From positions 2,542,001 to 2,606,000 of the forward strand of contig NC_079235.1 in the NCBI RefSeq assembly GCF_028502605.1: a DNA stretch of 64,000 bases, written 5' to 3'. The notes under the pieces were generated by a model. The model did not search any database. It was not told the DNA's origin and worked only from the letters and a program-made list of their open reading frames with translations. Position 1 is the first letter of the stretch; every line of letters starts with the position of its first letter. Origin of the DNA: Trichoderma breve. Taxonomy: Eukaryota; Ascomycota; Sordariomycetes; Hypocreales; Hypocreaceae. Of the stretch, positions 1 to 64,000 are shown in pieces. The position numbers and the translations under genes were made by a program.

Positions 1-1106
1 TTCGCCGCCTAATAACGTCAGTACGCCAGGAACAGATTAACTATGTACTTGAAGACCACACCGGGTAGGGACTCACTCTGTCTCAGCACGTCGTGTGCCG
101 GCGGACTGGATGTAAGTTCCTGTGCCGGAATATGCTGGAACAGTTCTTTTGCACAGGCTGCTGCAGTTGCTGCTGCGTACCGCTGCCACGTATCGTTCTT
201 GTGCGAGTCCGCATAGTCGCATATGCCCCGTATAACCAAGCAGGGGAACGTGTTCATGAGTCCGGCAGCCTCCATCTCAAAGCAAATACAGTCCTCTCCC
301 GTCTGTAGCGCAAGCACTTTCCTAGTACTAGCATCTTTAACGAGCGTATTACCTGATGCGATAACTCCATAATGGATCTTGGGATTTTCGGAAACCCTGG
401 GGTTACGTGGTTTTACCCTGTTCAGGTCACAGGTGGAGGCGCAGTCACCATCTCCAGTGTGTCCATAAGAGTCCTCAAACAGTCGGTCATTATGAGCCTC
501 CTGATAGACGTAGGCCTCGCGCATACCAGGGTTACGCTTGAGCATGGCTCGGAGGAATTCGGGGATGCGGGTGATCCCCCGCATCTCGTGCTGTTTTTTC
601 AGAGCAGAAACTGCGTTAAGAAGCACCGTGGGAGGTCTGTTTAGCATGCCCATACGCTTGAGCGTCCCCCCTTGGAGAACGTCGACAACATTCTGGATAG
701 CTTTGACGAAGTCATATTGCACAACGCCACCGCTGGTTCCTTTGGGCTCACTGACGACGACGTCGCCAAGTCGAATATCCCTGTCTTGGCGGGGGACGCC
801 AGCTCCAATACCGACCATGAGCCCAAATCGGACCTCAGGAAAGGACATCAGTAATGTTGTAGCAACATTTGACGCCGATGTAGTTCCGTATTCTCCAGCA
901 GGAAGCGATGCTATGACCACGTTGTGGACATCGATATTGCCCCATGTATATACGTTGGTGTCTTGGCGAGGTTGAATAAAGTCGAAAGGCTTCTTGTGTT
1001 CATCATCTAGCATAGCGGTTGCCGCCGCTGCCTCCAGGGGAAGGGCGCAAATCCATCCGATGGTGTATTCTTTGAAGCTTTTTGTAATTGAAGGTAGACT
1101 CGCCAT
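1..1106 (-). CDS. Nucleoside phosphorylase (PNP/UDP family) domain protein, 3' end outside window
   Basis: The first exon (1106 to 49) encodes about 352 residues of a PNP_UDP_1-type domain. The N-terminal strand YTIGWICALPLE, the glycine loop GLMVGIGAGVPRQ, the segment CFEMEAAGLMN and the motif RGICDYADSHKND are the conserved blocks of the fungal version. A donor (GTACAT at 48), a TACTGAC branch point and an acceptor (TTATTAG ending at 9) define a very short intron of about 40 nt, so the gene continues past base 1. In fungi this domain is often the N-terminal effector of NLR-type proteins carrying NACHT, NB-ARC or repeat domains, so the missing part may hold those; this is inference. The start ATG at 1106 is the first in frame and begins the domain directly. 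Family certain, architecture unknown. Confidence 0.85.
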
Positions 1107-2239
1107 GGTGGCCGTTGTCGGAGATATTTTTCGGGTAGAAGTGAGTTATGTGTGTAGATGTTTGTCTTGTCCAGAAATTGAAGCTGGAATGGCATATCTT
1201 GAGAGAAGAGCTGCCGGGAGAAGAGCTACTCTGAGAAAGAGAGCTGGTATTCCTCACTACACGAGGCAATACTCGGAGCACGGTGTGAATCTTTGGAAAA
1301 GAAATGTCAAGGGCTTTTCCAATCTTGGATAGCTGATGTAATATGAGGCTCTTCTCATTACGCATGCATTAGATATCGCTGGTGGACACGCATGAGCACC
1401 TCGTGATGCCCACACGTGCCGAATCCTGCTGCATATTGATGGAAGTTTGTTGGCACGCAACGCCCAATTTCGCCTGTAAGACATACCGGTTCAACTACTT
1501 CATCCTTTGGGTTCCCAGCTCTTTGTTGGCATGAATATCATCGAGGGCTCTAATCTCGCCACGTCATGTACGTATGGATTGTCTCATGCACTCCCGGTTG
1601 GAAAAGCGGGACATGAGTCCCAATCGCTTTCGCTCATGCTCCACGAAGCAGTGGTTGGGCTGGTTGGGCGTCGAAACTTGCAGGCCGCACTATATCATTA
1701 TCTGATAACCTTTCCGCTGCTCAGGCATTAATACTTCATCGATAGACAGCAACAGGCATATTTTCGGTGAGAAGGTGGATATATCTCAAGTTCTCAACTT
1801 ACATGAGGTTGGGTTTATGACTTCAATGGCAGTAGACCCACTCTTTCGCTTTCGTGGGGGCCATAGCTAACAGAACATTGAAGCTTTAAACCTCTTTACT
1901 GCTAAGGTAGTTAATAACGAGATACAAAAAAGAGAAGTATATAATGAGCATATTTTGTAATTCTTTAATATAACTCTGGACTCACTGACATGTTGCGATT
2001 CCTTTCACAATCGTAGTATGTACCTGTAGTTTTGGAACTGGCGGGGTAGATCTGATGATGGGATCGGAGCTGAGGAGCTGGGCGACTGAAAAAGGGGAAA
2101 AGATCCAGGAAGCTCGCTCCGGTCCGGACAGCAATTCTGCCCCTATAAATAATGTGATGTAATATCAATCAATCAGCCTTATATCGAACTTACACACAAC
2201 AAACCTCCACCCATAATGAAGATTCCCATAAGGCGCCTC
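1107..2239. other. Intergenic, no gene seen
   Basis: This stretch holds the promoter of the phosphorylase-domain gene and the 3' flank of the coiled-coil gene ending at 2240. Only short open frames without domain signal are present. A TATGTACCTGTA motif at 2017-2028 recurs elsewhere in the window. Confidence 0.6.
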
Positions 2240-3435
2240 CTAAAAATCTGAAGCATCCACCACCGGCACTGGCGTGGTCGTCACCTCTCCCCCTTCCTCC
2301 GCCTCTAACCTCCTAGTACAAATGGCCTCAGTGATTTTCTGCTCAAGGAAACCGAGGCAGCCCTGGCCACACCAGCTATCGTCATCGGTACGAAACAGCT
2401 CCATCACAAGGCGCAAGGAGCTGTCCCGCGTCGTGCGAAACTCTGGATCCTGTATCTTGTTCCGAAGATTCAGCAGATTTTCAAACACTTTGTCTTTAAC
2501 CTCCTTGACCTCTGTGACGCGCTTGAACTCATACTTGAAGCTTTCTGCAACACTCTGGGCCTTATCCCGGAGATTTCCCATGCCCGTCCAAGTCTCTTGA
2601 TGAAACATCTCAAGACGGTGCAAAGCCTCGATGCTATCGCACGCCGCTCTTTGCTGGTATAGATTCTTATGCAGTCGTTGCTCAGCCTCCTCGACGTCCC
2701 ATTTCAGCCGCTCTCTGGTACTTCTACTAAAGAAACCAAGGAACCTATTACTCCAGCTCGAGGCTGCGTCACGCGCGAGGTAAACCCTCCGCTGCCTCTC
2801 GCCCTCGAGTGCTTGGTAGAGACGCAAGCTCTTCTCGTGCTCTATCTTGGTATCACGGACGGCCGCGCTCTGTATTTCCAGCGCTCTCATCTCACTTTCG
2901 AGAGTGAACACGAAGCGCGTGGCATTGTCGCCGTCAGCCATGCACATTGTCGCCCTCGTACCAACCTTCCACACAACTTGCCTGCCGAGTTCGCATAGGT
3001 GGCTAAACCGCTTTGTTACCAGGTCTAGCTTCACTATCATACTTTTGTCGACTCGCTCAATACGAGCCGCACCCCGCTCGATCGTCAGTAATTCCGTAAC
3101 CACATGTTCGATGGCGGAATAGGCATCGTGCCCGGTGTCGCGTAAATTCTCGTCACAGTCGCTCTCAAGGTGCTGGATCTCATCTAGTCTTTGGCATAGG
3201 CTTGTCTGGAGGTCTTGTGTCTGCCACTTGAAGAATATGAGACCGAAATATATCCCGACTGCAGTACATGTAACTGTCAGCTAGAGCGTCACTGTGGGTG
3301 GACATAATTTTCCCGTCAGGTTAACTCACCCGTCCTACCGCTAGGATTCTCGCTGAAGTCGACTGCTTCAGCCCCCCTAGCTAGGGGCAACCTGGTGATT
3401 TTCTGAGGGCCAAGGCCTACAACACACCTGACCAT
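2240..3435 (-). CDS. Hypothetical coiled-coil protein with N-terminal hydrophobic segment (head-to-head pair, member A)
   Basis: Two exons (3435-3330 and 3258-2240) give about 374 residues. The reading frame at 2240-3258 has no usable internal ATG near its start. A canonical donor (GTGAGT at 3329) and a CTGCAG acceptor ending at 3259, with a GCTGAC branch point, join it in phase to an ATG at 3435. Just after the junction a short hydrophobic run (VGIYFGLIFFKW, residues 36-47) could be a membrane or hairpin segment. The rest is charged and helical with heptad-like spacing (about 60-340), interrupted by an aromatic patch WSNRFLGFFSR near residue 205. The tail is acidic and ends VVDASDF. I recognise no family. 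It is transcribed away from the coiled-coil gene at 4182 across a 746-bp gap, so co-regulation is plausible. Intron structure is well supported; function is unknown. Confidence 0.7.
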
Positions 3436-4181
3436 TTTGCTGATGCTGATCAAGTGTTGTATGATGAATGGATCATGCAGAGCGCAGAGGTAGGACGCTT
3501 GTTAACTACAACCACCACAACATGCTACAATGTCCACATTCAAGACCACCTACTCATCGTACTCTTGGGCAGAAATACATATTGGCTAGTTACATGGATA
3601 TATTTCTGGAGAATTGCTATTCGGGCAGTAATCTTTTGTTACTTAGGTGGTACAACTCACAGGGACAGCCGGCAATGGTAAAAGAAAGGGTGAAGTCTTG
3701 GCATTTTTATAATTAATATAAACAATGATTATAATTAAACCACCATAATACTGAATTAGTAGGAAAGAATTTCGGGTATTAATTAAATATGGCATAAAAT
3801 ATATATTAATTAAATTTATCTGGTGTATACGACTCTGACAGAATGGTTTGTTGGGCCGCATTCAACCAAGATAGCGCTAGTTATATGTAATCACACACCT
3901 ACATGTATGCGGCCCAATGATTACCTAGCCTTCTCATTGTTTACAGGACGAGCAGGTTGGGGAGTTGTTGGGCATCGAGACTGGTATTGACAGTTGAGTA
4001 CCACCCAGTATTGATGGCGCCTCTATATATTTCCATAGGTAGGCCTCGAAGGCAATCCCTGAATATAGGTACCTAGCAACGCACAGCATCAATTGAACTA
4101 CTCTGAGTTGCCACAGACTTCCAAACACCTGTTTGACCAGAACGCCTCACCCAAAAGAGAGAGGGAAAAAAGATACCTACA
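3436..4181. promoter_or_regulatory. Shared divergent promoter region of the coiled-coil pair
   Basis: This is the only space between two divergently transcribed genes, so both promoters must lie here. The centre (about 3700-3830) is strongly A+T-rich. Short open frames present have no support. No specific factor site was identified. Confidence 0.5.
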
Positions 4182-6474
4182 ATGGCGGCAGCTGACACTA
4201 TTCAAAGCATCGCCGTCGCGGAGCAAAGAGTCCTCACTGAGGAGTATGGGGGCAAGTTATCGAACAAGTTCATCGACGAGCTCAAGGCCGCCACACTATT
4301 CCAATTCGACTGGGGCGAACTGCTAAGCGCTGCCCCGACTGCCTTGTGCTTTATGGGCTCCTGCTGGTTGGCAGCTGCGAACCCGACGGCTGAGATGATC
4401 TCTTTGGCTGATGTAGTGCCGGACGGGGGTTTCAAGTATATGACAAACCTAAGGAACCCGACACTTAGGGCGTGTCTTGTCGACGGTACGTGCCTAGGCA
4501 TTTATATCTAAAGCAGGAGAAAAAAGAAGAAACACATGCTAACATGATGGGCCTTATGTAGTGTGCAACAATGGCGGAAGGCAGGCTTTCACCATTGCCG
4601 GCCAAAATATGGATGCTTTGCAAATAACGAGTCGGCGTATCTGTGATGAGAGAATTGATATCGTATTCAAGCGTTTGGGACCGTGTACCGCCAGCAAAGA
4701 TGCCCTTGAGGATTTCAACGACGCCTTGCAAGATTTGTCTAGGGACACACACAGGTGTGCCGAGTTGGCAGCTGAGACGCGCGAGGCCTTTGGCAAATGG
4801 AGCAACATGGTCGGCGAGTTGAACATGTGCATGGAAAACCAGATGGGTAACACGAGCATCCATGCCTCTGACGTCACAAAAGAACAACACGTGGCTGAGA
4901 TCGAGGAGAAGTTCGCTGTTGAGGCATCCGAAAACACCAAGAAGCAGGTCATGAGGGCGGCCCGTGAACTGGAGAAATCGGAGGGCCGTCTCGACAGAGC
5001 CCTAAGCGACGTGCCCGGCCCATGGGCGACGGTCCTCCAGGGGGCCGTTGTATGCTACACTCAGACCATACCAGTCCTCATGGCCGGCATGCTTCCCGTC
5101 ATCTTTGGTAAAGAATACAAAACCGCCGACGGAACAGCGCAGGCCGGCCTTCCTCAGGGAAAGTGGCCGCCACCACATGACGACCCGTCCTTCGCCAGGG
5201 CCACTGAGATCCGGGATCTAGTCAATCACTTCTACAGCTTTATCGGTAACGAGAAGGGTCCTATCGACTGGGAAAAGTTCAAGGGGTCACCAGGAGCGGG
5301 CGCCAACGAATTCCAGGGGCTGACATACTTCCTGGGCAACTTGCGAGGGCTACAGCAGACCACAGATGTGACCGGTACGAAGGCAAACAGGAAGCTGATG
5401 ACGGCCTATACCACTCTCATAAAAGTTGGAACTGAGATTCAACATCACCTGAGCCAGCAGAACAAGATAAATGCAGTGACCAACCCCAGCGAAAACGTTG
5501 TCCGGGGCTGGAAGAAAGAGGTCAAGAAGGCGCGGGACACCGTGCTCAATCTTACAACCCAGGCCAACGCCAGATCCTCCGGCAGCGTCCCGAGGCCGTT
5601 TGGCAACGTAAAGTTCCACTGCAAGCCTGATTTGTCGGCGCAAAAAGCGCAGCTTAGCACGGCCTTACAAACAGTGCAGATAGCGCAAGAGGCAGTCGAA
5701 AGCGCGCAGTCAACATATGATGCCGCCCTTGATAAGCAAGAGAAGACTGCAATATCCATGGCTAGGATCCAGGCCAAGCTTAAGCAGCTCCATGAGACGG
5801 GCCAGAATCTGGAAAAGATCAAAGACGTATTACGCGACTGTATCTCGGTCCTAGTCGACCTAGCTGTTCAGATCCGTAAGCTAGAGCAGTTCTTTCTTAT
5901 GCTAGCGAACGTCATCGATCACATTGTGCTGCCACGAGCTGAGACCTTTACACGCGAAATGACCAAAGTCGGCCGCCGTGCAAACAGAGACGGCGCTATT
6001 AACGCGGACGATATCACCAAGCAGACGATATATACCTCAACTTTACAGATTAAGGGCTACTTTAGCGTCTTGCAGGACGTCTCGGAAATGTATACACTCG
6101 TGCACCGGAAATATATCAATGAGGGTGTTGACTTGTGCTATCAACTCTCCAAGGGCACAGCGAGCAACGACCCTATGTTTACACTACAGGAGCGGCTAGC
6201 TAGTTATTCAGACAAGTCAGCCCGGGAGATCTCCACGCTGGCCTCTAACAAGCAGGCAGAGGTCCTTCGCTCTCTAAAGGACCGCGCCCGGAAGGCCCTA
6301 GAGCACACGCAGCTGATTGAAAACGAGGTCACCAAGAGGGGTATTGCGGTTGAAGAGTCGGACAAGTTGGCTATAAAAGAGGGCGGGGAGGAACACAATT
6401 CTGAGGCCAAGAGTATAGTGGACAACGACGTGGGCCTGACGGCTTCGGAACAGATAGATAGTTCAAACTTTTGA
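4182..6474 (+). CDS. Hypothetical long coiled-coil protein with central hydrophobic segment (head-to-head pair, member B)
   Basis: Two exons (4182-4485 and 4562-6474) encode about 738 residues. The joint uses GTACGT at 4486, a GCTAAC branch point and a GTAG acceptor, converting the codon across the junction to Val. A long helical region contains one clear hydrophobic stretch at about 256-284 (starting WATVLQGAVVCYTQTIPVLM), flanked on both sides by coiled-coil-like sequence. Further helices include ALQTVQIAQEAVESAQSTYD (around 480) and VLVDLAVQIRKLEQFFLML (around 535). No catalytic motif or signal peptide is visible. Helical bundles around one hydrophobic hairpin recall alpha-pore-forming proteins in overall shape, but I cannot show homology. 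The C-terminus (EQIDSSNF) resembles the end of the divergent partner only loosely. The gene is real by length and codon structure; the role is unknown. Confidence 0.75.
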
Positions 6475-6609
6475 AGAGGGTGCTGGTCTCAAACAGCCAG
6501 GTTATGGTTAAAATGGAGCCAACTTCCACCACATGAACTTTGTAAACCATACTGATAGCAAATTATTATTCACATTCCAGCGGCAGTGAGTATATTTTCT
6601 CGTGAATTT

Positions 6610-6640
<31 letters not shown>

Positions 6641-7055
6641 ATTTATTTATTTATTTATTTATTTTTGGCTGTCGTTGATGTGAGCTGTTTACAAGACACT
6701 TAGTTCTGTGATATACCTTCAATATATAACGGAAATCATTCGCATGTAGCCGAATCAAATGCTTCTCCCAAAGGTCCTAGGGGAGGCAAATCATTCGGAA
6801 AACAAACTTACATGAAGTATCATTCAAGGTACTTCTGGGGTTAGCCCTAAGTCAAATATTGACAAACAAATTATAAAGTGGAAGATTCAGAAGATCGCAA
6901 ACTTATAGAAGACGAGATCGTGCGGAAATTTTCAGCAACGATAGTATATTGAGGTCGCTGAAGATGTTGCCACAGATATAGCAATGTATGGACGTTTTGG
7001 GCTGCCATATCATCATAGCTTATCCGGGGCCGAGACAGGGGCTACATGCTTCAAT
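6475..7055. other. 3' intergenic region between convergent genes
   Basis: The space between the ends of the coiled-coil gene and the ATP-grasp gene holds a TTTA microsatellite and A+T-rich 3' flank. No gene is seen. Confidence 0.6.
6606..6666. repeat. T-rich tract and (ATTT)n microsatellite
   Basis: A run of T with scattered A passes into at least six tandem ATTT units, ending at ATTTTTGG. Simple sequence, no coding potential. Confidence 0.9.
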
Positions 7056-9129
7056 TCAAATAAACGAAAAGCGAATCTCCTCCCGCACCTTATCCGCCAA
7101 CTCCAGCGCCTCTCTCCTCCCATTTCTCGAGAAAACGTTGAAATAAGCCAAAAAGCTGTTGACTCCTGAGCTCGGATGCGGCACCTTCTGCCCACGTTTG
7201 ACGAGGCAACCACATCGGCTGATGTGTTTTGCAAGGTCAGGCCTGCGGGCTTTCAGCTCTGCACAGATATCGTCCGAATCAAAGATGCCTTGGCAAGAGG
7301 ATGGATAGTCGGCCGGAATAAAGACCATGACACATGTGTACTGAGCTCCATGTTTGAATGGCTGAGAAAGAGAGCGAGCGCGAGACTGATCCGCAACGGC
7401 GATGAGCATGGCTAACCCCCAATAGTCGACTCCGTACGTTGATTCAATGACCTGCGAGCCCGTCATACCGAGTGGACGCGGATTTATTTCAATGAGCCAA
7501 GCAGTGGGCTCTGGAGCTTCGGACACAGTGTCGCGAGGGTGTAAGTCGAGAACTCCATCCTGCGTTTCGTAGTCAACCGACGAGTACTCGACGCGGCCTT
7601 CCAGATGCATGATCCCGTTCTGCAGGCCGAGCTTGAGTAACGTATCCAGGAAGCTGTTGCGAAGCACATCGATTTCGCGAGCGGGCAGTGCCGATGGGTA
7701 TACGCTATTCAGCTCATGGAAGCTGTTGAGCGACCCGACGCTGGGACCGTTGAAGTCGGCGGTTTTGGGGAAATCGTCGCACGCCTCGAAGAAGAGGATT
7801 TCGCCGTCTAACAAGACGAAGTTTGCATCAACTTCCGGCCCCGAGCAATATTTCTCTATCACAAACTCGGACCCATGGCGAGATGTGTTAATGGATTTGA
7901 CGGCCGACGTGAGAGTATCAAGAGAATCAACGCGGAATACTCCCTCCGAGCTCCACCCATTGCATGGCTTGATGATAAGAGGGTAGGGAAGATTGTTTTT
8001 GCTGACAATCTCGAGAGCTTCGTCTGGACTAGATGCCTGATAAGCTTGGTGCCCTGCAAACACGCTTGTCAAATACTTGTTCGTAGCAATGCGCAGCGCA
8101 TCCGGTGAAGCAGTCTGAAGACCTAGCTGCTGCGCGGCTTGAGCAACCTGAGTCGCATAAGAGTCGCAGAACGTTACGATGCCGTCCACTGGTTTACCAT
8201 AAGTTTTCACAGATTTGATAATTCGATCGGTGAAACCCTCTTCTGGGGGGTCTGTTAGCTTGGTTGGAATAAATGCTTCACGCCAGTGTGCATATTCCGG
8301 CCCTTCTAACCAATGTCCCGAGTTGTCTAGAACCACCATGTTGATACCAAGGGCTGCGGCTGCGAGATAAAGGGACGGCGCTGTACTACCACCATTATCG
8401 GGGTGCGCGCGAGTCCCTTCTACCAACACCAATGTTCGACGTCGAATGTTCTCAGACGATATCCAGGGGAATGAGAGCCTATTCTCAAGCTCGGATTCGA
8501 CGGCGAGAGACAGTGCTTCAAGTTCATCGTCAGATTCTTTCTCAGAATCATGGTGCAAGATCAAGCCAGCTGCGGCAGCCGAGAAGAGTGCCACAAGGTT
8601 GCTGCTGTCTGAGGGCGTAATTGCTAAGCCGCTGTAGCTCTCGAGAGGCTCTGCAAAAGACACAGCTGTTTCCACGAATTGATAGTCCCTTAGACGCAAA
8701 GGGATTATGTCCGATCGCACGATATGTCCCTTCTGCAGAGGGACGATAAGCTTCACCACACGTCGAAGCCCGCCGGAGGATGCAGTCGTGGCGCGGAGAC
8801 ATTGGATGAAGAACTGAAACGCTCTGGCCGAGCCAAAAGATTCGGGCGAGATGCTCTGGCTCGAATTTTCATTTTCGATATGGATATCATACGCGCCCTC
8901 GAGGTTGTCAAAACGATAGGCTGAAGTTGACGAGTTAATGTGCTCGAGAACGATGTCCAGCGACTGCCAGAGGCTTTTATTGATTGGTTTGTTCAGGAGA
9001 CGCCATGAACATTCCAAAAGTAGCGCTATTGCATATTAGTGGAGGGGGTTATTGCAAGCTGAAGTACTCGTATGGACGTTGCCCACCTCCATCGCCTGTC
9101 GACCGAACATGAATCTTTTGAGAGGCCAT
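7056..9129 (-). CDS. ATP-grasp ligase, carnosine-synthase/peptide-ligase-like
   Basis: Two exons (9129-9087 and 9025-7056) give about 670 residues. The large exon lacks an in-frame ATG near its start. A 61-nt intron (GTGGGC donor, CACTAATA branch, AATAG acceptor) joins it to a 14-codon first exon. ATP-grasp features are clear: the nucleotide-binding lysine in PLIIKPCNGWSSEGV (about 361-377), the hinge segment FVIEKYCSGPEVDANF, the metal ligands around GIMHLEGRVEY, and EINPRPLGMTGSQV (about 527-540). An N-terminal domain of about 200 residues precedes a Rossmann-like pre-ATP-grasp part (TLVLVEGTR). The family forms amide bonds between a carboxylate (activated as acyl phosphate) and an amine. 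It sits divergently to a Zn2Cys6 regulator and may act in the neighbouring peptide pathway; that link is inference. The substrate is unknown. Confidence 0.88.
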
Positions 9130-10099
9130 CACAAGAAAGTCATGTAAAATACAAATACATGCTAAACACGAATTGTATTCACATTATATTTAAATATTGA
9201 TCTTCTTTCTCTCCTCTTACAACTGTTGGGGATCGAGGATAAGACCAACAACACACTCAGTTCACCCGTGTTTATCCGGCGACAGTTTGAAACGATTTGT
9301 GTGACTCACTCATTGCTCAAGAGGATTTGATGGGTCTAAATACCTTACCAATCCCAATCCTACATGTTGTCACGCTCGCACTATACGAGCTCTGACCGCT
9401 CCATACATTTCGGAGTGTTACCCAAGACTGTATTTCCACATACCTCTCTCCTTAACGACTATTTCCTTTTTCTCTCAAAAAGCCGAGCGGTAATATTATA
9501 GAATATATAAAGCACAAGGTATCGAGTCATCATGTTATTCACATGACCGTCGTTTTAGAAGCTAGCCGTATGAAGTACCGATGTTTTACTAGTGATTGAA
9601 ACCAGAACAGGCTCAACAAATATCAGTTGTGTGCTCTAGACTTTCGAGATTTCTTGGCAAGAAATAAGTATAGAGTACTGATTCATCTAGCATGAAACTA
9701 TGAGAGAAATATCTGGTTGATCAACTGGGAGTCGCGCTCGTTTCGTAAAACCTCAATTGCACTACCACATCGCGCGCCGGTAATTACGGGATAAGCCTGT
9801 AAATAAATATTAGGGCATCGCAGAAGCGCAACCCACCCCCTAGACGAATTAGTAATGGATGCGATTCTGGCTGTCCGCCTAACTACATGTTTATTGAGTT
9901 ACGAAATCCTCCTACAGTCTCTGTGGCACCTCATAAATCCACAAGTAAGAGTAATTTATAACAAAGTCTGATCAATGCTATTTCTTCCTCTTTGGTATGT
10001 AGACAAGTCGCTATCTTAGCTCTTACTTCCGGTGACTGACCTTTGCAGGTTTAATATTCATCAACTTGCGGTGAATTCGCTCCTCACAGAATTTCTATC
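9130..10099. promoter_or_regulatory. Divergent promoter region of ATP-grasp gene and Zn2Cys6 regulator
   Basis: About 970 bp separate two divergent start codons. A GC-rich CGCGCGCCGG block lies near 9771, in an otherwise A+T-rich stretch. It could bind a Zn2Cys6 factor, but this is unproven. No gene is seen. Confidence 0.45.
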
Positions 10100-11965
10100 A
10101 TGGTCCGCCCAGACAAGAGATGCGATGGGTGTTGGACATGTCGACTTCGCCGAAAAAAATGTGATGAAACACGACCTGAATGCGCCAATTGCACTGGGCT
10201 GCAAATTACTTGCCATTACGGCAGGCTAAAACCCGAATGGCTTGATGGGGCTGAGAAGCAGGAGGCTATGGCTGCCAAAATCAAGTCGCAGATTAAACAA
10301 CAAGCCGGCTATCGTCGAGAGAAACATCACGCTTCAGCAGTAGCCATGAGCTTTGCAGCAACAGCCCAGGAAAGAGAAGATTCCGAATTCGTCAATCTCT
10401 TCCCGAGACATGACCTCTCTTCAGATGAAGCGAGATCCCACATTGATGCCATGTGGCCAAATGCGACAACTACATTAGGAGGCGATGGCCAAGACTCGAT
10501 GGGGGTCGACCTGAGTAAACACGAAATTCCCGAGACTCTACCAGGATTCAACTTTGCATACAGTCCCCAGTTGGGGTCCAGGCCTGGCTCAGAGATACTC
10601 TCGTCCTGGGGAGAAGATGAGATGAATCATCTTATGAGATACTTGGACCATGTGTTTCCGTTTTTATTTCCATTCTACCGAACCAGTCTGCTTGATCCCG
10701 GACGAGGCTGGATCTTCCAACATATTGCACAGAGCAGGGTCTCTTTTCATTCAGTAATAGGTATAAGCGCCTATTTTTTCAGCGTTGCTCTAAGCGAAAA
10801 ATATTCAGGACGAGAGCATGAAATGTGCAAGACAGTAGTCTGGTCCAAACTCATACAACAAGCGGATATGTGTTTCGATATGTTGCAACAGGATATACAA
10901 GAGCTGAATGACCGGGGCGATGAAGCAAGCTTGTTAGATAAAGTTCGAGTCATGGAGAGTATTGTCCAGTTTCTCATTTTTGAGATGGCAGTAGGTAGGT
11001 CGGCAAACTGGGCCAATCATTTATCGCCTACCATCGCTCTCTTCCGAGGCATATTACAAAATCACGACCTGAACAACTCTATATCTCCATTAGTCGATAT
11101 TTTGAGTAAGATTGCTCAGCGTCCACTGTATGCCCTCAAGAAAGATCATTATGTTTGGGACAATAGACAAGAATGCTTTCGATTCTTCGCCGGCATTCTT
11201 CTCTTCATTGACACTATAGCGAGCACCTCTCTTAGACGGCCACCACAGCTACTGGAGTATCATCCACAGTTTCTTACCGATAAAGATGATGGAGAATACA
11301 TCAAGGGCGAGGCTCCCATCCGGCTATCTAGACTTGTTGGTTGTCACAATTGGGTTATTCGTGTCGTTGCAGAGATCTCGGCGTTGGATGTCTGGAAGAA
11401 AGAGAATATGAGAATGGGCAGCTTTGAGACAGAATTGGCTGAGCGTGCTCGCTACATTGATCAAATTCTTGAGGAGGGTATTTTACAGATGGACAATTAT
11501 TACGCCACCGATACAGGTATGTGACGCTCCGTTGATGCTAGTCGGCTGCATCATCATAATTTGTATCATATATCTGACATTTAGGCAGTAACATCGACAA
11601 GGATCTGGGCTTACGCGGCGAGAATATACCTTGCCGTAGTTGTCTCCGGCTGGCAGCCAATGTTGCTAGAGGTGCGGTCTGGTGTAGCACATGCGCTTCG
11701 TTTATTACAGACAGTAGTTGGTTCCTCGCACTTGCGAGTACTAGCTTGGCCGCTCTGCATCGCTGGTTGCATGGCTGAGCGCTCTCAAGAGCAAGCCTTT
11801 CAAAACCTCTTCTCTGAATTGGATAAGACTGCACTAATTGGGATATTGGGCGAGGCATTGCGAGTCATGGAGAGCGTGTGGCAAAATCGAGGAAACATAA
11901 GTAGTGAATCGTGGGATATAGAGGCATGCTTGAATATCCTTGGCACACCAGTTCTGCTAGCTTAG
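10100..11965 (+). CDS. Zn(II)2Cys6 transcription factor with fungal-specific TF domain
   Basis: Two exons (10100-11516 and 11589-11965) encode about 597 residues. The binuclear zinc cluster is at the N-terminus with spacing CDGCWTCRLRRKKC (8-21) then C-x5-CANC, with the basic patch RLRRKK inside. The rest matches the Fungal_trans_2-type activation domain, including a C-terminal block with HLRVLAWPLCIAGCMA. The intron (GTATGT donor at 11517, CTGAC branch) uses the second AG, GGCAG at 11588, because only that acceptor keeps the domain in frame (TVTSTRIWAYAARIYLA). The product should be a nuclear DNA-binding activator. Its position beside cluster-type enzymes makes it a candidate pathway-specific regulator. 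Convergent with the NmrA-like gene, with only 162 bp between stop codons. Confidence 0.92.
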
Positions 11966-12127
11966 GGGAATGCCAATCTGTATCATACTCAACAAGAAGA
12001 ATGAATTGTCAATATTCTAATGTATGAAGCTATCGCCGAACCACTGCAATCCTCGCACATAACCAAGGCAACACTTAATGACGGCCAGTGAAGAACTAGG
12101 TGGCTGTGAAATATCCATTCTTTCCAT

Positions 12128-13338
12128 CTATTTACCCTTCCAGAGGCCTACAACTTCTTCCACTGTGGTAGTTTTGACCTCGGGAAATACTTTGTTGAGA
12201 GATTTCTCATCCGGTGTATCAAACAAACCGGCGATGATGTATTGGCCGAATTTAGAGAAATACATCTGCAGGATGTGTTTTGGCAAATGTTTATACTCCG
12301 CAGCGTTAGAAGGCAGCTCACTGGCTTCACCCTTCTCGAGCTTCTCCAAACTATCATAGGTAACCTTGAACTTAGATCCTGATTTTTTATTTTCATTGTT
12401 AGTGTCTCGCAAAAAGCGATGTACCACATAGCGTCTAGAATGCCGGTGAGCTTACCGATAGCTTCTTCAAGCAATCCTAAAAACTGATTCAAGGTCACTT
12501 TATCACCGTAGCAAAACATTTCTTCCTCCCATTTAGGCAAAGTGAGTGCCTTGACAACAAAGTTAGCTACGTCTCGTGTATATGTAAATGAGACGAGATC
12601 GTTGCCAGTGCCAGGGATGACTGCCGCCTTGTTGGGAATATCAAAGATGAAACTGATTAGTTCCGAAATATGAGTCTCTATATATGGCATTCCATAATAG
12701 TCGAGGAAGTAGCCATTGTAGAATCGTGTCCATTCGAGATTGCTTTCGCGGAGTTGCTCGATCGAGGCGAGACGCACTTGATGTTGTAGTAAGCGTAGGC
12801 TTTTTGCACCCATCAGATCCATGTTAGCAAATTGCTATTGAAGTTAAAATTAAAACAACGGTATATACTCCAAAAGAAAAAGAAAAAGATGGTAGTTAAG
12901 AGTGCTTACTTTTCCTGAGGTATAGGTACACCCCATTCGCTCTGAATAAAACGCTTTGTTGGAGATGACTTTGCAGCTGCCTTTATGAGGTTCACTTCAG
13001 ACACTCCAGCTTCCGGCGCTATCACTTTAATGGCCGATATTACGGTGTGTACATTGTGCTCCTCCAAAATATTGGCTACCGCATCGATATCACCGTAGTC
13101 GACGTTGATCAGAGGAGGGGCGTTAGGGGACGAATCCGCAGAGGCCTTGCAATGCATTCATGTCAAAAAGAGACGCTTATTAACGCCATAGCAGCATGAA
13201 GCGAGTAGTCAGTGATAGGTGTTCACTTACCCCACGAGCAAGCAAGATGACTTTGTACTTCGCGGTGGCGACGAGGGCGTCACTGATAGTCCTACCAACG
13301 TTGCCCGTACCACCAGCGATTGCAATCGTAGTAGACAT
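12128..13338 (-). CDS. NmrA-like / isoflavone-reductase-like NAD(P)-binding protein
   Basis: Four exons (13338-13231, 13145-12910, 12799-12456, 12378-12128) give 312 residues. The N-terminus carries the dinucleotide-binding glycine motif GGTGNVGRT. Further conserved parts are VHTVISAIKVIAPEAG, the SEWGVPIP segment and the LEWTRFYNGYFLDYYGMP block typical of fungal NmrA-family reductases. For the second intron, AAAAAG ending at 12800 (after a GCTAAC branch) was chosen because it alone preserves phase and gives the family-like join PQENLRLLQHQ. The family includes redox sensors related to the nitrogen regulator NmrA and small-molecule reductases. No catalytic Lys assignment was attempted. As a cytosolic oxidoreductase or sensor it may belong to the surrounding gene cluster, which is inference. 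Confidence 0.87.
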
Positions 13339-14081
13339 GATGCTTTAGGATGAAACAACTTGCGGTGTTGTACAAAGTGCAATAGTTGAAAAGAAGTCGT
13401 AAATGGAAACGAATAACTGTATTGGAGAGATTGATGCTGGATTTGTTAGGCTACCGAAGCCGATCCGGTTCTTTATATACTTATTTCTCCTCCCAGAAAC
13501 CCCCATTAACGCTGTTCCCCTCAACATTACGAATAGGTTGCAATTTGTCATAACGTGCTCTATTTCGCTTGGCTCGGAGCTGTAACAATTTGATAATTGC
13601 CATGTATATCTGTGAATATCTGTGATTCTCCTAATTTGGCATGTCTCTTCTTTGCTAACCCCCATTGGGCGTACCGCGCGCGGAGCTAAGAAAGGGATAG
13701 GATAACGACCTTAAACCCTTTCCGGTCACCCGCGCGGCGAAACAGAATTGTCGTAGGATTATACAGGAACAGGAAAGGATCTAAGTAAAGGTATACAATT
13801 AACGAGAGTAGATAACAGTTACTAAAATATTGTATCAATAGTGTGGAGACTGTACCAATGAGCACGATGGCTCTCTGATAACCTGACGCCTTAATGGGCA
13901 ATGACAACACTGGTTACAAAAACTCATAAGTTTCTATGACATTGACTTTTCACATGAGCTATATCTCTCGTTTCAATAATATGACTACGTTCCGAATAAT
14001 AATTAAGGTGATTAACTGGGTTATAAAATTAGCATAGGTTACTATTTCCCCTATGTAGGTATGCCCCAGAAATTTTACCCA
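13339..14081. promoter_or_regulatory. Upstream region of the NmrA-like gene
   Basis: The stretch between the NmrA-like start codon and the end of the Tri14-like gene. A CCGCGCGCGG palindrome lies near 13674-13683 and a CCGCGCGG near 13731, in an otherwise A+T-rich region. Similar GC-rich blocks occur upstream of the regulator. Possible factor sites, not demonstrated. Confidence 0.35.
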
Positions 14082-15214
14082 TTACCAAGACTTGCGCTCC
14101 CAAGCCTTCACAAGCTCATCTACCTGTTCCGTGGCATCCACCATGAGAAATTTCTGCTTTGCCACTACAGATCTCGTGGGCTGGAAGAATTCAGTCAAAA
14201 AGTAGATTGTATGACCAACCTCAAAGCTGCCAGTGGTGTAGCCACCTTCTTTACTCAGGGTTTCATCCATAGGAACCAGGCCGAGATATTCAGCCGTCTT
14301 CCAGTTGTTTTTGCTCCCAATCACACGGTTACCGTAGAAGTCATCCGACCAAAGGATAACCTTGCCACCATATTTTGACGGCAACATTAGACCGTCTCCT
14401 CCGCCGGTGTAGTTAGTCGGGAATCCCTCCGGATGCACATAGGTCGGAACTCCCTTGGACTTGTTGATGTCAAAGGTTAATAGCCCCGGAGCAACTCGAT
14501 CGTTAATGACAATCTTGTCTCCCGACCGAACAATACCACCCGAAAGAAGAGTATCGTTGATATTTTTTGGCTCATACCATATTTGTGGCGTACCAGCCTT
14601 GTTAATCTTGACAATAATCTGGCCAAATGTTCCTATGACGTAGGTATTCCCTTGACCATCCTCTGCCATATCTTGGAAACCGGTGATCAGCTTTCCTGTT
14701 CGCTGGAATACTTGTCTCTGTAGCGGCACCAGGTCCGTTATCCAGCGAATTGTGCGGTCGTTGGTGTCATATTGAATCACACTGTTGGGGCCGGTGAAAT
14801 TTGCCAGCGCTGGGTTTCCAGAAGTTGTTGCTTCAAAGGCTGTGTACGAAGTAGCTGCAAAGTACATCGACCCCATTCCATCGTAGTCTATTCCGGTAAT
14901 GGAGTAGTCGTCATTGCCGGTGATTCCAGGTATAATGATCTCCTCATATTCATCACGATAAGGATCATAAACAGCAACCGAGGCATTGTAGTAGAGACTG
15001 CCATTTGTCAGATATAGACTTAAGGACAGAACAAGAGAGATAGAAGAATAGCATACCCAAAGTATATTTTGCAGTGCACCGGATCCCAATCCGCATTCTC
15101 TGGATAAAGGTCCAAAATAGTTGCATTGAAAGAACCTTTAAAAGGAGGACATGCGCCAACAACTGCACTCGCAAAATATGCCCAGATGAAAGGGCGTGAA
15201 GTTGATGTATACAT
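14082..15214 (-). CDS. Secreted Tri14-like beta-propeller-type protein
   Basis: Two exons (15214-15057 and 14997-14082) encode 357 residues. The N-terminus is a signal peptide (hydrophobic core FIWAYFASAVVGA) followed by CPPFKGSFNATILDLYPENA. The donor GTATGC, branch ATCTGACA and GGCAG acceptor give the join KIYFGLYYNASVAVYDPYR. Repeating strands such as YVIGTFGQIIVKI and GVPTYVHPEGFP suggest an SMP-30/propeller-like fold. The overall layout resembles the Tri14 family first known from trichothecene clusters, whose biochemical function is unsettled. The Tri14 assignment is recognition by pattern, not alignment. The product is predicted extracellular, with N-glycosylation sequons. It could act in peptide export, maturation or self-protection, which is speculative. 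Confidence 0.72.
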
Positions 15215-16619
15215 GATGAAGAATTTGATTATACCAATTCAAAAATTGCTGTCTAGTCGCCAAGAAGCCAATCAATAACTAGATGATCCAGCCAATTCAT
15301 TTCCTCCAGAATCCTACTCTTATATATATATATTAAACTGTACTTACACGAAGCTCTGATCAAAGCTGCGTACTCGTATGCATACCTAGGTGAGGGCTTA
15401 GACGAGGTTGAGCTGACAACTTCGTCACCACGGATATTCTTCTCTTAACTCCGGGCATTCTTTACCAGTATTATGCAATGTCCAATAATCATCTGTCAGC
15501 GTCCTCATCGCAGGCTGTGCAAATTTTATCCTTTTTTTCCATCTCCTATGTTAATAGCAGCGCTATGCTTCACGCCTTCTCTTTTTGAGGCTCATTCGTT
15601 AGTCTCTATTTGGGGTACAAAATACGGTGTAAATGTATCAGGAGGTATTGGTCATGCTTATTCATTTTAGATTTCATTTGAAACCACCACTTTTTGGCTT
15701 GCGACTACGGGTTTGGGGTTCGGTACTCCGAACAAGGCCGAAAATCGACAGCAGCGGAGGCACGATCGCGGATTGTATGTCTGCTAATGAAGAACGAAGA
15801 CTTATCGGACTCCCGGCTATTAGACGAACCCGTTATATCTGGAATCGGCGTCATGGAGCTATGCTTTGATCGAATCCGCCACGCCTTTGGAAGGCACTTT
15901 CACTGGGTCTTGAACATTTGGGAGTAACCTGATATACACTTTCATGTGCCTCTCTAAATCTACCAATCATCTATCAGGTATAGTGACCAATTGTAAATGA
16001 GGTATACGAAGCAACCTATAAGTATTTGCCTAGGCTGCAAGCTATTCATCTGTTCGTCTGTTAGCAGCTTTGCCCATCTCTCTGCTGACAGATTCGTTCT
16101 GCTATTTTAGATGAGCTCCGCCTTGATGGCTTGAGAATCTATAGCATATTGATTACTACGACGCTATTCCGGAATTAATATCTCCGCGCACGAAATCCAG
16201 AATTGACAGCACCAGAGTGGAACTATCGTTGTCTTAACATAAATACCTATAAGAGCATTCTAGGAAGCTTCTTGTTGAATCATGGTACGGGATTTATATC
16301 AACTATGGGTGGGACTGGGTGATGCTGATTCTACCGGCGATGCTAATTATTCAATGACATCGAAGGAGCAAGACCTGTCGAGATCAACTTACCAAAAAAA
16401 CCATATCAGATTACTAGACAAATACTCCTATCCTATTTGAAGCATGAGAAATTAAATCTCTATCTCTCTATGATATCGCTCATTGTGGAATGCAGCGACT
16501 CAAAGAGTTCGGCATCATTGTTGCCCGAGCCGATGCACAATAATGTGCTACTGAGCATCATCATCAATTTGCCAAAAGATCGTTTCTAAATAAGTGTTGA
16601 AGTATATTCAAAAATACTC
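15215..16619. other. Intergenic, no supported gene
   Basis: About 1.4 kb with short open frames on the plus strand (15.47-15.93 kb) that lack motif, start context or splice support. I see no RNA gene or mobile element remnant. Confidence 0.5.
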
Positions 16620-17571
16620 TCAGCTAAAATAATCCCCTCCTTTAATCATCTCTTCGACAAACTTGAAGCTTGCAGATACAGCTTCTTGAGTTCCATATCC
16701 TTTAGCTAAGTGTGCCGCGATCACCGCTATGATAGGATTAGTTTCTTATTATCTGAATTATAGCAGGTGAGCTCCAATTACTTACGAGGGATGGAATAAC
16801 TTGCTCCAAACAGCTTTTTAGGGTTCTCAAAACGAGATGCCACTATAAGAGGCTCTTCACCGCCGCACAAAACAAAATGCAATGTCGTCATCCCATCGGT
16901 CTCCTCAAACATCTCTCTTTTAATAATAACATACTCGGGCCCTAAACTTTGTAGGGTATTTGCCATTGATTGTACGTCCTGAATACTTTTTGGATAGTCG
17001 ACCGGGATGCCGGCCTCATCCAACAGTGCTTTGACTTCAGGAACTGTTGCAGAAAGGACCTTTACTGATGGAAGTATTTCTTTCCTGAGTGCCGTAACTG
17101 CTTCTTGTTTTGGGGCAGGGCCTGTTTTGAAGAATAATTCAGCATCCAGAACTGTCATTAAATGTTCACTTTGCTGTAAAGTTCTGGCCACAATTCTGAT
17201 TGACTCTGCAGAAAACAAAGCTCCTATAATCACAGATGTCAGGTTTGCAACATTTAGCAGTTTGTATATATGATTATTACTAACCGATCTTGACCACTTT
17301 GCAGTCTATCTTGCGAAGAGCATCACCTGTCTCATTTATAAGGTCTTCGAGCGCTGTTGCAGTAATATCTACAGGCTCCTCTCCATTTCGTATAGCTGAG
17401 CCAGCAGAAACTGTTATAACGGGCACTCCCTGTGCTGTGATTGCCCTTTCGTCAGCTTTCAGGCCTCTGTTGATATCAGCTCCAATTCCCGAAAAGAAAA
17501 GCGTGTGTAGAAACCTACGAGTTCACCAACTCATCTGAGCATCCAAAGACTAACACGCCACCAGGTTGCAT
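16620..17571 (-). CDS. ThiD-like (phosphomethylpyrimidine kinase family) protein, first exon junction apparently broken
   Basis: Recognisable parts in order: MQPGGVLVFGCSD (from 17571), SGIGADINRGLKADERAITA to KVVKIG (17492-17285), the main exon (17223-16786) and a last exon (16726-16620) ending EEMIKGGDYFS. Introns at 17284-17224 and 16785-16727 are canonical. Together they would make a near full-length ribokinase-fold ThiD-type kinase, which phosphorylates hydroxymethylpyrimidine phosphate in thiamine synthesis. The first two parts are in different frames, separated by about 40 nt containing stops. No GT-AG intron of normal size restores the frame there: the pyrimidine tract ends in TTTTCG where AG would be expected. 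The usual GTGC anion-hole motif near the C-terminus is also absent (GASYSIPP instead). It may be a pseudogene, or use a non-canonical acceptor or another start. Confidence 0.6.
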
Positions 17572-18273
17572 TATTTCAATATTATATTTAAAATTGTTAT
17601 ATGTAGTGCCTCGTGTAACAAATTTTCTATGAAAAGTAAAGCAGCCAACAGGGTGCGCAAGAATGGGATGACATGCTGAGGTATCTACGGGTAAGCCAAG
17701 TCCTTAAAATGTCTTTGGGCTTTTATGGCCTAAAAACACGGCACCGTTGGACCGAGTCATTTAGGCGTCCAGGGTGCGGGAATAAGAATCCATGTTGATC
17801 CTTTTGCTAGCCTGTCTGCTAGATTGGCCCGCGATGTAACACATACGGCTATTAATATGGTGCATGCGAGTTCTGAAACATGGGACCAGCCTATGAGCTA
17901 TCGTATTGGATAGCACAAACAGACCTTTTGAATAGTGTGGCCGTTGAGCCAACACACAGTAGCTTTACTTGAATGTCCAGAGCGTTGAGATATGATTAAC
18001 CTATAAAACCTTAAAATAGACAAGTATAAATTATTGTGCTAAGTAGCATCAGGATGCGTCTTTAGGTGTTTATAGGTATTTATGTCTCAATGAAATGCAA
18101 TTGCCCTGAAGCTCAATGGAAGCCTAACACTTGATATACACCAGCTGGCTAGCTACGGTATTGATAACAAATTGTGTGTCCAGCTTGGAATATACTCAAG
18201 GCCATATAAACAGATGGATACACAGTATATTATTCCAGAAAAACTGCCCGATCATCCTTTCCTCACCCTGAGC
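17572..18273. other. Intergenic, no supported gene
   Basis: About 0.7 kb of mostly A+T-rich sequence between the ThiD-like gene and the 3' end of the peptide precursor. Nothing recognisable. Confidence 0.5.
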
Positions 18274-18847
18274 CTAGCCGTGTGAAATGATGGCATTTGA
18301 GTTCTCAATACACTTATTGTGACGCCTATAATTTATTTTTAATATGTCAGTAGATGATTGCACAGTCTTAATGAACAAGTATCCACGTACAGCATCTTCA
18401 GGAGTTGCTCCGGGATAGAAACATGACACTCCTGTATCAGTAGTGACGCAGCCTTCCTGTAGCTTAGAGCCCCTGCCATATGCCTCAATATCTGCACTTG
18501 TGTAGGTGCAGTAAATGCCCTCCTCCGCTTGCTCACATTGTGACTCAAGAATGGCGCGTTTCGCAGTGACACCATCGCGGAGCTTGATTGCAAATGCCCA
18601 GTACTCACGAGCAGCAATATCAGCTTCAGGTGCACGCTTCTCCTTTGCCGAGTCATCGCGGAGCTTAATAGCAAAGGCCCAGTACTCACGGGGAGACATT
18701 TTGATGGGCTTCGCCAACAGAGTTAGCCATGTATACTTTTACCAAATTTGCTCTGTTAGACATTACCCCGAGTTCATTGATAGGATGGGGAGCAGCAAGA
18801 CTGCTTGCAATCAAGAAGGCACTGGCGACGGCGCTGGTGAACAACAT
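18274..18847 (-). CDS. Secreted precursor with duplicated REYWAFAIKLRD peptide and Kex2-type sites (candidate RiPP precursor)
   Basis: Two exons (18847-18767 and 18708-18274) encode 171 residues. The 58-nt intron (GTAATG donor, GCTAAC branch, GCGAAG acceptor) joins exactly in phase. Residues 1-19 are a signal peptide ending SSLAA. REYWAFAIKLRD occurs at 34-45 and again, identical, at 61-72. Each copy is followed within a few residues by Lys-Arg (51-52 and 77-78), the Golgi Kex2 cleavage signal, and the second unit starts APEADIAA. The remaining part has Cys 85, 94, 114, 123 and 160 and no known domain. Signal peptide plus repeated Tyr-containing core plus KR sites is the layout of dikaritin (ustiloxin-type) precursors. 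Two UstYa-like genes follow at 21.5 and 23.3 kb. Alternatives are a pheromone-like or other Kex2-processed peptide, or an effector. A GGATAAAAG box about 125 bp upstream could be the TATA element. Confidence 0.8.
18574..18690 (-). repeat. Two in-gene copies of the 36-nt core-peptide repeat, 81-nt period
   Basis: Copies at 18690-18655 and 18609-18574 encode the same 12 residues. They differ at only three of 36 positions, and all three are silent third-codon changes. This pattern indicates selection on the peptide rather than recent DNA duplication alone. Confidence 0.92.
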
Positions 18848-21470
18848 GGCGATGGATGGATGCTCACGAGTAGAGGAAGTAGAAGATATGGTAGAAGACA
18901 ACGACTGAGATAATTCTTAATGTTAGGTCAAAAGTAGAAGTCAAAGTGAAGGAATGTTACGTCTTTTATCCTTGGTTCAAGATCTCATCATTCAGCCGAT
19001 GCCCTAGTTCAGAGGTACAGTACGGAGTATACAACAGCTAGACACGACTACCTATCCATTCCCTTCCCTCTTTCAACTTTGCACACCTACTTACACATCG
19101 TTTTCCGAACCACGGAGGAGTGCTTCGTAGTTGGGTATCAAGCCCTAATTTTGGAGATAGGCCGCGTTTCCCGTGAACATGCCTCTGTCTAGCTGTTAGT
19201 ACTGAGAGCGGATTTCCGTGATGACCACCAGACCAAATTTGATGTTCTTACTTGTGTCCAGACTTCTTAGTGGTGACTGTAACCTCCGCTCTGAAGCAAA
19301 AGTTCGCTACAAACCCATGCAGAACTCGATGAGGAGTCACTGTGATCCTCAATCCTTGCGCCGAGTCAGCTGCCGATGAGCCGACAGCCTCCGCACCACC
19401 CCGGATTGTGGTCATTCCGATCCATCTAACCGCCTTACCAGTTTATCTTTCGTGTAATTTTGGACCCCAATGCTACATCTGTTGCCGCCCGGAATCGAGA
19501 TGGAACCAACCATGGGTTACAATGCCGGGGTGGATCTGCGTCAGGCCCCCTGTGGCTCGCCTCACATGTGCGTCGCTCCTAAAGGAAGATGCAAGCCATC
19601 AACCGTGCATGAGATAAACTCGCAGGATTGTCATTTAATCAGCATAGGGCAGGAAGCGTGGCTGGTTACGGATCCTTGGCTCAGATCTGACTTCTGACGT
19701 CGCTTGGCCTCATCGTGATGATTGGAGGCTTGCTGCCGATCTGCTTTTATTCTTATGCCACACCTTGCCACACTGACTAGCAAATCCTTTTGCAACAACA
19801 AGTCTTTACCTTTTTATTGGCCGCAGTCATTGAGTCGGCTATAATTGACCGTTTCCATTATTAGGAAGATACAGGTATCTTAGTAACCCGTATCATTGAC
19901 CTCTGGCGCTGCTGTTGGTCGCTATCCCTGCAAGTGACTTAGAAGCTGCCTTTTTGGCTTCAAGATCATGCAGTTGGTAGCAACAATCACCAAGTCTATC
20001 CATTCCGCTTGCATTAGGGGGACATCGGCCTGTCTAGCCTAATTCACTATCTCGCCGAGAAGTTGATGCCTCATTACAGGTACCATTCTGCACCTCGGTC
20101 AATACAGAGAAACCGTCGAGCTACACCAAATCCTAGAGTTTGTTGGACAGAGCTGCAAGGCACGCGATACTACCATAACTGAACAGCTTAGCAAGCCGAA
20201 CAGCGCTAATAAGCGCTTATCTATTGACGCGGGGCTATGATCCATTCCCCTGTTTAACACTCATCGTCTTTGTTCCATCCGATCCATAACTCTTGGTAAG
20301 TTCTGTTGTCCAAACTGACTCAAGTCATCTTGCATGCAAGACACGTTGCTAATGATGCTGGTTGATTTGGTTTCGACGGCAGGTAGTAAGTTGGATACAT
20401 GGCCACCTGAACATTTCTTTTTTGTCTATTCCACCACAAGTGTAGCAACCGCAGCAACTACAGGTATCTATATTTAGTGGGTTCGAATGGATTCTGAAGT
20501 CGCGGTTAAGCTTCCCACCTGTCTTTGCCTCAGTACATTCCTCCTGATCTTGAGAAGAGATACATGCAGGAATACGCAAACAAGACCACTCGTTCAAATA
20601 AATGACGCATGGAACTTTTGCAATTAGAAATCCTTTTTTATTTGCGCGAGTTTACTCGCCATCTATTGATGCCAGGATTGCGCTTCCTGGAGGAGGATCT
20701 ATGGTGGCAATCAACATTTACATGGATATGGCGGCACAGAAGATCAAGACGTCTGACTCTGCTTGGTAGCCAATCCTAGGAGAAGACTTGATCCATCGCT
20801 TGTAAAACTAGCCAATGATACCAAAAGAACTGATATTGTTGGTGATGTTGGTCATTGACACGAAGAGCCGCCAGGTTATCCAGCCCTAGTTACTTTCGAC
20901 AACTTGCAAGCCGAGGGATCTTTTCACATATGATCAACAAGGGTATGAGTATGACTTGAGTATCCATCGGGGAATAGACTATTGGACTGTTGGACTGGTA
21001 CTATAAAGACATCACAAGGATCATGACACCCCGTTGTATCTTCAAAAGTTCCATATACTATCTCTAAGTTCCACCGACCTTGACAAAAATAGTAATGTCC
21101 TAGGTAAACCAATCTTCATCCATTTGGCGGGGGATTGGACGAGAAGTTTGGGGTCCGCTCATTCAGAGTTTGCTCTGTCTCCTGGCGATCGCGCTCCTTG
21201 CCTCGTTGTATAGGTATGGTTGGATATGCCTCGTATGTTGTCGCGGGGATTTGACTTACGGAGTTCATATTCCGACTTCAGATGCTTGCCCAACTTATTC
21301 TAAGATCCCAACAGGTCTCCATCAACATCCCCATCATTTCTTTTTGTCTTTGACATTTTCCCTTCAGTCATTCTTCATTGTGCCTCATATTCTTCTTCAA
21401 TCACATATTCGCTAAAGAATCCTCTCTAGCTCCTTTTACTTCTGTAGATTCAATCCGACCCCCTTTTCCA
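18848..21470. other. Intergenic, 2.6 kb without supported gene
   Basis: This holds the precursor promoter on the left and the UstYa promoter on the right. Open frames near 19.34-19.70 kb and 20.35-20.60 kb have cysteines but no signal peptide, splice support or recognised domain. A TACGGAGTAT motif lies at 19021-19030. Confidence 0.5.
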
Positions 21471-22628
21471 ATGTTAGGGCACAAGGAGTATGACTACTCT
21501 TCCGTAGAGGGAGAAGAAGAAGAGGCCTTCCTAAGCAATGGTACTTCCGAGAGAAATGAGAGACAACCGTTGCCATTGACAAGGTCAAAGCTCTCCTGGT
21601 TGCTATATGCCACCGTAACGGTAACCTCGCTTCTTACAGGAATTGTCATTGGTTACAATTCTCGAAGAGGAACAGTTGAGAAAGGTCTTACGTTTGCAGA
21701 CACCTCTCACCTCAGACTCTGTAAGAACCTCTTGTCCAAATGTCCCGCTCACAAGGCTAAGATTTTAGACAACGGAATAAATTTTGAGACGCACGAGCAA
21801 CGATTCAATGGTTCGCTGTTCAAAAGAAGTGCATACAGTGGCCCTCCAACTCCCGAGATGGATCAAACCTGGGGTCGCTTCACTGAAGCTGGCAGTAGTA
21901 TGTTGGTCAAAATAACTGAAGGTCCGCTATTCTGCTCTCCAGCATCCTTTCTGACTACCTTTGGATCCAGAAACAATGCCAGACTATCCTCCAGTGCTGA
22001 ATATTTCGACAGAAGATGCGCGAGCATCCACAAGCTATCCACTCAAGACGGCAGTTCATCTCAATGAGACACAAAACATCGGCTATATGGCCAGTTTGGG
22101 ATTTTTCCATCAAATTCACTGCCTTGTCAGTCTATTTCATTTTAATGGGACTATAGCAGCAAATGCTGATCCTTTGCCGATATAGAACATGCTTCGGAAG
22201 TTCATCTATCTCGATTATTACAAAGAGACCCAGCCCGATTGGTACACACAGCCATATCTACAAGGCCATGCAGGTGAGAAAGCATTTTGCATGTCACATT
22301 CCACTTCCGATTAACAGAAACAATTATGGCTAGATCACTGCGTCGATATGCTGCGCGAATCCATCATGTGTCACGGCGATACTACCCTGATCGTGTACCA
22401 CTGGATCAATGGTTATGCTGATCCAGTACCCGATTTCAGTACTATGGTAAGACTTTAGCCATGGCCAAGGCACAGCTTACTGGTTTCTAAAGGTGCATAA
22501 CTAACTTCATCTGACAGCATACTTGCCGGGATCCGGAGGCTATCTTAGATTGGATGCAAACGAACCAAATCATACTCAAGGAAGCAGTTTATAAACATGG
22601 AGAAATGGATCTTCCTGAAATATTTTGA
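21471..22628 (+). CDS. UstYa-like (DUF3328) oxidase, copy 1
   Basis: Five exons (21471-21897, 21971-22125, 22186-22273, 22334-22446, 22518-22628) give 297 residues. After an acidic cytosolic tail a single membrane helix (LLYATVTVTSLLTGIVIGY, about 45-63) anchors the protein. The luminal part carries both family signatures: FHQIHCLNMLRKF and, about 30 residues later, HADHCVDMLRESIMCHGD. The paired HxxHC motifs are the putative metal-binding active site of UstYa proteins, which catalyse oxidative cyclisation, hydroxylation or halogenation on RiPP and other substrates. All introns have consensus ends; the second follows the HQIHCL codons in phase 0. The start is the ATG just before GHKEYDYSSVEGEEEE, a typical UstYa N-terminus. 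Together with the precursor at 18.3 kb and a second UstYa at 23.3 kb this suggests peptide modification in the secretory pathway. Confidence 0.92.
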
Positions 22629-23342
22629 AGTAAAGTGTTAGAGTAGTAAAATTGGACTAAGCTCGAAGATGTATCTAAAAGATGAAGGATGTAAAAATGA
22701 ACATCAAAGTGTTGGATCTGCATAACCAGAATCACCTTTGCTAAATTTAATGTGTTTTTGAGGACCATCTGTAAGGTAATGACTTTATGTTCCATGTACG
22801 GAGTATTATCTGTAAAGTCGAAAGATGATCAAACTAACGATGTCCAAAACTCGGCATCTTTGCATATAGACATTGTCGACGTCGCCCAAAAGCAGACGTT
22901 GATCGTCCGTGTTAAAGATGCTATTCTTAGTACAGGGGGAACTGCAAGCCGAGATGCCTAATGTGATATAATCTGGACTAGCAAGGTCCATCGTCTGGAA
23001 TCACAAGACGATTTTGGCTTATGCCGTACTACCCGTATGCATGTTGGTGACGCATGCTCAGCCGTACAATGCATCCCATTTACTCTCCGCCTTCCTTCGC
23101 CCTAAAGGATAAACCATTGAGATTCCAATGGTACTTTTTCCAACAATGTGCAGGGATATTAACGCCTCACAAGATTGGCCTAAAGTGCACGAATAGTATA
23201 AGGCGCGCAAACACTTTCCCGGCCATCCTACAGCAATCCTATACACGAAGGCATATTCCTTGGCTCGCCGGTTCTCGTTTCAATAAACAAAGCAAAATTC
23301 CAACGATAAGATCTCAAATCGTAATCCCAATTTCCTAGCAAT
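22629..23342. other. Intergenic between the two UstYa-like genes
   Basis: Promoter space of the second UstYa-like gene. It contains TACGGAGTAT at 22797-22806. No gene is seen. Confidence 0.5.
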
Positions 23343-24282
23343 ATGCATTGGCCGAGTTGGTTTCGATTGACTACCGATGACTCAGTTCCCAAATACCAAC
23401 ACATTGCATGGTCTGAGTTCGCTTTCGATAATGCATCTACTCAATGGAAGCAGCGATTCTACGTATTATGCAGCGTCTACATTGTGACTGTTTTTATTTT
23501 TATAGCCGGCTTTCTATTCAAATCACCTAGCGTTGCTGAGATATACGAAACACTAAGAACTGATGCTATCTTTGGTACCAGTAAGTCAAGTGTCTTCAAG
23601 ATGGCTAGCTGATAACTAATTCAAGACATAGTTCCAAGAGAGCAAGTTCTATTCACACCAAATCAGACATATCATGATATATTTCGAGATCCTTTGGTAC
23701 CTGAATCAGATAACCTGACACTCTGGGATGCACTGCAGCCGCGTATGTCATCGCTTGTGAAATGCCATATCCCCTCCTCATATCAAAACCTTCTTCCTTG
23801 CCTTTGGCAAACACTAATTAAACATCATGTTCCACGTAGGAGGTGGAGGATTTATTATCATTCCAGATCCACAAAAATATGGCCTCTCCGGCGGGCTTCC
23901 TTTGGAAGACGAGGATGATGGAATTGTGCGAGAAGGATACGGCATATCAATGTTTCACCAAATACACTGCCTAGTAAGTCGCGGGCTCGCAGGTTCACGG
24001 GTGAATGATCACAAATCTAATCGCAACGAAAAAAAGGTAGCAATCAGGACCGCCTTTCGAACAAAGAATTTTGACGACGATCATCTGAATCACTGTTTCG
24101 AATACCTCCGCCAATCAATAATGTGCACGGGAGATACAACTCTAGAGAAGGTCGTTGTCGACGAAAATGAAGTACTCAAGCCGGATATTGATGGTTGGGG
24201 CACTGCACATGAATGCAAAAGCTGGAATATGCTTTATGAGTTTGCTGAGAGCAGGCGGGTGAAGGTAATAGGTGACTTATAG
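23343..24282 (+). CDS. UstYa-like (DUF3328) oxidase, copy 2
   Basis: Four exons (23343-23580, 23632-23742, 23840-23973, 24037-24282) give 242 residues. A membrane helix (VLCSVYIVTVFIFIAGFLF, about 41-59) follows a short N-terminal tail with a tryptophan-rich start. The luminal domain shows YHDIFRDPLVPESDNLTLWD, the GGGFIIIPDPQKYGL strand, FHQIHCLVAIR and HLNHCFEYLRQSIMCTGD, the double HxxHC signature of the family. The third intron (63 nt) lies right after HQIHCL in phase 0, the same place as in copy 1. It contains no in-frame stop, so unspliced mRNA would still be readable. UstYa enzymes often act in pairs on one peptide precursor, which fits the context. Tandem on the plus strand with copy 1. 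Confidence 0.92.
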
Positions 24283-25835
24283 GGACTTTGCCATATGTCC
24301 GAACACTCTGTGGGAGCATTGAAGAATGCCTAATTTGTGTTAACTTGAGATCTTTTGGGCAATTTCCCTTTAACGCCGTAACTCGTTTGCCGTTGTAATA
24401 TTCGTTTCGACAGGTCGTCCAAGGTTCTCGCATCACGGTGCAGATGATTCCGAACGCTACCAATAGAGAACTTTTAGTACCACCCACCGTTAGATTATAG
24501 ACTAAAGTGGTATCTTTCGGCAGTTGGTAATATGTGCTGAAACAAGTGTCGGTTCCGAATCATCGGCATTTGTTTATGGTGGAGCGCTACAACAAAGATG
24601 GCAGAAAACATACATGTACCTGTAAGTACATAGGTAGTTAAAGAAACCACATGTTTATCGCCGCAGTGCAAGCAGCTCCAGTTTTAAGCGACGACTGGCT
24701 CTGTCAGTAAACTGAATCTGCAAGCTATTGGTAAATTCGTGGTCATCGTTCCCCGTTGAAAATTGCGTGTTACACAAATAGCGGTGTGGCAATGGGTAAT
24801 ATACATTGAAGATTAACGAGATGTGCCTCGCCATTCTTAAACGGCAAACCATACCATAATAAGGGACGCAACCTTCTTTAATTCTCTTTATTTCATATGA
24901 TGTCTCAGTCTCTCCAATTAAGTTTCTTCTTTGACAGAGTACTGGGCAGTGAAACGGGTGTGGTCGGGTTTCTTTCATCACGATCGAGGGGAACACCGTT
25001 CTTCGTATGATCACTTCTTTACTGTAGTCAACTTTCTCGGCATCTCACCTGTCATAGTTGATTTAGGCTTGTTCGATCATTTCATGGCGGAAAGCAACAG
25101 GCTGCCATGATACATGACAATTCCAGCGTTGAGTTCTCGCCTGTACACTACATATGTGGCCTGTGACCATCATGAGATAACTGAAGGAGGAAATCCCCAA
25201 CATTATAAAGATCCTTGTTTAAATATATTGTAAGTTCCGCAGTAATTACCCATAACGACATCATATGATCTTGGGTAGTCCAGCTTAATGGAGCCGCATC
25301 CATTTTCATGAGCTAATGCACAATGCATGCTTGGGGCTGCCTCGCTTAGGATACGATGCCTAAATCAATACCCATGTGAAGCCCCAAGTTGAACAACATT
25401 CACCTCAACGACAAAATCTCATCGATATGTAAATGGACCGTATAGTAAGTGGTGGCTCTAATGAATCCATATGGAGACAGTAATATTACACCCTATAGGA
25501 CAGCTCGCCTTTACGTTAATAACCGAAATGGGGACAGCAAAGTTTCGCATCTCTGTCTTACTGGGCTGTGAGTAGAAGTCTATCGTCAGCTATTACCGGG
25601 AGACCGCCTATACGCATGAACTCGTATCAGCTACCACAAGCGCTCTGAAGGATGGTAGAGAAGTCCCTATGGGTCTGATGACCTATGTAGGATGAGCTGC
25701 AGCTCTATGTCTTTTTACATCAATTGCGAGCGTGAGTAGGCAATACATGTATATAAACACCACTCCACATAACTACAAGTAGGAAGTTTTAAGTCTTCTT
25801 TAACCATTCTGCTTCTATCATAGTATGTGCCAACC
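24283..25835. other. Intergenic, 1.5 kb without supported gene
   Basis: Includes the promoter of the flavin oxidase. TACATGTACCTGTA is present at 24611-24624. An open frame of 119 codons on the minus strand (24.66-25.01 kb) has no motif or splice evidence. Confidence 0.5.
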
Positions 25836-27671
25836 ATGTATTGTGCGGCAGCCTTCTTTTTCGCTACACAGCTTCTCAGTCCAGTCATCGGGGCACAAAA
25901 TGCTGCCACAACCAACTTTACTTGTCAACCAGGCCAGCCTTGCTGGTCTACGATCGCACAGTGGCAGGCCTTCAACCAGACTATAGCAGGGCGTCTGAAG
26001 ATTACAACAATGCTTGCCAGCCCCTGCTTCCCAAGCTCCCCAAACTTCAACGACACCGAGTGCGCCGATATTCGCCAAAATTATACCAGTGCTCAATTTC
26101 GGGGGACTGTATATGGCGCCATGGACATAACTCAATGGGAAGCCTGTGGTTCGGCGAATTGCTATCCTGGCTTTCTTCAGCCTCAGAGGCCGACGTGTGC
26201 GCTGGGAAGACTGTCTGCACTTTATGTCGATGCCGAAGAGCCTGCGGATGTCACGGCCACTCTCGGATTCGTGAGACGTCATGGGATCCGTCTCGTTGTG
26301 AAGAACACTGGCCACGATGTTCTAGGACGCAGTGCTGCTGCCAATACTTTGGCTCTTCGTGTCTATAATCTCAAAAACATGTCGTTTCATTCTTCTTTTA
26401 CTGCCCGCAACTGCTCTACCTCCAACAGACAAAACGTGGGTGTAATCGGAGCTGGTGTCAGTGCAGAAGACGCTGTTGCATTCTTTAGCAAGCAAGGCAT
26501 GATGGTCACGGTTGGTGGGTGTCCTTCTGTTGGCATTGCTGGAGGGTTTGGCCAAGGCGGCGGCCATGGCCCTCTTGCTCCCAGTGTCGGGCTGATGGCT
26601 GATCAAGCAATCGAGTTTGATGTCGTTACCATGGACGGAGTATTCCGTACAATTAACAAATGCAACGCCCCTGATCTATTTTGGGCAATGCGTGGCGGCG
26701 GAGGGCAATCATACGCAATTCTGATCAACTACAAGTTTCAGCTACACCCTCAAGTGGCATGGGCAAACTGGCGATTGGAGGCCACTCTCACTCCTCCCAC
26801 GGATAACATAACCCAGAATACGCTCCTGCGCGACATCCTTACAACTTTAGCCGATCAACAGATTACATGGTCTGAGAATCGTATCGCTGGCTATAATGGT
26901 ATTTCTCCAACATCGCTCTCGATGATGGAAATGCTACCAGGCGGTGAGAAGCCGTTACAAACACTGCAATCGGTAACTGCATCTTTTCGCAGCCTCATCA
27001 CCAACCTTCCCGGTGTGAATATTACCTTGGATTCATACGCATCGTATCCTGATCAGAACGCCTTCTATATCGGCAACACAGAATACTGGAACTACCTTTC
27101 AGCCGTTGGGGTTTCACTCATAACCACCAGTCGTCTCATCACTAAAGACAACTTCGAGTCGCCGAGAAAAGTGAACTCATTGGTTACCAGCACCCTGAAG
27201 GCCATGCAAAAGGTGGTTGACCAGCTTGGAGCGCAACTGGCACCACAGGTACAGTTTCAGTTCCTAACATCCGTACCTAGCAATACTCCAGATTCAGACC
27301 AGGAGACAAGTGTGAACCCTGCCTGGCGAGACGCGCTATGGCATTTCGTTTCTTCAGCTGCATGGTCTCCAGATACACCGGATGCAATTGCTATGCAAAT
27401 CACCGCAGCAGCCCGAGCGGCCTTGGATATTATCAAGGAGCCTCTTGCTGTTCAGGCTGCATACCTGAACGAGGCTGATCCTGAGGAGCCGGATTGGCAA
27501 CATATTTTCTTCGGAAAGCACTATTCCAAGTTGCTTCAAATAAAGCGAAAGTGGGATCCAGACACTTTACTTAACTGCAAAAAGTGTGTAGGCTATCTTG
27601 GACCTCGAGATCCAATGTATTCTTGCGATGGAGATGCTCCGAATCCCTCGGTCCCATATCCATTCACATGA
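25836..27671 (+). CDS. Secreted FAD-linked oxidase, berberine-bridge-enzyme (BBE) type
   Basis: An intronless gene of 611 codons; the ATG at 25836 is preferred over an upstream GTG. The signal peptide is about residues 1-19 (YCAAAFFFATQLLSPVIGA). The PCMH-type FAD domain shows LVVKNTGHDVLGRS, with a histidine at about 160 at the usual 8-alpha attachment site. It also shows GGCPSVGIAGGFGQGGGHG, with a cysteine at about 229 at the 6-S-cysteinyl site, so a bicovalent flavin is likely. The BBE C-terminal domain ends with DWQHIFFGKHYSKLLQIKRK and CKKCVGYLG. Such enzymes oxidise alcohols, amines or phenolic rings using oxygen. Placement downstream of two UstYa genes on the same strand suggests an added oxidation on the same product. 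The substrate cannot be told from sequence. Confidence 0.93.
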   Translation: MYCAAAFFFATQLLSPVIGAQNAATTNFTCQPGQPCWSTIAQWQAFNQTIAGRLKITTMLASPCFPSSPNFNDTECADIRQNYTSAQFRGTVYGAMDITQWEACGSANCYPGFLQPQRPTCALGRLSALYVDAEEPADVTATLGFVRRHGIRLVVKNTGHDVLGRSAAANTLALRVYNLKNMSFHSSFTARNCSTSNRQNVGVIGAGVSAEDAVAFFSKQGMMVTVGGCPSVGIAGGFGQGGGHGPLAPSVGLMADQAIEFDVVTMDGVFRTINKCNAPDLFWAMRGGGGQSYAILINYKFQLHPQVAWANWRLEATLTPPTDNITQNTLLRDILTTLADQQITWSENRIAGYNGISPTSLSMMEMLPGGEKPLQTLQSVTASFRSLITNLPGVNITLDSYASYPDQNAFYIGNTEYWNYLSAVGVSLITTSRLITKDNFESPRKVNSLVTSTLKAMQKVVDQLGAQLAPQVQFQFLTSVPSNTPDSDQETSVNPAWRDALWHFVSSAAWSPDTPDAIAMQITAAARAALDIIKEPLAVQAAYLNEADPEEPDWQHIFFGKHYSKLLQIKRKWDPDTLLNCKKCVGYLGPRDPMYSCDGDAPNPSVPYPFT

Positions 27672-27974
27672 AACCTAATTTCTTGTTGTGCGAGGAGAGT
27701 TTGAAGCTTTTTGCAATGTCAATATGTAAATCTTAATTATCGGGTTGCAAATAGCTTCAGGCAGTGTGAAAATACAATAATAGGATGATGGCTCAAATAT
27801 CTATTCAACATTGGCTGTCGATTGAGGCTTCAACGGGGTATGGACAACATTTCCCCGCGCGTAGACACAAGAGAAGCGACCGCTAATAAGAGAAAAGATT
27901 GACATCTCCTGCTTACAGAGAGCGTTTACACACAAAGAGACTGTGATGGGGGAAAAAAATACAAAAAGAAAGAC
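27672..27974. other. 3' flank of the flavin oxidase
   Basis: A short A+T-rich 3' region between the oxidase stop codon and the tRNA gene. No gene is seen. Confidence 0.5.
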
Positions 27975-28082
27975 TGACGGGTGTGGGATTCGAACCCACG
28001 CCTCTTGCGAGATGCGAAATCCTTTTGAAGGATCAAGATATTATCTTGAGTCGCACGTGTTAGACCACTCCACCAACCCGCC
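27975..28082 (-). tRNA. tRNA-Leu (anticodon CAA) with intron
   Basis: The acceptor stem pairs GGCGGGT with ACCCGTC (one G-U pair), then discriminator A. The D-arm region starts TGGTGGAGTGGTC, the anticodon stem is TGCGA/TCGCA, and the T arm contains GGTTCGAATCC. A long variable arm (TCTCGCAAGAG) is typical of Leu. The anticodon loop reads CT-CAA-G and is then interrupted by about 26 nt (28044-28019), an intron at the canonical position after base 37. Fungal tRNA-Leu(CAA) genes are usually intron-bearing, which agrees. It lies immediately right of the putative biosynthetic cluster. Confidence 0.95.
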
Positions 28083-29081
28083 TTAGCGTCTTTGTTGGAA
28101 CTCCGACGTCAAAATGAGCCCTATACGTGAAGCATCTTCAAACCACATGGTTCCCCAGCACGAACTACCCAACTCCTAACGACTTCACCATCATTAATGT
28201 CGAGAGAAGTCTGAATCAGCCGCGAGAAATCTGACAAAGAGCCTGACCATCTGGAAATGGCAGCCTCCTATGAGCTAGCTTCATTGGCTTTAGGCTGTTC
28301 TCATTAACCCCAACACCCTATAGATAGATCTACGCCTTTGTGCAGTACGCTGTCATTAGATTAGATGTACCATTTATACACCGTTATGTGCCATCTTTTG
28401 GTGACTACAGCACCTGGCGCCATCATTACCATATACATGTCATTAAGAACATGGTTCCAAAGGTGTCATAAATAGTACACGTACTTGAGACTTACGCAAG
28501 CCCATTTACAAATGCCGCTGGACCGTAGAGGTCGTCAGCATCGTGAACGTTCTGATTATATGTAAATTATGCGTATTTCGATCCGTTTCCGGAAAGAAAA
28601 ATACTAATCAAAGTTATTAGTGAGAAGCACACGTAAATACATTAACTATATTGCATATTCTGTCAGAAACTGAGTGTGTCGTAGTAGTGGCAGAAATGCA
28701 AGATACCATTAGTGGTCTAGCTGGCGACATAGTAGAAGTGGTCCTGAACTGTTTTGGAAACACATCAATCTATTGGCAGATATTGACATGTAGGCATCTT
28801 CATTCGCTCAGGATACGGTGGGGTTCTTATCAAGCCTAAATACATGTACCTGTAGCTCAATATAATAGGGCAGACGCCTTCCAGCCTGATCCAACTGGTC
28901 AGGTGATCATACATATACTGATCCCAATGCGACATTAAAAGCCGTTAGGCATCTATGACGTGAGCTCAGGGTATTTCCAGCCGTTAATATCGTGAGACTG
29001 TAGCGTCTTTATCAGTTGTATCACTCATGAAAAACTCTCTGGTGTTGAGTTTGGGCTCCTTTACAATACGATACCATCACT
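28083..29081. other. Intergenic, promoter side of the NLR gene
   Basis: About 1 kb without supported gene. It contains a second perfect TACATGTACCTGTA at 28841-28854. Confidence 0.5.
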
Positions 29082-32000
29082 ATGAGCGCTAAAAATACAG
29101 AAGAGGTGATAGAGGCGAGTTCCTCGCACAATTGGCGATATCGTGCCAAAATCAAGCTCAAAGCACTTCTCCCTGGGCAATCGTCAAGAAATGAAGCCGT
29201 GACAGAATCATCCAGCAACACATCGTCAACTTTGCCCAGCTCCTCAACGGTCGCTCCAGATGCAGAAACTGTTAGTCAGACTTTGTCTAATCCTTCTGTG
29301 CCAGTTTTGGGGTCAACCGGCAATCTCAAAGACTCCACATTACAAGATGAAGTTGCAGATACCATTGAGAGTCCTAACATATGGCTGAAAGCCTATAAAG
29401 CTGCCACGCCCGACACAAGGAAATGGATCAACAGTTTACCAGAATTGACTATTTCACAAGATGCCAACGACCAATCATGGGTAGCAGATATTGTCGAAGT
29501 TGTACAGGCGCTAGAAAAGAAGCATCAAGACAGCGCTCTGCGGATAACGGTAGGGCAAAAGGAGATTGCTCTTAGAGATTATGTAACCCCAACTGTGAAA
29601 TGGCTTACACTGATCGGCGATATTTCCACTCAATTTGCCCCAGCTCCGTCTGGTATTGTATGGTCAGCCATAAAAGTCCTTCTACAAGTATGATCTCATG
29701 GTTACATTATTCCACGCTTGTAAATACTGAGCTGACCTAAGGAAGGTACCAGTAGCGGGAATGGGAGAGACTGCTGCTATCTTAGCATCTACCGCAAGAG
29801 TCCTCAGCATACTTAGGCGCGGAAAAGTGTATGAGATTGTATTCACAAAAGACAATACTGCTCCTGAGTTGTTGCAGAATTTGGTCGATGGACTTGTTGC
29901 GCTATATGCTAAATCTTTAGACTTGCTTGCGTATACGGCTCGACATCTAAAGAATCAATATCGTCAAATCCTTGAATGGATTTCGAATCCCGGTCAGGCT
30001 ACGTCTCTCATCATTGAGTTGACACAATGCGAAACAGCTCTAGATAGGGCAGTTGAATGCTGTGAGGTGGCACGCGGTGCTAATGCAGATGAGGCACATA
30101 CAGAACTCCTCTTAAATCTTCATCACTCTGTTGATCAAATCGATAACAGGATGCGTCGACTTTTTGATGAGTTGGAAATCCGAGAGATGCTTGAAGCCCT
30201 TGACTATTTTAGCGATGTTAAATTCGGGGAACAGCACCAGAAGAAAGTTGAATCGCGAACTCCGGGAACAGGCACGTGGCTTCTAGCTCACCCCAAGTTC
30301 AAAACATGGGATGAGGCCGATGAATCAAGTATATTGTGGTTACAAGGTACCGGTAAGTCTACACAGAGATAAGAATGTCCCCATATGTGATATGTTCTAA
30401 TTTGACCAGTGGGTGTGGGGAAATCGTTTCTCGCATCTACTGTTATTGATCAGTTTCTCAGCAATGGTGCGGTATCGCATAGTTCCAATCGGAAGAATAA
30501 TCAAGGATTTGCTTATTTCTACTGCGAACGAGGCTCTAGTAATCTAAGTGAGCCTATCAGCGTACTTCGCAGTTATGTTCGACAGCTCTCTATAGTTCCT
30601 TGTTATCCAAAATGCATGCAAAAGGAACTCGTTGAGCTTTATCGAGAGAGCCGGAAACAAGGAGCTAAGCTGAGCACAAATGTCTGCAAAGATCAAATAT
30701 TTGCATCGGCCAACCTTTATCCTAGGACAACGCTCGTCCTAGATGGCTTGGACGAATGTAATGCAAGCGAGAGAGGGGCGCTTATCAAGACCTTGGCCGA
30801 ATTAATACAGCATGCGAAGAATCCCGTCAAACTTTTCATTTCAAGCCGTCGAGAACAAGATATTGCGAAGCAACTCGAACTTTCTCCTATCATCGAAATT
30901 AATGCTCATGATAACAAGGAGGACATACGAAAGTTTGTTGACGAAAGAATTGAAAGAATAGAGGAGACTGGGAAATGGATCTCCGTTTCTCAGGATCTTA
31001 AAAACAAAATTAAGGACACTATTTGTGCCAAGAGTGATGGAATGTGAGTTGCTCTACTTATACTCGGATATGGCCTATAATAACACTGAAACAGGTTCAG
31101 ATGGACCTTTCTACAAATGGATCAACTTTCGAAGCTTCGCCAAGCAAAACAGCTTGAAGAACGACTTGGCAAACTCCCTAAAACTTTAAATGCCGCTTAT
31201 CAAGAAGTTTTTGAACTGATAGAGGAAGATGGCGGAGGGGAAATTTTAGAGCGTGCCGTCAAATGGGTTATGTGCGCCGAAGATCCTCTAACGACTGACG
31301 AAATTCTCGACGCTGTTCGACTTTCTCCGAGCGGTGATGGAGCTACCCTTTGTGTGGATCCCATAATTGCCGAAGAGACGCTCTTAGACATCTGTGGCCA
31401 CTTGATTGTTAAGGATTCCCGTTCGAAGAGATGGAAGTTTCCCCATTCATCGGTAATTGAGTATATCGAAGAAGTGCATCAATGGAGCCTTCAGCAAGCC
31501 CATTCATTCGTTGCAAGGATCTGTCTTTTATATCTAATCGATGACGACAGCGTACAAAAGATGAAAAATAGGAAAACTGCCGGTTTCTTCCCCAGAGCAA
31601 ACGGTGTTCAGTACTACATGGAGACAAGCTGGTTCATACATGTTTTAGCAGTTGAGAAACTGGAACTACACGAATTTGAGGTATCAAAACTTCTGAAGAT
31701 ATTTTTGGAAATCGACAAATCTTCTCAAAAGAGTAGTCAGCACTACCAGTACTGGGTCGACTTTTTCCTCGTCTGGAGTAGACGTGAAGGCTTGCGGTTG
31801 CCGAATCGCAGATATCAGAAGTTCCTCCCCATTGAAAACTTCTACCCTGCTAAAGACCGCATATTTGGGATATGCATTTTCGGCTTCTATCATCTCTTGC
31901 AAGACTACTGGAAGTCCGGCATAGACGTTTTGCCAGTCAATAGGAGAGGTATGGATTTACTTTCAATCGCCGCATATTATGGTCATCTGAAAATCTGTGA

Positions 32001-32850
32001 GAAACTCATAGAGCTTGGATTAGATGTGAATAGGCAGTTCAATGGCCATCCAGATGACTCTAGCGCATTGACAGTTGTTGTGGAAAAGGGAAGTGTGGAC
32101 ATGGTGAGATATCTCATCAGTCAAGGGGCAGACCCAAATCTTCCTCTGAATGGCCCTTCCGCTCTATGCGCTAGCATATCTAGACGGTATGGGAATAACT
32201 CGAAATGTACTGAGCTTTTGTTGGATGCTAAAGCAGATCCTAACCATGGATGCGGCCCACAATGCAAATTTACCTATCCTTTGGAAACTGCCGCTTACAA
32301 AGACAACATCGAGACGGCAAAGCTCCTGCTCAGAAAAGGAGCAAACGTGAACCTCGAGAGTGAAATCGGAGATTATGGTACCGCCCTGGTAGCAGCAGCG
32401 CAACAAGGCAACGGAGAAATTTGCCAGTTACTGATGGAACACGGGGCAGACGTTAACGCCCCCTTGAAAGCCGGCAAATACGGCAGCGCCTTGGCTGCAG
32501 CAGCATCGGAGGGCTACCACAAGATTTGCCAGCTTTTAATTGACCATGGCGCGGATATCAATGCCCCATTATATGGAGACTATCAGAGTGCACTTGCAGC
32601 AGCGAGAGATGGAGGCAAAATCGCACGGCCAGTATGCAAATTATTAATAAGCCTTGGGGCAAAAGACAATGTGTACTGGCACCAATTACGATACATTGTC
32701 CAAAACCCGAATAGGCCGTCTGCCCAGGATGCCGCGCTTGAGCGTTTCACATATGACGGCCTACCAATTGGAGAAGACTTAAGCCCTAACAGATCCAGTG
32801 ATAGTACTATAGACAGCCTTGATCTGTTCAAAGTGCGAGATAAATTTTAG
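29082..32850 (+). CDS. NLR-like STAND protein: NACHT_N, NACHT NTPase, ankyrin repeats
   Basis: Four exons (29082-29687, 29746-30352, 30410-31043, 31095-32850) encode about 1200 residues. A Ser/Thr-rich leader is followed by the fungal NACHT N-terminal domain (about 100-340; WSAIKVLLQVPVAG across the first junction). The NACHT P-loop is GTVGVGKS (403-410), formed across the second intron, and Walker B is TLVLDGLDECN (about 512-522). From about 895 to 1165 there are ankyrin repeats, for example YGTALVAAAQQGNGEICQLL and the next unit KYGSALAAAASEGYHKICQL. Three junctions were fixed by family sequence and phase. Such proteins are nucleotide-dependent switches in fungal heterokaryon incompatibility and innate-type immunity. 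No death-effector or pore domain is recognisable at the N-terminus. The last repeats are closely similar, as expected for fast-evolving NLR sensors. Confidence 0.93.
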
Positions 32851-33513
32851 GGGGGTGTAGTTTATTGTGTTTTCCTCTACCGTTCAGACCCCTGTCTGTG
32901 CTTAAAAAAAAAAAAAGTCTCTATAATCAATTAACAATACTAACATTTGCACAAAAGAGCTTGAAAAGTACCTTGGGTATCAGGCGCGAGACGTCCCTAG
33001 GGACCATTGCTTGGCTTGTCCAAAGCTAGCCTTTGCTTCATAGATAGGAAAGGCTATTGAGTATGGGTTTCTTTGGAGAGATAAATAGCGCTGATTCAGC
33101 AACTATAGTTACTGTTAGAATAATGGAACGAGCGATTCGTGTAATATGGATGTTGAAACTACTATTGCGGTGTAACAGCCTGCATCTGATAAGTTTGTTG
33201 ACCAATTAACAACTTGATCCATTTTCGTTCATGATTATAGACAATCATCCCGCACAGCCAGCTAATCAACCTCGAATCACTGGCAGGGCCTAGCTAGCCT
33301 AACAACAACCCAAATACGCAACGGAGAAAGCAATTACACGCAGCGTGCGTAGGACTTTAAAATAGTGCCGAGCATAGCATGCTAGTGTTGTGGCGATGAA
33401 CGCCGGGATCTTGTTTATTCATTGATATATCATCATCTAATCGAAGTACCCAAATTTTTGCATCCTCTTCTACAAACGCCTTCATGGACTATACAACCTC
33501 GTTCGCCTTAAGC
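32851..33513. other. 3' intergenic region between convergent genes
   Basis: The space between the NLR and homocitrate synthase stop codons, with a poly(A) run near 32905-32917. No gene is seen. Confidence 0.55.
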
Positions 33514-35800
<2,287 letters not shown>

Positions 35801-36235
35801 GATGTCGACTGTACTAGCAAACGCACGCGGGTTTAAGTATCGACGATGGTGTTATTGTTGGAAAAGGTGTCTTCGTCTTCGGTCCGCGTCGAAAAATGCA
35901 ACTTGAACAAAATAAATAAGTGATGCTGGAGATTTAAAAAGCTAAACGTCCGTTACGTGAGTCAAAAGCGATGCCGCTGTCGGCGGAGGTTTTTGCGTTT
36001 GTTTCTACCTACGTAGTTGGTGGGGGGCACAAGATTCAACAGATTGAGTTCAATTGGCCAATCTCGATCTAATTCGATGCTCCCCAGACGGCCCACATGA
36101 ATCTAGGCACTTGAGGCAGTAGATTAGACGAAACTTAGCTCTACGTCACAGTGCGCTCGCGTGTCCAGTGCAAGTTAGCGGAGTAGCATTTTATATATGC
36201 CGTTTACCTCAAAGATGGCATGTAGTGAGTGATAT
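35801..36235. promoter_or_regulatory. Promoter region of homocitrate synthase
   Basis: Sequence between the homocitrate synthase start and the 3' end of the HET gene. It contains the TGAGTCA site listed separately. Confidence 0.5.
35958..35964. promoter_or_regulatory. TGAGTCA, Gcn4/Cpc1-type site
   Basis: A perfect TGAGTCA palindrome about 160 bp upstream of the homocitrate synthase ATG. This is the binding site of the general amino acid control bZIP factor (Gcn4 in yeast, CPC1/CpcA in filamentous fungi), which fits a lysine pathway gene. Single-site evidence only. Confidence 0.5.
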
Positions 36236-38356
36236 TTAGCATACAATCATGATGTCCCAATTACCTTTTTCATCACTTTCGTGTTTTATCGCGTGAGCAA
36301 CAATCTGTCCATCCATGAAACCATCAATATAACACGGCCCAACCACCTTGAGCTGTTTCATCTTCATACCTGACCCGGGAACCAGCCGCGCTATACACGG
36401 GAAACGGCACCCCTTGAAGAAGACCATTTCATCACCCTTTTCCGAATTACACGGGACAAGCCCAATATATCCTTTCGATGAAACTACAAATCTCTTGAGA
36501 GAGGTGGTGATTTTTAGAGAGTCAGTCAACGTCGGGGATGGCGCTGCAGATCTCATGCCTCGCTGCGCCTGCCATCCCATAAGAGTATGCCAAACCGAAA
36601 ACCAAGTCTTCATTTGTTCCACTGATGATTGTATAAGATCCTCCGGAGGAACTTCTTTGGTAAATCTCCCAGAGGTTGGGTCTCGCCACGGCATCAGAGA
36701 TTGTATCATTTCTTTAGTCAGAGGACCCATGCGACGGAAAACCTGGTCCCCGGGCCATATGCTCAAATCGGTGCAGACAGTCCTGCAAAAGTCCACCCAT
36801 TTCGTGTTTGGAGAATGACTATGGGCAAGTTGCATCCAGTGGAAGATGATTCGCCACATCTCCTCATCAGTAGACCCGTCCGAGACCGTATCACCAAGAA
36901 CTGCGACGTCGTCTAGGATGATGCCTTCCACCTCGAGTAGAGTGTTGTTGTTCTCTGGAAACTTGACCGAGGCTTTTGTTCCCAAAGCAGCATCGTACAT
37001 CAACAAGGCATTTATCTGAGTTTCATCTTCATTAAACTCATTCCTGATAGACCAATCTGGCACCCATGAAAAGAATTTGTCGTTCCGCAGCCGACCAGCC
37101 GCAGACAAGATGTCAAGTGAGCCAGATTCTTGAATAAGCATCCTTGCTGTAGTGATGTAAACGTCTTCCAGTCCCTTAGCATAGTCGGGATAAATGAAAG
37201 AGGGTTTGTTGTCAAGTTTTATAAGAGACAGAAGAGCATAGACTTTGTCCCGAGCATCGGTGGCATCTCGTCTATTATGCATGCAGAGATATCTGTAGAG
37301 GAGGTATGAATCAAGGTTCCCGACAATCTCAACTGCTACTGATCCCTCAAAATCCTTTTTTGGGAACAGCGATGTCAAAACAAGCTGATCAGTTTTGATT
37401 CCATGGCGGAGCTTTGCGTATATTTGCCGTGTCTTCTCGATGTTGTCAACGTGAGCAAGTAGAAGCTTCACCGCAGAGGCGTATCTTGGTGGAGCATCGT
37501 TGGTTAGATATGAGGTACAGCAGTCCGTTATGTGAGCACGCATAGTGCGGGCTGCCTCCTTTATCATGGCCCATGGTACTACGGTCGTTCGATAGATGAA
37601 TATAGGTGAAGAGCCAACCACGCTCTCTTGTAGGGTCCACACGCGATCCCACCATGATTCCCGAGTAAATTCTTCAAACGTTTGAATCAGTGTCTGCCAG
37701 GGATATTGCGACTCTTCTGATCCTTCAAACGTCCCTCCCCATTGCGGTACAGTGCTCAGATGTTCATTGATCTTAAAGTCGACAGCTCTTTCTAGGAAAG
37801 AAAAAAGAATCGAACTCTTCTTATCATCATCAAGCGACCTTGAAGAGTTACTTTCGTCCCATACAGGGGGCGAAACTGCTTCAAAATACTTCTGGCCGTA
37901 GACACGGAAGCGAAATTTGTGCAACTCTTTCACTTTGTCGAAATAATTGTCGGCGGCCAAATCAATGCCAGCTCCGAGAACGACAAACACTGCGGCGGCA
38001 GACGAGTAGATACGATCCATGATTGATACTTGCGAAGAGCGTTCCGTTACATCTGCCTGATTAATGCAGACAGCATCGGCCCAGAGCTGCAAGCTCCATC
38101 CAGCTCGGCGATAGTAGCGAAGGGCAGTCTCTAAGCTACGTCCGATACGTTGCTCATAGCCGTTGATATACAAGGTGCCATCTTGAAAAGTTCCTCCCCA
38201 GACGTATGAGAGAGCCACATACTCTGGAGTATCGTTGAGGGAGACCACGCCGATCTTGCAGTGGATATCAGCCGCCCATTCGTCGGGGAGAATAGTGAGA
38301 AGGCGAATATCTCCATCTTTGAGGGGTAGTCTTGGATAGAGCACCTGTAGTTCCAT
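36236..38356 (-). CDS. HET-domain (heterokaryon incompatibility) protein
   Basis: A single exon of 706 residues. The HET domain occupies about 45-270 with its three conserved blocks: YVALSYVWGG, LWADAVCINQADVTERSSQV plus MDRIYSSAAAVFVVLG, and WWDRVWTLQESVVGS. The remainder contains RDATDARDKVYALLSLI and IYPDYAKGLEDVY, usual in this family. The C-terminal part (GYIGLVPCNSEKGDEMVFFK) matches the terminal module seen in many HET proteins. HET domains trigger cell death when activated by allelic or NLR partners. An NLR gene lies 3.4 kb away, but HET proteins are numerous in fungal genomes and a direct link is unproven. No transmembrane or repeat domain is visible. Confidence 0.95.
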   Translation of the reverse strand: MELQVLYPRLPLKDGDIRLLTILPDEWAADIHCKIGVVSLNDTPEYVALSYVWGGTFQDGTLYINGYEQRIGRSLETALRYYRRAGWSLQLWADAVCINQADVTERSSQVSIMDRIYSSAAAVFVVLGAGIDLAADNYFDKVKELHKFRFRVYGQKYFEAVSPPVWDESNSSRSLDDDKKSSILFSFLERAVDFKINEHLSTVPQWGGTFEGSEESQYPWQTLIQTFEEFTRESWWDRVWTLQESVVGSSPIFIYRTTVVPWAMIKEAARTMRAHITDCCTSYLTNDAPPRYASAVKLLLAHVDNIEKTRQIYAKLRHGIKTDQLVLTSLFPKKDFEGSVAVEIVGNLDSYLLYRYLCMHNRRDATDARDKVYALLSLIKLDNKPSFIYPDYAKGLEDVYITTARMLIQESGSLDILSAAGRLRNDKFFSWVPDWSIRNEFNEDETQINALLMYDAALGTKASVKFPENNNTLLEVEGIILDDVAVLGDTVSDGSTDEEMWRIIFHWMQLAHSHSPNTKWVDFCRTVCTDLSIWPGDQVFRRMGPLTKEMIQSLMPWRDPTSGRFTKEVPPEDLIQSSVEQMKTWFSVWHTLMGWQAQRGMRSAAPSPTLTDSLKITTSLKRFVVSSKGYIGLVPCNSEKGDEMVFFKGCRFPCIARLVPGSGMKMKQLKVVGPCYIDGFMDGQIVAHAIKHESDEKGNWDIMIVC

Positions 38357-39181
38357 TTCTAGTAGTAAAGTACTTGATGGGTAGAGAAATGTGAAATGTT
38401 TGCTAGCAGCCTTGAGTTAAGTCTCGGCTCAAAGCACGGCGACGGCCACGATACACAGACCTATATGTATGTAGCGAGTACTAGCTTACAAAGGCCATAA
38501 GGCCAGCATATTACTAGGGCCTATACGCAAGTTCTGCCCTACAATAATAATCAGGAGTCTCAGCCCGTTGGATGCCTTGATGCCGTCCCATTCTTCGCTA
38601 ACTTGAGCATCTCAATACCGAGATCGAGGCTGGTGTCCTACAAGTACCTCAGCTCTACTTCGTAAGATGGTCAAAGAGGGTCTCAAGCGCTGTGTCGCTC
38701 AATTCTACTCACACCAGCTGAACTATTCCAGCACCAATACTATTGATATCACATGTACACGATGAACGAATCAAGCCAGAGTCCCCCAAACAAAGCATGA
38801 GATCCCAACACAAACTTGTATAAAGCCAAGACCCTATGCCGCATGTGGATAGTTTCCGCAGCCATAGCGTGGGCGGCCTACAACCCGGTTGCAAGCACTT
38901 TCGGTCTTGTCCCACCAATCAGCCTCAAAACGGAAGCACATCAACGCCACCATCAGAGAGAAAGTCAATATATTAATGCGACTACTCATAAACCTCAATG
39001 TTACCCCGCGCGATAAACTCACATCCATGTGAATATAAAAAGAACACAAAGTCGGGGTGTAATGGAGAAGCAGAGTGCATCTTCTTTAGCACTGGCAAGC
39101 CTTGACTGGCATTTATCTTCATGATACTACTCTACGTCTTTTCCCCGCTGGTGGCTGAATAAATTTCGATATAAAAGAAAA
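38357..39181. other. Divergent intergenic region (HET gene and transporter)
   Basis: About 0.8 kb holding the promoters of the HET gene (leftward) and MATE-like gene (rightward). No gene is seen. Confidence 0.5.
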
Positions 39182-40744
39182 ATGTCCATCCCAAGCCGAG
39201 ACCACACTCCCGAGAGCCATGAAACCGATGCGTTAAACTCTTCGGCGCCCATCAACTCAGAGCTTCTTGCTATCGAGAAGAGCTCCTGGAAGCGGGCCTT
39301 GCATCGTGATCGCTACTACGGATCCCTTCTCTTCAACGTTGCAGCATTCATCCTCCCCGCCCTCTACGGCACACTCTCAAAACTCTGGGTCGCCAACATT
39401 GATTCTTCAATGGTCGTAACAACAGACGCCTTCACCTACATGAACACCGCTTCCGAAGCCGTCAACGAGGGCCTCCCAAGAGCCGCCTGGGTAATCATTG
39501 GGGACGAGGCATCTCGAAGCCTTTCCGAGCGCCTCCAGCTGACCCATACTTTGATTGCGTTCCAGTCGCTGGTGGGATTCCTCCTCAGCGTAGTATTTCT
39601 CGGCGCTGCTCCAAAGTTCGCCGACAGCTTTGTGCCAAGGGAAGTCCGGGCGGCGAGCTTGACGTATGTGCGCATTACTTCTTTCACCGTCTTGAGCGGC
39701 GCGATTGAAACGGCCGTCGCATCGGCAACGAGAGCCTTGGATAAGCCTGATGTACCGCTGGTCATCAGTTCCATCAAGTTTGCCGTTAATATAATCCTGG
39801 ATCTACTGATCATCTCTCGCTATCATGTCGGCTCCTTCGAACCCACAGTCAATATGCAGGGCATTATTCAACTGGTGTGTAACCTGACTGCCGCATTGGC
39901 TGGATTGGCTTATTTTCTCTACTTCGTGAGCTTTTCAACGTGGCGAAAGCATAGTCAGTTCCCACTCGACGACCACGTTACAAGGACCAACAGATCCCTC
40001 TCGCCAAACCTCCGAGGACTACGCGTCTTACTGAAGCCTGGAATCATCTTCTTCGCCGAGTCAGCCATTAGAAATGCATTATATCTTTGGCTCGTTACCA
40101 CCGTTGTTTCTTTAGGATCAGTTTATGCTACCGCCTGGGGAGTCTTCAACACTATCCGCTGGGGATTGGTCATGGTTCCTGTACAAGCCCTCGAGGCAAC
40201 ATCTCTTCAATTTATCGGCCATAAATGGGGACAGTGGCGACAACTAATCGGAGTCAACAACCGGAGGCCAAAAGCAGGCTGGAAGGAGATTTTCAGTCTC
40301 ATTAGCCCTGCTCTACGGTCACTTGTGATAGCTCTCGTCGTCGAGGTCCCCATCGCCATCTTTCTTTCAGCCTTTGGCGCCCGGCCGTTTGCACTGTACA
40401 TCAGCGGATCGAGTGAAGTTGCCGATGTTACTGCGCACATGTGGCGGACTATTGACTGGTGCTACATCTTTTATGCAATGTCAACGCAGCTTGCGACCAT
40501 TTTGCAAGCAACCAGACCCAAATGGTATCTGTACCAGAGCTTAGCAAGCAACTTGTTGTATGTTCTACCATGGGCGATAGTGTGTCAGGTTGTTCATTTG
40601 GATGAGGGAAATGCATGGACATATCATAGCCTCATATTTGGAGGCAGCCTTGTCTTTAGTTTTGTCGACGTTCTTATAGTAGTCGGCGTGTGGATGTGGA
40701 CGTTGTGGGCAGGCAAAGCGAGATTAGAAGTGATCCAAAGTTAG
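39182..40744 (+). CDS. MATE-like (MOP superfamily) multidrug/flippase-type membrane transporter
   Basis: A single exon of 520 residues. A hydrophilic N-terminus of about 45 residues precedes about ten to twelve hydrophobic helices. Examples are [17 protein letters not shown] (about 50-66), [20 protein letters not shown] (about 124-143), a pair after [20 protein letters not shown] (about 288-307), and [20 protein letters not shown] near the end. The spacing and the mid-protein segment resemble MATE/MOP antiporters, which export small organic molecules using H+ or Na+. I see no decisive motif, so substrate and direction are open. A divergent HET gene lies upstream and an SDR gene follows on the same strand after 343 bp. 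Its location 11 kb from the peptide cluster makes involvement there possible but unsupported. Confidence 0.75.
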
Positions 40745-41087
40745 TTCGATTGGATTACTTGGATTACCACGATGCTCCGGATTAGTAGAATCCAAGCTGA
40801 CGAGATGTTTCTTGGTATTGTTGATCACAGTTGTCTATATATTAATAACAAAGAAAGTCCGATGAAGACCATATTGCTATCTTGAATGTGTTTCCCCATA
40901 ATTTATCGTAACAAATATCGGTTATTGCCTACTATTTCCGTTAATGAAGCCATATCCGATCTGTCCGTCGATCGGTCCACAGCCACCCGGAGCGGAGTGG
41001 GTCTTCCGTACGCCGTATTTAGGCCTTGTTGAGGGGTTGCTTCATAGGATGAGATGCTTTAGATTCACTCATATCAACTGCTTCAAG
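40745..41087. other. Intergenic between transporter and SDR
   Basis: A short gap holding the SDR promoter. No gene is seen. The SDR could start slightly further upstream in frame (ATG at 41052). Confidence 0.5.
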
Positions 41088-42164
41088 ATGTCCATGACGA
41101 CCGAAGACTGTACCAAGGTCCGGCCCGGCTTCCCGCGGCCGGTCCCCGAGACGTCTGAGAAAGTGTTTGAACAGTTTCAAATGAGAGACAAGGTCGTCAT
41201 TGTTACTGGAGCAGCAGATGGTATTGGTCTTGCTGTGACTGAGGCTATGGCAGAGGCGGGCGCAAACGTTGCTCTGTGGTATAACTCGTATGATGGGCCC
41301 CCTAAGATTATAATCCCTGTCAACGATACAGCGAGCTTATACTGAGACCAAGGAACGATGCGGCCGTGGAGAAAGCAAAGACCCTTGGCGAGACTTATAA
41401 GATCAAAGCTGCCGCATACCAAGTCGACAGTACGTGACGATGTGTCTGCTATTGAAGTTCCTGAAGGATGCTAATTTGTTTAACAGTCTCTCAAGCCGAG
41501 CAGGTGAGCACAAACATTGCTAAAGTAGTCGAAGACTTTGGCAAGATCGACGTCTTCGTTGCAAACGCGGGTGAGTTATAAGCACATACCTACGTCACTT
41601 TGAGATTCATCGATGCTGACACTGCTGAAGGTATGGCAATCTCGCGGCCCATTCTAGAGCAGACTCTAGACGAGTACCGCAAACAGATGTCTGTAAATGG
41701 TCTGTATACCAATCCTCTTCCACAGTCCAAAAAGCTCCAGCTTCATGCTTACTACCTAAATAGTGGACGGCGTAGTCTTCTGCTCCAAGTACGCCGGCGA
41801 GGTCTTCAAGAGCCAGGGCTTCGGCAACTTCATCATCACATCCAGCATGAGCGGCCACATTGTCAACGTGCCCGTAGATCAACCAGTGTACAACGCCACC
41901 AAGGCCTTTGTCACGCACTTCGGAAAGTCTCTCGCCCGTGAATGGCGAGAATTTGCCAGAGTCAACATCGTGTCGCCCGGGTTCTTCGACACCAAGATGG
42001 GCGCTAACCCTTTGGCCATCAACGAGGCGTATCGGATGGCCGCGCTGGGCAGACAGGGCCATGTCAAGGAAATCAAGGCCTTGTACTTGTATCTTGCTAG
42101 TGATGCATCGACGTACATGACGGGCAGTGATGTTCTCATCGACGGCGGCTACGTTCTTCCATGA
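41088..42164 (+). CDS. Short-chain dehydrogenase/reductase, sugar/polyol-reductase-like
   Basis: Five exons (41088-41287, 41353-41429, 41487-41570, 41631-41699, 41764-42164) give 276 residues. The Rossmann motif is TGAADGIG (about 42-49), then DFGKIDVFVANAG, the active-site serine in ITSSMSG, the YNATK catalytic pair, and ASTYMTGSDVLIDGGY at the C-terminus. The overall sequence resembles fungal L-xylulose, sorbose or mannitol reductases, which use NADPH in pentose/polyol metabolism. All four introns are 57-65 nt with consensus ends. Several in-frame ATGs precede the conserved PxPxTSEKVFEQFQMRDKVV; 41088 was chosen as it gives a typical N-terminal length. The exact substrate is uncertain. Confidence 0.92.
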
Positions 42165-42703
42165 GGATCAAATTATATTTGTATAAGTCTGTGGTCATAT
42201 AACAGCAAAGTATATAGAAATCTCCAGGGCCATAGCATTATCGCCTCTTATCAACTCCAATATCACAGATTTAAAATGTTGCAAGATATATGTGTCATCT
42301 AATGAAGTGAGCTTTAGGGGGATCGCATCATGTATGATTACAACTTCATCGAGTTTTAGTCCAGCATTGTCCTTCTTTCTTTTGCTTCAATGATGGGGAT
42401 TTGAACTTATTGCTAGCTCTTCACATTCCTCCTTACCCGCTCATGAACCATATTCAGCAACTTTTGTAACATTTTCAGACTATCTATACCTATCTAATAA
42501 TGAGCCACATCTAATGAGTGTATACCTAGGAGACTTCGCTCCTGCAACATAAGATCATCAATCGTTCTGAATATCCAACGCTATTTCCTTCCTGAAGCTC
42601 ATACCTGACCATAAAACAATCCTTTCTCTTCTCTCAAGTAACTGGGAGCAACAACTCCATCTTTTCTCCCTCCCGTCAGAATCTCCCCACAAACAGGTCT
42701 TTA
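42165..42703. other. 3' intergenic region between convergent genes
   Basis: A+T-rich sequence between the stop codons of the SDR and the hydrolase. No gene is seen. Confidence 0.55.
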
Positions 42704-43732
42704 CTAACATTCATTGCACCAACGTTCAAAAATTCCCTCACTAAGAAGCGTGCCCAATTGTGCCCTCACCTCTTCATTCCCCAAGTTTTGCATCATAAAT
42801 CTGTTGAAAAGCTCTCCAATCATGTTCCGAGTCAGCGTATGGCCCTCTCCATCCATGATCTTCAGTTTAGCCTTGTAACCAAGTTCCCAAAACGCCTGCA
42901 CGGCTAGTTTCGCATGCGTAAAGGAAATCTGCTCATCGTCCAGGCCATGGATTAACACCACGGGTGTAGAAGCGTCTGTACGATCGATGTATTGCTTGTG
43001 GGTCGGCGCGTCCCATTGAGTAGCAAGGTATTGGAAGAATCCCATCAGTCGCGCGCGTCTCGCTTCGTGAGTCTGTACAGGTACATGGCCGCAGTCATAG
43101 CCGCGGTCGCCATCAAGAGTTACAGACGAGGCCTCAGAGTTGGCTTCATCCTCTTCAGAGCTGGTTTCGTCCTTTTTAGGCATCTTCCACAAAGCGTTCA
43201 TCACTGCCTTTGTCTGCCCTTCCATAGCAATGTATTTGAAATCCCTGTAAAACGGTATCACCGGGTGAACACCCAAAAGCCCCCCAAGGCGCTCTTCGGA
43301 TTGCATGAGAAACGCCGTCGCAGCCGCGAATCCTATTCCGAATCCCACAAGGAAGACGTTTTCTCGACCAACTATCGCAGCCTCTGTCATGACCACAGTC
43401 TTGATCGTGTTAATACAAATACTAAGGTCCTTCCATTGGCTCGCAGTTGCCGTCTCGTCGGTCCCGACAGGGTTGTCAGTCAAGAACCAGCGACTTGCCA
43501 TAGCAGGATCATGGACTGCGTCTTGGTTTGTGCCAGCTGTCTCCCGTAAATCATAAAACGGTAGATCGCACATGACGTATCTCGCTTGCCCCATAATACT
43601 GGCCAACGTATATGGCTTCGTCGCTTGTTCGATTTCGTACAGAAGCTTGCGTCCTGAGGATTTCATGTCAGGTAAGAAGATGAAGGATGCTGTGGCCTGT
43701 TGGGCCTGAGCGTTTTGAGGAATAGAAAACAT
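42704..43732 (-). CDS. Alpha/beta-hydrolase, phospholipase/carboxylesterase-like, nucleophile Ser replaced by Gly
   Basis: A single exon of 342 residues from the ATG at 43732 (further upstream only non-ATG starts are in frame). The fold is recognised from VFLVGFGIGFAAATAFL (nucleophile elbow), TPVVLIHGLDDEQISFTHA (acid loop, about residues 257-275) and KIMDGEGHTL (histidine loop). This order matches the acyl-protein thioesterase/phospholipase-carboxylesterase family. The elbow, normally G-x-S-x-G, reads G-F-G-I-G, so the catalytic serine is missing while Asp and His remain. An acidic serine-rich insert (ETSSEEDEANSEASS) lies mid-protein. The product may be a pseudoenzyme or binding protein. 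The reading frame is intact, so a simple decayed pseudogene is unlikely. Convergent with the SDR. Confidence 0.78.
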   Translation of the reverse strand: MFSIPQNAQAQQATASFIFLPDMKSSGRKLLYEIEQATKPYTLASIMGQARYVMCDLPFYDLRETAGTNQDAVHDPAMASRWFLTDNPVGTDETATASQWKDLSICINTIKTVVMTEAAIVGRENVFLVGFGIGFAAATAFLMQSEERLGGLLGVHPVIPFYRDFKYIAMEGQTKAVMNALWKMPKKDETSSEEDEANSEASSVTLDGDRGYDCGHVPVQTHEARRARLMGFFQYLATQWDAPTHKQYIDRTDASTPVVLIHGLDDEQISFTHAKLAVQAFWELGYKAKLKIMDGEGHTLTRNMIGELFNRFMMQNLGNEEVRAQLGTLLSEGIFERWCNEC

Positions 43733-44446
43733 GACGAGGGCAAGTCTGTAGCAAGAAATGTGTTGTTTGAAACTGGTTATTGTTATGCTCCAATATAAAG
43801 TAAAGAGTAACAAATATTCCAGCAGTTAATAGAGAAGTACACAAGATTGTTTGATAAAGGAGGTGAATGTCGAGTGCGGCTTCAATGTCAAGGAGAGCCC
43901 AAGGTGAAATTCTGGTCACTTGTAATTCACTTGGTAACAATTTGATCCTCAAGTCAATTGAATATATTGGTATTGAAAAGGATGAAAAGCAGAAACCAGG
44001 GCCAGTGCAGCTCCTGTTTATTTATATAGCCCAGCCCAAAATACTTATCTCGAGAGGCTTCCTGAGTTGCTGCGCAACGGGAACCTTATTGACAGCCCAG
44101 ATGAATATCGCTACTGCTCTGCGGACTCTGGCAGAGACAGAGTTTCCCGTACTCCTTCAGGTAACAGTGTAGGAGACGACTTCAAGCCATCTTAGGCTAA
44201 GCATGACACTCCATTGAATTCGAAGTTCGTCAAATCACTATAGTGTTAGAAATAGGCAAAGAATTATATTCCAAATGATTTATATACGACTTGGCGCCTA
44301 ACCGATAGATCCCCCCTTTAAACCTGGTTAAATCCACATTGAGGATGATCCCATAACATACCTACTAGGTACCGTGTACTATATACTAAAGATACAAGAG
44401 AAGGAAAAGTAAAAGTCAATATTATCCCAGATTATCCGTTCCCATG
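43733..44446. other. Upstream region of the hydrolase
   Basis: The stretch between the hydrolase start and the patatin 3' end. An open frame of 101 codons on the plus strand (43.87-44.17 kb) lacks motif support. Confidence 0.5.
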
Positions 44447-46349
44447 TCAACGCCCATTATCGGAACGCCCATTATCAGCAAATGCCGCCATGCTTCCCTT
44501 ACGCCGTAGGTCTCCTGCTTTGAGTTTCCGCACCACTTGATATGATCGATCCAATTCGTTTTCCACAGCACACCGTATCCTCAGCGCCGCCAAAGCCGGC
44601 CACACGCTCCTCTCGCCACGTAGAATCCAGTAGTTCAAGGTATCCCGTGTAGGCGTCTCAAGCAAGCGAACGAAGTCGCCAGCAGTCACTTCTGGGACCA
44701 ACGTCATCGATGCCGCCGGCACTTGCTCGTCAACAAGGAAACGACGAATGCTTGCCGGTAAAAGACGAAGTGAATCCAGTTGCCGCAAACGATGTCTGAT
44801 TTCGAGCCCCACTACTCGAACAAGGAAAGCCGAGAGTTGTGTGGACTTGCTCCGGGTCTCCAGTAAAGACGGCCCGTGCATGTCGGACTGTAAGAAGGGA
44901 ATAAGATAAGGCCTTGCCTGGCTGACGATAAAGTGATTCACGTTGAAGAGCTCGGCGATTCGCCGAAGGGGAGAGTCGCGGTCTGTGTAGGAAGCATGCG
45001 TCCAATGACGGAAGTCGGTCGTGTTTGCTGGAGCCCAGGGAACAATGTTGCCGTGAGCATCTTTACACAAGATTGTAGCTTTGGAGCGGCCATATAGGGA
45101 TGGGGAGGAGGCATTGGAGGCGACTGCAGCCGTCCAAATCAACTGTCATTATTAAAGTCAGCACCGTAATAGTGAATGTATGGAGGTTCGTTAATTATCA
45201 CGTACAACGTTCGGGGCGGTGATGTAGTTCAGGAGAGTTGGGACCCCTGCCCCCTGACCATCTGTAGCCACTGTTATGTTGAGCACTCTCTTGCTGCGGT
45301 TGTACGCCTCCTCAAATGTCAAGTCACCAACATTTGCCCTTACACACTCCTCGAGGACGGTGACATCTAGGAAGTAACCCTCTCGCGAGAACCTTCTAAT
45401 CCTCCGTAAAAGAGTCTCCCATCTCGATTTCAGAGATTGCTCGGCAGGAATTTGGCCATCCTCTGTGGTTCCCTTGGATGCAAAGGCGCTGAGATCGATA
45501 CCATCGCCCCGAAGCACGCCTGGAAGCTCTTCCTCTGTATGTATTGCTACCAACGCAGCGATTAATGCACCAGTTGCCGTGCCAGTGATGATCCGTGGGA
45601 GCAAGCCTCTAAGGAACAGGGCCTTGACCACTCCAAGATGGCACAGACCAAAGATTGCACCACCTTGGAGGACCAGCGTAGTCCGCCCAAACGCCTGCCT
45701 CGTGTCATGAATAAAGTCCAACTTCATCTGGTTCGTCAACGCCTTTTCGTTCGGATGCAGGCTCGAAGCAGCACTCGTCGGAAGAGCGCTAATGTCCTCG
45801 ACCGACTCGGCCACCTGAGCAATGTATTCCTCGATCAAGTATTTGGTCCCAGAAAAGGATCGGTTGTATAGTTTTGGTACGGCAATGTTGCCGAGGTTGC
45901 GTACGAGGCCAGACCGGAGCAGGTTGACGAGCTGCTCGTAGTTGTTTTCCTCTCGTGCGATGATGAGCGAGTCTAGCCGCTCTGTTATGAGCGCCCAGTC
46001 GTAGTACTTGGACGTTGGATTATTCCTCCTGTTCAGAGATAGCAGTGGATTTAGTACAATTCTCAGGTGCACTGATAAAGACTGATTCATCTACGTACCA
46101 TAGATCGAGCCCCAGGAGGTTGTCGAGATGAAGAGCCGCCTCTTCCCACTCCTCAAAGGTCTCTGCATTGCGCAGCAGCTCAAGCCACAGCTTGACGGGG
46201 TTCTTGCGCGTGTACCAGCTCAGGAGCTTCTTCAAGGGCGTCAGAAAGACGATCATGACGATTGGGAGCATCAACGAGAGCGCCGTTACCTTGCGCCAGA
46301 AAGTAGCCACGTCCACCACCACCCTACAGACGGCCAGCACGAGCCCCAT
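44447..46349 (-). CDS. Patatin-like (TGL3/4/5-type) lipase homologue, GxSxG reads GTATG
   Basis: Three exons (46349-46099, 46028-45206, 45142-44447) give 589 residues. A hydrophobic helix (TALSLMLPIVMIVFLTPL, about 22-39) precedes a DUF3336-type region (KLWLELLRNAETFEEWEEAA). The patatin domain starts GRTTLVLQGGAIFGLCHLGV, giving the oxyanion glycines. The elbow is IITGTATGALIAAL, where the family nucleophile serine is alanine. Downstream the sequence has IWTAAVASNASSPSLYG, KDAHGNIVPW, HASYTDRDSPL and ELFNVNHFIVSQARPYL, the last a hallmark of fungal triacylglycerol lipase-type patatins; the usual D-G of the dyad reads D-R. Likely lipid-droplet or ER associated. Without the serine it should lack classical lipase activity, though a whole subfamily may share this. 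Confidence 0.88.
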
Positions 46350-46410
46350 GGTTGATGGTTACGCCGAGGAACGCCTGATGACGTCCCAGACCATCTCACG
46401 AGGGTAACTC

Positions 46411-46457
46411 TGCTATTGCTGTAGCTGTAGCTGTTGCTGTAGCTGTTACTATTGCTG
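46411..46457. repeat. Imperfect (GCTGTA/GCTGTT)n hexamer repeat
   Basis: About six imperfect units of GCTGTA, GCTGTT or GCTATT lie immediately upstream of the patatin gene, probably in its promoter or 5' UTR. Confidence 0.8.
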
Positions 46458-47051
46458 TCACGGTGTCGCTGTCACTGCCGCCGTCGGTCGGTGCACGTTA
46501 CACGTTGCGTGTAAGCAGTGGGTCGGTTTGGGTCGGTTCAGTCGAGTTCAGTCAGTTCGCAGCGCGCCGAGGCATCGTAAGCTGGACTCTGTCTGTAGTC
46601 GTCGTTGTAATCCCGTGATCGAGAGATCGGCAGAGCAATCAATCGATGTTTCCGCTGCGAATCAGCTCAATCGCGGCGTGTTTGTTGTTTGTCTGGTGAA
46701 TCTGCAGCAACGCCCTGGCCTGCACCACGGCAATTGATGACATTTCCGGCGTTCCTTTTGCCGTTTTCCCACGGCCTGGCCGCTAATTAAAAGGACGAGC
46801 ATGTGATGGATTGTTGAGCAGCACAAGTATGAGATCACCCAGGAGCCGCGCCACAGCGCCACATTTCTCGGCCCAGAACATTCAATGACAGGCGCGGATG
46901 CATGACAGGGGGGAGTTTAGCATTAGCACCATGCAGGAGCACGTCCGGAGCATTATCGATAGACATGTAGCAGCAACATGCATCAAGGCGACAGTACCTA
47001 ACAATTGTATTGGATTCGTTTACTGAACTACCTCCTACTAAACAGCTGGAA

Positions 47052-47234
47052 CTACAACTCTTTCAACCCCTTCACCTCGAGAACAATTCCCGTGCCCTTC
47101 TCAGGGATTCTCTCGTTCAAAGTGGAGGCTTCGCAGGGACCACATTTCCTCTCAACGTTTTTGACTGGGGCTGTCTTGCCACCGCTAATAAGTGCCTGGA
47201 TCGAAACGGCGTTGGGGAGCGTCTTATTATCCAT
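47052..47234 (-). CDS. Possible small protein, 60 residues
   Basis: An ATG at 47234 opens a frame of 60 codons beginning MDNKTLPNAVSIQALISGGK, with a CGPC cysteine pair near residue 31 and ending VLEVKGLKEL. Codon use is balanced and the composition looks protein-like, but no family is recognised and the opposite strand is also open. It lies downstream of LEO1 on the same strand. Low certainty. Confidence 0.3.
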   Translation of the reverse strand: MDNKTLPNAVSIQALISGGKTAPVKNVERKCGPCEASTLNERIPEKGTGIVLEVKGLKEL

Positions 47235-47567
47235 TGTCTCAACTCGTAATTTACGAAGCAGACTAGCTGGCTTACACCGAAGAGTCAGTAACATCAGAGC
47301 ACAGTATCGTAGCATTCGTTCGATTTGAACAAACGGATATGTAACCCATCAATCGACGGCATGTACTTGCATGTTGGAAACTATTGTTCAAAATACCTAT
47401 CAAATGCATATTGCTCCAGCATCTCCCTTTTGTATCTTTTGTCCCAATATCAAACTACCTAGTACTCAACTGGTAAATTAGTTTACATTATAGTAGAGGC
47501 TTGGCGACTCTCCGTCGACAAGCAATGGCTCTCGTCTTCCTCGGGTGAATCTCTTCCTGGAAACGCC

Positions 47568-48862
47568 CTATTCATCGTCGTCGTCAATCACGTTTCGCCG
47601 TCTGCCTGATCTGCCACTGGTCTCCATGGGTTCCACCTCATCTCCCTCCGCGTCTTCATCGTCCTCCGGCTCCTTGGTTCGCTGCCTCTTGGATCGTGGG
47701 GCCTCATCCTCATCGTCCAGAATGTCTTCTTCCTCATCATCATCAACACCGCTCTCCATCTCCTCTTCATCACTGCCCACCAGGAAGCCATCATCCAAGT
47801 CGTAGTCTTCATGTCGCGAGACACCCTGGGGCAGGTCGTCATCAGAGTCATACTCTGGACGCCGTCTTTTGGGTCGCGCAGAACCGGGTGCTCCTCTCTT
47901 CCGGGCTGCTCCAGACCTGGCGCCCTCTAAACCACCAATTGACAGCCCACCACGACCGGATCGTCCCACTCCACCGTCCATCTTGGCCACGGCATTGTCG
48001 CGCTTTCGCTGTGCCTTCATCCGCTCCTTTTCGGCCAGCTCAGCTTGCTTCTTCTGTAACTCGGGATCGACCACTGTCTTGATAATCATCTCACCGCCGG
48101 CCGATGACTTGCTGGCTAGAGCCATTCTCTCCGCCAAAACGGATAGGGCGTTGTCTCCAACAGCCTTGTTTGGCTTGATTGTGTACTGCTCCGACAAGTG
48201 GCCCACAGTCATCAATAAATTGCTACTTAATTCGGCAGCAGCAGCGTAGTAATGGCCATCCTTCAATTCATCGTAAGGCTGTCCGGGGCCTGGAGCCAAC
48301 CCCTTCTTGTTGATCTCGTAGTGTTCGCCTGCGATGGAAATGGTAACAGAGCCATCGCTCCACCGGTAGATGTTTGTGTTGCTTTTCAGTTCGTTTGTGC
48401 TTGCATCTCTGCAAACCCGAACGACATGTTTCGGGTGCTCTGCTTTGGCGTTTTCAAGATCGAACGCGGAGGGTTGGAAAGTTTCTTCTTCGTATGGCTC
48501 GGGGAGAAACCTGACAAACTTCGGAACTCGCATCACACGCAGCTAGCCCATCCGTAAGCATTTTGATAGTCAAATGAGAGTTTGAGTGCTTTCAAAGAAC
48601 ATACCGAGTCATCGGATGGTTTGGGAATGCGATGGCGATATGCTTGCACGGCCATGACGATTCTATCCTTAGTTTCCTGTCGTGACTGGCTCCCATCGTA
48701 CTCTCGCGGCTCGGCATCGCCATATGCTTCGGGATCTGAGGCGAGGTCATCGTCGTCTAGAATGCGCGCCTGGGGAGAGGCATCCACCTCATCGCCCTCG
48801 TCGCCGAAAAGGTCATCGCCGCCCTCGTCGATGGCGTCAAGGGGATCCTCTGAATCGGACAT
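47568..48862 (-). CDS. LEO1: Paf1 complex subunit Leo1
   Basis: Two exons (48862-48605 and 48542-47568) give 410 residues. The N-terminus is strongly acidic (MSDSEDPLDAIDEGGDDLFG), then comes the conserved Leo1 core beginning MRVPKFVRFLPEPYEEETF, continuing NIYRWSDGSVTISIAGEHYE and MTVGHLSEQYTIKPNKAVGD. The C-terminus is a long acidic/basic disordered tail (DSDDDLPQGVSRHEDYDLDD and more). Leo1 pairs with Paf1 in the nuclear complex that travels with RNA polymerase II and supports histone modification during elongation. The 62-nt intron has GTATGT and GCTAG ends and preserves the frame. A housekeeping gene with no oddity. Confidence 0.95.
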
Positions 48863-51239
48863 TGTGTGCTGCTGCGGAAGAACTAGGCCAAGAAGAATTT
48901 ATTCGAGAGTTTCTAGGCGCACAAGAGATCCTCAGTGTAGCAATGGGCGGTATAATTGATGCGCAGGGATAGGAATATTGGCGGCACTGTGATTTCGAAA
49001 TCTGCTGCGCGAGGCACGTTTGCAGAGCGCGGTCTCAATTCGAGCAGCTCGGCGTTTGTGGCTAGTGCGTTGTCGTCAGCCACACCTGCTACTTGAGCAT
49101 CAGAGCGCGAGGCACAATTGGTTGGCTTGACTGCTTAGTCAGATTTTACACCTAGTTGAGCCTCTCTTCCGGATATCGGGACCAGTTTTGGCGCTATCCA
49201 TCCCACAAGGCTGGGCCATTGAATGCTGTAGGTACTCAGTAGGCTTATCAATGAGATTCAAATATGGCGCCATTTGTGTTTGACAATGGATATTTTAATT
49301 ATTAAATAGCAAATAAAGCATAGCTGGCTATCCAGAGGAGATATCAATCAGTGCAGAGACCAGTTGTTGGGTCTGTTTTTGGCGGGCTGATTGATTGCAT
49401 GTGACGTTGATGTTGGGTTTCAGAACCATCTCTTTTCAACTGCCACCTTCAAAAACAAGTCAATTGCTGGATTATATTCATCCTACTCGCTTCGTCAAAA
49501 AAATTCACATCTTTCTTGTAATAATCATTTTGGTAAAGTGATCACCAAAACATACAGCAGCCATAGGCATCAAAAGTTCCAAAACGCGCCGCTAATGGCT
49601 GACCTGAAACCTCCACACGCCTAACCTTAGCCATGGCTAGCCAAGGGAAAAGCGAGATTGTCCTCATTACTCGATCCAAACGGCACTAACTCCCCCGTGC
49701 CAATACCGCGAGGCTCCCTACTTTGTACTTTGTAATAGCGCCCATCAGTTCCTTATTGCAATGGAACGGGCCTCGCAAAAGTCGTCGTAAGTAACTCGTG
49801 CTAGTTAGTCTAAAACTCGTGCTGGGACCAACATCCCGTTCGATAGCTGGTACTTTGTAGCATTTTAACAGCTCATCCTTCATCTATCCCTTCAAAAAGC
49901 AATCCGAATAGAACATACAAGGTGAACCCGGTAGCGAGCACATGCCACTCAGCCCTGGACCAGCCATTCTGCACCCCTATTTTCTGCCTGCATAGGATCC
50001 CGTGACAAGGCTGGAGCCCCGTCTGCAGTCCATCTGTTTGCTGCACCCGCCCTTTCGCACCCCGCCTTTTTACAATGTCCAACCTCTTCTCTGGGATGTA
50101 AGTGAGGCCGTCAAATTCCGGCTGTTTCTTCTGTTTGTCGGTTTGCTTTCTCGTCGTCTGCTTTTATCCCTGATGTTGTCTCTTTTGGGAGAGACCTTGG
50201 TAACGCAGCACAGCTGTTGCATTGCCTTGTCCTTGTTGAGAAAACTACCCGATTAGGCTTCATTGAGGGAGGGGGTCCTGAAACAGCGTCTCCCAGCGGT
50301 GAGGGGCAAGTGTCTCGAGCCGCTGTTCACATCTGATATCCAGATATCATCATCGTCGCAATTGAAACTCAGTCGCCTTGGAATTCCATTGGAAAATACT
50401 CGTCATGGCAAATCTCCCGGCTCTTGGGCTTCTGTCTTGCACTGCTCAGAGGCATTCAATGGCTTGAGACAGTCTGGCTGGGCACCCTGGGCTGAGGAGC
50501 TCCCAAGGTGCCACTTTTAGGCATTATCGATATCCAAATGACAGCCCATCATCTGAGCTGCTGCATCGGCGTTGCCTGTCCGTCTCGTTTCATCAGAATG
50601 GACACTCAATATGAGTATTTATTCCCACGTGTCATCAATCTCAAGTACCGTTACGGAGCGGCTGGTCGATAACTGAGCTTTGACAGCTGTCGAGTCGACA
50701 CGTCCTAGTTGCATCCCGCAGCTATTATATATGCTCCTAGCAGACGACCAAAGACACCAAGATCACAATCTCCACCCCTGATCCTAATTTATCTATTTCC
50801 TCTTTCGTTACCCCTTTCCCTCTTGTTTTCTATTTATAAAAGGCACACTCAGTCCCTGCATACTTCGGCATTTCGTCTCAACTTAAGCCTCATTCGACAA
50901 CGCTAGAGACGCTTTAAGCGAAGCCCACGTTGTCTCTACCTTACAGTACTCAAATCTCTACTCCGCTATTCACTGCACCATCTCATCATCACATCTCTGT
51001 CGACTTGCTTTGCATCTATCATCTATCATCTATAATATATGCCTCTCCGCTAACCAGGCTTCAATCTTAGCAACGCTCGTCTCCGAGGCGGGCCTAAAAG
51101 CCCATCCCCATCACAAAGTGCCCAGCCCCCCCTGCATCCCTCCTCCGACGTCGCCTCATCTCCCAAGATACCTTCAGCCAACTTACCTCAGAGAACTCCT
51201 TCTTTTCCTACCCCAACTTCTCCCGCCCAACCCGCTAGA
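48863..51239. other. Intergenic, 2.4 kb between divergent LEO1 and MOB genes
   Basis: Shared promoter space and a probably long 5' leader of the MOB gene; the last 400 bp are pyrimidine-rich (CTCTTGTTTTC, CCCCTTTCCCTC). No supported gene; short open frames only. Confidence 0.5.
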
Positions 51240-52193
51240 ATGGCTGATTCGGGTGCCCCCAGCGGCGATGATATCATCAACTCCTACCACCTGCCGCGGC
51301 CGCTTCCGCTGTGGCTCAACTCACATTGCGCAAAGCACATTGTCAAGGGGAACTTTATGACCCTGAGTGCTCGACCAAAGACGGTTGAGCAGGGGGAGTG
51401 GGTTGCTCATCAAGGTTAGTATCCCACATCGTCGACCTTTGCTCCTCATCCATTGCTGACCAATATGGTGTAGTCGTCGAGCACTATCGCAACCTCTGGA
51501 ATTTCGTTCAGGTAGTTCACGCCAAGGAGGAGAACGGAAACACCATCTGCAACCCAACAACTTGTCCTCGCATGTCCGCAGGAGCGTAAGTAAACCACTT
51601 TCTTCATCTCAAACTCATCTTTCAGTATGCTCACACCAACTGCCAGCAACCACTCCTTCACTTGGCTCAACAGTCGTCGTGAGCCAGTCGAGCTGCCAGC
51701 TCATGAGTATATGACACTCATGCAGCGATGGATCACCGGCAAGATCGACGACACCGCCATCTTCCCAACTGACCCCGCCGGCGTCTCCTACTCTCACAAT
51801 CCCGCCATGTCGTCGACGCCACTCTCACAGCTCACCAACCCAGGCGAGGCTGACTGGGTCGGCAAGCGATCTGGTTTCCCGGACAAGTTCATCGACATCT
51901 GCCAGATGATCTTCCGCCAAATGTTCAGAGTCTACGCCCACCTTTACTGGGCTCATTTCTCAGAGCCCTATTATCACCTCAACTTGGAGAAGCAGCTCAA
52001 CAGCTGCTTCTCACACTTTTTGCTAACAGCCACTGCGCTGGACATGCTGGGGAAGCAGGAGCTGGAGCCTATGCAGCCACTGATTGACCTCTGGGCAGCA
52101 AACGGAACGTTTCCCCCTGAGTCCAAGGTCTACGAGTATGCCAGCATCCGGGCTGGTGAGCGATTGATTCAGCTTGCAGGCGTCGCACAGTAA
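51240..52193 (+). CDS. MOB kinase activator (Mob1/phocein family, MOB2-like)
   Basis: Three exons (51240-51414, 51474-51585, 51647-52193) give 277 residues. Zinc-site residues lie in CNPTTCPRMSAGANHSFTW (Cys pair) and FRVYAHLYWAHF (His pair). Further marks are PRPLPLWLNSHCAKHIVKGN, EWVAHQVVEHYRNLW and LMQRWITGKIDDTAIFP. MOB proteins bind and activate NDR/LATS kinases; fungal MOB2-type partners act with the Cbk1/COT1 kinase in polarised growth and septation. Subclass by eye is MOB2-like rather than MOB1, with moderate certainty. The insert between the two zinc pairs and the C-terminal extension (MLGKQELEPMQPLIDLW) are longer than in minimal MOBs. Confidence 0.93.
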
Positions 52194-54719
52194 ATGAGTA
52201 TTTTTGATGAGATTTGCGGGCTTGGTATGAGATGGGTTTCATGTTTCATCTGGAATACAGGTGCCATGATTAAAGACAGATAGATGAGAAGCATTTTGTT
52301 CTTTTAGGGTGCATGTAATCACAAAATAATAAATGGCTGTTTCGAGCACAAGAGCAATGGAAAAGAAAATCTACTGTTACACATGACATGAAAAGGCTAC
52401 ATCGAGGCATTGAAGCAGCAATATAGCATGCAATATAGACCAATTCTTGTTCGGTCGTGATTAACCCACAATGCTTTCATGTTGTGAGTGCAGACCTATA
52501 CAAGTCTCAGATCATAAGTCAGATCCAGCACAACTTAAAGATATCAGCGTAGATATACCTACAAACTCATGATTCTCTTTGTATCTCACCTTCTATCATA
52601 CTTCTCCTCGGTTTCCCACCTTCTTAGAGGTATTGATATGAGTCCTATCTCCTAACAGAACTACGTCCTATCTATACTCATTATGGAACTGTTCACGAGG
52701 TGAAAACAGGTCGAGGAGCCCAAGTGAGGTTAGGATCTCTTAATCGAGTCACTCATGGTTAACATTGTGAGCTTTTGTTCGTCTATTGTTTCATTCTCCT
52801 GAGTTCCTAGCGCCGTTGATACTCGGGCCTCATTTTTTGTCATCAGGTCCCCCTTTGTTTTAAGAAAAGGGTCAGACCCCAACGAAACCTCTCAGTCCTT
52901 TCTTTATTCTTCGTTTGCTCCATTTGCTTGTGGTGACCCTTTTGGCTACTTATAACATGAGCTTCGTTAGATTCATGAGGATAAAAGTCAATGGAAGTCC
53001 ACCCATAACAAAGGATTAAGGCCTTCCTCACAAGGACATTGGGTTCATTGCCAAGTAGATGGAATCCCAGAGTTGTATACATCAATGGTAAGATGAATGT
53101 AAACAAGGCACACCGAAACTTCAATCATGACATTAAACCCTCGAGAAATAGGAGGTTATCATAGGCAAATATGATATATGATGACGCTCAAAAACTACGC
53201 AACTCACACCTCAAGAGTTTTCATCCCTGTTAAAGACAGAAATTAACAGACTTATAGGCTTCCAATCGTTTATTGACAGTAGTTAGTTACGTCATTTATT
53301 CTTCAAAACATCGCTCAGTCCTTATCCAAGATTCTGAGATAGCACAACATCCTCCCCTATATACCTCTCATTGCAAAGCATCTATATTACTTCATCCAGT
53401 CTATCTTCTACTTCTTCTATACAACAGGCCTTTTTAAATAATATCACACCTATTATATAGGAAGATCCATCTACGTTACCTGTCAATAGTAGTCAATATA
53501 TTCAACAAGTATATCTCTCATGTACTCCTTCGGAAAAGTCTTTTCAGCCGCATACACAAACGTATAGACTCGACCAATCCCCTTGGCCACAACACACATC
53601 TCTCCCACAGAAACTTGACGGCTCACACTCATTCGTGCAGACGTCAGATAGCCCTATCCACTATCGAATAGACTAGCCATGCAAAACCCCCCTACCTTGC
53701 ATCTCACGATATCCTCCAATTTACCCGGAAGATCAAAAGTGGCAAAATAGCCAAATACCACTCTTCAAGCCAACCGGTCAAACAGAGAGCGAGAGAACAA
53801 GGGAAATCTTCCCACCAGCCAAGGGTAATCGGTACACAGACCACGGACTCGACGCCATTGTGGCCCGAGCAAGGCCTCGGAAGCACCTAATCTTGCGTTT
53901 CATGCACGCATCTATCAATTATCATCCAACTACCACCTGCTTAGGTGCGTATAGAAAAAGCAGGGTTTTTTTTCCTGCAGCTTGGCCCTGCCCTGCAATG
54001 CCGGGCTCCTCCTCCCCCCCAGTGGCGATTTGAGAAAGGGCCCATCTCGACTAACTGTCTCCAGGTTTCTTCACATCATACATGGAGCTATCAACAAACG
54101 TACATGAGCTATCCTGGAGCTCCCGGCTCGAGCAATGGCACACCCAGCCTGTCACAGGTCAAATCCGAAACCGCAAACTCTCTTGCTGCTGTTTCAAACA
54201 AGGGAGGTCTCTTGTTCGTCCAGGTTAAAAAAAAGTCAAAATACCTGTCAAAGCGGGCATCAAACCCTGGCCTTTGCAGTAGCAAACCTTCCGAGCCATC
54301 GACCACGGGCATATCCACCTCCGAGCAGCACAAAGGGCTTCGGGTAGTCCGCAATCCTCTCTTCGCCCAGTTGCAGACGCCGTTGCCATCGAGTGGAGTC
54401 TTGGTAATCCTAGCCTCCTGTAGGCGAGTGCTGCTCGTACATGTATCGTAAGCTCATCGTCACTTTTGCACCACTTCCTTACCAACAGACGCTCCGAGCT
54501 CAGCCTCTCTCATCGACATCGCCACTAACCCCCTTCGCCGTACATGACCATGATCAGTTTCAGGTGGGCGGCGTGATCACCTTCATCGCCATAAATAGAC
54601 GATATTGCCCTTCGTCGCTCTCCAACTGTGCGTCGTTGCGGGCAGTCTAACTTACTAATTGTCCAGGCGAGGGCGTTTTAACCCCCCTCATTCGCATAGC
54701 CGATGAGGCACTTTCCCTT

Positions 54720-54830
54720 CGCCTCACAATAAAATCAAATAAAATAAAATACACTAAAAAATATCCCTGGAAGAAGGGTCCTTGATTTTTTACTTTTATT
54801 TTATTTTTTTTATTTTTTTTCTCTTCCCTG
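54720..54830. repeat. A/T-rich low-complexity tract
   Basis: AATAAAAT-type units are followed by a T-rich run with scattered A. Simple sequence only. Confidence 0.75.
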
Positions 54831-57800
54831 GCGCGCAGGGCAATGAATCGGTGCGCGATCCTCATCCAAGTTTTCCTCTAAGCTCACGCCCACTCGGGAA
54901 CTAACCCCCGGACTAAAAGAGGCTTGGGAAGCTCTTCACCGCCAGTGTAATCGGCTCTAAGCTTCTTCTACTCGCGGGAGATGCCGGGAACTCAGCAAGA
55001 CAAAGAAAACAAAAATAAGAAATTAGGGAATAAAAAAAAACTGAAAGGAAATCGTCTCCGGCAAAAGCGGGAACGGACGTCGTACCGGCGATACCAAGAT
55101 CAGTAGTAGTAGCGCCTACGGAGCACCAAGGACAAAGAAAGCAGTCGGTCGATGCTCCTACGCGCCATGCCATGCGCCCGTACGGAGCACATGCTAACCT
55201 ACAGCGTACATATGCAATTCGTATGCGTGCGGATGCCTCTGCGGAGCGTCTAGGTGAAGGGTTGAAGGGAGAAGAGACGGCGATAGGTGACGGATGCCGG
55301 TCTGGAGATGCAACAGGTCCCCCATGTCAACCCTATCACATCAGACAAAGCCGTAGGCGAGACGACCGGGCGTCCACAGACCAGCCTGGTCACGATCCAA
55401 CCCCAGCTTCCCGTGGCATGCTTGCAGCAGAAGCATGCAGCTGCCTGTGAGAGAGAGGGCAAGGGTTTGAGCCTCAGGAATGCCAAGTTTGCCCAGAGAG
55501 TGCTCGCAGGCCGTGCTCACATCGTTGGTGCGCCTTTCAGAGTCAAGGAGTGATCCGTGCTGCGGAGAATCTTCTCCATATTGAACAAACAGGCGCTTGC
55601 CTTTGCCGCCGTATAAGGAAGGATGACTTGCAAAGCCCATCGACCAAAGATCACGGGTGAAACCTTGGGATGTCATTCCATATGACGGAAGATGGCCTTT
55701 TGTCGCATCTGCCCATGTGCGTGTGTGCCACCGGAAGTATGCTGCCTGCCGGCTTCTTTTGCTTCTCGGCTTTTGACTACACCGACTTCTTCCTCAGGAG
55801 ATATTGGCATGAAAACGCCCCCGTTTGCTTGACACTTGCAGCAGCTATCCATGACACGCGTAACATCTGTTTGAAAAATCCATTCTCTAGTTGAACAAAG
55901 AAGCTTCTCTAAATCTTCCGTGTCGTGATTTAATATATGCAGAGTCCGTGATTGGAGGACGCGATCATTCAGTCTCCATCAAGATCCGTCAGGTCGATTC
56001 ACCGCCGTCGATTTAGCTCACACGCTTATCATTCTTGTGTAAGAATGTTTCAGAATAGTTTATCCACGCAAGCTCACTAGCAAAGCGGTGATGGAATGGT
56101 TCGAGTGCTGCGCTGGAAGTCACAAGAACTCGAAGCTCCAGCATCTCTCATCACCGTGCGGGCTTTTCTCTTTTTTTTTCTTTGTGTTCTAGGGTAGCGC
56201 GAAACCTCGGTCCCCATAAGAGCAGAAGCTCCGTCCGGGTCGTGATGCCGTACGCAAGGATATGGGGCTCTCCGGCGAACGGCGGTTCGGTGACTCATCT
56301 GCCTAGGGTTCCGCTTCTCTCCCGTGATACGGACAAGGAGCATGAAATTCGTGCTTCTGCGTCGGCGCGGTATTGACCGGCCATGTGAGGAAGAGACTTC
56401 CCGCTTACTCTCTGCCCCTGGCTGTTCATATTTTAGCTTGACTTGAATCTTTGTCTCGTTAGACATAAGTCCTGCTATGCGTATCATCTCTGGCAAAAGA
56501 GTTTGGTGTTTTGGGTAACAGCGTTCGCATTGCGTTCTGCATACTCGAATCGTTCTAATCGCCGCCCGAGGTGGAGCATAGACCGATACGTTTGATCGAG
56601 CATGCAATCGAAAGCCAATTACAAATAAAAGCATGACTTCATCGGCTATCGATACTTTTGTTGACCTTGAAACCACGCGTTGAGCATCGCTCATTCATGC
56701 ATAGAGTTTCGTTTTCGTTCCTGGCTAACAAGGCACTAACATTCAGCCATCGCGGCCCCTTAGAACAGCTGCTTGTGTACTCTGCGAGACAAGATTGTAA
56801 CAACGGATGATGACGATCCAGGTAACCCTTGGTATTTTCGTGCTAAACACTGCTGCTCTTCCATACGGAGCAGTACTTGCAAACGGAAGGCTAACGGTAG
56901 AGAAATGTACCCGTTTCGTACAGTACTCCATATTCGGTGGATTCTTACATTGCTGACCGCACATTCGTAGTGCATGATAATCCCAGTTCAGCTGGGACTT
57001 TAGCGCACTCTTCCCAGAGTCTATTCTTTGACGGCATACACGCTATCCCAGCGTTTGGAATAGTTTGAGAAAAGCCAGCTCTTTCCTTCGTTATTTGCGT
57101 TGAATTCCCACCAGGCTGGAGGCAGAAAAACATGGCTCATCAATTGCCCTGTCGACGAGTCAGTATCAGTGCGTAGACTAAAATTGACGACTCTGTGCCC
57201 ACGAGAGCGTGTCAGATGTGCTGCTGCAATGATCATAGTTAGGCCCATCAAGCTACGCACATACGAGCTACTACTAGCACGGGCACTAATGGCCAGTCCT
57301 CTTATGCAAGGGCGACGAGTGTACAAGTCATTAATAAATCGACGGAGACAATTGAACAAGTAAACGGGCGGCGGACTGTCAGCCGTTAGTTGGGCGCTGC
57401 CGTCGATGCCACCGTTGTGGGAAACGGGTTGGGCGTGGGTACGACTCCGTGCTTGCCTCGGGACTGTGAATGGCCAGAGAAGACTGAGTGAGAGAAAAAT
57501 TCTCCAGCCGAGCCAACCGCAGTCGAGGATGATGCATAGGCGCATGTGAGTACGTGCTGGCCAGCCCTCTCACGAGTCAAGCTGTTATCATGAGATAACG
57601 AGGGCTGTGGGCGAGAAGAAAGCTTCTAGGCGTTCGACATCGTACATCTTGCCAGCTGAGCTGTATGGTTGGGTACAAAGGCCAAGCCTGAATTCTCGTA
57701 ACCTTTTCCTGTTTGTATTTGGGGCCTCTCCTCAGGCCGATACATGTGGTGTCGAAAAAACCACTCGTAGGTACGAGTACGTATCCACAAGAGGCGCAGC

Positions 57801-58205
57801 AGTCAGGCCCTCGATGAGGGAGGTACTCCGTGAATCCGACTTTGTAGATCCTCATGGTGTGGCCACTGGGCAAGGCAGATACGTAGTCGAACATAACTGC
57901 AGAGTTTGGGGTTAATGAGACTGCATAATTAAGCCGGGACTTCCTGTGTCGTCAGAGCCGGCCCAGGTGGCACTTAATCATGCCACGACCCTGAACTGAG
58001 ACATCAAGAAGTGCAGACTCTCGTCTGGCACCACCAGGAGACTTTTCTCTAGACAGCCGCAGACAGCCGCTGAGCAAGATTGGGCCGGATGGCAGGCTGG
58101 CTGGGCCAAACCTCAGGTTCGCCTTTCGCCTTCAGTCCTCATTGAGGCTAGACCCAGCAAGCCGCATCGCCGCGGTTGAATGATGAGCGGCTCGAACGGG
58201 GCCAA

Positions 58206-58233
58206 GCTGCTGGCTGCTGGCTGCTGGCTGCTG
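58206..58233. repeat. Four tandem 7-bp units GGCTGCT
   Basis: Perfect fourfold heptamer within the gene-poor stretch. A unit length not divisible by three argues against coding function. Confidence 0.85.
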
Positions 58234-58819
58234 TGCAAAGTCGCACAGAGAAAGGCAGGGCATTCTCAGCTTCAAAACCGGTGAAACAAGCTCGATTGAT
58301 TGGCCCGAGGACGCAAGCACTTTGGGTCTCGCCAATTGGCCGTTTTGGACGGGTTTTCACAGATCACAGCAGGTTCTCCGAGGCAGCGTCCAAACGGATA
58401 TGGCCGTCTCGTCCCCGAGAGCGAGGCAGCGGCCAGCGAGGGCCGATAATTCGTCGTGGAGGGCGGCGATGCATCAGGTCGACGGGCCTAAGGGGTGAGA
58501 AAGTAGTGTCGATGCCCGAAATGAAACAGGACGGACGCGCAACGCGTCAGGAGCAGCCAAACAGAGCACCGTGATGGGCAGCAACAAACACACCGACAAA
58601 GCAGCAGCGGAGATGGTGCAAGCAAGTTGGCGGAGGCCGGCCTCATATGCGGCCAGTCACAGTGGAGCTTGCTGGAGCCTTTGGTTGGAGCAAGGCATCG
58701 CAGCAGAGACAGACCAAGGCCCGTGTTGGAGGCATGCACCAGCCACGGCGGTCCACTGCAGAGGCAGCATGGCGCATGATGATGAGCAGGACAGACAGGC
58801 GAGTGTGCGAGTGTCCCGG

Positions 58820-58872
58820 AGATGGAGACGGCAGACTGGAGACTGGAGACGCTGGAGACTGGAGACCAGCCA
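58820..58872. repeat. Imperfect (CTGGAGA) tandem repeat
   Basis: Repeated GGAGAC/CTGGAGA units, partly 8 bp and partly longer, in the gene-poor stretch. Confidence 0.75.
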
Positions 58873-60904
58873 CTAGAGACTGCAGAAGATGGGGCACAAT
58901 CGATAAGTGATTATCTAATGGTGTCAGTCAGTGTTGTCCCCGTCTGGTTGGTGAGCGCATCGTCATGCATTGGTGGCTTCACTTGCCTGATACGTGTTGC
59001 AGGATGCGAGGCAACGCCAAAACGGCAAAGCGGATGACACTATCGTGTGTTCTAAATTGGCTGCCCAGAAGGCATACATGATGCTCTCCCTACTTGTGCT
59101 TTAGCTGCTACTGTACTGTACTGCAACTGCTCGTGCTAAGGTTAGTCATGCGAGTGGCACCAGCTGCGGTACTTGCGGCCGCCGCACCGCAGCGTGCACA
59201 GCCAAGTACCTACCTCACGTAATCACAGGTCAGGTGCTGTTGCTGCACTGGCAGCCCATGACTGGTCCACAGTACGAAGCGCCCCGCCCATGCGGTCGTA
59301 CCTCGTCAGCGAAATTGGGCTGAGAGGTACATTGTCAGCCCACCTTTGCTTCTCAGGTGGGTTTTGTCGCAGTTGCGGGAGATCCAACCACATTCAGGCA
59401 TGAGTGGTCCAGGCCAAACCAAACATCTTGCTCGCCTGATGGGCACCATGACACCCAAACAGCCCGGTATCTGCCTATCGATTGACACATCCTGTGACGG
59501 CTCCCTGGCGGATGCCGATACGATACGATAGCATGGACCGATAGAGCCAGAGGAGGGGGGTCTGGGAGAACCGCGGAGAACTGGGGGGGGTTTGACTGAC
59601 CAGACACAGCGCGAGGGCACATCACGACGACCAAGGCGGGCAAATAGGATCGGGGCCGTGATGTGACAGACCACTTTGGAAGGCCATCTTCCCCATCGAC
59701 GCTCTCCCTCGCCCAGTCCAGTCATTCGCAGGCCACCACTTCGTACGAGCAGCACGCCAAAGAAGCAAGCGCTCTCATTAGCAAGGCTCTCTCAATGCAC
59801 ACTACGACTGGCCCGTCCCGAGCCCTCAGTGGTCACAAGTTACTAGTAGCGGGTATGGCGCACCGGGTTGTGCGGGAGCAGCAGCGCCGTCCATCGCTCC
59901 CTCGTCTTTGGAGGGCTTGGGTTGGGCAGCAGCAGCATTGAGTTTCGTGCCCAACCTATTCTCGTCCTGTCATTGAGCATCTGGCTCTCCCCATCTTGGA
60001 ATTCTGCCTCCCGGCGTCACGGATGCCATCCCGTCATGACCCGCTTAGAGGTACCGGCCTTGACAGATTCAGCCATGCGCCATGTCGGACGCTCATTCGT
60101 TTTCAGTACCCGCCCTGCTTCAGGCGAGTCGAGTCGGAGGTAGTTTGCCTCTGTCTCTGTCCCTCTCTCTCCCTGGGCGGCTGATGGGTTGACGATGGCG
60201 TCGTGGGTTGAATGTTACTGAACTGAGCGACTGGTCATGACGACAGTCTCATGCCCATCGGCCATCTGGTCAGGATGATCCTCGCCGGGAAGAGAGCGGC
60301 AACGACGGCGGTCTCCCATAACAAGCGCTACCTGTGGCAGATGGAAGCTATTTCGAGTCACAAGAGGCAGCTTCCCCCAGGCCGATCAGGTGTGGATGGC
60401 CTCTGTCGATGATGACCATGCCGAGGCCGACTTGCTTTCTGGTACTAGCAGACGTATGTAGCAGTCGAACAGAGTACAGGATAAGATGTTCTGCTACGAC
60501 GACGACTACTGCTAGTCCCATCCCGAGTGCCACATGAGATAGGGAGGGGATGGAGTTTGGGGGGAGCCGGGGCCAGGGATTAACCCAGCTTGGTGAGTAC
60601 TTCGTGCGAGAGCGAGCGCGACACAAGGGTGACAAAGCACAGAGATGGAGGAGTCCCAAACATAGCGACAATGACTTGGACTTGCATCACATCGGCAGAC
60701 AAGACTCTCGTGTACTGTCAGTAGGCATACAGGTCTGTATGCCCACCATAACCCTAGCCAGAGATCCATTGGACCAAGCTCAAAGGGTATAGGGGCTGGC
60801 TCCGAGTGTCCGTACGCACGCACTTATTGATAATGGCCGTACTTACTAATCGTCCTAATCGTACGGGCGCATGGTCGTCCCAGGATGGGGTACCAGCACG
60901 GAGT

Positions 60905-60985
60905 GTGAAAATTTTGGAAAAAATGAAAAAATCCAGCAAAAAATAAAAAAACAAAAAATCAAGGCAAAAAATAAAAATCAACAGA
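60905..60985. repeat. A-rich low-complexity tract
   Basis: Alternating A-runs separated by single T, C or G bases. Simple sequence. Confidence 0.75.
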
Positions 60986-62369
60986 GGGCAGAGGCAAGCT
61001 CACTGACAGGCATCCCTGCCACTCTGGGCCCAAGCACCAGGCCCATACGACCTAGTAGACAAACCCGTTTGAGGCCCGACATACTGACGAGCGCTACGAC
61101 AGACAGAGTAGCATCTCAAGTATCTAGGTCAAAAACAATACAAGCGCAGCACCACCCACTCGTACATATTCGTACATGGATGCTAGATACGTACATGTAC
61201 ATTACATACGCACTACCTACAGAGTACATACATGGGAGCCCGAAAGCGTGGAATCCTCGGAGGATGTGTACCTATTACGAGTCGAGCCTAAGCACTCTCA
61301 GCCCCATGCGCGCCGGCGGTTGGCAAGAAATCGATCGACAAGATTCGGCCTCAGGCGATAACGCCGGTATCGTGTGTTATCGACACGGGGTGTCTGTTAT
61401 CCTGTTATCCAGCTATGAGTCGACGTAGGTAGTATGTCGGTAGACCAGTATCAGCTTGGCTAAACCTGTACTGCCGCTGCAGCTGTTACTAGGTATGAGG
61501 GCTCTCCCCAAGACTTCCAACTCCCCACAGCAGTACGAAGTAGCCCTTTGAGTACATATAGAAATCCCTCCTCCCTCAGCATCTCTATCTTTGCTCAGTA
61601 CTAATCCAAACATTGAACGCCATTCGACGCCATCTATCCTCTTGTTTTCTGTTCTGCTTGTTTGTTTGCTCAGCAGAGAAGAGATCAGTGGTAGCAGCAG
61701 CCTGTGCTACGAGTGCAATCAGTGAGTCAGCCCTCCTCTCTTCCTTGTTTTTTCGCTCCGGCCCCCCTCTTCCCGGCTTGTGTTCGACGAGCGTTTGCCC
61801 AGTGCAGTGCTGTGTCATCATAGCCCTCATCATCCTCGTTACTGCTTCCATATAACTTTATACTGGAATCATAACAAAGATGACGTCTATCCTGTCCTAT
61901 CTTATCCTGTCCGACCTCGTCCCCTTTCCCTTTGACCTTTTCCCTTCCACTTTCTCCCCCGTTGCGCGTCGTCGGTTTATTTTTATCTTAGTCGCCCGCC
62001 TGCGCACCTCCTCTCTCGCATCAATGTTTTTTTTCCCACTTCCCACTACACTTAGCACTTAGTACCACTTACTGTCCCGTCCGTCTCCCGCACTTAAACC
62101 ACCCCACCCCTCCAGCGCTAAGAGAACCGGCCTGTCTGTTTTTCTTAGCCCTGCTCCTCTTCCCATCCACCCACCAAAAGCCAAACCCAACTGGCCCTTT
62201 TAGCAGCCTCCATCTTATATCACTCGACCTCCCGCCCACACTTTGCATCTGCCCATCACCTCTCAACGCTGCTTGACGACTTTCATGACTTGCATCTGCT
62301 CTGCGTTTCACGACCCTTCCCCCTCCAGCATCACCCTTTAACGCTGTCACGAATTACTGCCCACGCACG

Positions 62370-62600
62370 TTGCTTGTGATTTTTTTTTCTTCTTCTTTCT
62401 CAACCCCGCTTCATCATTGCTCGGCTCCAACAAATAAAAAGCCACCCTTCGCTAACATCTCGTCCTCGGAAGACCATCAACAGTATCAGCACATCACGAC
62501 TACTGTACTCGTTTTCATCACATTTCTTCTCAGTTTTCCTCTTCTTTCTTCTTTTCTTCTTTCTACGGGTCGTTGTTTTCTCTTTCGGTTCTTTGACGTC
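62370..62600 (+). promoter_or_regulatory. CT-rich promoter/leader tract of the bZIP gene
   Basis: Long pyrimidine runs (CTTCTTTCTTCTTTTCTTC and similar) end about 75 bp before the start codon. CT-rich blocks near transcription starts are common in strongly expressed filamentous-fungal genes. Start site not determined. Confidence 0.5.
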
Positions 62601-62672
62601 GACCTTTGCATCCTCTCAACCTCACTCCGTCGCCTTTGACGGCCCCCCCTCACACAGTCACATCTTCTCAGA

Positions 62673-64000
62673 ATGGACAACTATTACTCTTCAGCATCCA
62701 TGGCTATGGACGCGAGCCATGAGCAAAAGTTCTTCAAGGCAGAGGAGACCAACGGCCTAGATGACAGCCTTCTTGATCACAGCGGCATTGACTCAGGCTT
62801 GGAACTTTCCCCTCCTATGGACAACAGGCGAGAGTCATTCGGCATCGGAGGACCTCTCTTCTCTCCCAAGACGGAAGATTGGCACTCTGTCGACATGCAG
62901 TCGCTGCCTTCCAACAACCCCTTCTTCGAGCCGCATAGCACAAACCCCTACATGCGCTTCGACCAGCCCTCTGGCAACCCTTTCATCTCTTCGGGCAATC
63001 CCTGGGCCATGAACGGAGGCTCCGGAGCAGCCACGCCTTTCCAGCGCTTCAGTGGTATGGCGACGGATTTTGATGCCAACACTTCCATTTTCCAGCAGCC
63101 CATCCACGCTCCCACTCCTTTCCCCACCTCAGGCAACATGTTCGCCGGTCTGGCGGACAGCCAGGCCATGCAAGACGCCAAGAAGATGCGACCTAGCAGC
63201 CCCTCCATCCGATCGCACAATGATCTGCGACGCGGCGATGGCATTCGCAAGAAGAATGCTCGCTTTGAGATCCCCGCTGAGCGGAACTTGAGCAACATCG
63301 ACCAGTTGATTTCCCAGTCGACGGATGAGCAGGAGATTAAGGAACTCAAGCAACAGAAGCGACTGCTGCGAAACCGACAGGCAGCGTAAGTACACTATTC
63401 ACATCATCTTGGCACTGCGCATAGAAAGCTAACTGTTTCAATAGTCTCGACTCTCGGCAGCGCAAGAAGCAGCACACTGAGCGCTTGGAAGATGAGAAGA
63501 AGCAATTCACCGTCGTCATCACTGACATGGAAGAGGAGCTGGCTAGCCTCAAGACCAAGGTGGAGCAGCTCATGCTCGAGAAGCAGCAGTGCGTCGATTA
63601 CATCGAGACCCTCACCCTTGAGAAGGACGAGATGATCCGCACTCACACTATCGAGACTGGTGAGCTGAGGAAAAAGGTGGGTGTCCTGACCGACCATGTC
63701 CAGCGCCTGGAGAGCAGCATTCCCCCCAACGCTGCCGCCAACGGCTTCTCCGGTGCCTACGACGACATGGACGATGCCATGGATTTGGCCGGTGCTTGGG
63801 ATAATGGCTTCCTCAACGACTTTGATGAGGTCAAGCCGCCCATGACTGTTGCCCCTGTCAAGAAGGACACCAACCCCTTCACCTCCGGCTCTGAGAAGAG
63901 CTCCTCCCAGGGTGGCTTGTTGTTCATGCTTTTCCTTGTTGGCGCCTTTGTCATGTCTAGCCGCTCGATGCCCTCCATCCCCCGCGTGTCGGAGGATGTC
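62673..64000 (+). CDS. bZIP transcription factor with C-terminal hydrophobic segment, MeaB-like, 3' end outside window
   Basis: Exon 1 is 62673-63385 and exon 2 runs from 63445 past the window, giving at least 423 residues. The N-terminus is Ser/Pro-rich, with a repeated N-P-F motif. The basic region is RLLRNRQAALDSRQRKK (N-x7-R pattern, about 228-244), split by the 59-nt intron. A leucine-zipper-like coiled coil follows (EELASLKTKVEQLMLEKQQC). After an Asp-rich linker comes GGLLFMLFLVGAFVMSS (about 393-409), long and hydrophobic enough for a membrane helix. The bZIP block preceded by ERNLSNIDQLISQSTDEQEI resembles the fungal nitrogen regulator MeaB as I remember it; this is recognition, not alignment. 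A membrane-tethered bZIP is the alternative reading. Confidence 0.85.

What the first reader, a model, noticed from the sequence alone, without database searches (positions are those of the whole stretch)
7056..27671. Possible new UstYa-type peptide biosynthetic gene cluster
Within about 20 kb lie a Kex2-type precursor, two UstYa-like oxidases, a secreted BBE flavin oxidase, an ATP-grasp ligase, a Zn2Cys6 regulator, an NmrA-like reductase and a Tri14-like secreted protein. I see no tyrosinase, methyltransferase, S41 peptidase or flavin monooxygenase of the ustiloxin set. The tailoring would therefore differ from classical dikaritins: UstYa pair plus flavin oxidase, perhaps plus ATP-grasp ligation.
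Basis: inference. Interest (0 to 1): 0.88.

Follow-up and report, generated by a model that had tools for sequence, protein, structure and literature searches.

The report
Conserved four-gene fungal peptide cassette
A Trichoderma genome carries a small gene set, shared with insect-infecting and other fungi, that probably makes a secreted, chemically cross-linked peptide; it resembles known fungal peptide pathways but has an unusual two-copy precursor and a kinase-like partner that seems to have lost its kinase residues.

Summary
The best-supported unit is four genes (window 16620-24282): a secreted precursor with two copies of REYWAFAIKLR plus a conserved four-Cys tail, two UstYa-family oxidases, and a ThiD/pyridoxal-kinase-family protein whose GTGC motif reads G(A/V/L)SY in the window and in all 7 relatives found. 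Locus tags and read-through gene models place these genes side by side in Beauveria (all four), Cordyceps and Coleophoma, so the cassette spans two fungal classes. ATP-grasp, Zn2Cys6, NmrA and Tri14-like relatives occur in Trichoderma species that gave no precursor or UstYa hit, were not seen in those other carriers in the lists returned, and look unlinked in two Trichoderma genomes; they are optional neighbours at most. BBE is the best extra candidate. Likely mechanism: Kex2 release, then UstYa oxidation (cross-linking) of Y/W/F in the core; the chemistry is inferred, not shown. Two published surveys of Kex2-repeat proteins required at least three repeats and so should miss this family. New variant of the dikaritin/UstYa RiPP kind; the pseudokinase and the conserved Cys tail are the unexpected parts.

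The parts
18314..18847 (-). Precursor gene (exons 18847-18767, 18708-18391, 18325-18314): signal-like N-terminus, two copies of REYWAFAIKLR (residues 34-44, 61-71), KR sites at 51 and 77, tail with 4 Cys (85, 94, 114, 123); 136 aa
   Evidence: only match in its genome; 15 relatives plus 4 read-through models
21471..22628 (+). UstYa1 oxidase (6 exons, 281 aa; HQIHC and HADHC motifs); model corrected after comparison with Trichoderma proteins
23343..24282 (+). UstYa2 oxidase (exons 23343-23580, 23632-23742, 23840-23973, 24037-24282; HQIHC and HLNHC motifs), 242 aa
16620..17571 (-).
25836..27671 (+). BBE-type flavin oxidase, 611 aa; Trichoderma-level companion (possible member)
14082..15214 (-). 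Tri14/Mal s 1-like protein (357 aa); neighbour, membership not supported
12128..13338 (-). NmrA-like NAD(P)-binding protein (312 aa); neighbour, membership uncertain
10100..11965 (+). Zn2Cys6 regulator (Zn_clus, Fungal_trans_2); neighbour, possible local regulator
7056..9129 (-). ATP-grasp ligase (670 aa; PF18130 + PF13535); neighbour, membership not supported

Best explanation
A compact UstYa-type RiPP cassette of four genes (kinase-like, precursor, UstYa1, UstYa2). The precursor enters the secretory pathway; Kex2 cuts at the two KR sites and releases two peptides with the same REYWAFAIKLR core and a four-Cys tail (inferred from sequence). The two UstYa oxidases, probably acting as a pair, oxidise and most likely cross-link aromatic side chains (Y, W, F) of the core (inferred from the family). 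The kinase-like protein belongs to the ThiD family but has lost the GTGC motif, so it probably binds or regulates rather than phosphorylates (inferred). In Trichoderma a BBE oxidase next door may add a tailoring step.
For: Neighbouring locus tags: B. bassiana ACQRIU_003524 (UstYa1+UstYa2) and _003525 (precursor+kinase), all four genes; Coleophoma crateriformis BP5796_12456 (precursor) and _12457 (UstYa1+kinase); C. cylindrospora BP6252_09581 (UstYa2) and _09583 (UstYa1+kinase); Cordyceps militaris CCM_01011 (precursor) and CCM_01012 (UstYa1). Four gene models join precursor and kinase (three Beauveria, C. fumosorosea), three join UstYa1 and UstYa2 (Beauveria), two join UstYa1 and kinase (Coleophoma). 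Precursor followed by kinase on one strand, and UstYa1 followed by UstYa2 on one strand, is also the order in the window. Core: 35 of 40 copies in 20 precursors match REYWAFA[IF]KxR; against C. crateriformis the cores are 22/22 identical, residues 1-33 19/33, spacer 1 7/15. UstYa motifs intact. GTGC reads G[AVL]SYSIP in the window and 7 of 7 relatives, while another PF08543 gene of the same genome keeps HGTGC. DUF3328 genes accompany 1758 of 7878 KEP genes, at 3.09 genes on average (PMC7329392 section 7).
Against: No chemistry, expression or mutant data. Only two repeats, and the tail is conserved too (37/44 C. crateriformis, 35/44 B. brongniartii), so the tail could be the product. Adjacency rests on locus tags and gene models, not on DNA of the other genomes. 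Purpureocillium takamizusanense has a precursor hit but no UstYa hit. In Coleophoma UstYa1 and kinase share a strand, unlike the window. Relatives were collected by shared words, which favours conserved cores.
Confidence: 0.72

Rival explanations
1. The nine-gene, 20-kb region is one biosynthetic cluster, with ATP-grasp, BBE, NmrA, Tri14-like and the regulator all in the pathway.
For: Contiguity in the window; T. guizhouense NmrA A0O28_0032360 and UstYa2 A0O28_0032400 have near tags; equal listed contig lengths suggest one contig for UstYa1, UstYa2, ATP-grasp and BBE in T. barbatum, UstYa1, UstYa2 and BBE in T. chlorosporum (UstYa2 V8C35DRAFT_293788, BBE _293793), precursor, BBE and TF in T. 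compactum, and UstYa1, NmrA and TF in T. camerunense. These contigs are 0.6-2.3 Mb, so this shows loose linkage only.
Against: No NmrA or Tri14-like hit from Beauveria, Cordyceps or Coleophoma among all 72 hits, and no ATP-grasp, BBE or TF hit from them among the 120 listed of 158. ATP-grasp and Tri14-like genes have distant tags in T. asperellum (TrAFT101_004842/_011608) and T. virens FT-333 (TrVFT333_011149/_003421). T. velutinum shows ATP-grasp, TF, NmrA, Tri14-like and BBE with one contig length (2917755) and gave no precursor or UstYa hit of its own, though 90% clustering may hide one.
Confidence: 0.17
2. The conserved four-Cys tail is the main product (a small secreted protein with two CX8C units) and the two REYWAFAIKLR copies are pro-peptides.
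For: The tail is nearly as conserved as the core; all 19 relatives but P0002 hold at least four Cys; AlphaFold gives the tail beta strands at block means 55-73 while most of the rest is below 50.
Against: Two near-identical cores followed by KR sites, and conserved UstYa genes whose studied substrates are short Kex2-released cores. The tail has no Pfam match and no credible PDB match.
Confidence: 0.2
3. A linear peptide signal (pheromone-like) whose gene lies next to UstYa genes by chance.
For: The precursor layout resembles alpha-pheromone precursors (recalled); the core is conserved across two fungal classes.
Against: UstYa adjacency repeats in Cordyceps, Beauveria and Coleophoma; pheromone KEP genes are, with three exceptions, not accompanied by DUF3328 genes (PMC7329392 abstract).
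Confidence: 0.06

Closest known systems
Asperipin-2a cluster (aprA/aprY/aprT/aprR)
   Same: Small gene set, repeated-core precursor, UstYa-family oxidase, no tyrosinase among its four genes; its isoflavone-reductase-type AprR recalls the NmrA-like neighbour (PMC6514808 passages)
   Different: One UstYa gene, core FYYTGY, a transporter; no kinase-family gene or Cys-rich tail in the passages read
Ustiloxin/phomopsin clusters (dikaritins)
   Same: Signal-peptide precursor, KR-flanked cores, UstYa proteins
   Different: 16 or 8 repeats, YAIG core in ustiloxin, tyrosinase, methyltransferase, S41 peptidases (PMC6514808 passages); here two repeats and no tyrosinase or S41 match in the window
Epichloecyclins and victorin
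   Same: Multi-core precursors thought to be Kex2-processed, then cyclised (PMC9233826 passages)
   Different: Other cores and partners; the word kinase does not occur in that review
ThiD / pyridoxal kinase family
   Same: Sequence and fold
   Different: GTGC motif lost in window and 7 of 7 relatives; the SGGAGIQAD loop is altered in window and 6 of 7, unreadable in P0123

Membership tests
Dikaritin / UstYa-type RiPP | Secreted precursor with repeated cores between Kex2 sites | tested here: met
   Two copies, KR after each in the window; fewer copies than ustA or phomA. Signal peptide judged by eye.
Dikaritin / UstYa-type RiPP | UstYa/DUF3328 oxidase gene(s) at the locus | tested here: met
   Two PF11807 genes within 5.5 kb of the precursor, both with HxxHC motifs, neighbours in other genera
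Dikaritin / UstYa-type RiPP | Core peptide oxidatively cross-linked | not testable with these tools
   Core holds Y, W and F; needs mass spectrometry
Ustiloxin/phomopsin subgroup | Tyrosinase and S41 peptidase in the cluster | tested here: not met
   No PF00264 or PF03572 match in the window
Published KEP definitions (Umemura 2020; Le Marquer 2019) | At least three repeats between Kex2 sites | tested here: not met
   No more than two copies in window and 19 relatives; thresholds read in PMC7329392 section 13 and PMC6339444 section 24
ThiD/PdxK kinases | GTGC-type catalytic motif (its role is recalled) | tested here: not met
   G[AVL]SYSIP in window and 7 of 7 relatives; solved ThiD/THI20 relatives show GTGC or GAGC at that place

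The most novel reading that the evidence does not exclude
A previously undescribed family of fungal RiPP loci, spread over two classes, whose precursor yields both a UstYa-modified REYWAFA(I/F)KLR peptide and a folded four-Cys protein, and which depends on a dedicated ThiD-fold pseudokinase that binds the peptide or its precursor (chaperone, sensor or self-protection). The near-invariant core would point to one conserved target or receptor rather than an arms-race toxin.
Probability: 0.3. Interest if true: 0.78.

Novelty: new variant of a known kind. Interest (0 to 1): 0.58.

Why it matters
Repeated sequences of Kex2-repeat proteins are reported as highly diverse (PMC7329392 abstract), yet this core is almost unchanged between Trichoderma, Cordyceps, Beauveria and Coleophoma. 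That makes a conserved biological role directly testable. The locus shows that surveys demanding three or more repeats can miss UstYa precursors, and it offers a small two-oxidase system without a tyrosinase at the locus. A conserved kinase-family protein beside such a precursor was not found in what I searched (of I saw 15 of 27 papers, none with the kinase term) and would be a new kind of RiPP accessory protein.

Tried and rejected
ATP-grasp ligation as a core step: unsupported, because relatives of this ligase occur in T. asperellum, T. viride, T. evansii, Stachybotrys and Aspergillus, and no held paper has both UstYa and ATP-grasp. Shared promoter motif: TACGGAGTA occurs at 19021 (174 bp before the precursor start) and 22797, and with one mismatch at 21257; within the window 22 matches with up to one mismatch against 7.8 expected, but the word has 1460 copies genome-wide against 356 for the reversed word and was picked after looking. 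Among eight upstream regions two 9-mers were shared by three regions and no 10-mer by three. Kept only as a lead. Kinase gene as a broken gene: a first look suggested a stop, but a GT-AG intron gives an open frame that aligns with Coleophoma. One search listed no Trichoderma kinase: the 259-aa window protein is below that search's length range (0.55 of 490), so this is not evidence of absence. PDB search with the precursor profile: best E 0.28, taken as chance. NCBIfam: no family for the T. virens precursor; the B. bassiana kinase model reaches 67 of 205 bits for HMP-P kinase. AlphaFold models are weak (mean pLDDT 51.7 and 52.6); no functional site was read from them. Literature: none of 12 locus-tag or core strings occurs in a held paper. 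PMC12142624 (12 of 15 passages seen) lists BBA_00090 among fungal-RiPP cluster genes; BBA_00078 is our UstYa2 relative, but whether both lie in one cluster is not stated. PMC7303927 and PMC10334655 passages held nothing on this locus. PMC7099791 kept 222 candidate precursors from T. harzianum (section 7); that list is in a supplement I could not open, so this precursor may be among them.

Limits: hits are representatives of 90%-identity clusters, so a species missing from a list may be hidden; one search scored 7999 candidates and listed 120 of 158 hits. The listed contig figure is a length, so 'same contig' is inferred from equal lengths. P0002 (T. harzianum) lacks 15 tail residues, probably a gene-model effect. 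The BBE test of linkage is weak for that reason.
Full report
What is there. The window is G000 contig C4:2542001-2606000 of an assembly of 38.5 Mb in 9 contigs. Stretches of UstYa1, UstYa2, NmrA, Tri14-like, BBE and TF match Trichoderma proteins at 96-100% (T. camerunense, T. harzianum, T. breve), so the source is a Trichoderma; the species is not settled. The precursor is 18847-18314(-): 136 aa, signal-like N-terminus, two copies of REYWAFAIKLR, KR after each, and a tail with four Cys. Its two matches in the genome are its own exons. UstYa1 (21471-22628) and UstYa2 (23343-24282) keep HxxHC motifs and are 29% identical over 102 residues. The genome gave 46 UstYa exon matches, a lower bound, which merge into 19 places at under 5 kb spacing.

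Between the Tri14-like gene and the precursor lies a PF08543 (phosphomethylpyrimidine/pyridoxal kinase family) gene at 17571-16620(-), 259 aa, four exons, open frame. Its nearest solved relatives are ThiD-family proteins. A model of the B. bassiana read-through protein matches ThiD and pyridoxal kinases by fold; block means are 54-91 for residues 221-410 but mostly below 50 before that. GTGC or GAGC in the solved relatives is GASY in the window and G[AVL]SYSIP in 7 of 7 relatives. The other clear PF08543 gene of the genome, on C8, reads HGTGC. The loop SGGAGIQAD is altered to forms such as QTSGLQAD in the window and 6 of 7 relatives; P0123 cannot be read there. That GTGC is catalytic is recalled knowledge. 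I read this as a conserved pseudokinase; altered chemistry is not excluded.

Does it hold together elsewhere? No fungal genome other than G000 could be searched, so I used locus tags and gene models. The precursor has 15 relatives at E <= 0.001 among 48 candidates: Trichoderma (three), Coleophoma crateriformis, Purpureocillium takamizusanense, Beauveria brongniartii, Cordyceps militaris, and eight unnamed entries. Two joined queries gave the partners: all 72 hits listed; 120 of 158 listed. B. bassiana ACQRIU_003524/_003525 covers all four genes; C. crateriformis BP5796_12456/_12457 covers precursor, UstYa1 and kinase; C. cylindrospora BP6252_09581/_09583 covers UstYa2, UstYa1 and kinase; C. 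militaris CCM_01011/_01012 covers precursor and UstYa1. Gene models run from one gene into the next: UstYa1 into kinase in two Coleophoma (P0040, P0041), UstYa1 into UstYa2 in three Beauveria (P0016-P0018), precursor into kinase in three Beauveria and one Cordyceps (P0130, P0134, P0139, P0146). The last two arrangements match the window's own order and strands; the Coleophoma one does not. Cordyceps and Trichoderma are Sordariomycetes (Hypocreales), Coleophoma is Leotiomycetes (Helotiales). Against this, Purpureocillium gave no UstYa hit.

Which neighbours belong? NmrA and Tri14-like hits come from Trichoderma (including T. asperellum and T. evansii, and for NmrA T. viride and T. gamsii, which gave no precursor or UstYa hit) and from other fungi, none from Beauveria, Cordyceps or Coleophoma. 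ATP-grasp relatives are widespread (Trichoderma, Stachybotrys, Aspergillus, Arthroderma). T. aggressivum has ATP-grasp Triagg1_4850 and NmrA _4852, T. harzianum has NmrA THARTR1_05870 and TF _05871, and T. velutinum has five of the neighbours with one contig length and no precursor or UstYa hit of its own: they look like a Trichoderma block of their own. T. guizhouense NmrA and UstYa2 have near tags, and contig lengths in T. barbatum, T. chlorosporum, T. compactum and T. camerunense are compatible with linkage of some neighbours to the cassette. BBE is the best extra candidate, but T. longibrachiatum, T. citrinoviride, T. ghanense and T. novae-zelandiae also have BBE relatives at 73-75%.

Sequence constraint. 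Across 20 precursors (window, 15 hits, 4 read-through models) 35 of 40 core copies fit REYWAFA[IF]KxR; the misses are one copy each in P0010, P0013, P0015 and both in P0011, whose tail looks frame-shifted (T. compactum). No precursor has more than two copies. Against C. crateriformis the cores are 22/22 identical, the tail 37/44, residues 1-33 19/33, spacer 1 7/15; against B. brongniartii each core is 10/11 and the tail 35/44. Core and tail are both constrained. The tail holds two CX8C units (C85-C94, C114-C123) and is modelled with strands at modest confidence; no Pfam, NCBIfam or credible PDB relative was found.

Mechanism. Shown: gene content, motifs, conservation, adjacency by tags and gene models. 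Inferred: secretion, Kex2 cleavage at KR, a possible extra cut at the single R before EYW, UstYa cross-linking of aromatic residues, a non-catalytic role of the kinase-like protein. Published knowledge used: Kex2 and UstYa roles in ustiloxin, asperipin and phomopsin (PMC6514808 passages; PMC9233826 passages); DUF3328 genes beside 1758 of 7878 KEP genes (PMC7329392 section 7).

Novelty. Two large KEP surveys required three or more repeats (PMC7329392 section 13; PMC6339444 section 24), so by their rules this family falls out; their supplements could not be opened. The Trichoderma RiPP survey PMC7099791 (outline, term passages, sections 7 and 10) names no such core in its main text, but its 222 T. 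harzianum candidates were not seen. Searches for UstYa with ATP-grasp, for locus tags and core strings, for the kinase name with UstYa terms, and for Trichoderma with Kex2 and UstY terms gave no description of this locus in what was listed. Most subscription papers are not held. I therefore call it a new variant of the UstYa-type RiPP kind.

Noticed in passing
window 19021, 21257, 22797; genome G000: The 9-mer TACGGAGTA has 1460 copies in the genome against 356 for the reversed word and sits upstream of the precursor and UstYa2; function unknown.
   Followed up: partly
window 27975-28082 (-): A tRNA found by Rfam but not by ARAGORN with the bacterial code lies just after the BBE gene, at the edge of the region.
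   Followed up: no
window 30406-32847 (+) and 36239-38416 (-): An NPHP3_N/ankyrin-repeat gene and a HET-domain gene lie to the right of the region.
   Followed up: no
P0011 (Trichoderma compactum): The precursor model lacks its signal part and its tail reads differently, so the gene may be decaying in that species.
   Followed up: no
G000:C3:3507025-3515387: Eight UstYa exon matches within about 8 kb, a denser UstYa group than the one studied here.
   Followed up: no
window 12001-26000: G+C is 42-47% in 2-kb steps here against 43-58%, mostly above 49%, in 44001-64000.
   Followed up: no
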